Positions 1-64,000 of a DNA stretch of 64,000 nt are shown piece by piece. Every line of letters starts with the position of its first letter. The stretch's first letter is position 1. Source of the stretch: Arenibacter nanhaiticus (lineage in GTDB: Bacteria; Bacteroidota; Bacteroidia; Flavobacteriales; Flavobacteriaceae); contig NZ_FQYX01000017.1 of the NCBI RefSeq assembly GCF_900141935.1, positions 1-64,000 of the forward strand. The letters are read 5' to 3'. The notes under the pieces are model-generated. The model ran no database searches. It worked only from the letters and a program-made list of their open reading frames with translations, and had not been told where the DNA came from. Position numbers and translations under genes: made by a program.

Positions 1-999
1 AACCAAAATATCAGTAGTGCTGTTGTCACCGCAAATGAATCCGTTAATATAGCCTTGGAAAGAGGAGGGAATACCACCATCGATTTTCGCGATGCCGATG
101 CAGATCCAACAAATGAACTGATTACCAGTGCTAATTTAACAGGTACGAACCTTAATATCATTGATGCCGGTGGAACAACGACTGTAGATCTTTCTTCATT
201 GAACGATAGTGGAACCGATGATCAGGTGATATCCACAACAGGTGCGGCTGGCAACATTACCATAGAGAATGGGAATACCCTTGTCCTAAATGTAAACGAT
301 GCGGACAGTGATCCTACCAACGAGATTCAAAACGTTGCTTCTGCTGATGCGTCTGTGACTGTGACTAGAACAGTGAACGATTTTGATCTTTCCGTAAACT
401 TCCCCGCTAACAATGACAACAGTTCAACCAATGAGCTTACAGATTTAAATTTAGCAGCTAATATTTTAAACCTTACCAATCCTGCAACAGGAGGTAACCA
501 GGTAGATCTAAGCGGGTATATGGACAATACGGATGAGCAAACTTTGAGCATTGCTGGAGATCAATTGAGTATCACCGGTGGAAATACGGTTACGGTTCCC
601 ACTGCGGACGGAACTGAAACAATAATGACAGCTGGTAATGATATTAGTGTCACCGGAGATGGAAGCAGTGCAAATCCATATGTTGTTAATAATGTACGGC
701 CAAATATATTTTATCCGCCTTCCATTGCGGTGGACGCCTCTTCAACAGGAACAGGAAGAACCATTAATTTACATTCTCAATATATTGCCCAGTTTGGATC
801 GCCTATGGTATCAAGTAATTTAGCGCCAGCAGCCATACCAACTTATGCTAATACAGACTTGTATTACTATGTTACTTATTATGATAATACTGTATTTGCA
901 AATGTAAGTGTAGATGAATTTGGAGTAATGACCTATGATGTTATTGCATCACCAACAGATTATAATTCCCTTATCAACGTAGTTTTTGTAGTAAAATAA
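1..999 (+). CDS. C-terminal part of a repeat-rich surface protein (partial)
   Basis: The reading frame is open from base 1, so the gene begins upstream of the window and only its last 332 codons are seen. The protein is rich in Asp, Asn and Thr and carries a recurring motif of the form DADxDPTNE (near codons 33-39 and 100-108) alternating with short beta-type segments such as VDLSxxxD. Such Asp/Asn-rich beta repeats are common in long secreted adhesin-like proteins of Flavobacteriaceae. No canonical type IX sorting domain is evident at the C-terminus, which ends in a hydrophobic VVFVVK. The T9SS substrate and PorP/SprF gene follow immediately, so a cell-surface or secreted role is likely, but the exact function is unknown. 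Confidence in the coding call is high and in the function low. Confidence 0.8.
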   Translation, partial: NQNISSAVVTANESVNIALERGGNTTIDFRDADADPTNELITSANLTGTNLNIIDAGGTTTVDLSSLNDSGTDDQVISTTGAAGNITIENGNTLVLNVNDADSDPTNEIQNVASADASVTVTRTVNDFDLSVNFPANNDNSSTNELTDLNLAANILNLTNPATGGNQVDLSGYMDNTDEQTLSIAGDQLSITGGNTVTVPTADGTETIMTAGNDISVTGDGSSANPYVVNNVRPNIFYPPSIAVDASSTGTGRTINLHSQYIAQFGSPMVSSNLAPAAIPTYANTDLYYYVTYYDNTVFANVSVDEFGVMTYDVIASPTDYNSLINVVFVVK

Positions 1000-1030
1000 T
1001 TAGAGGAAACAACAAACACAGAATAAAGGT

Positions 1031-3055
1031 TTGAAAACAAGCACTAAATATAAAATTCTTTTTGTTGCTCTAGTAAGTACATTACTAGGGGGTCATGGGG
1101 CATACGCGCAGTTTTTGCTTCAGGCACCTCATAGTAGCGATGAACATAACTACAAATGGTACGAGGCCACAGACACCAATACTGTTTTGGGAACCGACTT
1201 CTTTTATGAGGTGACCCAACCAGGTATTTATTTTGCAACCTATGACGGGACACTTTGTGGCGCTAATGCCAGTGGATACTTTATAGTAACCGATTGTAAT
1301 TCTCCCAATAATGAAGTAACCCTCGATATTTCGTCAAGTGTTGGCGGAGGCGCCACGGTGAGTTGGACTCCCGCTGTCAGTGGCGATCAATTACGGCCCG
1401 TAGTTACGGCAACTACGAACGTAGAAAAATATACGGCCACCCTTACCAAAGCTGGCTGCGATACAAATCTGCCCAATTTTACCGTGGTATGTATGTACCA
1501 ATCCAGTGACCTTCTGAATGATCTTATAGTAGTCAATGAAGATGAGTCGGTGGTGATCCCCATTTTTGATAATGACCTAAATTTACCCGATAATGGAATG
1601 CTTACGGTCTCTAATCCGTTTAATGGCAACATAAGCATTGATGATAATGGAACACCGAATAATCCGACCGATGACCTTGTTACCTTTACGCCAAATCCTA
1701 ATTTTAATGGAAACACTTCCTTTACCTATACCGTTTGTAATATCCTTGGAGATTGTAGTACGGCTACCGTTGATGTAACTGTTTTGCCAATTGTAGATGC
1801 TTTCGATGATACCATAGTTACTTGGGAAAACGAGCCTATGAATATTAATATTCTGGCAAACGATAACGATATTCCAGTGACGGGTACAATAGTAACCACA
1901 ATCCCGGTAAACGGTACCGTGCTTATAAACGATAACGGGACCCCTAACGACCTTACCGATGACGATTTTACCTATACCCCGAATTTGGATTATGTGGGGC
2001 CAGACGAATTTACCTATACCATATGTGATGCTAATTTAAAGTGTAGCAACGCTAAAGTACAAGTAATGGTAAATGCCAAGGACGTGGTTGATATCGATAG
2101 TGATAACGACGGTATTCTGGATAGTTTTGAGGATTTAAATTTAGATGGAGATAACGACCCTTCTACAAATCCGACAGATACCGATGGCGATGGTATTCCC
2201 GATTATTTGGATATCGATAGTGATAACGATGGTATACCCGATAATGTAGAAGCACAGACAACATTAGGATATATTCCCCCTAGTGGTATAGATGCCAACA
2301 ATAATGGTCTGGACGATGCCTATGAACAAGATGGGAATTTAGGACTGTTTCCTATAGATACGGATGGAGACGGTATACCCGACTACCTGGATGACGATAG
2401 TGATGAGGATGGGGTGCCCGATTATATAGAAGGCCACGATCACAACCATGACGGTATTCCGGATGTGGTAATTATTGGCTCCGATAAGGATAATGACGGT
2501 CTAGATGATGGTTATGAGGGTGCTGTTTTAATAGATATAGATGTGAACGACGAAATTGACGATCCGATAAATGATCTTCCCGATACAGACGGCGATGACG
2601 AGGTAGACTATAGAGATCCTGATGACGATGGAGATGGAATTTTAACACAGGATGAAGATACCAATGGAGACAGGAATTTTGCCAATGATGATTTTGACGG
2701 GGATGGTATTCCAAATTATTTAGATTCTGATCTGATTGTTTTAGAAGACGAGCTCGAAGTCTTCAACATAATTACACCCAATAATGACGGGATACATGAT
2801 GTATTGACCATTAAAGGGATTGAGAATTATCCAAATAACACCATAAAAGTATACAATAGATGGGGCGTTTTGGTGTATGGAACCAGAGGGTATAACAATA
2901 GCTCCAATTATTTTGATGGCACCTCCGAAGGAAGGGTGACCGTAGCAAGGGATAATAAATTACCGGTAGGCACCTATTTCTATATATTGAATTACGCCAA
3001 AACTGCCGATGGGAAAATGACCACCCTTACGGGATATATTTACATAAATAGATAA
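1031..3055 (+). CDS. T9SS-secreted protein with TSP3 repeats and gliding-type C-terminal domain
   Basis: A 674-residue secreted protein. Residues 1-26 form a signal peptide ending AYAQ. Two cadherin/Ig-like beta domains follow (about 165-255 and 255-350, each with a VxxNDN-like start and an FTYTxC strand). Then come many Asp-rich thrombospondin type 3 calcium-binding repeats ([17 protein letters not shown]) from about 355 to 575. The last 85 residues match the CHU_C / gliding motility-associated C-terminal family ([26 protein letters not shown]), the type B sorting domain of the type IX secretion system. The start is a TTG placed after AAAGG; no better ATG precedes the signal peptide. The PorP/SprF gene begins 3 nt after the stop, and such pairs usually act together in export or surface anchoring. 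Role: probable adhesin or surface protein. Confidence 0.88.
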
Positions 3056-3058
3056 TAA

Positions 3059-4027
3059 ATGCTAAACTTTTTAAATACCATATCAGCCTATAAGCTGTTA
3101 ACTATTGGAATGACGGTCATGGTTTTGTTTCTTGGATTAAAAGTTCAGGCTCAGCAAGATTCGCAGTATACTCAATATATGTATAATACCGTTAGCGTAA
3201 ATCCCGGATATGCAGGTTCTCGCGGTCATATGAGTATTGCCGCGCTGCACCGCTCCCAATGGGTGGGCTTAGAAGGAGCACCCAAAACTCAAACATTAAA
3301 TGTCCATTCCCCAATAGGGTATAGAGGAGTAGGATTGGGAGTTTCTATAGTAAATGATCAGATTGGGCCAACCTCGGAAACCTATTTTGATACGGATTTC
3401 TCCTATACTATTTTTACATCAACAACGGGGCGCGTTAGTTTCGGGCTAAAAGCCAGTGCTCATTTGTTGGACATCCGCTTTTCCGAGCTTAATCAGGACC
3501 AAAATAATCCAGGCGGGCAAGATCCTAGCCTGCAACAGGATATAAAAAATAAATTTGCTCCCAATATAGGGGCTGGGGTATATTATCATACCGAAAAATA
3601 TTATTTGGGGGTGTCGGTGCCCAGATTTTTGCAAACGACACATTTTGACGGGGAAAACCTATCAACGGCAAAGGAGCAAATGAATTTTTACCTGATAACA
3701 GGCTACGTTTTTGATATTAACGAGACTCTAAAATTTAAACCTACCGTCTTGTCAAAGGTTGTACAAGGGGCGCCCTTGCAAATAGATGTATCGGCTAATT
3801 TCATGTATAACGAGAAGTTTATAGTAGGCGCAGGATACCGTTGGAATGCTGCTGTTAGTGCCATGATTGGCTTTCAGCTATCCAGCGAATTCCTGATCGG
3901 GATGGGATACGATAAAGAAACTACAGCCTTGGGTAGGGCTACTTTTAATGACGGCTCTTTCGAAATAATCTTGAGATACGACCTTATTAAAAAACTCGGG
4001 AATTTAAAATCACCTCGGTTTTTCTAA
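3059..4027 (+). CDS. PorP/SprF family type IX secretion system membrane protein
   Basis: A 322-residue outer-membrane beta-barrel protein. The N-terminal signal peptide ends near VQAQQ (about residue 32) and is followed by the family hallmark QYTQYMYNTxxVNPGYAGSRG, then amphipathic strands and a C-terminal strand ending in Phe. SprF of Flavobacterium johnsoniae is needed for secretion of the adjacent SprB adhesin. Here the gene is 3 nt downstream of a CHU_C-type T9SS substrate, so it most likely helps export or anchor that protein. It is almost certainly co-transcribed with the upstream gene. The specific substrate pairing is inference from position. Confidence 0.9.
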   Translation: MLNFLNTISAYKLLTIGMTVMVLFLGLKVQAQQDSQYTQYMYNTVSVNPGYAGSRGHMSIAALHRSQWVGLEGAPKTQTLNVHSPIGYRGVGLGVSIVNDQIGPTSETYFDTDFSYTIFTSTTGRVSFGLKASAHLLDIRFSELNQDQNNPGGQDPSLQQDIKNKFAPNIGAGVYYHTEKYYLGVSVPRFLQTTHFDGENLSTAKEQMNFYLITGYVFDINETLKFKPTVLSKVVQGAPLQIDVSANFMYNEKFIVGAGYRWNAAVSAMIGFQLSSEFLIGMGYDKETTALGRATFNDGSFEIILRYDLIKKLGNLKSPRFF

Positions 4028-4200
4028 TACAATTCTTTTTAGGACCTTCAAAATACCGCGACACCTCCCGAGAAGGGGAACAGCAGTTGTTTTTAATGAA
4101 AATATAGACTAATGTTACCTAGTTTAGGTAGTCTGAGCATCATTAAATGTCAATTCTCAAAAAATAGTATTACTTTCCAAAAAAAAGGAATTTTCCTCTG

Positions 4201-4226
4201 AAAAAATGCCCATGGGCACTTTTTTA
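4201..4226 (+). terminator. Possible rho-independent terminator
   Basis: A short perfect palindrome TGCCCATGGGCA sits between an A-run and a T-run, 170 nt after the PorP/SprF stop and before idi. The stem is only 5 bp with a 2-nt loop if drawn strictly, so it is a weak candidate. Confidence 0.35.
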
Positions 4227-4313
4227 GAGTATAAAATTCTAACATTTTAAGCTGAATTAATATTTATGATAGCCTTAACCCATATAATTGGGGAAAGATT
4301 TTATTTTTACAAA

Positions 4314-4847
4314 ATGGAAGAGGAAAAAGTAATTTTGGTAAATCAATTTGATGAACAAATTGGGGTGATGCCTAAAATGGAAGCCCATGAAAAAGCCTTA
4401 CTTCATAGGGCCTTTTCGGTCTTTGTTATGAACGACAAAGGAGAAACAATGATACAACAAAGAGCCGCCCATAAATACCATTCCCCCTTATTATGGACAA
4501 ATACTTGTTGCAGCCACCAAAGAGTGGGAGAAAGCAATACTGAAGCAGGCAGAAGAAGGTTGGTTGAGGAAATGGGATTTGAAGTGCCTTTAAAGGAGGT
4601 TGTGTCTTTTATTTATAAAGCACCTTTCGATAACGGGCTTACAGAACATGAGTACGATCATGTGATGATTGGCCATTACAATGGGGAGCCCAATATTAAT
4701 CCAGAAGAAGTAGCCTCCTGGAAATGGATGAAACCCGTAGATATAAAGAAAGACATGGAGAAATCTCCAGAAATTTATACAGCTTGGTTTAAAATTATCT
4801 TCGAGAAATTTTATGACCATATAACTCAGGATAGCACTGCAATATGA
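4314..4847 (+). CDS. idi: Isopentenyl-diphosphate delta-isomerase (type I)
   Basis: Interconverts isopentenyl and dimethylallyl diphosphate, balancing precursors for isoprenoids including carotenoids. The 177-residue protein has the Nudix-like type I Idi core: HRAFSVFV, WTNTCCSHQRVGE with the active-site Cys near residue 67, the Nudix-like RRRLVEEMGF, and the acidic HEYDHVM metal-binding stretch. An upstream in-frame ATG at 4266 would add 16 residues unlike the family N-terminus, so the ATG at 4314 (MEEEKVILVN) is preferred. The stop overlaps the start of the pterin synthase gene by 4 nt, indicating translational coupling. The carotenoid operon at 43.9-47.6 kb is a downstream consumer of its product. 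Confidence 0.93.
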   Translation: MEEEKVILVNQFDEQIGVMPKMEAHEKALLHRAFSVFVMNDKGETMIQQRAAHKYHSPLLWTNTCCSHQRVGESNTEAGRRRLVEEMGFEVPLKEVVSFIYKAPFDNGLTEHEYDHVMIGHYNGEPNINPEEVASWKWMKPVDIKKDMEKSPEIYTAWFKIIFEKFYDHITQDSTAI

Positions 4848-5260
4848 GAGTAAAGGTGAGTAGGAAAGCGCATTTTAATGCTGCGCATAGACTGTTTAGG
4901 CCCGATTGGAGTTTTGAAAAGAATGAGGAGGTTTTTGGCCTGTGCAATAATCCCAATTTTCACGGACATAACTACGAACTCATAGTGAGTGTTACCGGAA
5001 AAATAGATCCGGAAACAGGCTTTGTAATAGATATGAAAGTTCTTAAGGATCTTATCAAAACAGAAATCGAAGATTCCTTGGACCATAAAAATCTGAATAT
5101 AGAAATTGAAGAGTTTAAAACGGTAAACCCTACCGCAGAAAATATAGCCGTTTTTATATGGAACAAGCTTAGACCCTTTATAGACGCATCAAACGACTTA
5201 GAAGTAGTTTTATACGAGACCCCTAGAAATTTTGTTACCTATACGGGTCCCGAAGCTTAA
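4844..5260 (+). CDS. queD: 6-carboxytetrahydropterin synthase / 6-pyruvoyl tetrahydropterin synthase family
   Basis: A 138-residue T-fold protein that converts dihydroneopterin triphosphate to a tetrahydropterin, in bacteria usually the QueD step towards 7-deazaguanine (preQ0/queuosine). Visible zinc ligands are His15 (FNAAHR) and His40/His42 (NFHGHNY), with the likely catalytic Cys34 just before them. The DHKNLN motif and the C-terminal acidic strand VVLYET are also present. The length is typical. Its ATG overlaps the idi stop (ATGA). The window also holds tgt, which inserts the queuosine precursor into tRNA, consistent with a QueD role, but no other que genes are nearby. Confidence 0.88.
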   Translation: MRVKVSRKAHFNAAHRLFRPDWSFEKNEEVFGLCNNPNFHGHNYELIVSVTGKIDPETGFVIDMKVLKDLIKTEIEDSLDHKNLNIEIEEFKTVNPTAENIAVFIWNKLRPFIDASNDLEVVLYETPRNFVTYTGPEA

Positions 5261-5356
5261 TTTTTTTAAGAAGATGAGGTCTAGGGCTATTCCTAACAAT
5301 TATACCCCTAAGGACTACTATCAATATAAATTTATACATTACTATTTAATTTCAAT

Positions 5357-6325
5357 ATGAAAATACACCCATTAAAATTTAATCCTATACTGAAAGAACG
5401 CCTATGGGGCGGTACTAAATTAAAAGATGTACTAGGAAAGCCCATCGAGAATGATATTACTGGTGAAAGCTGGGAATTATCGGCAGTGGAGGGTGATGTG
5501 TCCGTTGTGGCCAATGGCGACCTACAAGGAACTTCTTTGCAGAAACTGATCAATGAGTATCCGGAAGAATTATTGGGGAAAAGTGTGTTTGAGCGTTTTG
5601 GGAATGAATTTCCAATTCTTATAAAGTTTATCGATGCCAAACAAGATCTTTCTATTCAGTTACATCCAAATGATGAACTAGCCAAAAAACGCCATAATTC
5701 TTTTGGGAAAACAGAAATGTGGTATATCATGGATGCCGATAAGGGTGCAGAACTTATCGTAGGCTTCAATAAGGACGTTTCTAAGGAAGAATATGCCAAA
5801 AGTATTGAAGACGATACGCTCTTAGAGTTGTTAAATTATGAAACGGTAAAAGAAGGAGATACCTTTTTTATCAATACTGGTAAAATACATGCCATCGGAG
5901 CCGGAGTGCTATTGGCCGAAATTCAGCAGACTTCCGATATTACCTATAGAGTGTTCGATTTTAACAGAAAAGATAAGGACGGCAACCTAAGGGAACTTCA
6001 TACAGAATTGGCCCTGGATGCAGTAGACTACGAAAAGAAGGACGATTTTAAGGTGAAGTACTCTGTGGAAAAAGATACTGTTAATCAGATGGTGGCCTGC
6101 CCTTATTTTAACACTAACTTTTTGGAGCTAACAGAAGATTTGGAATTGGACATCACAACGCGAGATTCTTTTACCATATATATGTGTGTAGGGGGAAGCG
6201 CAACTGTAGAGAACGATTTTGGCAGTGCTAAAATTAATAAAGGAGAGACAGTTTTGATCCCTGCAAATTCCAATTTCATTAAATTAATATCAAGCGGAGC
6301 AAAACTTTTAGAGGTTACAATCTGA
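5357..6325 (+). CDS. manA: Mannose-6-phosphate isomerase, class I
   Basis: Interconverts mannose 6-phosphate and fructose 6-phosphate, linking glycolysis to GDP-mannose and surface polysaccharides. The 322-residue length matches the short, Firmicutes/Bacteroidetes ManA type. Family features are the N-terminal ERLWGGTKL, the zinc-binding SIQLHPND (about residues 98-105), GKTEMWYIM, the INTGKIHAIGAGVLLAEIQQ segment with a metal-binding His, and a C-terminal cupin strand. It lies 96 nt after queD with no obvious terminator between. Confidence 0.93.
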   Translation: MKIHPLKFNPILKERLWGGTKLKDVLGKPIENDITGESWELSAVEGDVSVVANGDLQGTSLQKLINEYPEELLGKSVFERFGNEFPILIKFIDAKQDLSIQLHPNDELAKKRHNSFGKTEMWYIMDADKGAELIVGFNKDVSKEEYAKSIEDDTLLELLNYETVKEGDTFFINTGKIHAIGAGVLLAEIQQTSDITYRVFDFNRKDKDGNLRELHTELALDAVDYEKKDDFKVKYSVEKDTVNQMVACPYFNTNFLELTEDLELDITTRDSFTIYMCVGGSATVENDFGSAKINKGETVLIPANSNFIKLISSGAKLLEVTI

Positions 6326-6332
6326 AAATGAT

Positions 6333-6340
6333 TACTTTTG
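6333..6340 (+). promoter_or_regulatory. Bacteroidetes -7 promoter element
   Basis: TACTTTTG matches the Bacteroidetes -7 consensus TAnnTTTG, 16 nt before the ATG at 6357. No clear upstream TTG is seen, so the call rests on one element. Confidence 0.45.
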
Positions 6341-6356
6341 CATAAAAATATTAGCA

Positions 6357-6626
6357 ATGGCAAGTATAAAGAATTTAAAAAAGGACATCAATTACGTTTT
6401 AGGAGATATCATCGAAGCTGTTTACCTAGTTGAGGCTTCGGCAAATAAAGAAAACTCTACAGAAGCAAATGCAATTGTAGATGAGGCGATAGCAACCTTT
6501 GATGACTTAATTGAAAAAGTGAACAAGAAAGATGTTGAGAACAGAAAAGCACATCTTAAAGTTGTAAAACAAGAATTAGAGACCAAAGCTGGTGCTTTAA
6601 TCGAACAACTTAATAAAATAGGGTAA
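6357..6626 (+). CDS. Small conserved alpha-helical protein, function unknown
   Basis: An 89-residue, highly charged protein with no signal peptide or membrane segment. The sequence is almost entirely helical and amphipathic, ending in a Lys/Glu-rich coil (KQELETKAGALIEQLNKIG). I recognise the type as a conserved short protein of Flavobacteriaceae but know no function. It starts 32 nt after manA, has its own -7 element and is closed by a strong terminator. Confidence 0.75.
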   Translation: MASIKNLKKDINYVLGDIIEAVYLVEASANKENSTEANAIVDEAIATFDDLIEKVNKKDVENRKAHLKVVKQELETKAGALIEQLNKIG

Positions 6627-6650
6627 TCCTAAAATAAAGTCTAAAAAAAA

Positions 6651-6675
6651 GCATCCTTTCCAGGATGCTTTTTTT
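6651..6675. terminator. Bidirectional rho-independent terminator
   Basis: GCATCC / GGATGC stem with a 6-nt loop, flanked by an A-run on the left and T8 on the right. It lies between two convergent genes and can serve both. Confidence 0.85.
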
Positions 6676-6678
6676 TGT

Positions 6679-7392
6679 TTATTGTTTCGCTTGGGCCTTA
6701 GAGGCTTCTACATATTTTTTTAATTCCTTCCCGTATTTGGATTCGGCAACTTCGGGAGTTAAAGATTTGTTGATGGAGTCCAAGTATTTAATATTGGCGT
6801 CCGATACTTCTTTTATTGCAATGTAAGGTGCTATATAAGAGTCTACATTGTTCATCGCAAAATTAAGCGCAAATAAGTACCCCCTGCGAACATTCTTATC
6901 GCTTAAATCTTGAAGAGAATCCATTACAGCAGTATTAGCCTGATTTGCAGGGTCAAGACTAGCTCTTAGATAATCTAAGTTTTTGGTGTTGAATTTAGAC
7001 ATTACCGCTTGATATTCCTTTAACTTTTCATGGGTTTTAGATCCCTCAATTTTGGCATTGGTATCAAAGGTATTCCATGCAGTGTTTATGGTGATACTTC
7101 CTGGTTCTCCAAAAAAAGTGATTCGGTCGTTGATATCGTTGTTGTCTTTCTTGTCCAAGTATAGGTAAAACAATTCCGGACTTTCCAAAGTAGTGGTAAA
7201 AGAGAATTTTCCATCCCCAGAAATCGAAAGAGAATCAATATTGACCAAAGTCGAGTCTGGTACATGTTGCAAATACAAGGTTCCTTTTTTTAGTCCTTTT
7301 ACGTTACCCGATACCGTCATCGTATTTTCGGCATTGCCTCCACACGAGCTTATAAAAAGGGTTATGGCAGCAGCCATTAATATTTTCTTCAT
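6679..7392 (-). CDS. DUF4369 domain-containing lipoprotein
   Basis: A 237-residue protein with a lipoprotein signal: hydrophobic residues 6-14 then ISSC with Cys17 as the lipidated residue. After that comes a DUF4369-type beta domain (MTVSGNVKGLKKGTLYLQHVPDS, then DSLSISGDGKFSF), common in the N-terminal half of Bacteroidetes TlpA-like thioredoxins, here without any thioredoxin domain. The C-terminal half is helical. It is probably anchored in the outer membrane, periplasmic side. Role unknown. Confidence 0.85.
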   Translation of the reverse strand: MKKILMAAAITLFISSCGGNAENTMTVSGNVKGLKKGTLYLQHVPDSTLVNIDSLSISGDGKFSFTTTLESPELFYLYLDKKDNNDINDRITFFGEPGSITINTAWNTFDTNAKIEGSKTHEKLKEYQAVMSKFNTKNLDYLRASLDPANQANTAVMDSLQDLSDKNVRRGYLFALNFAMNNVDSYIAPYIAIKEVSDANIKYLDSINKSLTPEVAESKYGKELKKYVEASKAQAKQ

Positions 7393-7437
7393 AGTTTAAA
7401 TTTAGCAATACAAATATCATTAAAGTTAATGGAATTT

Positions 7438-8700
7438 TTAACCTTTTGATGCAATTTCCATAAGAATTGTACAAAGGATAGCACCACCTGTTCCAACCAC
7501 ATAACCAAATACGGCCAACAAAACTCCTACAGAGGTCAGGGAAGGATGAAACTCAGCGGCTACGACCGGTGCAGAAGCTGCTCCGCCCACATTAGCCTGG
7601 CTCCCAACAGCCAGGAAAAAATAAGGGGCCTTGATTAATTTGGCGACCAATATTAACAAAACTGCATGTATGGTAATCCAAATGAATCCAATAAGGATCA
7701 ATCCAGGGTTTTCAAATACCTTGCTCAAATCCATTTTCATTCCAATGGTTGCTACCAATAGGTAAATAAAGACACTTCCTATTTTACTGGCTCCGGCACC
7801 TTCATAGTTCTTGGCCTTGGTAAAGGAAAGGGCAATGCCGGCAACAGTGGCAAGGACAACTAGCCAAAAGAAATTAGACCCTAAAAAGGATAAGAAGCTT
7901 TTTTTATTACTGACAGCGTCAAAAGTACCAATTAAAAAAGAACTTATAAAGTCACCGAAAAAATGTGCCGCCCCAACGGCAGAAAAAGCAAAAAAGAGCA
8001 TCATCATATAATCCGTTAGGGTAGGGACCCTAGTGATTTTTTCTGAAAAAGCCGATACCTTAATCCGTAGTTTTTCAATGGCCGAAGTGTCGGCCTTTAA
8101 CCAACGATCTATTTTTTTTGTCTTCCCGACCCCTAGTAAGATAATGGCCATCCAAACGTTGGCAACGACAATATCTACCAGTACCATTCCGCCATACTTC
8201 TCCGGATTGTAGTTGTATATCTCTAACATAGCAGCCTGGTTGGCACCGCCACCAATCCAACTCCCGGCAATGGTAGACAAACCTCTCCAAATAGCATCAA
8301 AATCATTTCCGCCAACAGTCTCAGGAGAAAAAATAGAGACTATTAAAATAGCAATAGGTCCGCCTATGATAATACCGACCGAGCCGGTGAAGAACATTAT
8401 CAAAGCCTTGGAACCAAGGTCTTTTATGGCTTTTAAATCTATGCTTAAGGTCATTAATACCAAAGCCGCAGGAAGTAAATACCTACTGGCCATATAATAT
8501 AAATTAGAAGTATCATCCGAAACAAGTCCACTACTGGCCAAAATAGCGGGTAATAAATAACACATTAAAACTGCTGGGACAAAATTGTAGAATTTGCTCC
8601 AAAATCCCGTTTTAATGGAGGAGGTGTAAAAAATAAACCCTAAACATAAGGTTAGGAGTCCAAAAACGACAGCATCGTTGGTAATTATAGGTTCAGTCAT
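7438..8700 (-). CDS. DUF819 family integral membrane protein
   Basis: A 420-residue protein with about ten predicted transmembrane helices. It contains the conserved Gly-rich SWIGGGANQAAM and GGAASAPVVAAEFH segments, arranged as an inverted repeat as in DUF819 (YjcL-like) proteins, a family resembling carboxylate or sodium-linked transporters. An upstream ATG at 8772 would overlap the preceding phosphatase gene and add a non-hydrophobic tail, so MTEPIITND at 8700 is preferred. It lies 34 nt downstream of the HAD gene on the same strand. Substrate unknown. Confidence 0.87.
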   Translation of the reverse strand: MTEPIITNDAVVFGLLTLCLGFIFYTSSIKTGFWSKFYNFVPAVLMCYLLPAILASSGLVSDDTSNLYYMASRYLLPAALVLMTLSIDLKAIKDLGSKALIMFFTGSVGIIIGGPIAILIVSIFSPETVGGNDFDAIWRGLSTIAGSWIGGGANQAAMLEIYNYNPEKYGGMVLVDIVVANVWMAIILLGVGKTKKIDRWLKADTSAIEKLRIKVSAFSEKITRVPTLTDYMMMLFFAFSAVGAAHFFGDFISSFLIGTFDAVSNKKSFLSFLGSNFFWLVVLATVAGIALSFTKAKNYEGAGASKIGSVFIYLLVATIGMKMDLSKVFENPGLILIGFIWITIHAVLLILVAKLIKAPYFFLAVGSQANVGGAASAPVVAAEFHPSLTSVGVLLAVFGYVVGTGGAILCTILMEIASKG

Positions 8701-8734
8701 GAATGATAGATTTGTATGGTCTTTAAAGTAGATT

Positions 8735-9538
8735 TTATGAAAGGTTCTGTTGGATAAAAAAGGCAACCCCATTTTCAGTATGTGGTAAGGTCACATAATC
8801 TGCAATGGCCTTCACTTCTTCCCTGGCATTGCCAACGGCAACCCCACAGCCCACATGCATAAGCATTTCCATATCATTGTAGTTGTCGCCAAAGGCTACC
8901 ACATCTTTTAGGGTCTCCTCTGGGGATAACAAAGAAGCAATGGCCGAAAGTTTCGATACCGACTTTGGGGAAACCTCAATAAGCGTGTCGTTAGATCTGT
9001 AAAAATGGAGTGTCTCGCCCATTTTTTCCTCCAGTATGGGGAGAATGGCATCGGCAGATTCCTTAGTGCACATCATCATAATTTTATGGGCTCCAATGCT
9101 CCTGTTGCTCCAGTCCTGTAGCGTATCAGTAGTAGCCCTTATTTTCGGCGTTACATGGGTATGGTGAATTTCTCGTTCTACCCTAACAGAGTTCCTAGGC
9201 ACGTACCACTCGTCTTGGTAATACAGCCCTAAATCAATTTCAAAGGGCTCCGATAACTGATGCAGCTCATGTAAAAATGTCATTTCAATGAGGGTCGAAG
9301 AGATTACCTGGTTGTCCTTGTCCAATACCAAAGCGCCATTATAACAAATTATAGGTTGCTCGTTAATGGCCAGTTGCTTTTGAATATAGTGCATAGAAGA
9401 AGGCATCCTTGCCGAAACCAAGGTTATTTTTGTCTCCTTCTTAATACGGGTAATTTCCGAGATGGTAAAGTCAGAAACTTCACTTTTAGTCGTTAAAAGC
9501 GTACCATCAATATCTGAGCATAATATTTTGTATTTCAT
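8735..9538 (-). CDS. HAD superfamily Cof-type phosphatase
   Basis: A 267-residue Cof/SupH-like phosphatase of the HAD IIB class. Motif I is DIDGTLL (nucleophile Asp), motif II the SAR in LVSARMP, and motif IV GDNYNDMEML near the C-terminus followed by GVAVGNA. Substrates in this class are usually sugar phosphates, FMN or PLP and cannot be read from sequence. MKYKILCSDIDG at 9538 is the natural start; the longer frame adds a 31-residue tail unlike the family. It is paralogous to the HAD gene at 62761-63573 and sits just upstream of the DUF819 transporter. Confidence 0.9.
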   Translation of the reverse strand: MKYKILCSDIDGTLLTTKSEVSDFTISEITRIKKETKITLVSARMPSSMHYIQKQLAINEQPIICYNGALVLDKDNQVISSTLIEMTFLHELHQLSEPFEIDLGLYYQDEWYVPRNSVRVEREIHHTHVTPKIRATTDTLQDWSNRSIGAHKIMMMCTKESADAILPILEEKMGETLHFYRSNDTLIEVSPKSVSKLSAIASLLSPEETLKDVVAFGDNYNDMEMLMHVGCGVAVGNAREEVKAIADYVTLPHTENGVAFFIQQNLS

Positions 9539-10037
9539 TGTAGAAGTATTCTCAATTGCTATTTGTAAGATTGTTTTTTTAGAAATTAGTATTTCATAGC
9601 TTTCAAAAATAGCAAAATAAGGTGGTAGCACTAATATTTAAACAGGCTTTAATACTAAAATCAGGCCGTTGACTATTTTTCTTATGTTTTTGAAGCTTTT
9701 GACTTCCTAAAGTCTTTATTGTAGTGGCAGAAAGATATGATGCCTCAAGTTAATATGTAGTCCAAAAATGTAATATGGGATAAGGGTATTCCAATTGGTA
9801 GGGTCAATTTTATGATTGCTTGGGCGTTCCCTCCTTCGTCGGGCGGGCCCTTGGCTATATCCCTTGCTCCGCTGCGGGGATGCCGCCGCGGTCCCTAACG
9901 CGAAAAAATATCAAAATGGAGCTATTGTTCAATGTAAGAATAATTCAAAGTGCTCATGAAACACAACAAGGGATTCTAAATTATAGCCCTATATAAGAAG
10001 ATGAAGTTTATAGGGGCCAAAGGGGTAGAGGAATAGT
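9539..10037. other. Intergenic spacer with 80-nt repeat copy 1
   Basis: No credible gene is visible. The only structure is the GC-rich 80-nt element at 9822-9901; the rest is AT-rich. Confidence 0.7.
9822..9901 (+). repeat. 80-nt GC-rich interspersed repeat, copy 1
   Basis: One of five exactly 80-nt copies in this window. It begins GGGCGTTCCC and ends TCCCTAACGC, with complementary ends (GCGTT/AACGC) and internal stems. It carries the C28/G70 pair variant, like copy 4. About 71 percent GC by count, against an AT-rich surrounding. It lies 3-prime of the minus-strand gene at 10038-10547, in antisense orientation to it. Confidence 0.92.
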
Positions 10038-10547
10038 TTAGGTGTTTTTATATTTTTTAATACACTGCGATATAATTTCTTGTATCTCTGCCTCCTTTTG
10101 CGTTCCCAAAAGAATTTTTTTGCCCGATTTATGAATGATTTGTATGCCAATATTTCCACGTACATTGTAAGCCTTCCCGTGTTTTAGGGAAATGCGGTAA
10201 CCCCATCCGCCGTATTCCATAATCGGGTTGTATTTTCGAACAGAACAACTTTCCATTTCCTCCCAGAGGATCGTTTTTTTTCGAAAATGAAAAGGCCTGA
10301 ATTGAAAATGAATGCCTAATTCATCTATTTCTGTTTTTAGCTGTACCACTATTAAAAGCACTAGGGTAAATACAAGGGTTATTACAAGAATTAGCTGCCC
10401 TGTGGTATCATTGCTGGCTACATTGCCAACGGCAGTACCCATTACAAACCATTGAAAAAAGGCATACAGCAAAAAACCAACGGTTGCCCATAGTAATAAG
10501 AGAACCCACCATTGGTTAAAGCGCTGTGTTTCCGTAAATAATCTCAT
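10038..10547 (-). CDS. Hypothetical membrane protein with PH-like cytoplasmic domain
   Basis: A 169-residue protein. Two transmembrane helices (about residues 13-37 and 50-68) are followed by a basic beta-rich domain (about 70-165) with the pattern of bacterial PH domains (IDELGIHFQF, WEEMESCSVR, GIQIIHKSGKKILLGT). Such proteins are frequent in Flavobacteriaceae and lack a defined function. The gene is isolated, with about 240 nt on one side and 500 nt on the other. Confidence 0.8.
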   Translation of the reverse strand: MRLFTETQRFNQWWVLLLLWATVGFLLYAFFQWFVMGTAVGNVASNDTTGQLILVITLVFTLVLLIVVQLKTEIDELGIHFQFRPFHFRKKTILWEEMESCSVRKYNPIMEYGGWGYRISLKHGKAYNVRGNIGIQIIHKSGKKILLGTQKEAEIQEIISQCIKKYKNT

Positions 10548-10788
10548 GGTTAAAAGGAAGGTTTCATAGTTACTATAACGATATCTTTTTGCCTAAAACT
10601 AGAGAGGTGTCAGGACCGAACCCTTTCTTATGCCTCTTTTTCGTCCTAAACCAAAAAGCAATTTTGGAAAGCTGATTCAAAGGTAATTCAACCGTTTTGA
10701 GACGCTTGCCATAATTGGTCATGTTACAATGAAAGTATAAAATTTAACCGCCCTTTCAAAATTAAAATAGTTTTAATTAGCTGTAATG

Positions 10789-13029
10789 TTATGATTTAAA
10801 GTTCTTTGTTTTTTTCTTGTTTGGATTTTTGAAAAGCCTTTTAAAGAAACCATCTCGTTTTACGGGCTCGCAATTTAATATGTGTTGAACAGCTGAGGTC
10901 GGGGCATCAAATTTTGCCTTGGTAATGTAATCAAAGGATTTGTCTGCATTGAGTTTTTGCATCCAAGTAGCGAACATTGGCAAGGCAGCATTTGCCCCTT
11001 GGCCTAAACGGGTACTTCTAAAACCTATTTCATGATTGTCTAACCCTACCCATGTAATATGAACTAATCGTGGGGTAAGGGCCACAAACCATGCATCCTT
11101 ATTATTTTGGGTGGTTCCCGTTTTTCCGGCCATATCATTTTTAAGTCCATAGGTAGATCGGATTCTAGAAGCAGTACCACTATTAATGGTAGCCTTCATC
11201 ATTTCTATCATGATTTGACCGTTTTCTTCAGAAAAAGCCCTCTTTTTGGCAACGATAGGATTAAAAACTTCAAGGATAGAATCTTTGTTATTCGCAATTT
11301 GTTGTATTATAAATGGTTTTACCGATTTCCCGTGATTTAAATAACTAGCATAGGAGCCGGCAAGTTCGTTGATAGTTAATTCTGCGGTACCTAGGGCCAA
11401 AGAAGGAAGGGCAGGTAATTCGCTGCTAATACCCATCTTTTTTGCCTGTTGAATGACATAATCGATGCCGGTTTTCTCTAATACTTTTACAGCAACCGTA
11501 TTGACCGAATTACTCAGGGCTTCTTCCATAGAGTAATTAAGAAAGGTTTCGTCTTTAGAGCCAGCGTTACTGGGCGACCATCCTTCCATATTTTCATAGG
11601 CAACTTCTTGGGCAGAGAAATAAGTACAAGGAGAAATGCCCTTTTCTAAGGCTGCCGTATATACAATAGGTTTAAAAGCCGAACCTACCTGCCGCTTACT
11701 TTGTGAAATATGGTCGTATTTATAATATTTAAAGTTAACGCCCCCGATCCAGGTTTTAACGGCTCCGGATGATGGGTCCAAAGAAAGAGATCCGGTATTT
11801 AGAAATTTAGTATAATGTAGCAAACTATCCACAGTACTGGCAAGCTGACTTTTTTCTACGCCCCAGTCTGCTAAGACCATTTCTTTTTTAAGGTTTAACT
11901 GCTCCAAGGCTTCTTGTTCCGAAAGGCCATTTTTTTTAAGACGTTTATAGGCTTGGGAATTGTGGATGATCTTTTTTATCAGTCGCTTGTCTTTTAGCCA
12001 CGGGGCATTTTTACCATAACTTTTTTCAAAATTATCTTGTAGTGTTTTCATGTGGTCGGCCATAGAGGCTTCGGCCAAAGCTTGCATCTTGTAATCCAAG
12101 GTGGTGTAAACTCTAAGACCGTCCGTATAGATGTTATAAGAATCGCCCTTGTCTTTTTGGGCCTTTGCCCAGCTCAAAAGCTGTTGGCGCACCTCTTCCC
12201 TAAAATAAGGGGCGATCCCTTCGTTATGGTCGTAGCCCTTATAGTTGAGCTGTATAGGTAGGCTGGTAAGGCTGTCTTTTTGTTTAGCTGTTATAAAATC
12301 GTTTTGCTGCATAGATTGCAGTACTAGGTTTCGTCTGCTTAAGCTGTTTTCTGGAAATACCCTGGGATTATAACCATAAGTGGCTTTTAGCATGCCTACG
12401 AGCACGGCACTTTCCTCTATCGTTAGGGCATTGGCGGTTTTGTTAAAGAATTTTAAGGCAGCGCTTTCTATGCCAAAGGTGTTGTCGCCAAAGGAAACGG
12501 TATTGAGGTAAAGGGTTAAAATTTCCTCTTTGGAATAAATAGTTTCCATTCGCCTAGCGATTATCATTTCTTTTAATTTGGAAACAGCTAAATTTAATTT
12601 CCCGGATTTTTCCCTAGGATAGATGTTCTTGGCCAACTGTTGACTAATGGTACTACCACCACCAGAAGATTTGTCCTGTAGGGCAATCGATTTTACCATT
12701 ACTCGCATTAAACTGGTATAGTCTATCCCCTTATGCTCATAAAAACGTTCGTCTTCTATCGCTATTAATGCCTGTAATAAATGTTGGGGAATAGCTTCGT
12801 AGGCTATTGGCTGCCTATCAAATAAATAAAATTTCCCGATAAGGACGCTATCGGCAGAATAAACTTCGGATGCGCGCTGGTATTTAAAATCAGATAGTTC
12901 TTTTTTGTTCGGGATTTTGCCCCAAGCTCCTAGGTAAATGCTTAAGAAAAATAGGAAACCAGCGAATAGAAAACTTAAAAAAAATAGGGTTCCGAACTTT
13001 AAAAAGCGATTTTTAATAGGTATTTGCAT
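10789..13029 (-). CDS. Class A penicillin-binding protein (transglycosylase/transpeptidase)
   Basis: A 746-residue bifunctional peptidoglycan synthase. One N-terminal membrane anchor (about 10-35) precedes a GT51 glycosyltransferase domain with catalytic Glu92 in EDERFYEHKG and the GGSTISQQLAKN motif (about 124-135). The C-terminal transpeptidase has all three penicillin-binding motifs: S450-x-x-K453 (VGSAFKP), S508-V-N510 and K636-T-G. It polymerises glycan strands and cross-links peptides in the periplasm, PBP1A/1B-like. The Lys/Asn-rich C-terminal tail is cytosol-like in composition but lies after the transpeptidase. It is monocistronic as far as can be seen. Confidence 0.95.
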   Translation of the reverse strand: MQIPIKNRFLKFGTLFFLSFLFAGFLFFLSIYLGAWGKIPNKKELSDFKYQRASEVYSADSVLIGKFYLFDRQPIAYEAIPQHLLQALIAIEDERFYEHKGIDYTSLMRVMVKSIALQDKSSGGGSTISQQLAKNIYPREKSGKLNLAVSKLKEMIIARRMETIYSKEEILTLYLNTVSFGDNTFGIESAALKFFNKTANALTIEESAVLVGMLKATYGYNPRVFPENSLSRRNLVLQSMQQNDFITAKQKDSLTSLPIQLNYKGYDHNEGIAPYFREEVRQQLLSWAKAQKDKGDSYNIYTDGLRVYTTLDYKMQALAEASMADHMKTLQDNFEKSYGKNAPWLKDKRLIKKIIHNSQAYKRLKKNGLSEQEALEQLNLKKEMVLADWGVEKSQLASTVDSLLHYTKFLNTGSLSLDPSSGAVKTWIGGVNFKYYKYDHISQSKRQVGSAFKPIVYTAALEKGISPCTYFSAQEVAYENMEGWSPSNAGSKDETFLNYSMEEALSNSVNTVAVKVLEKTGIDYVIQQAKKMGISSELPALPSLALGTAELTINELAGSYASYLNHGKSVKPFIIQQIANNKDSILEVFNPIVAKKRAFSEENGQIMIEMMKATINSGTASRIRSTYGLKNDMAGKTGTTQNNKDAWFVALTPRLVHITWVGLDNHEIGFRSTRLGQGANAALPMFATWMQKLNADKSFDYITKAKFDAPTSAVQHILNCEPVKRDGFFKRLFKNPNKKKTKNFKS

Positions 13030-13250
13030 CCTTGGAATGATTTAGGTACTACAATAGTAATTTAAAAAATTAAAAAGGAGCAAGACTTAACAATACCTTA
13101 AAAAACTATTTGGTAATTTTGGTCCGCTCAGGGTGAGTTAATAAGAACTTACTGTCGGTAGCAGTAATACAATTAAAATTATCAAGGTTTTTACATGGTC
13201 TTTATGATCATCTAAGTCTGAAAGAATTAAAAACCATATAGTGATGTCTT

Positions 13251-13333
13251 GAGCACGACCGAAAATTGGTCGCAAATACGAATTCGGTTATGCGAATTAA
13301 ATATAACCGTTAAAAAACAATAAATATCTACAT
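13251..13333 (+). promoter_or_regulatory. Two-hairpin leader element, copy A
   Basis: Directly upstream of the S1/P1 nuclease gene. It contains GACC-N7-GGTC (13257-13271) followed by AATTC-N8-GAATT (13281-13298), then an AACAATAA stretch before the ATG. The same arrangement and much of the same sequence occurs before the thioredoxin gene at 43299. The adjoining spacer (13030-13250) shows nothing else. Confidence 0.6.
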
Positions 13334-14104
13334 ATGAAGAAGGTGTTTTTTTTATTTTTTCTTGTCGTGCAGCTTTCTTTTGGCAATGACATGGAATGGT
13401 CCAAAACGGGCCATAGGACTATTGGTGAAATTGCCCAGAACCATTTATCGCGTAAAGCCAAAAGAGCTATCGATAAATTATTAAACGGTCAAGGATTGGC
13501 CTTAGTGGCTACTTTTGGCGATGATATAAAGTCAGATCGCAGTTTTTCTAAATTCGGTCCTTGGCACTATGTAAACTATCCTTTAGGGAAAAAATATACA
13601 GAGGTTGCCCCTAGTAAGTCCGGTGATATAGTGACCGGAATTCAGCAGTGCATAGATATTGTTACGGCTAAAAACAGTACCCAAGAAGACAAGGTCTTTT
13701 ACCTAAAAATGCTGGTGCATCTGGTGGGCGATTTACATCAACCGATGCACGCTGGACGATTGGAAGATAAAGGAGGTAACGATATTCAAGTAAGATGGTT
13801 TGGGAAAGGCACAAACCTTCATCGCCTCTGGGATAGCAATATGATCGATGGTTATGGAATGAGCTATATGGAATTGGCCAATAATATGCCGAAGCTTTCT
13901 AAAGCACAGATAAAAACCATTCAACAAGGCAATGTATTGGACTGGGTGGAAGAATCTCATGTCTTAGCAGAGGAATTGTACGGTTCCGTAAAGGTGGGTG
14001 AGAAATTAGGATACCAATACAGTTATAAATATTGGTCCGTTGTAGAGCAGCAGTTACAGAAGGGTGGACTCCGTTTGGCAAAGGTGTTGAATGATATGTT
14101 TTAA
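13334..14104 (+). CDS. S1/P1 family nuclease
   Basis: A 256-residue secreted zinc phosphoesterase that degrades single-stranded nucleic acids. A signal peptide occupies roughly residues 1-18; the mature protein likely begins near Trp22, the usual metal-coordinating N-terminal Trp. Further zinc ligands are visible in KTGHRTIGEIA, GDDIKSD, WHYVNYP, HLVGDLHQPMHAG and LHRLWDSNMI, matching the trinuclear site of the family. It is probably periplasmic or exported for nucleotide scavenging. Single gene, convergent with an AlkB-like gene. The upstream leader carries an unusual two-hairpin element shared with another locus. Confidence 0.93.
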   Translation: MKKVFFLFFLVVQLSFGNDMEWSKTGHRTIGEIAQNHLSRKAKRAIDKLLNGQGLALVATFGDDIKSDRSFSKFGPWHYVNYPLGKKYTEVAPSKSGDIVTGIQQCIDIVTAKNSTQEDKVFYLKMLVHLVGDLHQPMHAGRLEDKGGNDIQVRWFGKGTNLHRLWDSNMIDGYGMSYMELANNMPKLSKAQIKTIQQGNVLDWVEESHVLAEELYGSVKVGEKLGYQYSYKYWSVVEQQLQKGGLRLAKVLNDMF

Positions 14105-14162
14105 AGTCTAAGCTAGCACTAGGATTTGCCTATTGCAAAACTTTTTTTTGGATGTGAATGAT

Positions 14163-14194
14163 AAAAAAATCGATTCTTTAGAGTCGGTTTTTTT
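14163..14194. terminator. Rho-independent terminator between convergent genes
   Basis: CGATTC / GAGTCG stem (one G-T pair) with a 4-nt loop, flanked by A7 and T7, between the S1/P1 nuclease and the AlkB-like gene. Its end overlaps the AlkB stop codon. Confidence 0.75.
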
Positions 14195-14792
14195 AATTTA
14201 TTACCCTAAAGGTCAAATTTATACGCTCTTTAATGGCTTTGGTGGTTTTGGGTATCTGATGTAGCCAATGCTGTTGGGTTTCACCCTTCATCAGTAATAG
14301 GCTACCATGCTGCAAGCGTATTTTATGTTTTTGTGCCGCCTTAGTTTTATGTTTAAGATGAAAATATCGTTCCTCTCCCAAACTTATCGAAGCAATAACA
14401 GGATGTAGGCCCAATTCTTTTTCATTGTCGGCATGCCAGCCATTACTATCCTTGCCGGTTCTGTATAAGTTTAATAAACAACTGGTAAAACTTAGTCCGG
14501 CAACTGTGTCGGCTTTGTCTTTTAGGGCTGATAAAAGAGGCGTAAAGCTGTTGGGATACATGGTAATGTTAGAATAGGAATAAAGCTTGTCATTGTTGCC
14601 ATATAAGGCTGTTAACCTTGGCTGGGGATGGGTTTTTCCAAAAACGGTAATCAGGTCTTGTTGCCATGGCACGGTGGCAAGCAATGTGTTAAAGTACTGG
14701 TCCGCTTCCATTTTCGTTAAAAAATTAGGAAAGTAAGTAATATCACTGTCTGGAAGATCCAGTTTTTCGGGATGTGAAAAAAGTCCGTTCAT
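14193..14792 (-). CDS. AlkB-like 2-oxoglutarate/Fe(II) dioxygenase
   Basis: A 199-residue member of the AlkB family, which oxidatively removes alkyl groups from nucleic-acid bases. The iron site is complete: His120 and Asp122 in WHADNE, and His178 in HWLHQIPK. The 2-oxoglutarate Arg residues lie in R190-INLTF-R196. The RLTALYG and YRTGKDSNGWHAD segments fit the ALKBH2/3-like branch common in Bacteroidetes. DNA repair is the likely role, but substrate preference cannot be read here. Confidence 0.92.
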   Translation of the reverse strand: MNGLFSHPEKLDLPDSDITYFPNFLTKMEADQYFNTLLATVPWQQDLITVFGKTHPQPRLTALYGNNDKLYSYSNITMYPNSFTPLLSALKDKADTVAGLSFTSCLLNLYRTGKDSNGWHADNEKELGLHPVIASISLGEERYFHLKHKTKAAQKHKIRLQHGSLLLMKGETQQHWLHQIPKTTKAIKERINLTFRVIN

Positions 14793-14918
14793 GATAGTGA
14801 AATAAATAAGGCAGTTTTCCCTGACGATTGTGGGGAGTGTTGCTACCTTCTCTTTTGCTATATTTTTACTTGGTTAAACTTATACATAGCCCACACCGTA
14901 ATCCTAATTTAGGGCGTT

Positions 14919-15551
14919 CTATAAATATTTTTTTAGTCGCTCTTTCTTGTATTCCGGAAAGGAAGGGTTGTCAATAGCTTTTTGAAGTAGCAAGCGGTCC
15001 TTGTCCTTGGAAAGAATAATCCTTAAACACTCTGAAACGGTCAAGGTATTTTCTGATCTTTCTATCAGGACAACAGCATCGCCCTTTTGTACATAACCCT
15101 CTTCCAAAATTCTTACGTAGGTGCCGGGATAGCCGTGTTCTAAAAATTGTAGTACCATGGCCTCATCTTCAAACCTAACCCCAAGTTTGTAGCAAGGCTC
15201 TCTAGGCTGCGTTACTTGTACTAAAGCCGTCCCAATCCGATAAATATCTCCTATTCTTATTTGAGTATCATCAAAACCTTCAATGCTGAGGTTTTCACCA
15301 AACATTCCCCAATTCCATTCTAGGCGGGGATATAACTTCTGCCAATAAGGGTATTGGTCCGTGGAGAATAGATAACAAGCTTTGTTTACTCCGCCGTGAT
15401 GAGCGCGGTCAACTACCGTATCATCTAAAACATCAGTATTTCCCAAGTAAATGGGAGTTGTGCTAGGGTGTTTATAAATCCCCGTTTGTACCTTCTGTCC
15501 ATTTCTGACAATGGTGGTAATAGGGCCAATATTGGTAGAGATAATTTTCAT
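14919..15551 (-). CDS. MOSC domain-containing protein (YiiM-like)
   Basis: A 210-residue soluble MOSC protein. The conserved molybdenum-cofactor-ligating Cys is in TQPREPCYKLG (about residue 119), and DRAHHGGVNKACYLFS and WGMFGENLSIEG match the YiiM subgroup. Relatives act in detoxification of N-hydroxylated bases or in sulfur transfer to molybdoenzymes. It lies 59 nt after the DoxX-family gene on the same strand, so the two may form an operon. Confidence 0.88.
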   Translation of the reverse strand: MKIISTNIGPITTIVRNGQKVQTGIYKHPSTTPIYLGNTDVLDDTVVDRAHHGGVNKACYLFSTDQYPYWQKLYPRLEWNWGMFGENLSIEGFDDTQIRIGDIYRIGTALVQVTQPREPCYKLGVRFEDEAMVLQFLEHGYPGTYVRILEEGYVQKGDAVVLIERSENTLTVSECLRIILSKDKDRLLLQKAIDNPSFPEYKKERLKKYL

Positions 15552-15611
15552 TGTATAAAGGTAATAAAGCTTTGTTTAATAATGACAGACGATTTCTCAC
15601 TCTAAAACACT

Positions 15612-15971
15612 CTATGGGGACAGGTACGAATACGCCCAATACATAAGAGCAAATTGAAGAGGGATCCTGAGCACTAATATCCATTTAGGGAATCCGGCCG
15701 AGGCCTTTTTGCCAGTTAGCATATAGAAATGTACTAAAAGAAAAACGCTCAACATAGCAATGACTCCATAGATGGCAAGTGGTTGTGTTACTGGAAAGCA
15801 CATGCCAATTCCTATTAGTATTTCTGCAATACCGCTTAAGGAAACCAGTATCTTGGGGTGAGGTAAATACCTTGGCATTATCCTTAGATACATTTTTGGC
15901 TTTATAAAATGCATCATTCCCGCAAGGATATACAAAGAAGCCATAAGATAAAGATGCCATGGGTAGCTCAT
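15612..15971 (-). CDS. DoxX-family small membrane protein
   Basis: A 119-residue protein with four hydrophobic helices. It shows the DoxX-type pattern: LYILAGMMHFIKP in helix 1, and a Gly-rich SLSGIAEILIGIGM segment. Members are linked to thiol or respiratory-chain functions, but this one cannot be assigned a reaction. It precedes the MOSC gene on the same strand. Confidence 0.83.
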   Translation of the reverse strand: MSYPWHLYLMASLYILAGMMHFIKPKMYLRIMPRYLPHPKILVSLSGIAEILIGIGMCFPVTQPLAIYGVIAMLSVFLLVHFYMLTGKKASAGFPKWILVLRIPLQFALMYWAYSYLSP

Positions 15972-16174
15972 ATTCTTTTTCCTTAAAGGTAAGCTTTAGC
16001 TGTTATTGGCCAACATTTTTTTCTGCCTTCCATCATGCCGGAAGCTATTATTGGGGTGTATGTATATACGATACAAAATAGCATGGGACATTTATTTATA
16101 TCAAAAGCTTTTTCTCGTATAAATTTATAAATTGGAAGTTTTCATGATTGGTCAAAATTATGAAGACAAAATAA

Positions 16175-16200
16175 GGCTGTCTTTTCAGACAGCCTCATTT
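16175..16200 (-). terminator. Terminator of htpG
   Basis: Perfect 8-bp stem GGCTGTCT / AGACAGCC with a 4-nt loop, 35 nt after the htpG stop on the minus strand, followed by a T-rich run in that direction. Confidence 0.8.
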
Positions 16201-16228
16201 CTTTTCAAGTACTATATACGGTACTATC

Positions 16229-18115
16229 TTATTTTACCATTTCATAACTGCGTTTAATGAAATTGGTAAGTTCTTCACCTTTTAGCAATCCTTTTGATAA
16301 ACGGGCCAAATCTAAAGACTGATTGATTAATCGTTCTTTCTTTTTAGCTGTTTTGGTATTCAGGATTTCTGAAACTAGTTCGTGATTGGTATTGATCACC
16401 AGATTGTACATTTCTGGCATATTACCCATTCCAAACATTCCGCCACCACCGGTTTGTTGCATTTCTTTCATACGTCGCAAAAATTCTGGCTCTGTAATCA
16501 TGAAAGGAGAGGCGTCGCTATCCATAGCTTCCAATTGAATAGTATAGCTTTTGTTGTTGATAGCAGTTTCAATATCGGTTTTTAAGGTTTCCTTCTCCTC
16601 GTCAGAAAGCTTAGAGATTTGAGCATCTTCTTTCTTGATAAGGTTATCTAAGTGGTCTGCATCTACACGAGCAAAAGAGATATTCTCTTTAGAAGTCTCC
16701 AGTTTTTGCATTAAATGCGAAATAATAGGAGAATCTAATAACAATACCTCTAGGCCTTTAGCTTTGGCAGCTTCGATATAACTGTGTTGTTCCTCTTTGT
16801 TGGAGGCGTACAAGATTACAAGCTTGTTGTCCTTGTCCGTATGTGCAGGCTTTAATTTTTCCTGTAATTCTTCAAAAGTGTAAAAAGCGCCATCTACGGT
16901 CGGGTAAAGGGCAAATTTATCGGCTTTTTCAAAGAATTTTTCTTCAGAAAGCATTCCATACTCAATAACGATTTTAATGTCGTTCCATTTGGCTTCTAAA
17001 TCTTCTCTGTTGTTTTTAAAGATAGAGTTTAATTTATCGGCAACCTTACGGGTAATATAGGATGATATCTTTTTTACAGCACCATCGGCCTGTAAGTAAG
17101 AACGAGATACGTTTAATGGAATGTCCGGAGAGTCAATAACTCCTCTTAACATCGTCAAGAATTCTGGAACAATTCCCTCTACATTATCTGTTACGAAAAC
17201 CTGATTTTGGTATAACTGTATCCTGTCTTTCTGAACATTAAGATCTTGACTTAATTTTGGGAAATAAAGAATACCTGTTAGGTTAAAAGGATAATCTACA
17301 TTTAAGTGGATATTGAATAAAGGATCCTCGAACTGCATTGGGTACAATTCCCTGTAGAAGCCTTTATAATCTTCCTCTTTTAAGTCTGCTGGTTGTTTTG
17401 TCCAGGCAGGAGTAGGGTTGTTAATAATATTATCTACTTCCTGAGTAGGTGCCGGATCTTCTTCCTTAGCATCTTCTGGTTTCGGTAAAGTCTCCGTCTT
17501 AGTTCCAAATTTAATTGGAATAGGCATAAACTTGTTGTACTTCTCAAGAAGTCCACCAATTTTGGCCTCTTCTAAAAACTCAAGAGAATCTTCGGCAACA
17601 TGAAGGATGATTTCTGTACCGCGCTCTTTTTTGTCCGATGCTTCTAGAGTGAAGTTTGGAGAACCATCGCAAGTCCAGTGTGCTGCAGGTTCGTCCTTGA
17701 AACTTTTAGTAATGATTTCTACCTTTTCAGCTACCATAAAGGCAGAGTAGAAACCTAAACCAAAATGTCCGATAATACCAGAGTCCTTAGCAGAGTCTTT
17801 GTATTTGTCCAAGAATTCTTCAGCGCCAGAAAAAGCTACTTCGTTAATGTACTTCTGAACTTCTTCCTCGGTCATTCCCAGACCTTGGTCAATTACATGG
17901 ATTTTTTTGCCTTCTTTGTCTACTTTTATCTCAATAATAGGGTTGCCGTACTCTACCTTGGCCTCACCTATTGCAGTAAGGTGTTTTAATTTTAAGGTAG
18001 CATCGGTAGCATTAGACACTAGCTCTCTGAGGAAAATCTCATGGTCGCTGTAAAGGAATTTTTTTATAAGCGGAAATATGTTCTCAACGGAAACATTAAT
18101 CTTGCCTGTGGCCAT
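16229..18115 (-). CDS. htpG: Molecular chaperone HtpG (bacterial Hsp90)
   Basis: A 628-residue ATP-dependent homodimeric chaperone. The N-terminal GHKL ATPase domain has the Glu of FLRELVSNATDA, the DQGLGMT and GHFGLGFYSAF ATP-lid motifs. The middle domain contains the catalytic Arg region (LNVSRSYLQ), and a C-terminal dimerisation domain follows. The acidic linker (about 205-240) is longer than in E. coli HtpG, as is common in Bacteroidetes. It is a single gene with its own terminator and a 335-nt divergent spacer upstream. Confidence 0.97.
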   Translation of the reverse strand: MATGKINVSVENIFPLIKKFLYSDHEIFLRELVSNATDATLKLKHLTAIGEAKVEYGNPIIEIKVDKEGKKIHVIDQGLGMTEEEVQKYINEVAFSGAEEFLDKYKDSAKDSGIIGHFGLGFYSAFMVAEKVEIITKSFKDEPAAHWTCDGSPNFTLEASDKKERGTEIILHVAEDSLEFLEEAKIGGLLEKYNKFMPIPIKFGTKTETLPKPEDAKEEDPAPTQEVDNIINNPTPAWTKQPADLKEEDYKGFYRELYPMQFEDPLFNIHLNVDYPFNLTGILYFPKLSQDLNVQKDRIQLYQNQVFVTDNVEGIVPEFLTMLRGVIDSPDIPLNVSRSYLQADGAVKKISSYITRKVADKLNSIFKNNREDLEAKWNDIKIVIEYGMLSEEKFFEKADKFALYPTVDGAFYTFEELQEKLKPAHTDKDNKLVILYASNKEEQHSYIEAAKAKGLEVLLLDSPIISHLMQKLETSKENISFARVDADHLDNLIKKEDAQISKLSDEEKETLKTDIETAINNKSYTIQLEAMDSDASPFMITEPEFLRRMKEMQQTGGGGMFGMGNMPEMYNLVINTNHELVSEILNTKTAKKKERLINQSLDLARLSKGLLKGEELTNFIKRSYEMVK

Positions 18116-18450
18116 ACTTCAATAGTTTTTTAGAGTTATGGGTATTGATGGACAAAAAAAATACCATAGTGTCCCAAGGTGACAAACTGGCATTGTTTAT
18201 TTTTCGAATGTCAATTTTGTCATTAGAGAAGTAGCGAATGCTTGTGGATGTGTCTTAGATATTATGGTAGGAGAAGTTTAATGTCCGATGATATCATCGG
18301 TGTTCTTGATGTTGGTCAAGGAGATTCTTTTTTTAATTGGGGATTGGTATATTTTCGATTATCTTAGTTCTAGATGTATAATTTATATATATTTTAGATT
18401 TTACAATAACCAAAGGGCGCCTTGTGCCCCTAAACCTAAAGGAAGACGAA
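18116..18450. other. Divergent spacer between htpG and the FabH-like gene
   Basis: Holds the promoters of both divergent genes. No exact TAnnTTTG element is found. A TGACA/TGTCA-type pair near 18179-18222 is the only repeated motif I see, and its meaning is unclear. Confidence 0.4.
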
Positions 18451-19461
18451 ATGTTCAATTCAAAAATAACCGGCTTAGGGTACTATGTTCCCGAGAATAT
18501 CGTCACCAACGACGATTTATCCAAAATAATGGATACAAATGACGCTTGGATCCAGGAACGAACCGGGATAAAAGAAAGAAGGCACGTGGTGAAAGGCGAT
18601 GGGGATACCACTACCTCCATGGGAGTAAAAGCCGCCAAGATTGCCATAGAACGCGCGGGGATTGATAAGGACGATATCGATTTTATAGTATTTGCTACCT
18701 TAAGTCCCGATTATTATTTTCCAGGACCTGGCGTTTTGGTACAAAGAGATTTGGGGATTAAAACTGTAGGGGCCTTGGATGTTAGAAACCAATGTTCCGG
18801 ATTCGTTTATGGCCTATCGGTAGCCGATCAATTTATAAAAACAGGTATGTATAAAAACGTGCTTGTGATTGGTTCGGAACTTCACTCGCACGGATTGGAC
18901 ATGACCACAAGAGGAAGGGGAGTATCTGTGATTTTTGGTGATGGGGCCGGAGCAGCAGTCCTTAGTCGTACCGAAGATAATAACACAGGTATCCTTTCAA
19001 CACACCTGCATTCCGAAGGGCAACATGCCGAGGAATTGGCGCTGATAGCGCCTGGCATGGGGAGTCGTTGGGTCAATGATATTATCGCCGATAATGATCC
19101 TAATGATGAGTCTTACTTTCCATATATGAACGGTCAATTTGTCTTTAAGAATGCCGTCGTACGCTTTAGTGAAGTAATTATAGAAGGCCTAAAAGCAAAC
19201 AACTTGCAGGCCCAGGATATTAATATGTTGGTGCCGCATCAGGCGAATCTTAGAATTTCTCAATTTATTCAAAAGAAATTTGGACTGCAAGACGACCAGG
19301 TTTTTAATAATATAATGAAATACGGTAATACTACTGCCGCCTCTATACCAATAGCACTTACAGAGGCTTGGGAACAGGGTAAATTAAAATCGGGAGATTT
19401 GGTGGTATTGGCCGCCTTTGGTAGTGGCTTTACTTGGGGTAGTGCTATCATCAGATGGTAA
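18451..19461 (+). CDS. 3-oxoacyl-ACP synthase III family protein (FabH-like)
   Basis: A 336-residue condensing enzyme of the KAS III type, which starts acyl chains from acyl-CoA and malonyl-ACP. The triad is intact: Cys115 (NQCSG), His263 (PHQAN) and Asn293 (YGNTT). An upstream in-frame GTG at 18424 exists, but the ATG at 18451 (MFNSKITGLGYYVPEN), preceded by AAAGGAAG, matches the family start. No other fatty-acid genes are adjacent, so this may be an accessory KAS III rather than the housekeeping FabH usually found beside plsX/rpmF. It ends in a strong terminator. Confidence 0.9.
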   Translation: MFNSKITGLGYYVPENIVTNDDLSKIMDTNDAWIQERTGIKERRHVVKGDGDTTTSMGVKAAKIAIERAGIDKDDIDFIVFATLSPDYYFPGPGVLVQRDLGIKTVGALDVRNQCSGFVYGLSVADQFIKTGMYKNVLVIGSELHSHGLDMTTRGRGVSVIFGDGAGAAVLSRTEDNNTGILSTHLHSEGQHAEELALIAPGMGSRWVNDIIADNDPNDESYFPYMNGQFVFKNAVVRFSEVIIEGLKANNLQAQDINMLVPHQANLRISQFIQKKFGLQDDQVFNNIMKYGNTTAASIPIALTEAWEQGKLKSGDLVVLAAFGSGFTWGSAIIRW

Positions 19462-19858
19462 AAAAGTGAAACCCGGAATTTTAACTCCGGGTTTCTTTCA
19501 TTGATAAACTATACTAAACACTAACCATTAACCATAAAACATACAGCTTTATCAATGAAACTGTCTTTAAATCACTATAAAGGTCGGATGTTTTATTGTA
19601 TAATTACAAGGAAATCAGACTTTAACATCATAATTAACATTCGGTAAAACCAAAAGGTCGTTGAAGCATAAAAGTCACCATATCTTGTTCGCGGGCAATG
19701 TTTTGCTATTTAAAAATTGATATGTTAACCGTCTTGTCCAAGGAGACATACGCTTCCTTTAAAAACAACCTTGTGAAAGGGACAGTTAATCTTATCCAAT
19801 AGGTTTTTTAAGGGGGCCATCAATTTTCTCTATCAAAGGACTTCATTAAATTTCGTAT
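19462..19858. other. Intergenic spacer, no gene seen
   Basis: Contains the terminator at 19468-19500; the remaining 360 nt is AT-rich and without a convincing reading frame or repeat. The neighbouring genes converge here. Confidence 0.6.
19468..19500 (+). terminator. Terminator of the FabH-like gene
   Basis: Perfect 10-bp inverted repeat GAAACCCGGA / TCCGGGTTTC with an 8-nt AT-rich loop, starting 6 nt after the stop codon. The T-run after it is interrupted. Confidence 0.8.
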
Positions 19859-21319
19859 TTATTCTTTTTTCCTGATAAACCAAAGGCCTATAAAAGTAAT
19901 CAATCCGTTTAAAGGCAGTAGTTCGTATCCGACTTCATAACCACCCAAAGCTTCTTTAGGAATGTTCGCTATCAGAACAATAAGTACTACAGAAGTCAAT
20001 GCCACGACCCATGCAAATTGGTCTTTAATATTATACCTGGTGAAAATCCCAAAGCTAAAGAGTCCTAACAAGGGGCCGTAGGTGTAGGTGGCAACGGTCA
20101 ATAGACCGTCAATAACATTCTTGTCGAGCACATGCTTAAATATGACAATGACAATAATCAGCAAGACACTCATGCCGATATGGGTTTTTTTACGGATGGA
20201 CTTTTGTGTGTTTTCGGGCTTTTTGTTAATATTTAAAAAGTCGACACAAAAAGAAGTAGTCAACGCCGTAAGGGCGCTATCGGCACTGCTATAGGCGGCC
20301 GCAATAAGACCCAACATAAAAGTAATGGCCACAATAATCCCTAAATCACTGTTTAAGGCAATCTCTGGGAAAAGTAAATCGGGTTTTGGAGTGCCATCCA
20401 TTAAGGGAATGGCAATAGAATTCTTTGCCGCATATATAAATAATAGGGCTCCCAATAATAAAAAAACAAAGTTAACCACTATAAGGACCACACTAAAGCT
20501 CAAGACGTTTTTTTGGGCGTCCTTTAAACTTTTACAGGTAAGGTTCTTTTGCATCATGTCCTGGTCCAACCCAGTCATGCAAATGGTGATGAACATACCT
20601 CCTATAAATGATTTTATAAAGTGTGTCTTATTAAAAAAATCGTCCGTAAATAGTATTTTGCTGTACTGTTTTAATTCTGCCGAAGCTAAGAACTCACTAA
20701 AATCCCATCCTATTTTTTGGTTGATAAAATATATGGAGAGGCCTACAGAAATTAACATAAACAAGGTTTGCAAGGTATCTGTCCAAACAATGGTTTTTAT
20801 ACCACCCCTAAAAGTATAGATCCATATAAGGAGAATAGATAGGGTGACGGTTAACTCAAAAGGAACGTTCCAAGCATCAAAAACAAACTGTTGTAGTACG
20901 ATGGCAACTAGAAATAATCTAAAAGAAGCGCCTAAAACCCTCGAAATAAAAAAGAAAAAGGCCCCGGTCTTATAGCTGACAATGCCAAAACGGCCTTCTA
21001 GATATTCATATATAGAAGTGACATTAAGTTTGTAGTAAAGGGGCAGTAAAAGATAGGCAATGACGACATAACCTGCCAAGTACCCAAAAACTACCTGCAT
21101 ATAGCTAAATTGAGAGGTTTCAACCCATCCTGGAACAGAAATGAAGGTGACGCCAGATAAGGAGGCGCCTACCATACCGAAGGCTACCAAATACCATGGG
21201 GATTGTTTTCCCGCCTTGAAAAAATCAGCGTTTGAATCGTTTTTTCCCGTAAAATAGGAAATCGCTAAAAGCATGAGGAAATAACATCCGATAAGGAGTA
21301 GGATATGGGTAGCGGTCAT
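19859..21319 (-). CDS. Sodium:solute symporter (SSS family)
   Basis: A 486-residue transporter with about 13 transmembrane helices. It has the SSS hallmarks: [13 protein letters not shown] after helix 1, the Gly-rich [17 protein letters not shown], and the [26 protein letters not shown] segment containing the sodium-site Ser/Thr residues. It imports a small solute (sugar, sialic acid, proline or similar) with Na+; the substrate cannot be read from sequence. Monocistronic and divergent from recR. Confidence 0.9.
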
Positions 21320-21515
21320 AATTTGGTTGTATCAGGGCGGAAAAGTACAAAAAACTAGGATATTAAAATATTCCGGAACGATTCTTCAATTCTGGATAGA
21401 CCTTCTTTTGGGGGAATTGGTACAGGTGTTGGCCACGCAAGCTGTTCTAAGCAAACTATTTGCAAAATTAAAATAGACTACAACGGGAAATTATGAATTA
21501 AATGGTATAAAATTG

Positions 21516-21523
21516 TAATTTTG
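21516..21523 (+). promoter_or_regulatory. Bacteroidetes -7 promoter element before recR
   Basis: TAATTTTG, an exact TAnnTTTG match, ends only 5 nt before the recR ATG, so the transcript may be leaderless. No TTG at the -33 position is clear. Confidence 0.5.
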
Positions 21524-21528
21524 TAAGT

Positions 21529-22146
21529 ATGGAATTTTCTTCTAAATTATTAGAAAACGCAGTCTATGAGGTATCCCAATTACCTGGTATAGGGAAACGT
21601 ACGGCCTTGCGGTTGGTACTACATTTATTAAAACAGCCCAAAGAACAAACCACAAGATTGGCAGGAGCTTTGGTGTCGTTAAAAGATCAAATAAAATTTT
21701 GCAAGAACTGTCATAACATTTCGGATGTTGCACTGTGCGAAATTTGTGCGAATCCAAAACGCGATGAAACGATAGTTTGTGTGGTAGAAGATATTCGCGA
21801 TGTGATGGCTATAGAAAACACCAACCAGTTTAAAGGACATTACCATGTATTGGGTGGGAAAATTTCACCCATGGAAGGTATTGGTCCACACGATTTAACC
21901 GTTGGGTCCCTGATCAATAAAGTGAAAGAAGGCCAAATAAAGGAATTGATATTTGCGCTGAGTTCTACTATGGAAGGAGATACTACCAATTTTTATATCT
22001 ATAAACAATTGGAAGGATTGCCAGTAAAGACCTCTACTATCGCTAGGGGAATTGCCGTGGGCGATGAATTGGAATATGCGGATGAAGTGACTTTGGGAAG
22101 AAGTATTCTAAATAGAGTGCCCTTCGAAAATTCTTTTAAAACATAG
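21529..22146 (+). CDS. recR: Recombination mediator RecR
   Basis: A 205-residue RecFOR-pathway protein that, with RecO, loads RecA onto gapped DNA. It has the helix-hairpin-helix ([13 protein letters not shown]), a four-Cys zinc finger (Cys58, 61, 70, 73) and a Toprim domain ([14 protein letters not shown], then [12 protein letters not shown]). Length and domain order are normal. The ATG lies directly after a -7 promoter element. Confidence 0.97.
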
Positions 22147-22235
22147 CGATATTAAATGAGTAAAAAGTAACCGTAAGGCTTTTTATTTGTTATTTTCGCA
22201 AAACATTAATCAATAAAACAGCATTAATTAAGGAT

Positions 22236-23573
22236 ATGTCAAAATTTGAATTAAAATTACCGCAAATGGGTGAAAGTGTTGCAGAGGCAACTTTAACCAC
22301 TTGGCTAAAAGAAGTGGGCGATACCATTGAAATGGACGAAGCTATTTTTGAAATTGCCACGGATAAGGTCGATTCTGAAGTTCCTAGTGAGGTAGATGGG
22401 GTTTTGATAGAAAAATTATTTTCCGTTGATGATGTTATTAAGGTAGGGCAAACGGTGGCTATAATTGAAATTGATGGTGCCGATGTCTCAACACCTGCAA
22501 TGGATGCTTCTTCTGAAGAAGTGTCTGAAGAAACAGTAGCAGAATTAGAAAGTACGGTAGTCGCTGCCCAAGAAACAGCAACGGCAAATACAATGGATTT
22601 TAGCCGTACAGAAAAGTTTTATTCTCCCTTAGTTAAGAACATAGCCAAAAAAGAGGGGATTTCGGTTGCCGAATTAGATGCTATTGCAGGTAGCGGTAGT
22701 GAGGGTCGAGTGACCAAAAACGATCTTTTGGATTATATAGCGCAAGGGAAACCTAACAAAGCTGTCGAAGGGGGTGTTGTAGCTCAAAAAGGAGAAGATA
22801 GGCCTGTGCAGAAACCAGCTGCAGCGAAAGAGAATACTATTGCTGCCAAGCAGTCTACAGTTGTTGGGGATGAGGTTATTCCGTTAAGTAGGATGGGGAA
22901 ACTTATTGCTCATCACATGACCGCTAGTCTTGCTACCTCTGCCCATGTGCAAAGTTTTATAGAGGTAGATGTTACCAATCTCGTGAATTGGAGAAATAAG
23001 ACCAAGGTTGCCTTTGAAAAGCGCGAAGGTGAAAAACTTACTTTTACCCCTATCTTTTTGGAAGCGGTTGCCATGGCACTCAAAAAGTATCCCATGATGA
23101 ATATTATTATGGATGGGGATACCGTCATAAAGAAAAAAAATATCAATATAGGGATGGCTGCGGCATTGCCGGACGGCAATTTAATAGTGCCGGTGATTAA
23201 AAATGCAGACCAGTTAAATTTGGTAGGGATGGCCAAGGCTGTAAACGATTTGGCCAACAGAGCCAGAAACAATGCCTTAAAACCCGATGAAATAAAAGAC
23301 GGTACGTATACGGTGACCAATGTAGGGACCTTTGGCAGCGTTTTTGGTACCCCAATTATTAACCAGCCTCAGGTGGGGATTCTTGCCTTGGGAGCAATCA
23401 GAAAAATGCCTTCCGTGGTAGAAACAAAAGAAGGCGATTTTATCGCTATTAGAAGCAAAATGTACCTGTCGCATAGTTATGACCACAGAGTGGTGAACGG
23501 TGCCTTGGGGGGTATGTTTGTAAAAGCAGTAGCCGATTATTTGGAAGCTTGGGATGTAAACCGTGAGGTGTAG
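22236..23573 (+). CDS. Dihydrolipoamide acyltransferase (E2) of a 2-oxoacid dehydrogenase complex
   Basis: A 445-residue E2. An N-terminal lipoyl domain (1-78) has the lipoylated Lys44 in ATDKVDSEV. A peripheral subunit-binding domain follows (about 129-168, YSPLVKNIAKKEGI...GRVTKNDLLDYI), then an Ala/Lys-rich linker and the CAT catalytic domain ending with the active-site SHSYDHRVVNGALGGMF. The E1 and E3 genes are not adjacent. Domain pattern and sequence suit the branched-chain 2-oxoacid complex (BkdB-like), but 2-oxoglutarate or pyruvate complexes cannot be excluded from sequence alone. Confidence 0.9.
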   Translation: MSKFELKLPQMGESVAEATLTTWLKEVGDTIEMDEAIFEIATDKVDSEVPSEVDGVLIEKLFSVDDVIKVGQTVAIIEIDGADVSTPAMDASSEEVSEETVAELESTVVAAQETATANTMDFSRTEKFYSPLVKNIAKKEGISVAELDAIAGSGSEGRVTKNDLLDYIAQGKPNKAVEGGVVAQKGEDRPVQKPAAAKENTIAAKQSTVVGDEVIPLSRMGKLIAHHMTASLATSAHVQSFIEVDVTNLVNWRNKTKVAFEKREGEKLTFTPIFLEAVAMALKKYPMMNIIMDGDTVIKKKNINIGMAAALPDGNLIVPVIKNADQLNLVGMAKAVNDLANRARNNALKPDEIKDGTYTVTNVGTFGSVFGTPIINQPQVGILALGAIRKMPSVVETKEGDFIAIRSKMYLSHSYDHRVVNGALGGMFVKAVADYLEAWDVNREV

Positions 23574-23599
23574 CCTAAAGTTTTTAATATCTAATATAT

Positions 23600-23627
23600 A
23601 AGCCCCTGTTTTAAGGGGCTTTTTTTA
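23600..23627 (+). terminator. Terminator of the E2 gene
   Basis: Perfect AGCCCCT / AGGGGCT stem with a 6-nt loop and a T7 tail, 27 nt after the stop. Confidence 0.88.
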
Positions 23628-23691
23628 TATCCTATATTTTTGTTTAAGGCAAGAAAGTGAGTCAATCTTTAGTCTAAATCTAGGTAAAGCC

Positions 23692-23699
23692 TATCTTTG
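23692..23699 (+). promoter_or_regulatory. Bacteroidetes -7 promoter element before the DnaQ-like gene
   Basis: TATCTTTG, an exact TAnnTTTG match, 17 nt before the ATG at 23717. Confidence 0.5.
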
Positions 23700-23716
23700 C
23701 AAAAAAGCCCTGAATT

Positions 23717-24493
23717 ATGCAATTAAACCTTACAAAGCCTATTTGTTTTTTCGATCTGGAAACTACTGGTACCAATGTAGTAAAAGATAGAATTGTAGAA
23801 ATAGCGATCCTGAAAATTTTTCCAAACGGAAATAAAGAAAGTAAAACCTGGCTGGTAAATCCGGAAATGCAAATACCAGATGAGGTAATCGCTATACATG
23901 GAATAAGCAATGAAAAGGTAGCTAATGAGCCGACCTTTAAAGAACTTTCCAAAGAGATCTATAAAATGGTCAAGGATAGCGATCTGGGAGGCTTTAATTC
24001 TGATCGTTTTGATATTCCTCTTTTGGCAGAAGAAATGTTGCGCGCTGGGGTAGATTTTGATATGAAAAATATGGTGTCTGTAGATGTGCAAACAATCTTT
24101 CACAAAATGGAAAAGCGTACCCTAGAAGCGGCCTATAAGTTTTATTGCGATAAAAACCTGATCGATGCCCATAGTGCAGAAGCCGATACTTTGGCTACTT
24201 ATGAGGTATTGTTGTCTCAATTGGAGCGCTATCCGGAATTGGAAAATAATATTAAGAAATTATCTGAATTCACCACTAGAAAACAATCGGTAGATTTTGC
24301 CGGATTTATTGGATTGGACAAGGAGGGCGAGGAAATATTTGCCTTCGGAAAACACAAAGGGAAAAAAGTACACGATATTCTAGAGAAAGAACCAGGGTAT
24401 TTTGGCTGGATCTTGAACGCAGATTTTCCGCTTTATACTAAAAAGGTGCTTACTCAGATAAAACTAAGTAAGCTAAATAATAAGTTGTCCTAA
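23717..24493 (+). CDS. DnaQ-like 3'-5' exonuclease (DEDDh) with C-terminal accessory domain
   Basis: A 258-residue protein. Residues 1-175 form a DEDDh exonuclease: Asp13 and Glu15 in FFDLETTGTN, a third Asp in GFNSDRFDIPLL, and the His-x4-Asp in DAHSAEADTLATYE. The last 60 residues (FGKHKGKKVHDILEKEPGYFGWIL) match a small domain also found at the C-terminus of exodeoxyribonuclease X-type and related nucleases. It likely proofreads or trims DNA ends. The free-standing epsilon-like form is usual in Bacteroidetes, where PolC-type proofreading is separate. Confidence 0.9.
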   Translation: MQLNLTKPICFFDLETTGTNVVKDRIVEIAILKIFPNGNKESKTWLVNPEMQIPDEVIAIHGISNEKVANEPTFKELSKEIYKMVKDSDLGGFNSDRFDIPLLAEEMLRAGVDFDMKNMVSVDVQTIFHKMEKRTLEAAYKFYCDKNLIDAHSAEADTLATYEVLLSQLERYPELENNIKKLSEFTTRKQSVDFAGFIGLDKEGEEIFAFGKHKGKKVHDILEKEPGYFGWILNADFPLYTKKVLTQIKLSKLNNKLS

Positions 24494-24592
24494 ACTTTTA
24501 ATCATTCAAAAAAAATAAGGGGCTTGGTATAGAAATGCTGTTTTTCTATGTTTTTTGCCGACATAATAATCCTTGAGATATAATATATTGAA

Positions 24593-25204
24593 ATGAAAAT
24601 AATCTGTATCGGCCGCAATTATGTGGATCATATTAAGGAGTTAAACAATGAAAGGCCAAATGATCCGGTGGTATTTATAAAGCCCGATTCTGCCGTGTTG
24701 CCTAAAGAACAGGATTTTTACATTCCGGAATTTTCTAATGAGGTGCATTACGAAGTAGAAGTATTGGTGAAAATTAAAAAAGTCGGCAAGCATATTGATG
24801 TTAAATTTGCCCATACTTATTACGATGAGATAGGGTTGGGGATAGATTTTACGGCCAGAGATCTACAGGCACAGCTAAAAGAAAAGGGGTTGCCCTGGGA
24901 AAAAGCGAAGGGATTTGATGGGGCTGCCGTTATTGGAAAATGGTTGCCGAAATCTAATTTTAAAGACCTAAACGATATAAATTTTCAGCTGCTAAAAAAT
25001 GAAGAGGTCGTTCAGCAGGGGAATACCGGCCTTATGTTATGGTCTATTGATGAACTGATTGCGTATGTGTCCCAGTTTTTTATGCTGAAAAAAGGAGATG
25101 TGATCTTTACAGGGACGCCAGCAGGGGTTGGTAGAATAAGTGCAAATGATTATCTTTCGGGAACCCTCGAAAATGAAGAGGTATTCTCACTAAACATAAA
25201 ATAA
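24593..25204 (+). CDS. Fumarylacetoacetate hydrolase (FAH) family protein
   Basis: A 203-residue protein of the FAH fold, covering C-C bond hydrolases and oxaloacetate tautomerases/acylpyruvases. The metal-binding acidic residues are in VHYEVEVLVKI and GLGIDFTARDLQ, and the catalytic-core Lys in KGFDGAAVIGKW; the C-terminal FTGTPAGVGRI is conserved. The start MKIICIGRNYVDH is canonical. The stop codon abuts the ATG of the Hpt gene, which in turn overlaps cinA, so the three are translationally coupled. Confidence 0.9.
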   Translation: MKIICIGRNYVDHIKELNNERPNDPVVFIKPDSAVLPKEQDFYIPEFSNEVHYEVEVLVKIKKVGKHIDVKFAHTYYDEIGLGIDFTARDLQAQLKEKGLPWEKAKGFDGAAVIGKWLPKSNFKDLNDINFQLLKNEEVVQQGNTGLMLWSIDELIAYVSQFFMLKKGDVIFTGTPAGVGRISANDYLSGTLENEEVFSLNIK

Positions 25205-25546
25205 ATGATTTATAATCTAGACAAAATTAACGAACTAGCCGAGGGTGACAATGATTTTATCATGGCCGTAGTGGGAGTTTTCTTGGAAGAGGTGCCTCAA
25301 GATTTGGCGGAGTTGGAAGTTGCCTTGAGGCAGAAAAATTTTGAGAGTGTATATAAACTGGCTCATAAAATAAAACCGAATGTGGATTTGTTAGGGATGG
25401 AGGATACCCGGAAAATCGCCTTAAACATTGAAACTCTTGGAAAAAAAGGCAAATCCGAAGAAGCAGAGATAACACGTTTGGTGCCCTTGCTGAAAGAGGA
25501 TATCAATCAGGTGGTCTCTGAATTAAAAAACGATTTTAGCTTTTAA
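25205..25546 (+). CDS. Histidine phosphotransfer (Hpt) domain protein
   Basis: A 113-residue single Hpt domain, a four-helix bundle that shuttles phosphoryl groups between response-regulator domains. The phospho-accepting His54 lies in [16 protein letters not shown], a typical Hpt signature. It is an orphan: no kinase or regulator is nearby. It starts directly after the FAH stop (0 nt) and its stop shares a base with the cinA start (TAATG). Confidence 0.87.
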
Positions 25547-26793
25547 TGTTTTCAGAAATAATAACTATTGGCGATGAAATTCTCATCGGTCAAATCGTAG
25601 ATACAAATTCTGCTTTTATAGCATCCGAACTCAACAAAATCGGGGTATCTGTCTATCAGATAAGTTCGGTGCAAGACGATAAGATGCATATCCTGCAAGC
25701 CTTGAAAGAGGCCGAGTCCAGAGCAGATATTATTATAATTACCGGAGGGCTGGGGCCTACAAAGGACGATATTACCAAACATACCTTATGCGAGTACTTT
25801 AAGGATACCTTGGTCGAAAACAAGGAGGTGCTGGCTCATGTAGAAGGTATTTTTAAAAAACACATCACTACACCGATATCCGATGTTAATAGAATGCAGG
25901 CTTGGGTGCCTTCTAAGGCGAAAGTGCTGCACAACGAATACGGTACTGCTCCCGGAATGTGGATCGGTGATAAGGGGAAGGTGGTGATATCTCTGCCCGG
26001 GGTTCCTTTCGAGATGAAAAATTTAATAAAGACACAAGTTATTCCAAGAATTATTGAGGAATTTAGGCGTCCCTTTATTTTTCATAAAACCATAGTAACC
26101 TATGGAATGGGAGAGAGTGCCATCGCCGAAAAGATAGAACCGCTGGAGACCAATCTCCCTTCTTTTATAAAATTGGCCTATTTGCCTAGCTTGGGGTCGG
26201 TAAGATTGCGTCTTTCTGCCAAAGGGCTCGATCGGGAAACGCTGTTCCTTCAAATGAATGATGAGGTAGAGCGACTTAAATCGCTCTTGGGCGACCTAGT
26301 GTATGGCGAAGAAGGAGATGAGTCTATAGAGGAGGTCGTAGCGCAATTACTGAAGAAAAGGAAAATGACCTTGGGGACGGCAGAGAGTTTTACCGGAGGG
26401 AAAATTGCAGAACAAATTACAGCCCTTCCCGGTGCTTCGGCTTACTTTAAGGGAAGTGTGGTGAGTTATGCGACCCAAACCAAGATAGAAGTGCTTAAAG
26501 TGCCTGAGACGATTATAGATAAGTGTTCCGTGGTCAGTGCGGAGGTGGCTGCTGCCATGGCAGAGAATTTAAAAACTCTGTTGAAAACAGATTTTGCCAT
26601 CGCTACAACTGGAAACGCAGGACCTTCAAAAGGAGATTCCGATGCGGACATTGGAACCGTGTTTATAGCCGTGGCTTCACCAAAAGGTGTGGTCGTCGAA
26701 AAATATATGATGGGAAGCCATCGAGAACGCATTGTGCAAAAGTCTGTAAATAAGGCGTTTGAAATGCTTCAAAAAGAAATTTTAAAATTCTAG
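25546..26793 (+). CDS. cinA: CinA family protein (NMN deamidase / competence-damage inducible)
   Basis: A 415-residue two-domain protein. The N-terminal MoCF-like domain (1-170: [33 protein letters not shown]) resembles ADP-ribose pyrophosphatase-type CinA. The C-terminal CinA domain (about 255-415: [40 protein letters not shown]) carries nicotinamide-nucleotide amidohydrolase activity for NAD recycling in characterised homologues. Length and motifs are complete. It ends 72 nt before rpmB, which has its own promoter. Confidence 0.94.
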
Positions 26794-26802
26794 TCAAGAA
26801 TT

Positions 26803-26833
26803 TTGCCTGAACGATAAAATTAGCTTAAATTTG
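26803..26833 (+). promoter_or_regulatory. Bacteroidetes promoter of the rpmB operon
   Basis: TTG at 26803-26805, a 20-nt spacer, then TAAATTTG at 26826-26833: both elements and the spacing fit the sigma-ABfr consensus. The ribosomal-protein gene starts 32 nt later. Confidence 0.75.
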
Positions 26834-26865
26834 CAACCTGTTTAAAACAAAATAAAAGTAGCGAA

Positions 26866-27102
26866 ATGTCAAAAGTTTGTGATGTTACTGGAAAGAGAGC
26901 CATGTTTGGGAACAATGTGTCCTTCTCGATTAATAAGACCAGAAGAAGATTTGATGTAAATCTTTCCAAAAAACGTTTCTATATTCCAGAAGAAGATCGT
27001 TGGATCACCTTAAAGGTGTCTGCAAAGGCTTTAAAGAGTATAAATAAAAAAGGAATTTCCGCTGTTTTGAAGGAAGCAAAGGGAAAAGGGTTGATTAAGT
27101 AA
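26866..27102 (+). CDS. rpmB: 50S ribosomal protein L28
   Basis: A 78-residue basic ribosomal protein with the family start SKVCDVTGKRAMFGNNVS and the RRRFDVNLSKKRF segment. It is first in the conserved Bacteroidetes order rpmB-rpmG-DUF4295-ftsY and has a well-formed promoter. Confidence 0.97.
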   Translation: MSKVCDVTGKRAMFGNNVSFSINKTRRRFDVNLSKKRFYIPEEDRWITLKVSAKALKSINKKGISAVLKEAKGKGLIK

Positions 27103-27123
27103 TCCTGAAATACGAAAATTAAG

Positions 27124-27306
27124 ATGGCAAAGAAAGGTAACAGAATTCAGGTTATTTTGGAGTGTACAGAGCATAAAGAGTCTGGCAAGCCAGGTACTTC
27201 TAGGTACATAACCACTAAGAACAAAAAGAACACTCCAGATAGGATGGAAATTAAAAAATTCAACCCTATCTTGAAGAGAATGACAGTTCATAAAGAAATA
27301 AAATAA
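27124..27306 (+). CDS. rpmG: 50S ribosomal protein L33
   Basis: A 60-residue protein with the L33 signature ([38 protein letters not shown]). It has only one Cys, so it is the zinc-free (C-minus) form. It is 21 nt after rpmB in the same operon. Confidence 0.97.
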
Positions 27307-27312
27307 AACGTC

Positions 27313-27465
27313 ATGGCAAAGAAAACGGTAGCGAGTTTACAAACAAGTTCAAAAAGATTGACTAAAGCCATTAAGATGGTAAAGTCACCTAAAACTGGTG
27401 CTTATTCATTTGCGGAGTCAGTAATGGCGCCGGAATTGGTGAACGATTGGTTAGGTAAGAAATAA
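27313..27465 (+). CDS. DUF4295 small basic protein
   Basis: A 50-residue protein starting MAKKTVASLQTSSKRLTKA and ending WLGKK. DUF4295 proteins are found right after rpmG in Bacteroidetes, so this is probably a ribosome-associated protein; the function is unproven. The gap to rpmG is 6 nt. It is easily missed because of its length. Confidence 0.9.
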   Translation: MAKKTVASLQTSSKRLTKAIKMVKSPKTGAYSFAESVMAPELVNDWLGKK

Positions 27466-27488
27466 TAATCTGTTTATTATAGGTTATA

Positions 27489-27518
27489 AAGCTGCTTTCT
27501 TTGGAAGGTGGCTTTTTT
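27489..27518 (+). terminator. Terminator of the rpmB operon
   Basis: AGCTGCTTTC / GAAGGTGGCT stem (with G-T pairs) and a 4-nt loop, ending in T6. It overlaps the start of the ftsY promoter. Confidence 0.7.
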
Positions 27519-27533
27519 ATTTTCATATCTTTG
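27501..27533 (+). promoter_or_regulatory. Bacteroidetes promoter of ftsY
   Basis: TTG at 27501-27503, a 22-nt spacer and TATCTTTG at 27526-27533, 22 nt before the ftsY ATG. Confidence 0.65.
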
Positions 27534-27555
27534 AGGAAAAGAATGTTCTACAGAA

Positions 27556-28518
27556 ATGAGTTTATTTAAGAAAATATTTTCTACCCAGAAAAAAGAGTCT
27601 TTAGACAAGGGTCTAGAAAAGACTAAAACCAGTTTTTTTTCAAAACTTGGTAAAGCCGTTGTTGGAAAGTCTAAAGTAGACGACGAAGTTTTAGATAGTT
27701 TAGAAGAGGTCCTTGTGTCGTCAGACGTAGGCGTAAATACTACCTTGAAGATCATAGAGAGAATAGAGGCAAGGGTGAACCGGGACAAATACCTCGGGGT
27801 GCAGGAGCTGAATTTGATTCTAAGAGAAGAAATAGCAGGATTGTTGTCCGAAACCAATTCTGGAGACGAAACCGATTACAGTATTCCAAAAGACAAGAAA
27901 CCATACGTCATTATGGTTGTTGGGGTAAACGGTGTGGGGAAAACTACTACCATCGGGAAGCTGGCCTATCAATTCAAAAAGAAAGGCCTTAAAGTGGTTC
28001 TCGGTGCCGCAGATACCTTTAGGGCAGCAGCCATAGATCAGTTGCAAGTATGGGCAGATCGGGTCGATGTACCCATTGTACGCCAGGAAATGGGGAGTGA
28101 TCCCGCTTCGGTGGCATTCGATACCTTAAGTTCTGCCGTTTCGCAAAACGCCGATGTGGTTATTATTGACACCGCCGGAAGATTGCACAATAAGGTGAAT
28201 TTGATGAATGAGCTCACCAAGGTGAAACGCGTGATGCAAAAGGTGGTAGCCGATACCCCGCACGATGTTTTATTGGTCTTGGATGGTTCTACCGGTCAAA
28301 ATGCCTTTGAGCAGGCCAAGCAGTTTACCAAGGCAACGGAAGTTACTTCCCTGGCGGTTACTAAATTGGACGGTACGGCTAAAGGAGGGGTGGTTATCGG
28401 TATCTCTGATGAGTTTCAAATCCCGGTAAAATATATTGGGGTCGGAGAAGGTATCGAAGACTTACAAGTGTTCAATAAAATGGAGTTTGTAGATTCCTTT
28501 TTTAGTAACAAAGCTTAA
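27556..28518 (+). CDS. ftsY: Signal recognition particle receptor FtsY
   Basis: A 320-residue SRP GTPase that delivers ribosome-nascent chain complexes to the translocon. Short N-terminal basic segment, NG domain with P-loop GVNGVGKTTTIGKLA (about 120-135), the ADTFRAAAIDQL G2 region, DTAGRLHNK (G3), TKLDGTAKGG (G4) and the closing GVGEGIEDLQVF. The A domain is short, as usual in Bacteroidetes. It follows the ribosomal gene cluster and precedes rimO, a conserved order. Confidence 0.97.
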   Translation: MSLFKKIFSTQKKESLDKGLEKTKTSFFSKLGKAVVGKSKVDDEVLDSLEEVLVSSDVGVNTTLKIIERIEARVNRDKYLGVQELNLILREEIAGLLSETNSGDETDYSIPKDKKPYVIMVVGVNGVGKTTTIGKLAYQFKKKGLKVVLGAADTFRAAAIDQLQVWADRVDVPIVRQEMGSDPASVAFDTLSSAVSQNADVVIIDTAGRLHNKVNLMNELTKVKRVMQKVVADTPHDVLLVLDGSTGQNAFEQAKQFTKATEVTSLAVTKLDGTAKGGVVIGISDEFQIPVKYIGVGEGIEDLQVFNKMEFVDSFFSNKA

Positions 28519-28640
28519 AAAATATCTATTGTCATTTTGATAGCTGTCCAAAATAGATGGCTATCAAATTCAATAGCGCAAGAACATTATTTTCCCCATA
28601 GAGGGAATTTCTTGTTTTTAATGATTTTATAGGATGCTTA

Positions 28641-28720
28641 GGGCGTTCCCTCCTTCGTCGGTCGGGCTCTTCGCTATATCCCTTGCCTTGCTGCGGGGAT
28701 GCCGCTGCGATCCCTAACGC
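28641..28720 (+). repeat. 80-nt GC-rich interspersed repeat, copy 2
   Basis: Same 80-nt family as at 9822. Carries the T28/A70 variant and the CTT loop at positions 47-49. It is in the sense direction of ftsY and lies 122 nt after its stop. Confidence 0.92.
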
Positions 28721-29200
28721 AACTCCACGGTTAACAACGCACTGCTTCTTTTCTTATACTCTTATTGTAATAACGATGCTTGTCAAAAACAGGTCCAAGG
28801 AACCTTTTTCTTCTGGTGATAACCATTGGTGCCGGGATAGGTTACTGCTGTTTTTTTTTAATTGTCGAATTATTTTTTACGGTCTATTAGTGTTAAAGGT
28901 GTCTCTAGGTTTTATAAAGGTTATTATTCCTGCTGCTTAGTTTCTATTTCTGACGGTATAACACGCGCTGGGAATCTTAGGAAGGGAATAATTGACCTAA
29001 AGGTTTAAGGATGAATTTTTTAACCGAGGGTAGCGTTTGTTAGGGAATTGGTTAAATTTTTATCAGGGGTTCGTATAATGTGCGGTGTTGTATCTCCAAT
29101 ACTTTCTGGATATGATCGGTTTGAGGTCTTTAAGGTGTAATAGTTTGGCTAAGAATTCATAAAAAAAGCTATAAACGAACAACAATCATTTTGCAAGTTG

Positions 29201-29208
29201 TATTTTTG
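29201..29208 (+). promoter_or_regulatory. Bacteroidetes -7 promoter element before rimO
   Basis: TATTTTTG matches TAnnTTTG, 18 nt before the rimO ATG. No TTG at the right distance upstream is clear. Confidence 0.5.
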
Positions 29209-29226
29209 CATATTATTTAAATAAAT

Positions 29227-30528
29227 ATGCGTACAAAGACACTTAAAAAGAATAAGATTAATATGGTAACCTTGGGGTGTTCCAAGAATTTATACGATTC
29301 AGAGGTTATCATGGGGCAGTTAAAGGCCAATGGTAAAGATGTTGCTCATGAAGAGGAGGGGAATGTCGTTGTCATCAATACCTGTGGGTTTATAGCCAAT
29401 GCCAAGGAAGAGAGTGTAAATACTATTTTAGATTATGTTCAGAAGAAGGAAGCTGGGGAAATAGATAAGGTTTTTGTTACCGGTTGTTTAAGTGAACGTT
29501 ATAAACCCGATTTACAGAAGGAAATTCCGAATGTAGATGAGTATTTTGGGACTAGCGAACTACCAAACTTATTAAAAGCACTAGGGGCAGATTATAAGCA
29601 TGAGCTTATTGGGGAGCGTTTAACTACAACTCCAAAGAACTATGCCTATTTAAAAATAGCGGAAGGTTGCGACAGACCTTGTTCCTTTTGTGCTATCCCA
29701 TTAATGAGAGGGAAGCATAAAAGTACTCCTATAGAAGAGTTGGTAATAGAGGCTAATAAATTAGCCGCTAAGGGGGTAAAAGAGCTTATATTGATTGCTC
29801 AAGATCTTACTTATTACGGATTGGATCTGTATAAGAAAAGAAATTTGGCCGAACTTTTAAAAGAGTTGGTAAAGGTTGAAGGGATTGAGTGGATTAGATT
29901 GCACTACGCATTCCCTGCTGGGTTTCCTATGGATGTGCTCGAGGTAATGAACCAAGAGCCTAAAATATGTAACTATATCGATATTCCATTACAGCATATT
30001 TCGGACGCCATTCTTAAAAGTATGCGCCGTGGAACAACTCAGGAAAAAACCACTAAATTGTTGAAGGAATTTAGAGAGGCCGTACCTGGCATGACTATTA
30101 GGACCACTTTAATCGTGGGGTATCCTGGTGAAACCGAAGAAGATTTTCAGGTGCTGAAACAATGGGTAGAAGATATGCGTTTTGAACGTTTAGGATGTTT
30201 TACCTATAGCCACGAAGAAAATACCCATGCGTATAACTTAGAAGATAATGTTCCGGAAGAGGTGAAGCAAGAACGGGCCAATGAGATCATGGAAATTCAA
30301 TCGCAAATTTCTTGGGAATTGAACCAGCAAAAAGTTGGGCAGGTCTTTAGGTGTATTATCGATCGTAAGGAAGGAAACTATTTTGTAGGACGTACGGAAT
30401 TTGACTCTCCAGATGTAGATAATGAGGTGTTGATAGATGCAGCACAGCACTACGTAAAACAAGGGGAGTTTGTAGATATAAAGATTACCGAGGCAGCCGA
30501 TTTTGATTTGTACGGAGAACCGGTTTAA
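29227..30528 (+). CDS. rimO: Ribosomal protein S12 methylthiotransferase RimO
   Basis: A 433-residue radical-SAM enzyme that methylthiolates an Asp of ribosomal protein S12. N-terminal UPF0004 domain (TLGCSKNLYDSEV, INTCGFIANAKEES, VTGCLSERY) carries the Cys ligands of the auxiliary cluster. The radical-SAM CxxxCxxC motif is GCDRPCSFCAIP (about 150). The C-terminal TRAM domain ends the protein. All motifs intact. It is flanked on both sides by 80-nt repeat copies in opposite orientation. Confidence 0.96.
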   Translation: MRTKTLKKNKINMVTLGCSKNLYDSEVIMGQLKANGKDVAHEEEGNVVVINTCGFIANAKEESVNTILDYVQKKEAGEIDKVFVTGCLSERYKPDLQKEIPNVDEYFGTSELPNLLKALGADYKHELIGERLTTTPKNYAYLKIAEGCDRPCSFCAIPLMRGKHKSTPIEELVIEANKLAAKGVKELILIAQDLTYYGLDLYKKRNLAELLKELVKVEGIEWIRLHYAFPAGFPMDVLEVMNQEPKICNYIDIPLQHISDAILKSMRRGTTQEKTTKLLKEFREAVPGMTIRTTLIVGYPGETEEDFQVLKQWVEDMRFERLGCFTYSHEENTHAYNLEDNVPEEVKQERANEIMEIQSQISWELNQQKVGQVFRCIIDRKEGNYFVGRTEFDSPDVDNEVLIDAAQHYVKQGEFVDIKITEAADFDLYGEPV

Positions 30529-30548
30529 ATAACAATCATCAAATTATA

Positions 30549-30595
30549 ATGCCGAATAGCGGCGGTATGCCTACCGCCACTATTCGGCATTTTTT
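30549..30595 (+). terminator. Strong terminator of rimO
   Basis: A long hairpin: 11-bp outer stem (ATGCCGAATAG / CTATTCGGCAT), one mismatch, then a 6-bp inner stem (GGCGGT / ACCGCC), and a T6 tail, 21 nt after the stop. Confidence 0.93.
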
Positions 30596-30925
30596 GTTTA
30601 CTTCCTTTTTGTTGTGTATGCTAAGGTCTTTGAGATTCTTCTAGCTTGTGTTAAGGCCTAAAACCCCAGAAGTGATTGCTGGGACAGAAGGGAAAGCGAG
30701 AATGGCCTGTTTTATGAGTGCTCCTTAAGAATGCGGCTTTTCATTGCCATAAAAAAATGCCTCCGATGAAGTGGATATTTGCTCCAAAAAATATCATCAG
30801 CACCGCCAATGGGCATGTCCCTGAGCGGCTATATTCCTAGATGGAACCATTGCTACAGCAAGCTGTTTTCAGAACTTTAAATCATCTAACCGTATTATTT
30901 GTACCCTAAGATTGCTGTTTTTTTT

Positions 30926-31005
30926 GCGTTAGGGATCGTAGCGGCATCCCCGCAGCAAGGCAAGGGATACAGCGAAGAGCCCGACCGACGAAGGAGGGAA
31001 CGCCC
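30926..31005 (-). repeat. 80-nt GC-rich interspersed repeat, copy 3
   Basis: Minus-strand copy of the 80-nt element, T28/A70 variant. It is the closest relative of copy 2: the two differ at only two sites (36 and 67). It lies between the convergent rimO and EamA genes. Confidence 0.92.
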
Positions 31006-31153
31006 AGACTAAAATGCAAATAATGTGAAAAATTAGCGCCTAATAGCTGTCATCACGACATTGTACAAACATATAGCAAGTCGGTCACTGGGAAAGAATA
31101 GTACGAGTAATACCTTTTATACAGATGCAACTCCTTGGGATAATGATGAGTAA

Positions 31154-32047
31154 TTAGAGGCTTGTTTTAATCTGTTTTTTTGGGAATAAACGAATGGGTC
31201 TATCTATAAAGGTAACCCTGATGCCAGACAGTAGAATGATTCCGCCAATGACCATTTGTAAGGTGATTTCCTCATTTAAGAATATCCAAGCGAATAGTGC
31301 GGCTAGGAATGCTTGGCCTAATAGGCTTAGCGATACTCTGGTGGCACGCATATGTTTCGTGGCATAACTGAGAAGTACCCAGGCTAATAATTGACAAACT
31401 AAGCCTTGTACGATTAATACGCCCCAGCCTATATTTGAAAAACCGCTGAAGGGCTCGCCTATGTACCAAGAAAGTCCCGCTAAAAATATGGACGATCCCA
31501 AAAGGCTTAGCGTTAGAAAGGACACCACATCGGTACTGCCTAGTAAGTGCTTGCTTAAGAGTAGGTATGCCGAGTAAAATACCCCCGATAAGATTCCAAA
31601 ATAAAAACCGATATCGAAAGATAGGTCCAGAAAAAAGCGAAACCCAACAAGGGTAATCATACCGAATAGAGCTATCATCGTTCCTATCCAGAAATTTCTG
31701 GAAGGCTTTGGGCTTAAAAAAAGGAAAGTTGCGATCCCTACCCAAATAGGCGATAAATTGGTCAGTAATGAGGCTTGGGTGGCTGTAGATTCCTGAATGG
31801 CAATATTCCATACAGCAACGTCAGAACCAAAGAGAGCTCCGCACAAAAGAGTTAACAATAAAATCTTTGTAGACGGTATTTTAATTTTTTTCTTGATGAT
31901 GGCATAGGGTAGTAGCACAGCCAAGGCTATGGCCATTCTATAAAATGCCGATATAACACCAGGGGTGTAGTTTAGCTTTACTAAAATAGGGAAAATGGCA
32001 ATGCATAAAATCCCAATTAACAAGGCAATCTGAGGTTTTGTAAACAT
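31154..32047 (-). CDS. EamA/DMT-family transporter
   Basis: A 297-residue protein with ten predicted helices in two EamA repeats of five, the drug/metabolite transporter fold. Repeat 1 ends near 135 (ATQASLLTNLSPIWVG), repeat 2 spans 150-280 (RATRVSLSLLGQAFLAALFAWIFLNEEIT). The substrate is unknown. Single gene with a -7 element upstream. A second EamA gene lies at 57255. Confidence 0.88.
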   Translation of the reverse strand: MFTKPQIALLIGILCIAIFPILVKLNYTPGVISAFYRMAIALAVLLPYAIIKKKIKIPSTKILLLTLLCGALFGSDVAVWNIAIQESTATQASLLTNLSPIWVGIATFLFLSPKPSRNFWIGTMIALFGMITLVGFRFFLDLSFDIGFYFGILSGVFYSAYLLLSKHLLGSTDVVSFLTLSLLGSSIFLAGLSWYIGEPFSGFSNIGWGVLIVQGLVCQLLAWVLLSYATKHMRATRVSLSLLGQAFLAALFAWIFLNEEITLQMVIGGIILLSGIRVTFIDRPIRLFPKKQIKTSL

Positions 32048-32061
32048 CTCTATAAATTCGG

Positions 32062-32069
32062 CAAAACTA
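32062..32069 (-). promoter_or_regulatory. Bacteroidetes -7 promoter element before the EamA gene
   Basis: On the minus strand reads TAGTTTTG, matching TAnnTTTG, 15 nt before the ATG at 32047. Confidence 0.5.
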
Positions 32070-32319
32070 GCAAAAAAACTCAGAGTTTGACACGGTCGTA
32101 AATAAAATAACGTTTTATTTAATACTTTGGAAGTCAGAGGTTTATAGGGGTGGTTGGAGAAATCTCAATAAAATTGAGGCTTGGGCTAGTTTCTTCCTAT
32201 TTTTTTTAGATCGATTTTTGGTGGCAACCAATAGTGGGATGTTTGCAAAGGAGGAGATTGTAATACTAGGAAGGGTCAAATTCTATTGATAGCGCCTAAG
32301 GGAAAAAAGAAAAAACGGC

Positions 32320-32829
32320 TTAGATGTTGACAAATTCAAGTTCGGCCATGGGGACGTTTCTAAGGTTTATAGTTGTTTCATTAAGGAGTATTCCGTGTTC
32401 TAGGTAAGCCTTTAAATTGGTCAGCCAAAAGGTCCACCCGTTGCTACATCCATAATGGATGTGAAGTTTACTTTTGTCATCCGTGGGGATTTGGTCTTGA
32501 TGCAATGTCAGCAAAACATAGTCGTCTTGTTTTTCTATGCTAATGGTAAGCCTGCAAACATTGACAAAAGTAAATGCGATGGCATCTTTGCCATTGGCGT
32601 GCAACACTTCACCAGTTTCTTCTCCGTCCCAATTGTGCCATTCCCAACGGTAATGATCGCCTGCTTCAATTTTATCGCTTGCTCCTCTAACAGTCTGTCC
32701 TTCTTGAGCAGTATAACGGGCATCTCGCAAAAACCAAGAAGTAATGCCTTGTGGCGTGCCCCAGCACCAATACAGTTTTTCAAGGGCTGTTTTTATGTAA
32801 ATCTTTTTGGTAAACGATTCAAAAGCCAT
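32320..32829 (-). CDS. SRPBCC/START-like (AHSA1-type) domain protein
   Basis: A 169-residue soluble protein of the START-like superfamily. Typical elements are the N-terminal KIYIKTALEKLYWCWGTPQGITSWF, the central WEWHNWD turn and the C-terminal amphipathic helix (NGWTFWLTNLKAYLEHG). Such proteins bind hydrophobic ligands or act as Hsp90 co-chaperone-like factors; no specific role can be given. Its start codon lies in a 46-bp sequence that recurs at 35108-35153 around the stop of the serine hydrolase gene. Confidence 0.83.
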   Translation of the reverse strand: MAFESFTKKIYIKTALEKLYWCWGTPQGITSWFLRDARYTAQEGQTVRGASDKIEAGDHYRWEWHNWDGEETGEVLHANGKDAIAFTFVNVCRLTISIEKQDDYVLLTLHQDQIPTDDKSKLHIHYGCSNGWTFWLTNLKAYLEHGILLNETTINLRNVPMAELEFVNI

Positions 32830-32866
32830 GAGTTTCAGTGTTATTTGTTTCGGGTAACTTCTAAAG
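32821..32866. repeat. 46-bp direct repeat flanking the hexosaminidase locus, left copy
   Basis: 42 of 46 bases match 35108-35153. In minus-strand sense it runs from a LEVxRN-coding segment and TAA (32841-32843) through 11 nt to the ATG of the SRPBCC gene. The 360-nt spacer around it (32830-33189) holds nothing else except the terminator at 33123. Confidence 0.85.
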
Positions 32867-33122
32867 CATCATCTATCCTAAAGATACTTCTTTCGTTGGC
32901 GAAAGCAATAGGGATTAACATTCTATTTCTACCATATTAATAAGGTTCCACTATCTAGGTCAAATCGGTGAACCTTTGGTAGCAGTGTCCTCTTTTATGG
33001 TAGGTCGTATACTATATTTAGGGTTTAGGAGGTTTAAAAATTGTTTTTAAAAAAGGAGTTCACTGAATTGTCCACCTTTGTTTATATCTAAAGTTTTTTG
33101 AGGTAGAAAAATATGAAATACT

Positions 33123-33160
33123 AAAAAGCGGGAAATCCTTCTAGGAGATCCCGCTTTAAA
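33123..33160 (-). terminator. Terminator of the hexosaminidase gene
   Basis: AAAGCGGGA / TCCCGCTTT stem (9 bp) with a 15-nt loop that can pair further, 30 nt after the minus-strand stop and followed by T-rich sequence. Confidence 0.82.
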
Positions 33161-33189
33161 AAATATTTTTCAAACACTAGTGTTGTTTG

Positions 33190-34839
33190 CTATTGAACCT
33201 GTGATTCCGCTTCAAATTTTGCCTTGTCTTCGTAGTAATTGATTCCTAAAGCCTTCCAATGTTCCTGCATTTTTTTTAGAGCCACTTTAAAACTTTCAAA
33301 GTCTTTGTTTTCAAGAGGCGTCCAACCTACCTCTGCGTAGGCCGCAATTCTAGGGAAAGTTTGTCTTTCAACGTCTAAATTGGTCGGTGTCCATTCAGTC
33401 CACATTTGGCAACCTAAGCCATAAATGTTTTCGTGATATTGTTCTTCCAAGCCTTCAGGAATAGGGTCAAAACTATACGCTTTCTCTAAAGAGATACTTT
33501 CATGGCTGTAATCTAAATAGGTGTTGCTATGTAGCGAATTGACAATTCCATAGCCTTTTTTAGCAGCATCTTGCGCCAATGCCAGGTCTCCTTTCCAGAA
33601 ATGGACTACTACGTTTTTAGCCAATTCCGTTTCGGCTTCCTTATCGTCTTTCTTTTCTTCAAAGCCTTTATGAATGTTTTTGCCCATAATTTCGTTCCAC
33701 CCCATCATTCTACGGCCGTGCTCTTCAATAAATTTTGAAATGTTATTGGTAAATTGAATTTGTAGATCGGCAGGAGTGTTAATATTATTCTCCTTCATAT
33801 ACTTTTGGACATGTTTGCTTTCTTCCCATACTTTATACCCTACTTCATCACCTCCTATATGAATGACTTCAGAAGGAAACAATTCAAATACCTCTAACAA
33901 AACATCTTTAATAAATTGAATCACCTCGGGCTTGGTAACGTCATAATTGTCATATAATCGTCCAAATTGCACTGGTACATCTATATCTACACCCGCCGTT
34001 CCTAACCAGGTATAAGCCGCTATGGCAGCACTTGAATGTCCAGGCATTTCAATTTCGGGAACTACGGTAATATTTCTTTCAGCTGCGTAGGCAACGATAT
34101 CTTTAATTTGTTCTTGAGTGTAAAACCCTCCGTGAGGTTCTCCTGAAGTTTTCCCGCTTTTCCAAGTTTCAATTTCAGAATCGGTGCGAAAGGCGCCAAC
34201 TTCTGTCAATAACGGATATTTTTTAATTTCGATTCGCCAACCTGCATCATCTACCAAATGCCAATGAAAAACATTCATTTTTAATAAAGCCATTTGATCT
34301 AGCATCTGTTTTACAAACGCCTCTCCTTGGAAATAACGTGACTCATCAAGCATATAAGCACGCCACTTAAATCGCGGATTATCCTTAATAGTGACCGACG
34401 GCACTAAATATTGAGGCTCCTTCGTTTCTTCCGAAACTTCTTTAGAAAACAATTGTTTTAAAGTTTGTACGCCATAAAAATATCCTGCGTCATCATTGGC
34501 CTTAATAGTGATGTTCTCTGGGGTTGCAATTAACTCGTAAGCTTCCGGGGCTAAGTTGTCTGCTTTCTCAAAATTAACAGAACCCGAATTTTCGGTTAAT
34601 TCTAAATTAAACCCAGTCTCCTTATTTATAAAAGACTTAAGGTCATTGCTGGCATTTTGCTGCTCTTTAGAAGTAGTACTTATAGTTAAGCCGTCTTTAA
34701 ATGCAAAAGATCCCTCTGCTAAAACAAGGGAAACAGGTTTTGGTAAGATTGATATTTCTGATGCAGAGAATGTTTTGTTTTTTTCGGTACAACTTAATAC
34801 CGTTAAAACTAGTATTAGACAGCAGGCTTTTAATTTCAT
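33190..34839 (-). CDS. Beta-N-acetylhexosaminidase, GH20 lipoprotein
   Basis: A 549-residue glycoside hydrolase family 20 enzyme that releases terminal GlcNAc/GalNAc, for chitin or glycan breakdown or peptidoglycan turnover. Lipobox TVLSC with Cys17 marks a lipoprotein, probably outer membrane. GH20b beta domain (about 30-150) precedes the TIM barrel, with FHWHLVDDAGWRIEI, PEIEMPGHS and the catalytic Asp-Glu pair in IHIGGDEVGYKVWEE. C-terminal WTEWTPTNLDVE holds the substrate-stacking Trp. The gene is bracketed by a 46-bp direct repeat, which hints that the segment was inserted or duplicated. Confidence 0.94.
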   Translation of the reverse strand: MKLKACCLILVLTVLSCTEKNKTFSASEISILPKPVSLVLAEGSFAFKDGLTISTTSKEQQNASNDLKSFINKETGFNLELTENSGSVNFEKADNLAPEAYELIATPENITIKANDDAGYFYGVQTLKQLFSKEVSEETKEPQYLVPSVTIKDNPRFKWRAYMLDESRYFQGEAFVKQMLDQMALLKMNVFHWHLVDDAGWRIEIKKYPLLTEVGAFRTDSEIETWKSGKTSGEPHGGFYTQEQIKDIVAYAAERNITVVPEIEMPGHSSAAIAAYTWLGTAGVDIDVPVQFGRLYDNYDVTKPEVIQFIKDVLLEVFELFPSEVIHIGGDEVGYKVWEESKHVQKYMKENNINTPADLQIQFTNNISKFIEEHGRRMMGWNEIMGKNIHKGFEEKKDDKEAETELAKNVVVHFWKGDLALAQDAAKKGYGIVNSLHSNTYLDYSHESISLEKAYSFDPIPEGLEEQYHENIYGLGCQMWTEWTPTNLDVERQTFPRIAAYAEVGWTPLENKDFESFKVALKKMQEHWKALGINYYEDKAKFEAESQVQ

Positions 34840-34912
34840 TTTTAGGTTTTTTTGATGTTATTTTAAGCTATAAATTTATATCATATTATTGGATTTACCT
34901 TGCAAAAATATA

Positions 34913-34920
34913 AATGTACT
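34913..34920 (-). promoter_or_regulatory. Bacteroidetes -7 promoter element before the hexosaminidase gene
   Basis: Minus-strand TATTTTTG matches TAnnTTTG, 73 nt before the ATG. Confidence 0.45.
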
Positions 34921-35107
34921 TTATGATTTCTTTGTACTTTATTTCTGGGTAGGGTGTTCTCCATTGTAAATTATTAATCCTATGATGGCATAATGGTACC
35001 ATTAAATGGACTATTGCTTCCCTGGTTTCATAGAATTAATCATTAAAATAACTTACCGTAGTTGTTAAAAATAATGGCGGTCCTATAAAAAAAATAAAAA
35101 AGACTTT

Positions 35108-35153
35108 AAAAGCCATGAGTTTTAGAGTTATTGGTTTCGGTTAACTTCTAAAG
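35108..35153. repeat. 46-bp direct repeat flanking the hexosaminidase locus, right copy
   Basis: Matches 32821-32866 at 42 of 46 positions. In minus-strand sense it covers the last codons and stop (35128-35130) of the serine hydrolase gene, then an ATG GCT TTT identical to the first codons of the SRPBCC gene but followed by unrelated T-rich sequence. Confidence 0.85.
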
Positions 35154-36276
35154 TGTAAATCTCCCTTGCTAATTGGGTGAGGAAAGGTGTTTTTAAAGTA
35201 TCATGGGGTGTAAAGGAATCATTAAGGATATGGTTTTTAGTCTCCAAAATAGTAGCGTTCAACATAAATTCTACTTTGTTGGTACTGTCTTTAATATAGG
35301 TGTAATCGGTAAAAGTATGGTAGTCATGGCTGCTTTTATGGTAAACCGCTATATTGTTAAGGTCGGCCTCTTTGGTTTGCATGGACAAAAAGTTCAAGGG
35401 TTCAACCTCTGAAGGGCTTTTTTCTGTGGTTGCCAAGACCTGCATGGCCTTCCGGAGAAAATGGTATTGTTCTGTGCTAAGGTTGAATTGTTGGTGTGCT
35501 GGAAAATTATCGGGAAAAAAGATTCTTTTTAATACCTGATTTTGGGCTTCGAGGGGGAAATAATTGTGAAGACTAAGATCAATAGGTGCTTCTGTTGATG
35601 AATCGTCCTCCTTATGGGATTTCACTCTCTTTGCCCTTGGGAGGTTTAAAGCTAAGGGAGGGGTGTTTATGCTTGGGGCTAATGGCGTGGTAGTGCTGTC
35701 GTTAAGGTAGGCTATTATAGGTTTTGTTGTAAGCTCAAAGGCATTTGTCGGAGACAATCTATGGGAAATACATACAGGAAAAATTTCTTTATTCCTTAGG
35801 GCGTTGTTAATCCTATCCTGTCCTAAAAATTCAAAAAGTCTGTCATTGGCTTCGTTGTCATGAAGGGTGAGAATTTTTGTGATCTCATTGGTAAAAGTAG
35901 TTTCTAGAGTGTCGCCTTCGATATAAAAACGAGAATGCAAGTCCAGCTTGTCTAATTCGTTAAGTTTTTCCAAACTCAGCACTGCAGTAAGCAGCCCAAC
36001 CGTATTTCCTGGATAAAAGTAGGCTTGTTGATTTGTTCGGAAATCGTAATCCTTAAATGAAACGCTGTCCTTATATCTGGTTATCCGTGTATACCGTATC
36101 TGTAGGTCGTAATGCGAAACGCTATCCATAACCCTTTTAATAGTTGGGTCTGTGGTCGATAGAGCGCTTTCTAAAATGTTTTTTTGTGGGATATCCTCGG
36201 CACATGAAAATAGGAATGACGCTAATAAAAAGCCTGCGAAAAGAGTCCTTGCGGTCATATGCCTTGTCAAAAACAT
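35128..36276 (-). CDS. Degenerate class A beta-lactamase-like serine hydrolase, lipoprotein
   Basis: A 382-residue lipoprotein (lipobox SFLFSC, Cys25; the start could also be Met7 at 36258). The fold resembles the serine beta-lactamase/DD-peptidase group: the segment QAYFYPGNTVGLLTAVLSLEKL aligns with the usual FYPxSxVKxPxAVLALEKL region, and NEANDRLFEFLGQDRINNAL with the SDN-containing region. The catalytic Ser and Lys of the SxxK motif are replaced by Asn91 and Gly94, so hydrolase activity by the normal mechanism is not expected. Its role may be binding rather than catalysis. The start abuts the stop of the small gene upstream, indicating an operon. Confidence 0.8.
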   Translation of the reverse strand: MFLTRHMTARTLFAGFLLASFLFSCAEDIPQKNILESALSTTDPTIKRVMDSVSHYDLQIRYTRITRYKDSVSFKDYDFRTNQQAYFYPGNTVGLLTAVLSLEKLNELDKLDLHSRFYIEGDTLETTFTNEITKILTLHDNEANDRLFEFLGQDRINNALRNKEIFPVCISHRLSPTNAFELTTKPIIAYLNDSTTTPLAPSINTPPLALNLPRAKRVKSHKEDDSSTEAPIDLSLHNYFPLEAQNQVLKRIFFPDNFPAHQQFNLSTEQYHFLRKAMQVLATTEKSPSEVEPLNFLSMQTKEADLNNIAVYHKSSHDYHTFTDYTYIKDSTNKVEFMLNATILETKNHILNDSFTPHDTLKTPFLTQLAREIYTLEVNRNQ

Positions 36277-36522
36277 TTATTCAGTAGAATACACTTCTCC
36301 TCGGTGTGGTTTTAAGGCGTCTCGGACGGCAATCATTTCTGATTCCATAACGACGAGATAAGCGATGGAGTGCATATCGCTTAGGTCCTTAAATCCAGTA
36401 ATGTTTAGGGCTAGTTTTTCAGCGGTGATGTATTGCTCGAGATGAATGCGGTGGTGTTCCGCCGTTTTTAAGGCAGAAGGCCCCCTAAAATCCCAGATTA
36501 ATTTTATTTTTCTTTCATTCAT
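36277..36522 (-). CDS. Small conserved protein, function unknown
   Basis: An 81-residue soluble protein (MNERKIKLIWDFRGP...GEVYSTE). It has a mixed alpha/beta pattern, two central His residues (AEHHRIHLEQY), and no signal peptide. It resembles short Flavobacteriaceae proteins of unknown function. The next gene's ATG begins at the base after its stop, so the two are coupled. Confidence 0.75.
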   Translation of the reverse strand: MNERKIKLIWDFRGPSALKTAEHHRIHLEQYITAEKLALNITGFKDLSDMHSIAYLVVMESEMIAVRDALKPHRGEVYSTE

Positions 36523-36624
36523 GCGATAAAAGTACCAATCATAGGCGAATTTGCAATGCTTATGACCGTTATTTGCCGTAAATATTCTGTTAAATATAAT
36601 TTTTTTTTATTAAAAAAAGTGAAC

Positions 36625-36654
36625 TTGCACAGGATTGCTGAATTGTTAATTTTG
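36625..36654 (+). promoter_or_regulatory. Bacteroidetes promoter of the SurA-like operon
   Basis: TTG at 36625-36627, a 19-nt spacer and TAATTTTG at 36647-36654. The ATG begins 5 nt later, so the mRNA may be leaderless. Confidence 0.65.
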
Positions 36655-36658
36655 CTAT

Positions 36659-37543
36659 ATGTATTTTTTCCGAAAAAAATTAAAAATAACGTCTAAATGG
36701 CTATTAGTAGCCTTGTTGGGGTTGGTTCTAGGGTCTTGTGGTTCTTTTTTCAAGAATAATGAGGACAAAACACCCATCGCTAGGGTAGGAGAGGCTTATT
36801 TGTACAAAGAGGATATAGAATCCCTGTTTGAAAACAATAGGTCAAAAGCCGATAGTGCTACCTATGTGGCCAATTATATTAATACCTGGGCCAGTAAACA
36901 GCTGCTCTTGAGCAAAGCGAAAATAAATTTGCCGGAAGAAAAATTGAAGATCTTTGAACAATTGGTTTCAAACTATCGTACGGACCTATATACCGGGGCT
37001 TATAAGGAAGCATTGGTACTTCAGTCTCAGGATACATCGGTAAGTAAGGAACAGTTGAATGATTTTTATGAGCGACAAAAGGAAAATTTTCAACTCAAAG
37101 AAAAATTGGTAAAGTTAAGATTCGTAGCTTTGCCAGTGAATTACTCGGATAAAGATCTGGTAATAAGTAAGTTAAAGCGTTTTAGGGAAGAAGATAAAAA
37201 ATATCTAGATTCTATAAGTATACAATTTAAAAAGTATAATTTAAACGATTCAATTTGGGTGAGTGCTATACGGGTTATGGAAGAAATTCCATTGATAGTG
37301 CCTGATAATCAGGGATTGTACTTAAAAAACTCACAATTTTTTGAATTACAGGACTCTTTAGGGGTATATTTGGCAAAGATTAATGATGTGTTGGAAATTA
37401 ACCAAATCGCTCCATTATCGTATGTAGAACCAACCATTAAACAATTGCTTTTGAGTAGACGGAAGTTAGAATTTATGAAAAAGCTGGAAGCAGAAATTAT
37501 AGATGAAGCTATTAAAGAAAAAGAATTTGAAGTGTATGAATAA
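36659..37543 (+). CDS. SurA N-terminal-like periplasmic lipoprotein chaperone
   Basis: A 294-residue protein with a lipoprotein signal (LVLGSC, Cys27). It starts like SurA/PpiD chaperones (IARVGEAYLYKEDIESLF), with a long helical domain, but has no recognisable parvulin PPIase domain. It is followed by, and overlaps by 8 nt, a SurA-type PPIase gene, so the pair probably acts in outer-membrane protein folding. The lack of a catalytic domain is seen directly; the chaperone role is inference from neighbours and the N-terminal similarity. Confidence 0.82.
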   Translation: MYFFRKKLKITSKWLLVALLGLVLGSCGSFFKNNEDKTPIARVGEAYLYKEDIESLFENNRSKADSATYVANYINTWASKQLLLSKAKINLPEEKLKIFEQLVSNYRTDLYTGAYKEALVLQSQDTSVSKEQLNDFYERQKENFQLKEKLVKLRFVALPVNYSDKDLVISKLKRFREEDKKYLDSISIQFKKYNLNDSIWVSAIRVMEEIPLIVPDNQGLYLKNSQFFELQDSLGVYLAKINDVLEINQIAPLSYVEPTIKQLLLSRRKLEFMKKLEAEIIDEAIKEKEFEVYE

Positions 37544-38981
37544 GTTAATTAAAACGGGATTTTCCTTTTTATTTTTAATGGGTACCTTAAATGCCCAAGA
37601 AGTTAAAAACGATCCGGATACCACCGTAGATGTGCAAGAGGCGAATGTAGCGGAGGCAGTTGTAACAAAAAACGATTCGGTCAGTGCGTTTAAAAAAATT
37701 AAGTTGGACGGAATTGCTGCTGTAGTTGGCGATTATGTAATTCTAGAATCCGATATTGAAAAAACCTTGATCGACCTAAAAAGTCAAGGTGCTTCTATGG
37801 CCGATATTACGCGCTGTGGGCTGTTAGGAAAACTAATGGAAGACCGTTTGTACGCCCATCAGGCCGTGCAGGACAGTATTTTAGTGTCAGATGACGAAGT
37901 GAACGCTACAGGAGATAGGCAAATACAACAATTGGTTTCTCAGATCGGCTCTATTGAAAAAGTACTGAAGTACTACAAAAAAGAAGACGAGGCTAGTTTT
38001 AGGGAAGATCTGTTCAAGATTAACAAATTGCGAATGCTTTCTGAAAAGATGCAGAACAAGATTGTTTCCGAAATTGAAATTACCCCTGAAGAAGTACGTC
38101 AGTTTTTTAACAATATTCCAGTAGATGAAAGACCTGTTTTTGGAGCAGAATTAGAGATTGCACAAATTGTAAAGGAGCCAAAAGCTTCAGAAGAGGAAAA
38201 ACAAAAAGTGATCGATAAGCTAAATGAAATTAAAGCCGATGTGGAAGATAATGGGGCGAGTTTTAGTGTAAAGGCTATTCTGTATTCTCAAGATCCAGGT
38301 TCTAAATCTAACGGCGGGTTTTATAGTATGACAAGACAAACGCCTTTTGTGAAGGAGTTTAAAGATGTAGCCTTTAGCCTTAGGGAGGGTGAGATTTCAG
38401 ATCCATTTGAAACCCCTTTTGGGTATCATATTATCTATGTGGAGAAAGTTAGAGGACAAGAATTGGATTTAAGACATATTCTTATTTCTCCTGAAGTTTC
38501 TCAAAAAGCCATGGATGATGTTAGGAAAGAATTAGACAGTATTCGCCAAAAGGTTTTGGATGGTGAATTTACCTTTGCAGAGGCCGCATTAAATTTCTCT
38601 GATGAAAAAGAAACGAAATACGATGGTGGATTGTTGAGGAACCCCTCCGATTACAGTTCTCGATTTGAGCTTACTAAAATGGAGCCTGCCCTGTACAACC
38701 AGGTCAGGAATATAAAAGACAATGAGATTTCTCGTCCTATTTTGGAGAACGACCCTAGAGGAGGAGCGGCGAAATACAAAATCATGAAGATTACCAATAG
38801 GTACGATGAGCATGTGGCCGATTTTGCCAAGGATTATATAAAAATCCAAGAATTGGCCTTAAGGGATAAACAATTTAAAGCGATCAAAAAGTGGATGGAC
38901 AAACATATCCAAGATACCTATGTAAGCGTTAATGCTGCCAATAAGGATTGCAATTTTGCAAATAATTGGTTAAAGGATTAA
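37536..38981 (+). CDS. SurA-type peptidyl-prolyl cis-trans isomerase
   Basis: A 481-residue periplasmic chaperone. A signal peptide ends near LNAQ (about residue 21). The N-terminal helical SurA domain (IAAVVGDYVILESDIE) is followed by two parvulin-type PPIase domains, about 200-300 (ELEIAQIVKEP...GFYSMTRQTPF) and 310-410 (LRHILISPEVS...YDGGLLRNP). The ATG at 37536 is preferred over an in-frame one at 37503, which adds a basic tail ahead of the signal peptide. It overlaps the upstream lipoprotein gene by 8 nt and is 4 nt from moxR. Confidence 0.92.
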   Translation: MNKLIKTGFSFLFLMGTLNAQEVKNDPDTTVDVQEANVAEAVVTKNDSVSAFKKIKLDGIAAVVGDYVILESDIEKTLIDLKSQGASMADITRCGLLGKLMEDRLYAHQAVQDSILVSDDEVNATGDRQIQQLVSQIGSIEKVLKYYKKEDEASFREDLFKINKLRMLSEKMQNKIVSEIEITPEEVRQFFNNIPVDERPVFGAELEIAQIVKEPKASEEEKQKVIDKLNEIKADVEDNGASFSVKAILYSQDPGSKSNGGFYSMTRQTPFVKEFKDVAFSLREGEISDPFETPFGYHIIYVEKVRGQELDLRHILISPEVSQKAMDDVRKELDSIRQKVLDGEFTFAEAALNFSDEKETKYDGGLLRNPSDYSSRFELTKMEPALYNQVRNIKDNEISRPILENDPRGGAAKYKIMKITNRYDEHVADFAKDYIKIQELALRDKQFKAIKKWMDKHIQDTYVSVNAANKDCNFANNWLKD

Positions 38982-38985
38982 TTGC

Positions 38986-39939
38986 ATGTCAGACGTTGCG
39001 GCCATTAAGGAATTAGTAGAAAAAAACAACGCCCTAAAAAAGGAGATTGCCAAGGTTATAATTGGTCAGGAGCAGGTAGTAGACCAGCTGTTGATTTCAA
39101 TTTTTACCGGAGGGCATTCCTTACTGATCGGGGTGCCAGGTTTGGCCAAGACGTTAATGGTAAACACTATAGCTTCGGCATTGGGACTAGGGTTTAAGCG
39201 TATTCAGTTTACCCCAGATTTAATGCCGAGCGATATCCTAGGGAGTGAAATACTAGATCAGAATAGGGAGTTTAAGTTTATTAAGGGCCCTATATTTTCT
39301 AATATTATCTTGGCCGACGAAATTAACAGGACCCCTCCTAAGACACAGGCAGCGCTCTTGGAAGCCATGCAGGAAAGGGCGGTAACGATCGCCGGACAGC
39401 ATTATAAACTAGATATGCCTTATTTTGTATTGGCAACACAAAATCCTATAGAGCAAGAAGGTACCTATCCCTTGCCCGAGGCGCAGTTAGATCGTTTTAT
39501 GTTCGCCATAGAATTAAAATATCCCTCGGTTGAAGAAGAGATCATGGTGGTAAAGGCAACCACTTCAGATAAAAAACCACAAATTAACCCGCTTTTTAGT
39601 GCAGCGGAGATTTTAGGGATCCAACAGTTGGTACGCAGAATACCCGTACCGGATAAGGTGGTCGAATATGCAGTCAAATTAGTACATAGTACAAGACCCA
39701 ATGTTAATGGTGCATCAAATTACGTAAAGCAATACATAGATTGGGGCGCAGGACCACGGGCATCCCAGAGTTTGGTTTTGGGAGCCAAAGCCTTTGCTGC
39801 CGTAAATGGCAAATTCTCTCCCGATATAGAGGATGTTAAAGCAGTGGCGCATGGTATTTTAAGGCACCGTATTATTAAAAATTATAAAGCGGAGGCCGAA
39901 GGTATTTCTGAAGAAGATATAATAAACAAACTTTTGTAG
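38986..39939 (+). CDS. MoxR family AAA+ ATPase
   Basis: A 317-residue AAA+ protein of the MoxR type, chaperone-like ATPases that assist assembly or activation of other complexes. Walker A is GVPGLAKT (Lys55), Walker B is ILADEINRTPPKTQAALLEAMQE, sensor 1 ATQNP, and the lid domain is C-terminal. The VWA-domain partners (BatA-type, DUF58) that usually follow MoxR in Bacteroidetes are absent here; it sits instead 4 nt after the SurA gene. Confidence 0.93.
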   Translation: MSDVAAIKELVEKNNALKKEIAKVIIGQEQVVDQLLISIFTGGHSLLIGVPGLAKTLMVNTIASALGLGFKRIQFTPDLMPSDILGSEILDQNREFKFIKGPIFSNIILADEINRTPPKTQAALLEAMQERAVTIAGQHYKLDMPYFVLATQNPIEQEGTYPLPEAQLDRFMFAIELKYPSVEEEIMVVKATTSDKKPQINPLFSAAEILGIQQLVRRIPVPDKVVEYAVKLVHSTRPNVNGASNYVKQYIDWGAGPRASQSLVLGAKAFAAVNGKFSPDIEDVKAVAHGILRHRIIKNYKAEAEGISEEDIINKLL

Positions 39940-40094
39940 GAAATTAGAACATTGCTTGGAACGGAGCAAGGGGAAGTGCACATAAAAACAGCTGTTTTAT
40001 TGCATTTACCTGCTTTTGATAGCAGTGTTTTTTATAATTATGGAAAATTGTCGGAATCTTACTTTAAAAATTTTAAATCCGCAATGTATTTTCT

Positions 40095-40102
40095 TAATTT
40101 TG
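40095..40102 (+). promoter_or_regulatory. Bacteroidetes -7 promoter element before the aconitase gene
   Basis: TAATTTTG, an exact TAnnTTTG match, 33 nt before the ATG; no TTG at the expected distance. Confidence 0.5.
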
Positions 40103-40135
40103 ACAAATTACTTTAACTTAAAAACTTAATAGATA

Positions 40136-42403
40136 ATGGCATTCGATATTGATATGATTAGAAAGGTGTATGCTAATATGACATCACGTGTAGATAAAGC
40201 TCGTGAAGTTGTTGGCAGGCCTCTTACGCTCTCTGAGAAAATTTTATATTCTCATTTATGGGATGGAAATCCTAACACAGCCTACAAAAGAGGAAAAGAC
40301 TATGTAGATTTTGCACCAGATCGAATTGCATGTCAAGATGCTACGGCTCAAATGGCTTTGTTACAATTTATGCAAGCAGGAAAGCCTAAAGTGGCCGTTC
40401 CTACTACTGTGCATTGTGACCACTTAATACAAGCGAAAACCGGTGCTGTAGCCGATTTAAAAGTAGCCAATACTACAAGTTCGGAAGTTTTTAATTTTTT
40501 AGAATCGGTTTCCAATAAATATGGAATCGGATTTTGGAAGCCAGGGGCTGGAATTATTCACCAAGTAGTACTAGAGAATTATGCCTTCCCAGGGGGGATG
40601 ATGATCGGTACCGATTCTCATACCGTAAACGCTGGTGGCCTAGGGATGGTTGCTATTGGAGTAGGTGGAGCAGATGCTGTAGACGTGATGGCCGGTATGG
40701 CTTGGGAGTTGAAATTTCCAAAATTGATCGGTGTTAAATTAACCGGGAGTATTTCTGGGTGGACATCGGCCAAAGACGTAATTTTAAAAGTAGCTGGTAT
40801 CCTTACCGTAAAAGGAGGAACCGGTGCTATTATTGAATATTTTGGTGAAGGGGCCAAAAATCTTTCATGTACCGGTAAAGGGACCATTTGTAACATGGGT
40901 GCCGAAGTAGGAGCTACTACTTCTACCTTTGGATACGACGAGTCTATGGAGCGTTACTTACGTGCTACAGACCGTAACGATGTTGCCGATGCTGCCAATG
41001 AAGTAAAGGATTACCTAACGGCAGATCCTGAAGTATATGCTAATCCAGAAAACTATTTCGATGAAATTATTGAAATCGATCTAGATACCCTTAGACCGCA
41101 TTTAAACGGTCCGTTTACGCCAGATTTAGCTACTCCAGTAGGTGAATTGGGTGAAAAAGCCAAGGCAAACGGATGGCCTTTAAAAGTAGATTGGGGCTTG
41201 ATAGGGTCTTGTACAAACTCTTCTTACGAAGATTTGACCAGGGCAGCTTCTATCGCACAACAAGCCGTTGATAAAAAGATAAAATCGAAGTCCGATTTTG
41301 GGATTAACCCAGGATCAGAGCAAATTAGATTTACCGCAGAACGCGATGGTCTTTTGGAAATCTTCGAAAACCTTGGTGCTACTATATTTACAAATGCATG
41401 TGGACCATGTATTGGACAATGGGATCGTAGCGATCTTAAAGGAGACGAGAAAAATACCATCGTTCATTCCTTTAACCGTAACTTCTCTAAAAGAGCGGAC
41501 GGAAATCCTAATACCCATGCTTTTGTAGGTTCTCCGGAAATGGTGGCCGCAATAGCGATCTCTGGAAGGTTAGATTTTGACCCGATGAACGATACCCTTA
41601 TCAATGAAGATGGGGAAGAAGTGAAATTGGATGAACCAAGAGGGATAGAATTGCCTCCAAAAGGGTTCGAAGTAGAAGATGCTGGGTACTTAGCGCCAGA
41701 TGAAGATGGTTCTTCAGTGGTGGTTAAGGTAGATCCAAGCTCTGAACGTCTACAGTTATTGGAGCCTTTTGTGCCAATTAAACCAGAAAATTTACAAGGC
41801 GCTAAATTGTTGATTAAAGCTTTTGGAAAATGTACCACCGACCATATTTCAATGGCCGGACCATGGTTGCGTTTTAGGGGACACTTGGACAATATAGCGA
41901 ACAATACCCTTATTGGAGCTGTGAATGCCTTCAATAAGAAAACCAACTTTGTAAAAAATCAATTGACAGGTGAGTACGTAGGTGTACCAGATGCACAGCG
42001 TGCTTATAAAGCGGCTGGTATTAAAACGGTTGTTGTTGGTGATCATAACTATGGAGAAGGATCTTCTCGTGAGCATGCGGCTATGCAACCTAGACATTTA
42101 GGAGTTGCCGTGGTAATCGTGAAATCTTTTGCACGTATCCATGAAACAAACCTTAAGAAACAAGGGTTGTTGGGGCTTACCTTTGCCAATGAAAACGATT
42201 ACGATCTAATTCAGGAAGACGATATCTTTAACTTTATCGATATCAATGAATTTGCACCGGATAAGCAATTGACCCTAGAATTGGTTCATGCAGATGGTAG
42301 TAAAGACGTGATTAAATTGAATCATACTTACAATCAATCGCAAATTGAGTGGTTTAAAGAAGGGTCTGCCCTTAACGTTATCAAGAGAGAAAACGTCGCT
42401 TAA
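40136..42403 (+). CDS. Aconitate hydratase, mitochondrial-type
   Basis: A 755-residue TCA-cycle enzyme isomerising citrate and isocitrate. The length and motifs match the mitochondrial-like aconitase rather than AcnA or AcnB. The 4Fe-4S ligands are in [11 protein letters not shown] (about residue 361) and [13 protein letters not shown] (two Cys, about 420-426). The catalytic and substrate-binding segments [31 protein letters not shown] and [11 protein letters not shown] are present. Single gene with terminator. Confidence 0.97.
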
Positions 42404-42424
42404 TTTAGATTTTAAATACTTAGT

Positions 42425-42455
42425 AAAAACTCCTGATTATTATCAGGAGTTTTTT
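42425..42455 (+). terminator. Terminator of the aconitase gene
   Basis: AAAAACTCCTGATa / tATCAGGAGTTTTTT, a 13-bp inverted repeat with a 4-nt loop and a T6 tail, 22 nt after the stop. Confidence 0.93.
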
Positions 42456-42479
42456 AGTTTTGGCAAAAGGTTAAACAGC

Positions 42480-43040
42480 ATGAGAGTTAAGGGAAGGACG
42501 GTTTTAAATATAGCCATAATGGCGGTGATTTTATCCTTTTTTGTAACGCCATTGGGCGATTATAGTAAGGTGATGTTGAATAGGATTTTTTCCTTTTCCC
42601 CTACAGTTGCCAAAGAAGCCAATAGAGAAACTATTGCCGATTACAACTGGAGGTTGAAGGATGAGAATTGGGATTTTTTCAACTTTAAAGAATCGGAAGG
42701 GCGAGTGGTATTTGTGAATTTTTGGAGAACATGGAAGCTGCCTAGTCATGCCGAGCTCGAAAGTGTTCAAAAGCTGTACGATGCCTATAAGGGAAAAGTC
42801 GACTTCTATATTATTACAAATGAAGAAAAAGAACCCGTGGAAAAATTTATGCAGGAACGAAATTTTACTTTTCCAGTCACTTACTCCGTTGTTGGGGACA
42901 GTTCTCCGCTGTCAGGAAGTAATACTCCGCGATCTTACCTTATAGATAAGAAAGGCAAAATAGTCATCCAAAAAGAAGGGGTTGCCGATTGGGATAACGC
43001 TAGGATGTACCAATTGCTAAACTCTCTTCTAGAGAAGTAG
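42480..43040 (+). CDS. TlpA-like thioredoxin-fold protein lacking the CxxC active site
   Basis: A 186-residue membrane-anchored protein: one N-terminal helix (about 8-25), then a TlpA/ResA-like domain. The usual NFWATWCPPC stretch reads NFWRTWKLPS here, so Lys86 and Ser89 replace both redox Cys. The cis-Pro loop (GSNTPRSYLID) and strands are preserved. The downstream gene at 43299 is a close paralogue with an intact CxxC, so this is a tandem duplicate that lost redox function. The ATG at 42480 is chosen because the longer frame would run into the aconitase gene and terminator. Possible non-redox or partner role. Confidence 0.85.
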   Translation: MRVKGRTVLNIAIMAVILSFFVTPLGDYSKVMLNRIFSFSPTVAKEANRETIADYNWRLKDENWDFFNFKESEGRVVFVNFWRTWKLPSHAELESVQKLYDAYKGKVDFYIITNEEKEPVEKFMQERNFTFPVTYSVVGDSSPLSGSNTPRSYLIDKKGKIVIQKEGVADWDNARMYQLLNSLLEK

Positions 43041-43192
43041 GCTATATTTAAATTTAGCTAGGGCATAGGTTTTCAAAAAGGATTATTCATGTATAAGTAT
43101 GGACTGGTGAATATTGTTGTCAGAAGGACGTACGAAAGCTTGTATTGTGTTTTTTGGTACGACTAAATTCCATACCTTCATATGTATGAAAT

Positions 43193-43298
43193 GAGCAAGA
43201 CCCAAAACCGGTCGCAACTATCAATTCAGCTATGCGAATTACATGCTTGTACTAGCGCAGTCGAAGTATGACGGTCGAAAAACAATAAGGATCTGGAT
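43193..43298 (+). promoter_or_regulatory. Two-hairpin leader element, copy B
   Basis: GACC-N7-GGTC at 43199-43213 and AATTC-N8-GAATT at 43223-43240, then a longer stretch with AGCGCAGTCGAAGTATGACGG and the same AACAATAA end as copy A (13251-13333). Directly before the redox-active thioredoxin gene. Confidence 0.6.
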
Positions 43299-43862
43299 AT
43301 GAAGAAAATAGAAAAAAAACGGCTGGTTACCCTACTGATGGTAGTGGCCTTGGTGATTTTCCTATTTACGCCTGTCGGGTTTCATATAAAAGTACAGATC
43401 AATAGGCTTTTAGCATTTAATCCTACACCCGTTGCAGAACGCGAACAGCAAACTATAGGGGATTACGATTGGAAATTACGCGATCTTCAGGATAGTACCT
43501 TTTATTTTGAAGCGCAAAAGGGACAGGTAATTCTGGTAAACTTTTGGGCAACATGGTGTCCTCCTTGTGTCGCCGAAATGCCTAGTTTGCAACAATTGTA
43601 CAACGACTATGGCGATAAGGTGGTCTTTGTGTTCGTAGCGCAGGACCAAGAGAAAAGGGTAAAGCAGTTTTTAACCCAAAACGGGTATGAGCTACCCGTG
43701 TATTTCGAGGCTTCTACAACCCCAACCACACTGTTTTCAAAAAGTATACCTGCTACGTATATCGTGGATAAATCAGGAAAGATTATTGTAGCCAAAACGG
43801 GTGCTGCCGATTGGAACAGTGATGAAACTAGGAAGCTATTAGATCAATTAGTGATCCAATAA
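43299..43862 (+). CDS. TlpA-like membrane-anchored thioredoxin
   Basis: A 187-residue periplasmic disulfide reductase. N-terminal anchor (about 10-24), then a thioredoxin fold with redox Cys87 and Cys90 in FWATWCPPCVAEMP and the cis-Pro loop SIPATYIVD. It likely supplies reducing equivalents for cytochrome or other envelope proteins. It is paralogous to the adjacent gene at 42480 along the whole length, including the membrane anchor. The upstream region is an unusual two-hairpin element. Convergent with crtZ, with a 27-nt gap. Confidence 0.92.
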   Translation: MKKIEKKRLVTLLMVVALVIFLFTPVGFHIKVQINRLLAFNPTPVAEREQQTIGDYDWKLRDLQDSTFYFEAQKGQVILVNFWATWCPPCVAEMPSLQQLYNDYGDKVVFVFVAQDQEKRVKQFLTQNGYELPVYFEASTTPTTLFSKSIPATYIVDKSGKIIVAKTGAADWNSDETRKLLDQLVIQ

Positions 43863-43889
43863 GGGCAATTCCTTAATGAATGTTCAATG

Positions 43890-44339
43890 CTATTTCTTGA
43901 AGTATTTAAAGGGGACGAAAAGCATTCCAAAACACTCTCCGTCTTGTTTGCCTAAATGTTTATGATGCATTTTATGAGCCCTTCTAATGCCTTTTGCATA
44001 CCAGTTATTGGCGTTTCTAAAAAGTTTAAAGCGTTGGTGGATAAAAATATCGTGTACCATAAAATACGCTGCACCATAGGCCATTATACCAAAGCCTAAC
44101 GGCCAACCATACCAAAAGATTGTTTCGGCCCCGGCATAGAAACATCCCATACTCACTAAGGCGTAAAAGATAAAAAAGACATCATTTCTCTCAAACCAAG
44201 AATCGTGGTCTTTTTTATGGTGGTCTTTGTGTAATTTCCATAAAAATCCATGCATAATGTATTTATGGGTAAACCAGGCCATAAATTCCATGAAGGAAAA
44301 AGTAGCAAGAAATATAAGGATCCAAATAATAGTTTTCAT
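43890..44339 (-). CDS. crtZ: Beta-carotene hydroxylase CrtZ
   Basis: A 149-residue membrane hydroxylase of the fatty-acid hydroxylase/sterol desaturase superfamily. It adds 3-OH groups to beta-rings, converting beta-carotene to zeaxanthin. All four His boxes are visible: HKYIMH, HKDHH, HDIFIHQRF and HKMHHKH. It starts 1 nt after the crtB stop, so it is translationally coupled. In relatives a lycopene cyclase gene often follows, but here the next gene is an unrelated thioredoxin on the other strand. Confidence 0.94.
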   Translation of the reverse strand: MKTIIWILIFLATFSFMEFMAWFTHKYIMHGFLWKLHKDHHKKDHDSWFERNDVFFIFYALVSMGCFYAGAETIFWYGWPLGFGIMAYGAAYFMVHDIFIHQRFKLFRNANNWYAKGIRRAHKMHHKHLGKQDGECFGMLFVPFKYFKK

Positions 44340-44340
44340 T

Positions 44341-45180
44341 CTAGACTAGTTTTAATTTGTAATTGAGGTACGATTGTGCCAAAAGGCGAAATTTTTGTGG
44401 GTTGGATACTCGTATGCGACTGTTTTTAATGAATTGCGGTGGCGTGCTTTGTAGTTTTTGTAACAACTTATAATAGTACTTATAGGCCGTGTATACTCCA
44501 AACTTTGCTTGAGGGGGTAATTGGGTAATGCCAGAATACCCTAGCTTAAAATCGGCCTTAATTTCATTAATAATACGAATTTTATCCTCTTCGTTCAACT
44601 GTTTTAAGTTTGTATTGGGAAAATAAGATCTATTCAACTCCTCAAAGTCCGTTTTTAAGTCCCTTAAAAAGTTTACTTTTTGAAAAGCAGATCCCAGTGC
44701 CATAGCCGATACCTTTAAATGCTCATATTGTAAACTATTGCCACTTACGAATACTTTTAGGCACATGAGGCCAACAACATCCGCCGAGCCATAAATGTAA
44801 TCCTGGTATTCCTTAGGGGTGCTGTAAATGGTCTTTTTTAAATCCATTCGCATACTCTTCATAAAATATTGTACCAGATGAAGGGGAATATCATATTTAT
44901 GAAAAGTGTGTTGAAACGAATTTAAAATTGGGTTTAAGCTAATTTTTTGTTCCAAGGCCTCCATAAGATCTTGTTCAAACTTGTCGAATAAATACGGCTT
45001 GTTGTAGTTGTGAAAACTATCAACAATTTCATCTGCAAAACGAACAAATCCATAAATATTATAAATGTCGTATCTAATAGAAGTGTGTAACATTTTGGTG
45101 GCAAGTGAAAAAGAGGTGCTGTATTGCTCCGTAACCAACTTGCTACATTTATATGATACGCTATCAAAAATGTTCTTCAT
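44341..45180 (-). CDS. crtB: Phytoene synthase
   Basis: A 279-residue squalene/phytoene synthase family enzyme that condenses two geranylgeranyl diphosphates to phytoene. The two Asp-rich motifs are present: FVRFADEIVDSF (about 46-57) and NFLRDLKTDFEELNRSYFP (about 165-183). It lies 11 nt after crtI and 1 nt before crtZ. Confidence 0.95.
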   Translation of the reverse strand: MKNIFDSVSYKCSKLVTEQYSTSFSLATKMLHTSIRYDIYNIYGFVRFADEIVDSFHNYNKPYLFDKFEQDLMEALEQKISLNPILNSFQHTFHKYDIPLHLVQYFMKSMRMDLKKTIYSTPKEYQDYIYGSADVVGLMCLKVFVSGNSLQYEHLKVSAMALGSAFQKVNFLRDLKTDFEELNRSYFPNTNLKQLNEEDKIRIINEIKADFKLGYSGITQLPPQAKFGVYTAYKYYYKLLQKLQSTPPQFIKNSRIRVSNPQKFRLLAQSYLNYKLKLV

Positions 45181-45191
45181 AGGTTTTTTTT

Positions 45192-46646
45192 TTAATTATC
45201 ATGAATAAGCTCAGAAACCAATTTTCCTGAAATTAATGCTGGAGGTACTCCTGGTCCTGGAACCGTAAGCTGTCCTGTGAAAAATAAGTTGGCTACTTTC
45301 TTACTTTTTAATTTAGGTCTTAGAAAGGCTGTTTGCATTAATGTATTGGCCATTCCATAGGCATTTCCTTTATAAGAATTATATTGTTCTATAAAGTCGT
45401 CAATACAAAAATCTTCCTTAAAAAGAATATTGGCACTAACTTTTTGATCCGTTAGCTTTTCAAATCTCTTCAATATAATATTAAAATACTGATTGCGCAA
45501 CGCCGGTGTATCCTTTAACCCTGGGGCAATGGGGATAAGAAAAAAGCCTGTTTCATACCCGACAGGTGCCATGGAGTCATCGGTTATCGAGGGGAAATTG
45601 GCATAAAACAATGGCGCTTTTGGCCATTGTGGACTGTCATAGATCTCCTTGGCATGTTCTTCAAAACTGGTATCGAAAAACAAATTGTGATGAGAAACGT
45701 TTTTTAGTTTTTTATCGAAAGCCACATAAAAGAGGAGGGAGGAGGGGGCAAAGACCTTTTTCTCCCAATAGGCTTCGGAGTATTGTCTGTATTGTGGGGC
45801 TAAGAGGCTTTCGGAATGATGGTAGTCGGCGCCGCTAACTACAATGTCGGCTGCAATGTTTTGGGTGGCCACCGTTATTCCGGTAGCTTTACCGTCGGTG
45901 ACAAGGATCTTTTCTGCGGGACTGTTGGTGTGTATGTCAACACCGAGCTCTACTGCCAAGCTGCTCATGGCGTTTATGATCTGGTACATGCCTCCTTTGG
46001 GGTGCCATGTGCCCAAGCCAAAATCGGCATAATTCATGAAACTATAAAAGGAGGGCGTATTTGTAGGTTTGGCTCCAAGGAACAATACCGGGAATTCTAA
46101 GGTTGCAATAAGTTTAGGGTTTTTAAACCTGCGGCGTACTTCTTGACTGATGGTTTTAAAGAATTGGTCTATTCTGATAATGGTGTCTTTGCTGACCAGT
46201 TCTAATGGGGAATTCCCCGGACGTAAAACAATTTTATGAATGGCAATTTCGTAGTTGTCCTGGGCTTTGGCAATAAACTTGCGCAATTGTTCGGAGCTGT
46301 TTTTTTCGATACGGTCAAATTCCAGACAAATTTTATCCATGCAGTCCCCAATGGTGATTACATCGTCCGAGAAAAATATTTTATAAGCCGGATCTAATTT
46401 GTCTAACTGATAATAGTCCGAAGTTTTTTTTCCAAAATCATTGAAAAAATTATCGAAGATATCGGGCATCCAATACCAGCTGGGACCCATGTCAAAGGTA
46501 AAGCCGTCCTTGGTAAACTGTCTTGCCCGACCACCAAGTGTGTTGTTTTTTTCGTAAATAGATACCTTATAACCTTGCTTTGCCAAATAGCAAGCTGCGG
46601 ATAGCGATGAAAACCCCGATCCTATGACGACTGCCTTTTTACTCAT
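45192..46646 (-). CDS. crtI: Phytoene desaturase (CrtI-type)
   Basis: A 484-residue FAD-dependent desaturase that converts phytoene towards lycopene. The N-terminal Rossmann motif is VIGSGFSSLSAACYLAKQGYKVSIYEKNNTLGGRA in gapped form across residues 6-40, and the C-terminal CrtI signature PGPGVPPALISGKLVSE is intact. It is 8 nt after the regulator gene and 11 nt before crtB. Confidence 0.96.
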   Translation of the reverse strand: MSKKAVVIGSGFSSLSAACYLAKQGYKVSIYEKNNTLGGRARQFTKDGFTFDMGPSWYWMPDIFDNFFNDFGKKTSDYYQLDKLDPAYKIFFSDDVITIGDCMDKICLEFDRIEKNSSEQLRKFIAKAQDNYEIAIHKIVLRPGNSPLELVSKDTIIRIDQFFKTISQEVRRRFKNPKLIATLEFPVLFLGAKPTNTPSFYSFMNYADFGLGTWHPKGGMYQIINAMSSLAVELGVDIHTNSPAEKILVTDGKATGITVATQNIAADIVVSGADYHHSESLLAPQYRQYSEAYWEKKVFAPSSLLFYVAFDKKLKNVSHHNLFFDTSFEEHAKEIYDSPQWPKAPLFYANFPSITDDSMAPVGYETGFFLIPIAPGLKDTPALRNQYFNIILKRFEKLTDQKVSANILFKEDFCIDDFIEQYNSYKGNAYGMANTLMQTAFLRPKLKSKKVANLFFTGQLTVPGPGVPPALISGKLVSELIHDN

Positions 46647-46654
46647 TTTAATAG

Positions 46655-47578
46655 CTATAAATTAACGGTTTCTAGTTTGTTCAATTCCTTAATGGCTCTA
46701 TTGATGGTGCTAAAGGTTCGGATACCTCGCGGTAGTTTCGCTTGCTCTAAATGCGTTGTTTGTTGTCCTAACAGCCAAAGTTCGCTTTTGTTGCTTTTTC
46801 CTATGAAATTCTGAAAATCGGTTAGGTAGGCATCTATTTTATCCTTGGAAGGAGCCACAGTGAAATAAGAGATATAATATAGATTGTCAAAATACTTGTT
46901 TAAATCTACCAGATTTTCCAACGGCATAGACTGTCCTAAGTATATGGTCTTGTAGCCGCTTAGATTAATTTCGTAATTTAAATATAACAGCCCTAGTTCG
47001 TGAATTTCATTTTCTGGTAAAAACAAGACAAAGGTCTTGTCTGTAGTATAGTCGGTATTCGAATGTAGTTTTTCGGTGTGAACAAAAATCACGTGCTTTA
47101 TTAAATGCGTAATAAAGTGTTCGTGGGAGGGGCTTATAGTGTCAGTTTGCCATAGGAGACCAATTTCATTTAAAAAAGGGAGAAAAACATCTTTAAAAAC
47201 AGCTTTAAAGCTTCTGTTTTCGGAGACCTGGTCCAAGGTTTCAAAGAATAAAGCTTGGTCAAAATTCATCATCGCTAGTTTAAAGGAAGCGACCGCATGA
47301 TCTTGTTTGCTTTTTGAAGTCGTTATAGTAGAAATTAAATCTTTGAATTCCTTTTGGGATAATTCAGCTATTTTAGAAATCTTATAACCATTGTTGTATA
47401 GTAAGGTGATGTTTAATAGCTTTTGGAGACTTGTAATGCTGTAGGTTCTTATATTGGTGCTGGTGCGTTCTGGAGAAAGAAGATTGTATCGCTTTTCCCA
47501 AATCCGAATGGTATGCGCTTTTATGCCAGATAAATTTTCTAAATCCCGAATACTGAATTCTTTCTTAACTCTGTTCAT
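46655..47578 (-). CDS. MerR-type regulator with B12-binding domain (CarH-like)
   Basis: A 307-residue regulator. Residues 1-75 form a MerR helix-turn-helix (FSIRDLENLSGIKAHTIRIWEKRYNLL). A helical B12-binding-2 domain follows, with the W-x9-EH motif (LLWQTDTISPSHEH), then a Rossmann-like cobalamin domain with E-x-H-x-x-G (NEIHELG). These are the two signatures of CarH/CarA-type photoreceptors that use adenosylcobalamin to repress carotenoid genes in the dark. First gene of the crt operon, and 8 nt before crtI, so autoregulation is expected. Confidence 0.9.
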   Translation of the reverse strand: MNRVKKEFSIRDLENLSGIKAHTIRIWEKRYNLLSPERTSTNIRTYSITSLQKLLNITLLYNNGYKISKIAELSQKEFKDLISTITTSKSKQDHAVASFKLAMMNFDQALFFETLDQVSENRSFKAVFKDVFLPFLNEIGLLWQTDTISPSHEHFITHLIKHVIFVHTEKLHSNTDYTTDKTFVLFLPENEIHELGLLYLNYEINLSGYKTIYLGQSMPLENLVDLNKYFDNLYYISYFTVAPSKDKIDAYLTDFQNFIGKSNKSELWLLGQQTTHLEQAKLPRGIRTFSTINRAIKELNKLETVNL

Positions 47579-47599
47579 GTTTTATTAAATAAAGCTAAA

Positions 47600-47634
47600 C
47601 AAAATTACGATTAATATTCAATAGATAGTACTAT
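47600..47634 (-). promoter_or_regulatory. Promoter and candidate operator of the carotenoid operon
   Basis: Minus-strand TAATTTTG (47600-47607) is a -7 match, 22 nt before the regulator ATG. The perfect palindrome ATAGTACTAT at 47625-47634 sits where a MerR-type regulator would bind, near the -33 region. The operator call is inference. Confidence 0.45.
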
Positions 47635-47863
47635 TAGTTGCTAAAAAGTACGGAAATTCAGCTGATATGTTGAATTTAGAGGATTGGCGATAGAATAGTC
47701 GCCTATGAAATATAGTTGGTTGGAAGGAAAAACAGGATTAAAAGAGGATTTTTTTTTTTTTAAGCGAGGATGCCAAATGAAAATTAAAGGCGCTTATTTC
47801 TAAAAGTAGTAAAGTGATCCTGTAATTTGGCAAAAAGAATGGCCTTTAAAAACTGTTTTAAAC

Positions 47864-47895
47864 AAAAAAAGCTAAGTGAAATACTTAGCTTTTTT
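47864..47895 (-). terminator. Terminator of tRNA-Lys copy 1
   Basis: AAAAAAGCTAAGT / ACTTAGCTTTTTT, 13-bp inverted repeat with a 5-nt loop, immediately after the tRNA on the minus strand. Confidence 0.85.
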
Positions 47896-47896
47896 G

Positions 47897-47969
47897 TGAC
47901 TTGGCTGGGGCTCGAACCCAGGACCCTCTCCTTAAAAGGGAGATGCTCTACCAACTGAGCTACCAAGTC
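47897..47969 (-). tRNA. tRNA-Lys (anticodon TTT), copy 1
   Basis: 73-nt gene, GACTTGG/CCAAGTC acceptor stem, D-loop AGCTCAGTTGGTAGAGC, anticodon loop CTTTTAA and T-loop GGTTCGA. No CCA is encoded. Discriminator A. Identical by eye to the other three copies. Confidence 0.97.
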
Positions 47970-48163
47970 ATAATGTATGTAGAACAAAAAACCAAGACAA
48001 TGAATAATTGCTATCTATGATATTTTGTGTTGTAGACTAGTTTTAAATAAAAACCTTTTTTGTCAATTTTGCCCTCCTAAGAAGGCCTGTTTGTCAAATT
48101 TAAACAAAGGATTTAAAAACGATGTCAGATAAATAATAAGTGAATGATACACTTAGCTTTTTG

Positions 48164-48236
48164 TGACTTGGCTGGGGCTCGAACCCAGGACCCTCTCCTT
48201 AAAAGGGAGATGCTCTACCAACTGAGCTACCAAGTC
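48164..48236 (-). tRNA. tRNA-Lys (anticodon TTT), copy 2
   Basis: Identical 73 nt to copy 1. The downstream hairpin is degenerate here compared with copy 1. Confidence 0.97.
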
Positions 48237-48300
48237 ATTAATATGCTGCGCAGGACAAAAAATAAAAAACAATGAAAAAACTGTTATTTATACTGCTTAG

Positions 48301-48384
48301 TGCCCACGACTAGATTCGAACTAGCACGTCCTTGCGAACACCACCCCCTCAAGGTGGCGTGTCTACCAATTTCACCACGTGGGC
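48301..48384 (-). tRNA. tRNA-Leu (anticodon GAG)
   Basis: 84-nt class II tRNA: GCCCACG/CGTGGGC acceptor stem, anticodon loop TTGAGGG with GAG at positions 34-36, a long variable arm (TGTTCGCAAGGACG) and T-loop AGTTCGAAT. Reads CUC Leu codons. Sits between two tRNA-Lys copies. Confidence 0.95.
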
Positions 48385-48453
48385 TCTTGAGTTAGATATC
48401 CAAAAATCGGACGCCTTTCTAAAAGAAATGATATAGAAACTATTTCAAATAAA

Positions 48454-48479
48454 AAAAGTTAAGCGGAAACCTAACTTTA
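48454..48479 (-). terminator. Terminator of tRNA-Lys copy 3
   Basis: AAAGTTA / TAACTTT stem with a 10-nt loop in which a further G-C pair can form. Followed by T7 on the minus strand. Same sequence class as 48706-48729. Confidence 0.65.
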
Positions 48480-48480
48480 G

Positions 48481-48553
48481 TGACTTGGCTGGGGCTCGAA
48501 CCCAGGACCCTCTCCTTAAAAGGGAGATGCTCTACCAACTGAGCTACCAAGTC
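48481..48553 (-). tRNA. tRNA-Lys (anticodon TTT), copy 3
   Basis: Identical 73 nt to copies 1, 2 and 4. Confidence 0.97.
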
Positions 48554-48705
48554 AGAATGTATATCGTATAAAAATAAATCTGTTTTAATATACGTTTCTA
48601 ATGATCAGATCTATGCTTGCATCTGACTGCTGTGCATTTAAATCTTTTATTCAATATTTCAGAGATAACCCTAAACCGTTATTTTAGGCGTTATTAAAAA
48701 TTAAA

Positions 48706-48729
48706 AAAGTTAAGTGGAAACCTAACTTT
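48706..48729 (-). terminator. Terminator of tRNA-Lys copy 4
   Basis: AAAGTTA / TAACTTT stem, near-identical to the terminator of copy 3 (one loop base differs), indicating that the spacer was duplicated together with the tRNA. Confidence 0.65.
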
Positions 48730-48731
48730 AG

Positions 48732-48804
48732 TGACTTGGCTGGGGCTCGAACCCAGGACCCTCTCCTTAAAAGGGAGATGCTCTACCAACTGAGCTACCA
48801 AGTC
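48732..48804 (-). tRNA. tRNA-Lys (anticodon TTT), copy 4
   Basis: Identical 73 nt to copies 1-3; first in transcription order of the minus-strand array. Confidence 0.97.
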
Positions 48805-48941
48805 ATTATTTGTGGCGAACACGGCGTGTTTGCGGGTGCAAATATACGACCATTTGTGAAGCCACCAAATGCTTTTTCAATTTTTTTGGTTTTTTTTTGA
48901 TATCCCATTTTAATGAGGCAATTTTACAGGAAATTAGAATT

Positions 48942-49457
48942 GTGAAAATAGCATTGGTTGGATATATGGGTAGTGGGAAGTCTACTATCGGTAAATTGTT
49001 GTCTAAAGATTTGGCAAGCAGTTTTTTAGATTTGGATGAAGTTATTGAAGACGGACTTGGAGATTCTATTTCCAATGTGTTTAAGACACATGGGGAGATC
49101 TTTTTTCGTAAAAAAGAACACCAATATTTAAATGAAGTTTTAACGGAAAAAAATAATTTTATTCTCTCTACAGGTGGGGGCACACCCTGTTATTCTGGAA
49201 ATATGGAGACTATGTTGGCCATGGCCGACTATGTTTTTTACCTAAAAGTGTCCATTCCCGGACTGGCAGAACGTCTTATAAAAGAAAAAGACCACAGGCC
49301 TTTGATAAAAAATATACCCAATGATGAGTTGCCAGAGTTTATAGGGAAGCACTTGTTCGAAAGAAATAACTATTACCTAAAGGCTCCCTACATCATAACT
49401 TGTGATCATAAAGAGCCTCAGGAAATTGTTGAAGAGATAAAAGGCTTACTCCGTTAA
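48942..49457 (+). CDS. aroK: Shikimate kinase
   Basis: A 171-residue kinase of the aromatic amino-acid pathway (shikimate to shikimate 3-phosphate). The P-loop is GYMGSGKSTIG (about 7-17), followed by DLDEVIE (Mg/shikimate Asp), the shikimate Arg in FRKKEHQYL and STGGGTPC (Walker B-like). The start is taken as the GTG at 48942, giving MKIALVGYMGSGKS; an earlier ATG at 48810 would extend the protein by 44 unlikely residues into the tRNA region. Its end overlaps the convergent phosphoribosyltransferase gene by 12 nt. Confidence 0.93.
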   Translation: MKIALVGYMGSGKSTIGKLLSKDLASSFLDLDEVIEDGLGDSISNVFKTHGEIFFRKKEHQYLNEVLTEKNNFILSTGGGTPCYSGNMETMLAMADYVFYLKVSIPGLAERLIKEKDHRPLIKNIPNDELPEFIGKHLFERNNYYLKAPYIITCDHKEPQEIVEEIKGLLR

Positions 49458-49946
49458 ATAGACACGGTCGTTTTCTGGGCTAAACTCTACCTCTACATGT
49501 TCTTGTAAAGAAGTAGATAGAGAAATGCCCTTGAAATCTGCTTTTACAGGATATTTCTTGTGATTTCGGTTTACTAGCACAGCTGTTTTTAATTGCTTTA
49601 AGGGAACTCTAAGGAAATGATGCACTCCATATATTAAGGTAGTACCCGAATTAAGGACGTCGTCTATCAAAACTACCGATTTGTTGGTGTATTCTTCTTC
49701 TGGAATGGAAGTCTGTACGCCGGTAGTAAGCGGATTCGATTTGTTCATGCTCACTTCGCATAAGGTAATCTGGGCTTCCGTAATGGTATTGAGAACAGCT
49801 TGGATTTTTTTGGCGAAGTTTAAACCGCCCCCAACAATCCCAGCGATGATTATTTCGGTTTCAAAAACATTGGCTTCGTATATTTGATAGGCGATGCGCT
49901 TAATTTTGTGTTGTATTTCTTGGTGTGATAATATGTTGTTGACCAT
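49446..49946 (-). CDS. Phosphoribosyltransferase family protein (PyrR/Hpt-like)
   Basis: A 166-residue type I PRTase. The PRPP-binding motif VVLIDDVLNSGTTLIYG (about 92-108) is perfect. Other features are the N-terminal hood helix and IIAGIVGGGLNFAKKI. Similar proteins are annotated PyrR-like or hypoxanthine PRTase-like, and the base specificity cannot be told. The start MVNNILSH (49946) is preferred to a Met three residues earlier. It lies 9 nt from the methyltransferase gene upstream. Confidence 0.86.
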   Translation of the reverse strand: MVNNILSHQEIQHKIKRIAYQIYEANVFETEIIIAGIVGGGLNFAKKIQAVLNTITEAQITLCEVSMNKSNPLTTGVQTSIPEEEYTNKSVVLIDDVLNSGTTLIYGVHHFLRVPLKQLKTAVLVNRNHKKYPVKADFKGISLSTSLQEHVEVEFSPENDRVYLTE

Positions 49947-49955
49947 AATGTGCAA

Positions 49956-50543
49956 TTATTTGGATTCAAAGATAAAAAACAGTTCTTTACCTGCTCTTGG
50001 TTTTATAGAATTGTAGGCGTTTTCTAATATCTTAATGGTAAAGTCTTTTGAAAAAAGCATTTTGTACTCCTTCTGGTCTCCACCAAAGGGCGGACCTGAT
50101 TCCGTTAAGGGGAAATTAAACAGTAGCCCTGCCAATTTTCCCTTGGGTTTTAAGAGTTGTTTCATTTTACGTGCATAGGCCGGTCGTAGACTCGGGTCCA
50201 AGGCGCAAAAAAAGGTCTGTTCCAATATAAGGTCAAAATCGGAAAGTTCAAGATCAAAGAAGTCTCCCTCAATAAGTGTTGCCCTATCGGTTTTTGTAAG
50301 CCTGCCTCTTAACTGCTCTAACGGGGGTTTGGCTATGTCGATGACTGTAATATTGCAGAACCCCTGTTCTGCTAGGTACACCGCCTCATAGCCGTTTCCG
50401 GCCCCGGGAATTAAAATCTTGATCGTTTTATCACGGAGTTGATCTATATAGGACTTTAAAGGGGTAGAAATATGGCCTATGTCCCATCCGGTATCCTGAT
50501 TAATATACCTGTCTTCCCAAAATTCTTTATTCAGGTTCTTCAT
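49956..50543 (-). CDS. SAM-dependent methyltransferase, TPMT-like
   Basis: A 195-residue class I methyltransferase resembling the thiopurine S-methyltransferase family: FWEDRYINQDTGWDIGHISTPL near the start, SAM motif I ILIPGAGNGYEAVYLAEQG, motif II IEGDFFDLE and the LILEQTFFCALDP segment. The natural substrate is probably a thiol or chalcogen compound but is not determined. Its start overlaps the end of the S4 gene by 17 nt. Confidence 0.87.
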   Translation of the reverse strand: MKNLNKEFWEDRYINQDTGWDIGHISTPLKSYIDQLRDKTIKILIPGAGNGYEAVYLAEQGFCNITVIDIAKPPLEQLRGRLTKTDRATLIEGDFFDLELSDFDLILEQTFFCALDPSLRPAYARKMKQLLKPKGKLAGLLFNFPLTESGPPFGGDQKEYKMLFSKDFTIKILENAYNSIKPRAGKELFFIFESK

Positions 50544-50901
50544 GCAAATAGTCGTCTATTTCTCTTCTGTCCTTCTTTGTGGGGCGTCCTGTTCCCTTCT
50601 TTCTGTAGTAATCCTTGGAAAACTTTAAAAGTTCATTGTGTTCAAAAGCCTCTTTTGGAGTAGTATCCTTTCGATAGATGTCTACTAATTTGGCGCCCAC
50701 CCTGCTTTCTGGGATGTCTAAAACAGTAAATTCGTAATTAATTTGATCTTTACGGACAATAACTTTGTCCGTAGGGTACACTTCTCGGGAAGGTTTAACC
50801 ACCTGCCCGTTAATCCTTATATGTCCCTTTTTACATGCTTCCGAAGCGATATTTCTGGTCTTAAAATAACGGGTGCTCCATAAGTATTTGTCAATCCGCA
50901 T
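50527..50901 (-). CDS. RNA-binding S4 domain protein (Hsp15-like)
   Basis: A 124-residue protein. The S4 domain fills residues 1-48 (MRIDKYLWSTRYFKTRNIASEACKKGHIRINGQVVKPS) and a basic tail follows. E. coli Hsp15 (HslR) binds stalled 50S subunits with nascent tRNA and aids their recycling; the same role is plausible. First gene in the minus-strand cluster of three. Confidence 0.88.
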   Translation of the reverse strand: MRIDKYLWSTRYFKTRNIASEACKKGHIRINGQVVKPSREVYPTDKVIVRKDQINYEFTVLDIPESRVGAKLVDIYRKDTTPKEAFEHNELLKFSKDYYRKKGTGRPTKKDRREIDDYLHEEPE

Positions 50902-50980
50902 AAACTATTGAAATTCTTTGTTAACGTCTTCTACAAAAATAGGGGAAAATTGTATCTTGCGGCCTTTAAATAAGAAATCA

Positions 50981-51916
50981 ATGAATATTAAAAGAATTCT
51001 TTTCCTCGCATTAATTGTCACTTTTGTATACTCATGTAAGAAAGATGACGGTGGATCTTCTATACCCCCAACACCGCCAAGATTATTAAGTGAAGTGGCG
51101 GTGGAAAATGATGCCGAGATAAAAACCTTTCTGGAAACTCATTTTTACAATTACGAAGCCTTTGAAAACCCAACAGAGGATTTTGATTACAGGATCGTGA
51201 TTGATACGATAGCTGGAGTTAATTCCGAGAAAACTCCGTTAATAGATCAGGTGAAGATAGAAGTAGTAAAAGTGTCTACCTCAGATTTGCGTTTGGGAGC
51301 GGAAGCAATCGTAGAAACAGATATTCCTCACAATCTTTATTATTTAATAGCCAGGGAAGGAGAAGGTGTTAGTCCTACTTCGGTAGATTCTGTATACGTG
51401 AATTATCAGGGTACAGCACTGAGCGGAGATATTTTTGACAGTCAAATAGGAGCTCCTGTTTGGTTTGACTTGCCAGGGCTGGTAAACGGATTTAGAAAAG
51501 GGATTACTAAATTTAAGACCGGTGGTGAGGTTCAAGAGAATGGCGATGGTACTTATACGGTGCCAGGTTCAGGGATCGGAATGCTTTTTATACCATCTGG
51601 ACTAGGGTATTTTAACGGAAGTGCTACTGGAAAATCTTATGACCCTTTGGTTTTTGAAATAAATTTGTTGGCCATGAAATCGTCTGACCACGATGGCGAT
51701 GGAGTAATTACTGCTCTTGAAGATTTAGATGGCGATGGTGATCTTTTTAACGATGATACCGACGGGGATAAATTTCCGAATTATATGGATAAAGACGATG
51801 ATGGAGATGGTGTCTCAACAAGGGACGAAATAGAAATTGATGCAGAAGGGAATGTAACTTTCCCAGATACGGATGGGGATGGCATTCCTGATTATTTAGA
51901 TGCAGATACGAAATAG
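50981..51916 (+). CDS. FKBP-type lipoprotein with C-terminal calcium-repeat tail
   Basis: A 311-residue protein. The lipobox is FVYSC (Cys19). After a linker, residues about 105-235 form an FKBP-like PPIase domain (VDSVYVNYQGTALSGDIFDS, VNGFRKGITKFKTGGE, GMLFIPSGLGYFNG). The last 70 residues hold Asp-rich TSP3-like calcium repeats (DHDGDGVITALEDLDGDGD..., [14 protein letters not shown]), an uncommon addition to an FKBP. The start at 50981 precedes a clean lipoprotein signal; an earlier in-frame ATG does not. Envelope PPIase, perhaps linked to gliding/T9SS as in GldI-like FKBPs, but that is inference. Confidence 0.88.
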   Translation: MNIKRILFLALIVTFVYSCKKDDGGSSIPPTPPRLLSEVAVENDAEIKTFLETHFYNYEAFENPTEDFDYRIVIDTIAGVNSEKTPLIDQVKIEVVKVSTSDLRLGAEAIVETDIPHNLYYLIAREGEGVSPTSVDSVYVNYQGTALSGDIFDSQIGAPVWFDLPGLVNGFRKGITKFKTGGEVQENGDGTYTVPGSGIGMLFIPSGLGYFNGSATGKSYDPLVFEINLLAMKSSDHDGDGVITALEDLDGDGDLFNDDTDGDKFPNYMDKDDDGDGVSTRDEIEIDAEGNVTFPDTDGDGIPDYLDADTK

Positions 51917-51943
51917 TCTGTCTCTGTTTATAATTTAAATAAG

Positions 51944-51983
51944 ACCAGCTTTTGAAAATAGTTCAGAAGCTGGTTTTTTTTTG
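51944..51983 (+). terminator. Terminator of the FKBP lipoprotein gene
   Basis: ACCAGCTTtTGA / TCAgAAGCTGGT stem (one mismatch) with a 7-nt loop and T9 tail, 28 nt after the stop. Confidence 0.88.
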
Positions 51984-52104
51984 TAGCGACATTTCGTGTC
52001 CAAATTGAACATAGATGAGTGTTGTGGCAGGATGAAGAAAAATAATGGGGGTGTAGTTATTATGGGTTGATGCCGGATTCTTGGAGGTCTTCTAATAATG
52101 CTTT

Positions 52105-52184
52105 GGGCGTTCCCTCCTTCGTCGGGCGGGCCCTTGTCTATATCCCTTGCTTCGCTGCGGGGATGCCGCCGCGGTCCCTAACGC
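52105..52184 (+). repeat. 80-nt GC-rich interspersed repeat, copy 4
   Basis: Exactly 80 nt, C28/G70 variant, closest to copy 1. Sense relative to the FKBP gene, which ends 188 nt before. The tandem hairpin array starts 16 nt later. Confidence 0.92.
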
Positions 52185-52199
52185 AATAAATATAATAAG

Positions 52200-52345
52200 A
52201 TCAATTATCATGGCTTTCAAGTCATGATTTAAAGGAGAGGAGTCTGCAGTATCAATTACCATGGCCTTCAAACTATGGATTTAAAGAAGAGGGGGCTGTA
52301 ATATCAATAGCCATAGCCTTCAAGTCATGGGCTTCAATATAAAAG
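52200..52345. repeat. Tandem array of three roughly 52-nt hairpin units
   Basis: Units start at 52200, 52251 and 52303 (periods 51 and 52), each opening with ATCAATA/TTA and a (C/T)CATGGC...TTCAA...CATG(G/A) inverted repeat, then a GGATTTAAAG-like tail (degenerate in unit 3). Stem ends change together: ATCATG/CATGAT in unit 1, CCAT/ATGG in units 2 and 3. No coding frame. Confidence 0.75.
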
Positions 52346-52381
52346 AAAACCGCCTATTGAATATATCCAATAGGCGGTTTT
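52346..52381 (-). terminator. Terminator of the outer-membrane protein gene
   Basis: AAAACCGCCTATTGg / cCAATAGGCGGTTTT, 15-bp inverted repeat with a 6-nt loop, 30 nt after the minus-strand stop and just after the tandem array. A- and T-runs on both sides make it bidirectional. Confidence 0.92.
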
Positions 52382-52411
52382 GTACTTTAATGTTATAAAA
52401 GTTAAAGCTTC

Positions 52412-52999
52412 TTAAAGGCTAATGGCTAAACTTAAAATTAATTGATCTGGTCTAGTGTCTATTCTGTCACCAGTAGTTATCCCGTTAGAATTAAATACGG
52501 TTACTTCGTTTTCGGTAAAGCCTCTTTCGTATCTAAGGTCTATTCCGAACTTCCCAAAAGAAATACCGGCACCAATATTCAATCCAACTGTAAAATCATT
52601 TTCAACATCGCCAATGGTTATCCCGTCAAAATCCGTATCCAAAATATATTGGAAAGATGGACCGGCAAAAACCTGTAGTGGGCCAACTAGATTAACACCT
52701 ACAAGAAGCGGAAGGTCTAGTTTGCTCATGTCAAGACTATTGTTTTCGTAGTCTGATTTCGTTTTGGTATACACCAATTCTGGTCTAAAGTAAATATCCG
52801 TACCTACCTTGCCAAAAAATCCAACGTGATAACCAACATTGCTATCCGGATTTTTATAAGCATCTTCAGTAGATTCAAAATAATCACCGTTAGCACCATA
52901 ATTTAGACCTGCTTTGATCCCAAAACCAGGATCTTTTTGCGCGATAGCAGTGAAGCTTCCTAAAGCAAATACTGCCAGTAAAAATGTTTTCTTTATCAT
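52412..52999 (-). CDS. Outer-membrane beta-barrel protein (porin-like)
   Basis: A 195-residue protein with a signal peptide ending AIAQ (about residue 20), then eight amphipathic strands typical of the OMP beta-brl_2/PorT-like family (GFGIKAGLNYGAN, VGYHVGFFGKV, DIYFRPELVYTK, and a C-terminal LILSLAISL). Function unknown; small barrels of this type are abundant in Bacteroidetes envelopes. Single gene. Confidence 0.87.
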   Translation of the reverse strand: MIKKTFLLAVFALGSFTAIAQKDPGFGIKAGLNYGANGDYFESTEDAYKNPDSNVGYHVGFFGKVGTDIYFRPELVYTKTKSDYENNSLDMSKLDLPLLVGVNLVGPLQVFAGPSFQYILDTDFDGITIGDVENDFTVGLNIGAGISFGKFGIDLRYERGFTENEVTVFNSNGITTGDRIDTRPDQLILSLAISL

Positions 53000-53046
53000 A
53001 ATGAATTAATTTTTAAAGTTAATATTAACCAAAAATGATACCAAGA

Positions 53047-54000
53047 TTACTTTCTTTTAAGCACTTTTTGAACGGCTTTTTCAATCGCGGCTGCGTTTAA
53101 GCCGTATTTTTCCATTAATTGCGCTGGGGTTCCGCTTTCTCCAAAAGTATCTTGGGTAGCTACAAACTCCTGAGGTGTCGGGCGTGCAGTCGCTAAGAAT
53201 CCGGCAATGCTTTCTCCTAATCCTCCTAAATAGTTGTGTTCCTCGGCAGAAACAACACAGCCTGTTTTTTCTACAGATTTTAAAATAGCCTCCGTGTCTA
53301 GTGGTTTAATAGTATGGATATTGATAACCTCGGCAGAGATACCTGCTTTTTCTAAGTTCTCGGCAGCGATCAATGCTTCCCATACTAAATGACCCGTAGC
53401 TACAATAGTAACATCGGTACCTTCGTTAAGCATTACAGCTTTCCCGATTTCAAATTTCTGGTCTTCTGGAGTAAAGTTAGCTACTTTTGGTCTTCCGAAA
53501 CGCAAGTAAACAGGACCTTCATATTCTGCAATAGCGATGGTTGCCGCTTTGGTCTGGTTGTAATCACATGGGTTGATTACGACCATTCCAGGGAGCATTT
53601 TCATCATCCCTATGTCTTCTAATATTTGGTGTGTTGCACCATCTTCACCTAAGGTAAGTCCTGCGTGTGAGGCACATATTTTTACGTTCTTGTCAGAATA
53701 AGCTATAGATTGTCTGATTTGATCGTATACCCTTCCTGTAGAAAAGTTTGCAAAGGTTCCGGTAAAGGGAATTTTTCCTCCAATGGTAAGTCCAGCTGCA
53801 ATCCCCATCATGTTTGCTTCGGCAATACCTATTTGGAAAAAACGCTCTGGGTTTTCCTCAATAAATTTTTCCATTTTAAGGGAACCTATCAAATCGGCAC
53901 AAAGGGCAACTACATTTGGGTTGGTTCTTCCTAGTTCAGTAAGTCCAGCTCCAAAACCGCTCCTTGTATCGTTCTTACCTTGATCTATATATTTTTTCAT
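53047..54000 (-). CDS. Transketolase, C-terminal subunit
   Basis: A 317-residue half of a split transketolase: pyrimidine-binding domain (1-165, with DLIGSLKMEKFIEENPERFFQIGIAEANMMGIAAG, where the activating Glu sits) and the C-terminal domain (about 185-310). It transfers two-carbon units between sugar phosphates in the pentose phosphate pathway together with the adjacent N-terminal subunit, encoded 38 nt upstream. The split form is standard in Bacteroidetes. Confidence 0.94.
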   Translation of the reverse strand: MKKYIDQGKNDTRSGFGAGLTELGRTNPNVVALCADLIGSLKMEKFIEENPERFFQIGIAEANMMGIAAGLTIGGKIPFTGTFANFSTGRVYDQIRQSIAYSDKNVKICASHAGLTLGEDGATHQILEDIGMMKMLPGMVVINPCDYNQTKAATIAIAEYEGPVYLRFGRPKVANFTPEDQKFEIGKAVMLNEGTDVTIVATGHLVWEALIAAENLEKAGISAEVINIHTIKPLDTEAILKSVEKTGCVVSAEEHNYLGGLGESIAGFLATARPTPQEFVATQDTFGESGTPAQLMEKYGLNAAAIEKAVQKVLKRK

Positions 54001-54038
54001 AGTGTATTTTCTTTATTGTTATTTGGAAATGCAGGGGA

Positions 54039-54884
54039 TTAATAATCGCCTAAAGTTGCTGGGTTTTGAGCCAAAGCATTCTCTAATTGCTCGTCGCTGG
54101 GAGCTTTACCGTGCCAAGCATGGGTATGCATCATAAAATCTACGCCATGCCCCATAATAGTATGTAATAAGATACAAACAGGTTTGCCTTTTCCAGTTCT
54201 ACTTTTGGCCTCTGCGAGTCCTTTTATAATAGCTTCTAGGTTATTTCCTTCTTTAATTTCAAGAACGTCCCAACCAAAAGCTTCAAACTTTAATTTTAAA
54301 TCGCCCATTGGCAATACATCATCGGTAGAACCATCAATTTGCTGTCCATTGTAATCAATGGTCGCAATAAGGTTGTCTACTTTCTTTCCAGCGGCATACA
54401 TGATGGCCTCCCAGTTTTGCCCTTCTTGTAATTCTCCATCACCATGTAGGGAATATACTAAGGTAGGATCTTGGTTTAATTTTTTCGCTTGTGCTGCTCC
54501 TAAGGCTACAGACATTCCCTGTCCTAAAGATCCTGAGGCAATACGAACCCCTGGTAGACCTTCGTGAGTAGTTGGGTGCCCTTGCAAACGAGAATCGATT
54601 AACCTAAAAGTATTTAATTCGTCAACGGGAAAATATCCTCTTCTTGCCAATACACTATAGAAAACCGGAGATATATGACCGTTTGATAAAAAGAAAAGAT
54701 CTTCATTTTTACCATCCATGTCAAACTCGGGTTGTAACTGCATTGTTTCATTGTACAGTGCTACCAAAAATTCGGTACACCCTAATGAACCTCCTGGATG
54801 CCCGGAGCTGACCTTATGAACCATTCTTAGTATATCTCTGCGTACCTGAATGGTCAAATCTTGTAATTCTTGTAGTTTAGGCAT
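54039..54884 (-). CDS. Transketolase, N-terminal (TPP-binding) subunit
   Basis: A 281-residue half carrying the diphosphate-binding domain: HKVSSGHPGGSLGCTEFLVAL, the TPP/Mg motif GDGELQEGQNWEAIMYAAGKKVDNLIATIDYN across residues 144-175, and GHGVDFMMHTHAWHGKAPS. It forms the active enzyme with the subunit encoded downstream. A full promoter lies 26 nt upstream. Confidence 0.94.
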   Translation of the reverse strand: MPKLQELQDLTIQVRRDILRMVHKVSSGHPGGSLGCTEFLVALYNETMQLQPEFDMDGKNEDLFFLSNGHISPVFYSVLARRGYFPVDELNTFRLIDSRLQGHPTTHEGLPGVRIASGSLGQGMSVALGAAQAKKLNQDPTLVYSLHGDGELQEGQNWEAIMYAAGKKVDNLIATIDYNGQQIDGSTDDVLPMGDLKLKFEAFGWDVLEIKEGNNLEAIIKGLAEAKSRTGKGKPVCILLHTIMGHGVDFMMHTHAWHGKAPSDEQLENALAQNPATLGDY

Positions 54885-54909
54885 TTTATGTATGTTTTTA
54901 AAAAGTTAT

Positions 54910-54940
54910 CAAAAGTAATGGCTATCTTTTGGCTATACAA
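54910..54940 (-). promoter_or_regulatory. Bacteroidetes promoter of the split transketolase operon
   Basis: Minus strand: TTG (54938-54940), a 20-nt spacer and TACTTTTG (54910-54917), followed by the ATG 25 nt later. Both elements and spacing fit. Confidence 0.72.
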
Positions 54941-55025
54941 GTTCGAATAGTGTTATTTTGTCAAATTTCATTGCCGATAACATAACTTTATTTTTTTGTT
55001 AGGGAAATTAGTAAGCTTGGTTGAC

Positions 55026-55033
55026 TATCTTTG
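55026..55033 (+). promoter_or_regulatory. Bacteroidetes -7 promoter element before tgt
   Basis: TATCTTTG, an exact -7 match, 21 nt before the TTG start of tgt; a TTG at 54996 is too far (27 nt) for a standard spacer. Confidence 0.5.
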
Positions 55034-55054
55034 CGCTCATAAAAATCATATTTC

Positions 55055-56185
55055 TTGAAATTTACCTTACAACACACCGACCCAAAATCCAAGGCCAGAG
55101 CCGCAGAGCTTATTACTGACCATGGTAAAATTGAAACTCCTATATTTATGCCGGTAGGTACCGTAGCCTCGGTAAAAGGGGTGCATCAACGGGAGCTGAA
55201 AGAAGAAATAAATCCTGATATAATTCTAGGGAATACCTATCACTTGTACCTGCGTCCCAAAATAGAAATATTGAAGCAGGCAGGTGGACTCCATAAATTT
55301 ATGGGTTGGGACCGTAATATTCTGACCGATAGCGGCGGATATCAGGTATATTCATTATCCGGAAATAGAAAGATAAAGGAAGAAGGGGTAAAGTTTAAGT
55401 CCCATATAGATGGTTCTTATCATTTCTTTTCGCCAGAAAGCGTTATGGAGATCCAACGAGATATCGGAGCCGATATTATTATGGCCTTTGATGAGTGTAC
55501 TCCTTATCCATGTGATTACAACTATGCAAAAAGATCTATGCATATGACGCATAGGTGGTTAGATCGCTGTATAAGACATTTAGATAAAACACCTTTTACC
55601 TATGGGTATGAACAGACGTTCTTTCCTATTGTACAAGGGTCTACCTATAAGGATCTAAGAAGACAGTCGGCAGAATATATCGCTAGCGTTGGAGCGGAAG
55701 GAAACGCTATTGGTGGTCTTTCGGTAGGAGAACCAGCAGAGGAAATGTACGCCATGACCGAAGTGGTTTGTGAAGTATTGCCAGAAGACAAGCCTAGATA
55801 TTTAATGGGTGTAGGAACCCCTATTAATATCCTGGAAAATATAGCCCTAGGTATAGATATGTTCGATTGTGTGATGCCGACCAGGAATGCTAGAAACGGA
55901 ATGCTCTTTACCGCTCATGGTACCATTAATATCAAAAATAAAAAGTGGGAAAACGATTTTTCGCCAATTGACGAAATGGGAACCACCTTTGTAGATCTTG
56001 AATATTCAAAAGCATACTTACGTCATTTGTTTGCTGCCAACGAATATTTGGGGAAACAAATAGCTACCATTCATAACCTAGGTTTTTATCTTTGGTTGGT
56101 TCGTGAAGCTAGAAAACATATTTTAGCCGGAGATTTCTCGGAATGGAAATCGATCATGGTAAAACAAATGGACAAAAGATTGTAA
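55055..56185 (+). CDS. tgt: tRNA-guanine transglycosylase (queuine tRNA-ribosyltransferase)
   Basis: A 376-residue enzyme that swaps G34 for preQ1 in tRNA-Asp/Asn/His/Tyr. The catalytic Asp of TDSGGYQ and the nucleophile region MFDCVMPTRNARNG are intact, as is GNAIGGLSVGE. In E. coli Tgt three Cys and one His bind Zn; here the Cys of CxCxxC are replaced (about residues 310-316 read DEMGTTFVD) while the His of TIHNL is kept. The TTG at 55055 (MKFTLQHTDPKSKAR) is the start, as no ATG fits. First gene of a three-gene operon. Confidence 0.93.
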   Translation: MKFTLQHTDPKSKARAAELITDHGKIETPIFMPVGTVASVKGVHQRELKEEINPDIILGNTYHLYLRPKIEILKQAGGLHKFMGWDRNILTDSGGYQVYSLSGNRKIKEEGVKFKSHIDGSYHFFSPESVMEIQRDIGADIIMAFDECTPYPCDYNYAKRSMHMTHRWLDRCIRHLDKTPFTYGYEQTFFPIVQGSTYKDLRRQSAEYIASVGAEGNAIGGLSVGEPAEEMYAMTEVVCEVLPEDKPRYLMGVGTPINILENIALGIDMFDCVMPTRNARNGMLFTAHGTINIKNKKWENDFSPIDEMGTTFVDLEYSKAYLRHLFAANEYLGKQIATIHNLGFYLWLVREARKHILAGDFSEWKSIMVKQMDKRL

Positions 56186-57268
56186 GTGATAACCATATTA
56201 GATAAATATATACTCAAACGGTATTTAGCAACCTTTTTTGTGATGCTTTTGCTATTTGTTCCTATTGGGATCATGGCGAATTTGGCAGAACAGATAGGTA
56301 AAATGATCGATAATGAGGCGCCATTTGCAGAAATAGCCATGTATTATTTAAATTTTACGCTGGTTATAGGAAACTTATTATTTCCTATTTTTCTGTTTCT
56401 GTCGGTGATCTTCTTTACTTCTAAATTGGCCAATAACACCGAAATTGTCGCCATTCTTAGCTCGGGGGTTTCTTATAGCAGATTTATGCGTCCCTATCTT
56501 ATTGGGGCAACCTTGATCGCCGTAATCATGTTTTTTATGAGTATGTTCATAGTGCCTCAGGCAAGTATCGGGTACAACGGATTTATTTATAAGTACCTAA
56601 AAAAAGGAAAACAAGATAGGGTTACTACAAATCTTTTCAATCAATTGAATGAAAACGATTATATCTATGTCAGTAGTTTTGATCCGGCTAGGCAGATCGG
56701 GTATAATTTTACCTTGGAACACTTCAATGAGGAGAATACCCTGGACTATAAGATTTCAGCTGCCAACATCAGATGGGTGGAAAAAGACAGTATTTACCGC
56801 TTAACGTCTTATGAGAAAAGAAGCTTGGTGGACGATATCGAAATTCTGGAAACCAAGCGTAGGTTAGATACAATTTTTGATTTTAGAATAGACGACCTTA
56901 CTCCGGTATCCTATGCCGCAGAAACGAAGAATTTATTCGAGCTCAATGAATTTATCGATACTCAAAGAAGAAAAGGAGCCTCCAATATCAATACCTATGT
57001 ACTGGTAAAATACAAACGATGGGCCCTGCCTGTGGCTGCTTTTATCCTAACTATAATCGCAGTAGCGGTATCTTCTGTAAAGAGAAGAGGTGGAATGGGA
57101 GTTAATTTGGCCTTTGGAATAGGGGTGGCTTTTATTTATATATTTTTCGATAAGGTTTTTGGTACCCTTGCAGAACAAGCCGGTTTTTCGCCCTTGTTGG
57201 CTGTGATTATACCAAATGTAGCCTTCGGAATCATTGGACTTTATTTGTTGAATAATGCAAAACGCTAA
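56186..57268 (+). CDS. LptF/LptG family permease
   Basis: A 360-residue YjgP/YjgQ-family protein, with six predicted transmembrane helices (two groups near the ends) and a periplasmic beta-domain of about 170 residues between (about 110-280). Such permeases pull lipopolysaccharide out of the inner membrane with the LptB2 ATPase. The start is a GTG immediately after the tgt stop, and the end overlaps the EamA gene by 14 nt. Confidence 0.9.
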   Translation: MITILDKYILKRYLATFFVMLLLFVPIGIMANLAEQIGKMIDNEAPFAEIAMYYLNFTLVIGNLLFPIFLFLSVIFFTSKLANNTEIVAILSSGVSYSRFMRPYLIGATLIAVIMFFMSMFIVPQASIGYNGFIYKYLKKGKQDRVTTNLFNQLNENDYIYVSSFDPARQIGYNFTLEHFNEENTLDYKISAANIRWVEKDSIYRLTSYEKRSLVDDIEILETKRRLDTIFDFRIDDLTPVSYAAETKNLFELNEFIDTQRRKGASNINTYVLVKYKRWALPVAAFILTIIAVAVSSVKRRGGMGVNLAFGIGVAFIYIFFDKVFGTLAEQAGFSPLLAVIIPNVAFGIIGLYLLNNAKR

Positions 57269-58145
57269 ATTTAAGAACTACCTCCTTTTACATTTAATAG
57301 TATTTGTATGGGGGTTTACGGCTGTATTGGGAAAATTAATCACCTTAGATGCCTTGCCGTTGGTTTGGTATCGGATGACGATAGCTGTTACCTTAATATT
57401 CGGATATATCCTTTTTAAAAGGTTTCCTTTAAAGGTGCCGCCCAAGACCTTGATAATGTTGGTTATTGGCGGTATTGTGATAGCTATGCACTGGGTGACG
57501 TTTTTTAAGGCTATTAAGGTGTCCAATGTTTCGGTAACCTTGGCCTGCTTGTCTACAGGAGCATTTTTTACCGCCCTCTTAGAGCCATTTTGGTATGGAA
57601 GAAAAATGATTTGGTACGAATTGCTCTTTGGAGTGGTGGTTGTACTAGGATTGTTAGTGATGTTCGATGTGGAGTCCGGATATTTGTTAGGGGTGCTCTT
57701 GGCATTGACTTCGGCTTTTTTGTCGGCCGTGTTTTCCCTTATCAATGGGAAATTGATACAGTCCGAAAAACCTTCAGTGATAGCTTTTTATGAATTGGGC
57801 AGTGGGGTGCTCTTTTTATCCTTATATATATTGTTTACCGGTGGCTTCACACCAGAATTTTTTGAGGTATCGCAGAACGATTGGATATTTATTTTTATTC
57901 TAGCATCGGTATGTACCGCTTATGCACTGATTGCTTCTGTAAAAGTCATGAGATTCATCTCGCCTTATACCGTAATGCTTACCATTAACTTGGAGCCAGT
58001 GTACGGATTAGTGCTGGCATTTATATTTTTGGGAGATAGCGAAAAGATGGACGCCTTGTTTTATGTAGGGGCCTTGATGATACTTTGTACAGTTGTGGCG
58101 AACGGTATTTTGAAAAATAGAGGAAAATTAAAAAAAGCGAGTTAG
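57255..58145 (+). CDS. EamA/DMT-family transporter
   Basis: A 296-residue, ten-helix drug/metabolite transporter with two EamA repeats (KFKNYLLLHLIVFVWGFTAVLGKLITLD at the start, and a second beginning near residue 150). It overlaps the LptF/G gene by 14 nt and is thus co-translated. Substrate unknown. Related to, but clearly distinct from, the EamA gene at 31154. Confidence 0.88.
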   Translation: MQNAKFKNYLLLHLIVFVWGFTAVLGKLITLDALPLVWYRMTIAVTLIFGYILFKRFPLKVPPKTLIMLVIGGIVIAMHWVTFFKAIKVSNVSVTLACLSTGAFFTALLEPFWYGRKMIWYELLFGVVVVLGLLVMFDVESGYLLGVLLALTSAFLSAVFSLINGKLIQSEKPSVIAFYELGSGVLFLSLYILFTGGFTPEFFEVSQNDWIFIFILASVCTAYALIASVKVMRFISPYTVMLTINLEPVYGLVLAFIFLGDSEKMDALFYVGALMILCTVVANGILKNRGKLKKAS

Positions 58146-58166
58146 GGTAGCTTCCCTTTAAAGTTT

Positions 58167-58174
58167 TATATTTG
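58167..58174 (+). promoter_or_regulatory. Bacteroidetes -7 promoter element before accA
   Basis: TATATTTG, an exact TAnnTTTG match, 29 nt before the ATG of accA. Confidence 0.5.
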
Positions 58175-58203
58175 CTTTTTGAAAGAAACAAACTTTTAAA
58201 CCT

Positions 58204-59157
58204 ATGGAGTATTTAGATTTTGAACTACCAATTAAAGAACTAGAAGAGCAGCTAGATAAGTGCATGATCATCGGAGAGGAAAGTGATGTGGACGTTTCTG
58301 AGACCTGTAAGCAGATAGAGAAAAAGTTGGCAGAAACTCGTAAGGAAATTTATAAGAATCTTACCGCATGGCAAAGGGTGCAATTATCCAGACACCCCAA
58401 TAGGCCTTATACTTTAGATTATATAAAAGCCCTTTGTGGGGATACCTTTTTAGAATTGCATGGCGATCGAAATGTGAAAGACGATAAGGCTATGATTGGC
58501 GGTCTTGGTAAAATAGGCGACCAAAGTTATATGTTCGTCGGGCAACAGAAAGGGTATAATACCAAGACTAGACAGTATCGTAATTTTGGGATGGCAAATC
58601 CCGAAGGCTATAGAAAAGCCTTGCGACTGATGAAATCTGCGGAAAAATTTGGCGTACCTGTTGTTTGCTTTATTGATACTCCGGGAGCATATCCAGGAAT
58701 TGAAGCCGAAGAAAGAGGGCAAGGAGAGGCTATTGCAAGGAATATATTGGAAATGACCCGTTTAAAGGTGCCGATTATTGTTGTGATTATTGGTGAAGGA
58801 GCCTCTGGAGGTGCCTTAGGGATAGGAGTAGGAGACCGTGTGCTGATGTTGGAAAATACTTGGTACTCTGTTATTTCGCCAGAATCTTGTTCTTCTATCC
58901 TTTGGAGAAGTTGGGAATACAAAGAATTGGCGGCCGAAGCTCTTAAGCTAACGGCTACCGATATGAAAAAAATGAAATTGATCGATGAAATCGTGAAGGA
59001 GCCTGCTGGTGGAGCACATTCCGACCGCGAGAAAACATTCGAAATCATAAAAGGTAAAATTACTTCGCACTACGAAGAATTAAAAAAGTTATCACCAAAA
59101 GATTTGGTGAATTCACGTATGGATAAATACGCTAATATGGGTGTATATAACGGATAG
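58204..59157 (+). CDS. accA: Acetyl-CoA carboxylase carboxyltransferase subunit alpha
   Basis: A 317-residue subunit that moves CO2 from biotin to acetyl-CoA, making malonyl-CoA, the first committed step of fatty-acid synthesis. It has the N-terminal helical AccA region ([13 protein letters not shown]), the crotonase-like core ([44 protein letters not shown] in separated blocks, and [17 protein letters not shown] for the oxyanion hole) and [11 protein letters not shown]. Length is normal. Followed by a terminator. Confidence 0.97.
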
Positions 59158-59179
59158 CAAGCCTATTTGTCAAGCTGAG

Positions 59180-59213
59180 AAAATCTGGGGAAATAATTCT
59201 CCGGATTTTTTTT
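59180..59213 (+). terminator. Terminator of accA
   Basis: AATCTGGGGA / TCTCCGGATT stem (10 bp, two G-T pairs) with a 6-nt loop and T8 tail, 22 nt after the stop. Confidence 0.87.
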
Positions 59214-59215
59214 GC

Positions 59216-59271
59216 TTATCAACAATATCTGTAACTTATTAACAATGAAATTGTTGATGAACTGTTGATAT
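59216..59271. promoter_or_regulatory. Cluster of DnaA-box-like 9-mers upstream of dnaB
   Basis: TTATCAACA (59216-59224), TTATTAACA (59236-59244), and on the other strand TCATCAACA (59252-59260) and ATATCAACA (59263-59271). These resemble the DnaA box TTATCCACA by one to three changes each. They lie 43-98 nt before the dnaB start. Confidence 0.4.
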
Positions 59272-59313
59272 CGTTACCACCTTTTTAAAGCTTTTTTGTC
59301 TAATTTAGCACTC

Positions 59314-60858
59314 ATGGAAAAAACAAATCCTGTTATTGGTCATCGGATAGATAAGTCGACTATCATAAACCTTGAAAAAGGAAAAATACCACCTCAAGCG
59401 GTTGATTTAGAGGAGGTTGTTCTCGGTGCATTGATGATTGACAAAAAAGGTGTCGATGAAGTGATAGACATCTTGCATCCCGAAGTCTTTTATAAAGATG
59501 CCCATCGATTTATTTTTGAGGCTATTTTTAAATTGTTCGAAAACTCCGAACCGATTGACTTATTAACAGTTTCGTCCCAATTAAAGAAGGACGGGCGCCT
59601 AGAAGGAGCAGGGGGTGATTTTTACCTGATTAAACTGACCCAAAAAGTGGCCTCTTCGGCGCATATCGAGTTTCATGCCCGTATTATTCTTCAAAAATTT
59701 ATTCAAAGAAGTCTTATTAAGATCTCCAACGAAATTATTGAGGAAGCTTACGACGATGCTACCGATGTATTTGATTTGTTGGATACCGCCGAATCTAAAT
59801 TATACGACGTTACTCAAGGGAATTTAAAAAGATCTGCAGAAACCGCACAAAATTTGGTGATGCAGGCCAAGAAAAAAATTGAGGAAATTGCCGGTAAGGA
59901 AGGGTTGAGTGGAATTCCGTCCGGATTTGATAAGTTGGACAAGCTTACTTCTGGGTGGCAACCTAGTGATTTGATTATTGTAGCAGCACGTCCTGGTATG
60001 GGTAAAACGGCTTTGACCTTGTCTATGGCAAGGAATATTGCTGTAAACTCCAATATCGGAGTAGCTTTCTTTTCTCTGGAGATGTCCTCGGTGCAGTTAA
60101 TTACCAGGTTAATATCCTCGGAAACCGGATTGTCTTCTGAAAAATTAAGGACCGGAAAACTAGAAAAACACGAATGGGAGCAATTAAACGTAAAGGTGAA
60201 AGCCTTGGAAAATGCCCCATTGTTTATAGATGATACCCCTTCTTTGTCTATTTTCGATTTAAGGGCTAAGGCCAGACGATTGGCCTCTCAGTTCGGAATA
60301 AAAATGATCATCATTGATTATTTGCAGTTAATGACAGCAGGAGGAAGTCAGAAAGGTGGGAATAGGGAACAAGAGATATCTACTATTTCTCGTAACTTAA
60401 AAGCACTCGCAAAAGAACTGAGTGTACCTGTAATTGCCTTATCGCAGTTATCGCGTGCCGTAGAAACAAGGGGCGGTAGTAAGCGCCCTGTGCTATCGGA
60501 TTTGAGGGAATCCGGTGCGATTGAACAGGATGCGGATATTGTGTCCTTTATCTATAGGCCAGAGTACTACAAGATTGATGAATGGGACGATGAAGAGCGT
60601 TCTCCAACAGCTGGTCAAGGAGAATTCATTGTGGCAAAACACAGAAACGGTGGTCTGGAAAATATCCGATTGAAGTTTATCGGAAACTTAGGTAAGTTCG
60701 ATAACTTGGATGATTTTGATTCTCCCTTCGAGTATCAGTCCAAAATGAACGCCGATGAGGATAATCCGTTTATCACCAAAAATCTTCCCAATGCCAATGA
60801 GGCATTTGGAAGTTCTATGAACAATGGTGGTATAGATGATAATGATGTGCCCTTTTAA
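59314..60858 (+). CDS. dnaB: Replicative DNA helicase DnaB
   Basis: A 514-residue hexameric helicase. N-terminal DnaG-interacting domain (about 30-130, PPQAVDLEEVVLGALMID), linker helix, and RecA-like motor: Walker A ARPGMGKTALTL (about 232-243), Walker B IIIDYLQLM, and the SQLSRAVETRGG and SDLRESGAIEQDADIV loops. The C-terminal tail is acidic. No intein. The ATG at 59314 is preferred to a TTG six codons earlier. A cluster of DnaA-box-like sequences lies upstream. Confidence 0.97.
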   Translation: MEKTNPVIGHRIDKSTIINLEKGKIPPQAVDLEEVVLGALMIDKKGVDEVIDILHPEVFYKDAHRFIFEAIFKLFENSEPIDLLTVSSQLKKDGRLEGAGGDFYLIKLTQKVASSAHIEFHARIILQKFIQRSLIKISNEIIEEAYDDATDVFDLLDTAESKLYDVTQGNLKRSAETAQNLVMQAKKKIEEIAGKEGLSGIPSGFDKLDKLTSGWQPSDLIIVAARPGMGKTALTLSMARNIAVNSNIGVAFFSLEMSSVQLITRLISSETGLSSEKLRTGKLEKHEWEQLNVKVKALENAPLFIDDTPSLSIFDLRAKARRLASQFGIKMIIIDYLQLMTAGGSQKGGNREQEISTISRNLKALAKELSVPVIALSQLSRAVETRGGSKRPVLSDLRESGAIEQDADIVSFIYRPEYYKIDEWDDEERSPTAGQGEFIVAKHRNGGLENIRLKFIGNLGKFDNLDDFDSPFEYQSKMNADEDNPFITKNLPNANEAFGSSMNNGGIDDNDVPF

Positions 60859-60906
60859 TTCTAAAAGAAGAATTTTATAGTGTATCTTACGGTCTAAACC
60901 CTTGAA

Positions 60907-62208
60907 GTGAATCTAGATTTTTATCTTCCCGTGCTTTCAAAACTGCTATATAGGAGGTTGTTGGTCTTGATGTTTTTGATGGGTTCGTGGAGCAGCTTTG
61001 CTTCTAACATCCTTATACCTATGGATGCCGAATCTCAAAAGAACCATTTAAAAGCATATGGGATAACCTTTTGGGTACTTACCAAACAACAAAAAGTACA
61101 GTGGCTATTAAATTATAGGGGTGGGGCGTTTTTATTGCCAGACGGAGAAAGTATCCGTAAAGAATGCCAAATTAGAGGAGTATCTTTTGAAGTTATTTCA
61201 GATGCCAAGGCCTTGTCTATTTTGGAAGGTATCAGTAGTCCATCCAAAAATCAGGAAGCTGTAATATTAGAAAAAGCGCCTAGAATAGCTGTTTACTCAC
61301 CTAAAGACAATCAGCCTTGGGACGATGCCGTGACCATGGTGCTCTCCTATGCCGAAATACCGTATGATAAAGTCTATGATGAAGAAGTTTTAGAAGATAA
61401 ATTGGTGCTGTACGATTGGTTGCACTTGCATCATGAGGACTTTACAGGGCAGTATGGAAAGTTTTATGGCGCGTATAGAGCTACACCCTGGTATATTGAA
61501 GGCAAAAGAAATGCTGAAGCCTTGGCGGCCAAATTAGGGTATTCCAAGGTGTCTGAACAAAAGCGCGACGTTGCCTTGAAAATTAGAAATTACGTGATTG
61601 GAGGCGGATTTATGTTTGCCATGTGTTCTGCTACCGATAGTTTTGATATTGCCTTGGCAGCCGCTGGTGTGGATATATGCGAGCCTATGTTCGATGGCGA
61701 TCCTTCCGAGGCCAATTATCAAAACAAACTTGATTTTGAGAGTACTTTTGCCTTCACAAATTTTACCTTGGAACGGAATCCCTTGCAATATGAATTTTCG
61801 TCCATAGACATGACCAATAAAAGATCGAGGGTTCCTAAAGAGTCAGATTATTTTTCTTTGATGGATTTTTCAGCAAAATGGGATCCTATCCCTACAATGC
61901 TTTGTCAAAACCATACCGCTTTGGTAAAAGGGTTTATGGGGCAAACGACGGCCTTTACAAGGGAGGAAATAAAGCCTACGGTATTGGTGTTGGGTGAAAA
62001 TAAAATAAATGGGGAGGCCCGATATATTCACGGGATCAAAGGGAAAGGTTTTTTTACCTTTTATGGTGGTCACGACCCGGAAGATTACCAGCACAGGGTT
62101 GGTGATCCTAAAACAGAACTAGAACTGCATCCTACCTCTCCGGGCTATCGGTTAATCCTTAATAATGTGCTATTTCCGGCGGCACGGAAAAAGAAGCAAA
62201 AGACCTAA
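60907..62208 (+). CDS. Conserved periplasmic protein with GATase-like domain
   Basis: A 433-residue exported protein: a signal peptide ends near SFASN (about residue 34), then an N-terminal helical region that begins ILIPMDAESQKNHLKAYGITFWVL. The middle and C-terminal part resembles a class I glutamine-amidotransferase/ThuA-like fold: Cys in GGGFMFAMCSATDSFDIALAAAG (about 237-259) at a nucleophile-elbow-like turn and a His in FYGGHDPEDYQHRVGDP. Homologues are often labelled asparagine synthetase B, but no AsnB N-terminal Cys or synthetase domain is visible. The start is a GTG; function unknown. Confidence 0.83.
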   Translation: MNLDFYLPVLSKLLYRRLLVLMFLMGSWSSFASNILIPMDAESQKNHLKAYGITFWVLTKQQKVQWLLNYRGGAFLLPDGESIRKECQIRGVSFEVISDAKALSILEGISSPSKNQEAVILEKAPRIAVYSPKDNQPWDDAVTMVLSYAEIPYDKVYDEEVLEDKLVLYDWLHLHHEDFTGQYGKFYGAYRATPWYIEGKRNAEALAAKLGYSKVSEQKRDVALKIRNYVIGGGFMFAMCSATDSFDIALAAAGVDICEPMFDGDPSEANYQNKLDFESTFAFTNFTLERNPLQYEFSSIDMTNKRSRVPKESDYFSLMDFSAKWDPIPTMLCQNHTALVKGFMGQTTAFTREEIKPTVLVLGENKINGEARYIHGIKGKGFFTFYGGHDPEDYQHRVGDPKTELELHPTSPGYRLILNNVLFPAARKKKQKT

Positions 62209-62760
62209 GGGGCCATGCATAAGACATTGTCCTATTAATTTGGGGTATCTTCACCCGTACTTGCGAACTGTCCCCTAAAGTCTCCCGGTTTTATAGGTAA
62301 TCTTATCTACGATTACAATATTGCCATAACCCGACTTCCAATGAGGGTTATTTTAATATTTTAGTAGCTACTCGTCTCAGGAGGTTCCTTCTTTTTTATT
62401 TGAGCTCGTTACCTGCATTCTCTTCGTTTTTAAATTGTGGTAGCATTCATAACGCTTTTACATTGCCTCATTTTAAAACCTTCAAATCTACTCATTGTGC
62501 CATTTTCCCGCGTTAGGGATCGCAGCGGCATCCCCGTAGCGGAGCGAGGGATATAGCGAAGAGCCCGCCCGACGAAGGAGGGAACGCCCAAATAGTTATC
62601 CCGAAAGCTAATAAGATTACTAATAGCGCAGACTTCTTCTTTTAGTTTAACATTTTGATTGTGGGATATAGCAGCTGAGATAGCAGTAGGGGTGGGAGAA
62701 TTAAAAATAGCCCTAAAAAGGGCTGTTCATAAAAGTATTGTCGTTTAAGAAGTGCGTTCT
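62209..62760. other. Convergent spacer with 80-nt repeat copy 5
   Basis: The repeat at 62510-62589 is the only structure found. Otherwise AT-rich with no gene. Confidence 0.7.
62510..62589 (-). repeat. 80-nt GC-rich interspersed repeat, copy 5
   Basis: Minus-strand copy, T28/A70 variant, with a few private changes (C44, A53). Lies between the convergent GATase-like and HAD genes. Confidence 0.92.
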
Positions 62761-63573
62761 CTACAGTTGTTGGCTATGAATCAGCGCCTCAAGAACAGAT
62801 TCAACACCAAAGTCGTCATTACTGCGAGTAGTGTAATTGGCAACTTCTAAGACATTGGTATGGGCATTCGCCATGGCATAACTGAAATCTGCCATCGCCA
62901 ACATTTCCAAATCATTGTTGTAGTCGCCAAAGACCATAGTTTCGTTTTTGCCAATATTGTACTGATCTTGTAATTGCTGCAGGGCATAGCCTTTATTTGC
63001 GTTCCTATGGGATAGGTCTAGCCAATTGGCGCCAGAAACCTTCACCTGTAATTCGGCCTCTAAATGCTGTACTGCTGGATAGATATACTTCTCCGAACTT
63101 TCAAAATGATAAATGGCAATCTTTAAGATCTCGCCCTTAAATTGGGTAATATCATCTATGACGGTAAACTCAGTATAATACTCCTTTAGCTTGTTTATAA
63201 ATTGGTCCGAATTTCCGTTGAGATAGGCATTTGTTTTTCCGCAAAGTATAGGGTGTACCCCTTCAATATCTTTTAATATAGCCAAAGCATTGGCAATGGT
63301 TTCTGGAGGTAAGGGGGTAGCTAGTAGCTCTTTCTCTTGTTGCCTTACATAGGCGCCATTTTCCGCAACGATGGTTATTTGGTCCTTAATAGGGTGAAGC
63401 TTGTCTGCAATACTATTGTACTGGCGACCACTAGCGGCAACAAATTGTATGTCGCGCCTCTTTAATTCTTCAAATAACGAAAAAAATTGTGGGCTGACCT
63501 CGTGTTTAGAGTTGAGTAAGGTGCCGTCCATATCCGTTACCACCATTTTTACCTTAGATAAGTCCATATTCAT
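62761..63573 (-). CDS. HAD superfamily Cof-type phosphatase
   Basis: A 270-residue HAD IIB phosphatase: motif I VTDMDGTLLNSK, motif II AASGRQYNS, and motif IV GDYNNDLEMLAMA then YAMANA. Related to the HAD protein at 8735. A TTG 15 nt further upstream lies inside the -7 promoter element and cannot be the start, so MNMDLSKV at 63573 (or MDLSKV at 63567) is taken. Substrate unknown. Confidence 0.9.
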   Translation of the reverse strand: MNMDLSKVKMVVTDMDGTLLNSKHEVSPQFFSLFEELKRRDIQFVAASGRQYNSIADKLHPIKDQITIVAENGAYVRQQEKELLATPLPPETIANALAILKDIEGVHPILCGKTNAYLNGNSDQFINKLKEYYTEFTVIDDITQFKGEILKIAIYHFESSEKYIYPAVQHLEAELQVKVSGANWLDLSHRNANKGYALQQLQDQYNIGKNETMVFGDYNNDLEMLAMADFSYAMANAHTNVLEVANYTTRSNDDFGVESVLEALIHSQQL

Positions 63574-63585
63574 ATAATTTAACAG

Positions 63586-63593
63586 CAAAGGTA
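63586..63593 (-). promoter_or_regulatory. Bacteroidetes -7 promoter element before the HAD gene
   Basis: Minus-strand TACCTTTG matches TAnnTTTG, 12 nt upstream of the ATG at 63573. Confidence 0.5.
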
Positions 63594-63675
63594 TCGGTAT
63601 TTAATTGATTTAAAGCCTAGTTGTAAAAAGTTTCACATTTCTTAATAATTCACGAAATTTGACAACAATTAAATT

Positions 63676-64000
63676 ATGGAATCTATGCTTTTTTATCAGA
63701 AGGAAATAAAATTACGCGCCTATACACGAGGCTTTCATATTATTACCGACGAGCTTATAAAAAGCTTTCCTGAAATTAAAAAAATTAGGACAGGGACGCT
63801 GCAGCTGTTTATTAAGCACAGCTCTGCCAGTTTAACCATCAATGAAAATGCCGATCCTACGGTGCGGGAAGATTTTGAAAGTCACATAAACGTTATGGTT
63901 CCCGAAAATGCCCCCTATTATCTTCATAATTATGAAGGGCCCGATGATATGCCGGCGCATATAAAAGCTTCCTTGATGGGTAGCTCCCTAAATATACCAA
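63676..64000 (+). CDS. YjbQ/UPF0047 family protein (partial)
   Basis: The window ends inside this gene; 108 codons are visible. The sequence matches the YjbQ (secondary thiamine-phosphate synthase / UPF0047) family: YTRGFHIITDEL, GTLQLFIKHSSASLTINENADPTVREDFE, and the start of the MPAHIKASLMGSSLNIP region with a metal-binding His. Members weakly convert thiamine precursors in vitro; the true role is unclear. The ATG at 63676 is taken, with a second in-frame ATG at 63685. Confidence 0.88.
   Translation, partial: MESMLFYQKEIKLRAYTRGFHIITDELIKSFPEIKKIRTGTLQLFIKHSSASLTINENADPTVREDFESHINVMVPENAPYYLHNYEGPDDMPAHIKASLMGSSLNIP

Follow-up and report, generated by a model that had tools for sequence, protein, structure and literature searches.

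An 80-nt GC-rich repeat at gene ends in Arenibacter, read as an amplified variant of Flavo-1

Introduction

Five GC-rich elements of exactly 80 nt are interspersed in a 64,000-nt stretch of the Arenibacter nanhaiticus genome (contig NZ_FQYX01000017.1, positions 1 to 64,000; here called the window), and they raise the question of what such a repeat is, how it reached its positions and whether it does anything there. A first-pass annotation, made from the sequence, had proposed a single mobile or structured unit, REP-like or MITE-like, placed 3′ of genes and not known to have been described in print. Here the elements are examined in the window, in the whole genome and in related genomes.

Results

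The positions, strands, 80-nt size, end sequences and high GC content given for the five copies in the first-pass annotation were all reproduced. Their GC content is 65-71%, compared to 39% for the window, both termini are uniform (GGGCGTTCCC...TCCCTAACGC), and mean column identity among the five is 95%. A covariance model, whose training set included four window copies and left out 52105-52184, gave exactly five matches in the window, the same five elements, with E-values from 1.5e-16 to 3.7e-13. The elements, each found both by direct check and by the model, are given here with their neighbouring genes and the state of the corresponding site in Arenibacter sp. 6A1 (P1 is a hairpin of the fold described below).

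9822..9901, plus strand, R-type 80-nt element; between tandem minus-strand genes 8735-9631 (HAD hydrolase) and 10038-10547 (without Pfam match); 6A1 site with a 77-nt form and a different P1
28641..28720, plus strand, R-type 80-nt element; between tandem plus-strand genes 27556-28518 (SRP54-type GTPase) and 29227-30528 (radical SAM/UPF0004/TRAM); 6A1 site filled, 4 differences
30926..31005, minus strand, R-type 80-nt element; between convergent genes 29227-30528 (plus) and 31154-32047 (minus, EamA transporter); 6A1 site filled, 5 differences
52105..52184, plus strand, R-type 80-nt element; between convergent genes 50918-51916 (plus, FKBP-like) and 52412-52999 (minus, OMP beta-barrel); 6A1 site filled, 2 differences, with an extra 6A1 copy within a duplicated segment
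62510..62589, minus strand, R-type 80-nt element; between convergent genes 60907-62208 (plus, without Pfam match) and 62761-63588 (minus, HAD hydrolase); 6A1 site filled, 1 difference

Three of the five thus lie in convergent spacers, two in tandem spacers and none in a divergent one, in agreement with the placement originally described.

In the window genome, the 5′ 21-mer had 155 matches with at most 3 mismatches, compared to 0 for a reversed-pattern control, and the 3′ end pattern had 205 matches. By pattern, 220 3′ ends were counted in 6A1 and 2-8 in 16 other Arenibacter species. The folded repeat is present in about 200 copies in the window bacterium, far beyond chance. Where both ends could be located in the sequence covered, the own-genome copies numbered 135, of which 108 were 80 nt, 3 were 77 nt and 24 were 87-95 nt long; the R-type, which comprises the 80-nt and 77-nt copies, accounts for 111 of the 135, and the long copies are called L-type. 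Constant length therefore describes the commonest form and not the family, and of the proposed single unit with fixed ends, the unit is supported by copy number, ends and covariation, but the 80-nt boundary is not sharp. Each of the three bases ahead of the element is T in 50-54 of 56 copies; downstream lies a weak A-rich stretch with a periodicity of roughly 7 nt. An intrinsic terminator was rejected on reading, the T before and the A after the element being in the wrong order on both strands. A coding tail was also dismissed: the element can be read as an open frame, TGG GCG TTC ... TAA, with T at every third base upstream, but in-frame stops climb from 2% at 21 nt to 5% at 120 nt upstream, and no conserved peptide was seen. 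Viral spread was set aside as well, the 3′ motif occurring in one IMG/VR contig.

Comparison of R-type and L-type copies by RNAalifold and pair counts showed a single phylum-wide fold, consisting of an outer 5-bp stem, a variable hairpin (P1) and a long arm capped by a second variable hairpin (P2). Across 41 aligned sequences, 94.1% of 934 cells were paired, and 54 cells were altered on both sides; none of 500 shuffles scored as high, and sliding the partners lowered pairing to 47-51%. Mutual information among 142 80-nt copies was highest at positions 28:70 (CG in 71, TA in 43), with signal also at 29:69, and second-highest at 32:66 (GC in 95, CT in 39), which is not standard pairing. When ortholog pairs were altered at both 28 and 70, a standard pair was retained in three of five cases and lost in two. 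On neither strand did single sequences fold better than their shuffles (z -0.83 to +0.86). The structured unit proposed at first is borne out by covariation, together with copy number and fixed ends.

The long copies of the window genome match the Rfam family Flavo-1 (RF01705), a structured element already known from the Bacteroidota, on the strand opposite to that first annotated. Its gathering score of 42 bits was reached by 13 of the 14 own-genome L-type copies given, and by long copies at loci L151, L193, L168, L219, L196 and L183. No Flavo-1 match at gathering was obtained for the five window elements or for R-type copies in the 15 loci scored, and the region 9700-10000, which holds one 80-nt copy, had no Rfam match at E<=10. 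Flavo-1 matches numbered at least 36 in each of the window genome, 6A1 and genome G640, and 1-34 in other relatives with any match. The Rfam consensus has a conserved core and nested helices common to R- and L-type elements, and its model covers the outer stem and P1 only partly; the 80-nt form differs from Flavo-1 in its GC-rich P1 and P2 and goes unseen by that model. Chimaeric copies, three of 77 nt (P1 L-like, P2 R-like) and two of 95 nt (P1 R-like, P2 L-like), make the 80-nt form continuous with typical Flavo-1. Because of the common covarying fold and the chimaeric copies that link it to the long form, we read the 80-nt form, from these comparisons, as a GC-rich, amplified variant of Flavo-1. 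The supposed lack of a published description fails at the family level, the family having been in print since 2010 (in Table 1 of PMC2864571); for the 80-nt GC-rich form itself, searches of the open-licence PMC literature found no description. The first-pass annotation had staked its novelty on there being more than five copies and on their not being remnants of a known family: the copies are far more numerous, and the family is known.

Among 99 classified R-type copies, 49 lie in convergent, 44 in tandem and 6 in divergent spacers, compared to 21, 130 and 45 of 196 element-free spacers of 6A1, a convergent excess with p 7e-13. Within tandem spacers of the window genome, 24 elements have the same orientation as their neighbours and 20 the opposite, with G640 leaning (11 versus 5). 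These counts show placement at the 3′ ends of genes, with copies pointing either way.

The five window sites, which were unselected, are all filled in 6A1, four of them with 1-5 differences, and no presence/absence polymorphism was seen between the two genomes. The element at 28641..28720 is missing from the corresponding spacers of genomes G001, G004, G008 and G010; in these four species the spacer has diverged too far to give a clear empty site. In 21 equal-length pairs with 6A1, 1622 of 1696 element positions are identical (96%), compared to 4190 of 5511 (76%) in the flanks of 25 pairs, four pairs that differ in length being dropped from the element count and kept in the flank count; the 25 include L123-L342, which is probably non-orthologous, and both L075 and L076 paired with L348. 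For low-copy species, pooled over 21 comparisons, identity is 97.2% in the element and 73.4% in the flank, values which cover copies detected through their resemblance to a window element, so that diverged or lost copies escape and constraint may be overstated; these comparisons are non-independent, 3 of the 21 were made within one genome, and for 10 of 26 elements the comparison was limited to 61 nt, the 5′ anchor falling inside the element. One site (L413 and its relatives) is filled in six species. In these alignments the element at a given orthologous site is preserved much more strongly than the spacer next to it, in low-copy species too, and this persistence at particular gene ends suggests some activity of the elements there.

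The alternative that survives best is that of a REP-like repeat that is purely selfish, dispersed by an HUH transposase, without host function and kept similar by gene conversion between copies. The high copy number, confined within the genus to two sister genomes, would fit such a repeat, as would the transposase locus of 6A1 described below and two conversion-like swaps of 77-nt and 80-nt forms at the same site (9822 in the window versus 6A1, and L009 versus L229). However, copies within a genome (5.9 differences in the window genome, 7.0 in 6A1) are barely closer than copies between the two genomes (6.9 over all copies), whereas matched orthologs differ by a mean of 3.06 in 16 pairs hand-picked from the 25 as 80-nt only and without L075 and L076. 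In addition, locus-specific states cross species and are not shared within a genome (CCCTGGCGTTGC in L413, L414 and L415; CTAGGTC in L429 and L438), and they occur in genomes with 2-8 3′ ends by pattern and 4-10 Rfam matches. We therefore regard a purely selfish repeat as unlikely, while giving it real weight.

At locus L151 of 6A1, one RAYT-type transposase with 2.4-like motifs (NHFH, YIINNP) lies between two inverted copies, and at the corresponding place in the window genome the interior is shortened. The sole Y1 gene of the window genome above the Pfam cut-off has IS200-like motifs (DHCH, YIKNQEEHH), and its flanks, examined over 1.5 kb, contain no element. Within the genus, 4 of 29 Y1 loci have an element in their flanks (L242 at about 0.5 kb; L251, L265 and L266 at more than 1 kb). 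Outside the genus, 60 RAYT/Y1 loci, representing about 53 genes, had no clear element within about 1.5 kb; one weak covariance-model match was obtained (L371, E 0.035), and at L365 half of the pattern was matched poorly, such matches being as frequent in shuffled sequence. A general partnership with RAYT is thus unsupported by these 60 loci outside Arenibacter.

The MITE-like character first suggested did not hold, since the terminal inverted repeat is only GCGTT/AACGC (5 bp) and the flanks of 111 copies had no excess of target-site duplication. The REP-like character held in part. Like REP, BIME and REPIN repeats with their RAYTs, which are imperfect palindromes at gene ends that burst in some genomes, the elements have a high copy number and prefer gene ends; unlike them, they are 77-95 nt long with a branched fold, have no foot GT[AG]G (or CGTC) beside a 20-40 nt hairpin, their ends being GGGCGTT and GCGTTAGGG, and are linked to a RAYT at one locus. 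ERIC-type repeats are imperfect palindromes of about 100 nt that lie in both orientations at gene ends and have no known transposase; they belong to a different phylum and are likened to the present elements by description, not by sequence. Integron attC sites are defined by an IntI and by R boxes on the outside (RYYYAAC ... GTTRRRY); such boxes, read in the element, would have the wrong orientation. RAYT subclass 2.6 of the Bacteroidetes has flanking 'atypical secondary structures' with copies elsewhere, according to Quentin et al. 2018 (PMC6006769); the likeness to that subclass is by description, that to subclass 2.4 by the motifs of the flanking RAYT.

It is also conceivable, though we think it distinctly improbable, that the elements are ends of cassette-like units (an L-type end, cargo and an inverted 80/77-nt R-type end), solitary 80-nt copies being leftovers. 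All 12 pairs within 1.5 kb, 11 in the window genome and one in 6A1, itself orthologous to a window-genome pair, consist of one L-type and one R-type copy with their 3′ ends facing. Their interiors include the RAYT gene at L151, HigB toxin and HTH_3 antitoxin genes at L117 and a sub-cut-off HTH remnant at L036, and further L-type copies neighbour an HTH_3 gene at L127 and a Y1 transposase at L242. Most interiors, however, are short and without recognisable genes, just 11 of the 111 own-genome R-type copies are in such pairs, and no comparable arrangement was seen in the other-genera loci examined with a loose pattern, which gave several chance matches.

That Flavo-1 is a small RNA gene and the copies its paralogs is very improbable: RF01705 is typed 'Gene; sRNA' in Rfam, and Table 1 of Weinberg et al. 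2010 (PMC2864571) gives it as 'probably' an RNA, but the roughly 200 copies have no strand preference to tandem neighbours in the window genome, matches in Flavobacterium psychrophilum lie sense or antisense to transcribed regions and many lie outside any, according to a transcriptome study (PMC9723704), and nearly all G.T pairs (84 cells versus 4, mostly in three columns) appear when the strand complementary to Rfam's is read.

Discussion

The explanation that we prefer, and to which as a whole we would give about an even chance, is that of a GC-rich Flavo-1 derivative that dispersed as hairpin DNA and was then kept by the host as a gene-end boundary. The derivative would have been amplified to its present number in the ancestor common to the window strain and 6A1, and the expanded set appears static after that ancestor, as far as sampled. 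Copies may have dispersed as hairpin DNA, with an HUH/Y1 transposase of the RAYT type, acting in trans, as the candidate agent. Host selection would then have retained copies through an action of the folded element at gene ends, where its most likely role would be that of an orientation-independent boundary, either a transcript-end or decay barrier or a protein-binding hairpin. The element would thereby be a Bacteroidota counterpart of REP and ERIC and not a trans-acting small RNA gene. More tentatively, and with a greater likelihood of being wrong than right, Flavo-1 in general could be a mobile yet domesticated structural element of the Bacteroidota, an HUH-dispersed, strand-specific DNA hairpin kept by hosts as an orientation-independent 3′ boundary, of which Arenibacter carries a GC-rich version at about 200 sites.

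Flavo-1 has been on record since 2010 as an RNA without known function, and the largest expansion of it met here is missed by the Rfam model. In the Arenibacter lineage the family has been amplified naturally, its conservation at single loci is open to testing, and there is a candidate transposase. We believe these results suggest that Flavo-1 be studied as a gene-end repeat that occurs in both orientations.

Copies and length classes of the element

The first-pass annotation had described five interspersed 80-nt elements with common ends in the window, and all five were confirmed in position, length and ends:

9822-9901, plus strand, GC-rich element
28641-28720, plus strand, GC-rich element
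30926-31005, minus strand, GC-rich element
52105-52184, plus strand, GC-rich element
62510-62589, minus strand, GC-rich element

Their GC content was 65-71%, compared to 39% for the window, and their mean identity was 95%. A covariance model search of the window returned exactly these five copies and no others, with four of them (all but 52105-52184) included in the training set. In the whole genome of the window strain (G000), the first 21 nt of the element matched at 155 places (79 forward and 76 reverse, up to 3 mismatches) and its 3′ end at 205 (102 and 103 by strand, up to 2 mismatches), with 0 control matches in each case. In a BLAST-type search, at least 40 copies were each 98-100% identical across the full 80 nt (40 of 167 candidates scored).

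Among 135 G000 copies with both ends found, 108 were 80 nt, 3 were 77 nt and 24 were 87-95 nt in length. The long form (L-type) has a T6...A6 middle hairpin, which distinguishes it from the 80/77-nt form (R-type). The three 77-nt copies were chimaeric, joining an L-like variable hairpin P1 to an R-like P2, and two 95-nt copies were chimaeric in reverse, with R-like P1 and L-like P2. Since these copies combine hairpins of both forms, R-type and L-type belong to one family. Flanking sequences were non-random, with TTT directly before the element and, after it, A-rich sequence that is weakly periodic at 7 nt (56 copies), and no target-site duplication was detectable in 111 copies. By eye, positions 81-110, 3′ of many elements, carry degenerate sequence with a period of 7 nt, CAATNARCAATNAAC-like, which is clearest after the L-type.

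Assignment to the Flavo-1 family

We read the 80-nt elements as a variant of Flavo-1, a structured family already known, that is GC-rich and has been amplified. Rfam assigned the long copies to Flavo-1 (RF01705) above the gathering score, on the strand opposite to that read in the first-pass annotation. In 15 G000 loci, the threshold of the Rfam model was reached by 13 of 14 L-type copies and by none of the R-type copies; the Rfam scan of the window gave no Flavo-1 match at the gathering score, and one R-type copy had no match to the model even at E up to 10. Elsewhere in the window, five consecutive tRNA genes lie on the minus strand at 47897-48804, four of them with equal Rfam score. One L-type copy (L122:2483-2567) precedes a 16S rRNA gene (L122:3401-3542) by about 0.8 kb, and several others are close to contig ends, perhaps at rRNA operons.

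With the Rfam model, Flavo-1 was found in 63 of 119 genomes (G000 and relatives) versus 0 of 14 control genomes, with at least 36 matches each in G000, in G012 (which is Arenibacter sp. 6A1 or almost identical to it) and in G640, which is from a different genus and also has many copies. When GTDB genomes were scanned for the 3′ core, at least 105 stretches matched, and the 80 titles among the matches listed were all of Bacteroidota taxa. Across these stretches P1 and P2 were freely variable and their junction was constant. At three loci of other genera (L143, L208 and L214), P2 seems by eye to hold another palindromic repeat, CATTGCGAGGA...GCAATCTC-like, as if repeats were nesting within the P2 hairpin of some Flavo-1 copies.

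Flavo-1 is characterized, in the entry of Weinberg et al. 2010 (PMC2864571), as probably an RNA of Bacteroidetes that is not cis-regulatory. According to a Flavobacterium psychrophilum transcriptome study (PMC9723704), several matches coincide with 5′ transcribed regions, matches lie sense or antisense of transcribed regions with many outside them, and no functional clue emerged; a review names Flavo-1 where it deals with the most abundant small RNAs (PMC9029176). Searches of open-licence PMC papers showed no earlier account of the GC-rich form, nor one that treats Flavo-1 as a repeat.

Consensus fold and covariation

The RNAalifold consensus of 41 sequences across the phylum consists of a 5-bp outer stem and a long arm. 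Including P1, 94.1% of 934 cells were paired and 54 cells were changed on both sides, and neither value was matched in 500 shuffles; the number of further pair types was unexceptional (86 of 500 shuffles). Pairing fell to 47-51% in a partner-sliding control, and was 73.5% for P1 alone. The minimum free energy of the five window copies was no better than that of dinucleotide shuffles on either strand, which speaks against a simple hairpin. The most variable pair, columns 35:90 (19 UA, 10 AU, 6 CG and 3 GC), is the same as 28:70 in the R-type, where it had the highest mutual information in 142 copies (71 CG and 43 TA, the exceptions being 15 AG and 7 GA); next came 32:66, a non-standard pairing. 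On the strand of the first-pass annotation, G.T pairs occupied 84 cells versus 4 for A.C, mostly in three columns, and this excess hints that it is the folding strand.

Placement relative to genes

By ORF-based gene calls, 99 R-type copies of G000 were classified into 49 convergent, 44 tandem and 6 divergent spacers, leaving 12 at edges or within small ORFs. Against a background drawn from element-free spacers of the sister genome G012 (21 convergent, 130 tandem and 45 divergent), convergent spacers were in excess (p = 7e-13) and divergent ones in deficit (p = 1.6e-4). The elements of G012 itself were convergent in 17 of 26 cases (p = 3e-9), and those of G640 in 9 of 28 versus 16 of 145 (p = 0.007). 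In tandem spacers, the two orientations were about equally frequent in G000 (24 on the same strand, 20 on the opposite one), and in G640 the copies leaned to the same strand (11 to 5).

Paired copies and a candidate mobiliser

All 12 close element pairs consist of one L-type and one R-type copy in inverted orientation, with their 3′ ends towards each other. One of the intervals so bounded (L117:2967-3914) contains a type II toxin-antitoxin pair made up of HigB (toxin) and HTH_3 genes; HTH_3 genes, or remnants of them, also adjoin L-type copies in L127 and L036.

Locus L151 of 6A1 has an open frame of 239 aa of the REP-associated transposase (RAYT) type, with NHFH, WQ and YIINNP motifs, flanked on one side by an L-type copy and on the other by a 77-nt copy in inverted orientation. 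A segment of 211 aa from this frame scored 62 bits with NF047646 (cut-off 80) and 21.7 with Pfam Y1_Tnp (cut-off 23). The G012 RAYT was 100% identical to that of locus L151. At the corresponding G000 locus both element copies are present and the interior is shortened. Among 18 genomes of the genus, strong matches to this RAYT occurred in G012 only, with weak ones (E 0.03-0.3) in G004, G015 and G005, and G012 had two further homologs without an adjoining element. The element was in the flanks of 4 of 29 Y1 loci of the genus, fetched by family (about 0.5 kb away in L242, beyond 1 kb in three). Outside the genus, none of 60 RAYT/Y1 loci (about 53 genes) had a clear element nearby, with one weak model match. 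Because one RAYT in two sister genomes amounts to one event, its link to the element is a lead.

Another Y1 transposase is intact in 6A1 (L242, contig C11 of G012) and apparently shortened in G000 (L123:2520-2760, contig C50) by heptamer-rich sequence, with an L-type element about 0.5 kb away at both loci. Beside the only intact Y1 gene of G000, an ORF start overlaps what seems to be a different palindromic repeat (L061:1160-1263, contig C31); judging from the translation, this may be the transposase's own REP.

History and constraint at orthologous sites

Within the genus, G012 had 220 element 3′ ends, and 16 other species had 2-8 each. By a strict pattern, the core motif was present in 28 of 395 genomes of a phylum sample, with at most 9 copies outside G000. 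All five window sites were occupied at the same place in 6A1, and the other mappable sites (19 G000 and 16 6A1 elements) included none that was clearly empty, most stretches having been chosen around elements. Expansion of the element therefore predates the split of the two genomes. The lone extra 6A1 copy in the syntenic stretch sits inside a duplicated segment of 560 nt. This segment, with the ortholog of 52105, occurs as two direct repeats separated by about 3.8 kb (L359, G012 contig C8, ~65.4-69.7 kb) and is single in the window strain, a deletion or duplication by recombination. The 28641 copy is absent from four more distant species (G001, G004, G008 and G010), where spacers are too diverged to show the junction.

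Matched elements of G000 and 6A1 were 95.6% identical (21 equal-length pairs of 25), versus 76.0% in aligned columns of the flanks (120 nt each side, all 25 pairs). In 16 selected pairs, all 49 differences fell in 16 of the 80 positions. Both 28 and 70 were changed in five pairs, the standard pair being kept in three and lost in two. In low-copy species, elements were 97.2% identical versus 73.4% for flanks (21 comparisons, 26 loci); similarity to a window element was the basis for collecting these loci, so that diverged copies would escape, a bias that does not affect the five window sites. In six species, a site close to a gene judged ATP-synthase-like from its translation was occupied and almost invariant.

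Site-specific variants were shared between species rather than among the copies of one genome, an argument against homogenisation; the 77-nt and 80-nt forms were swapped at two sites, and gene conversion between copies may thus still be occurring. Overall, there is evidence that Flavo-1 is a dispersed family of elements located at gene ends and under constraint.
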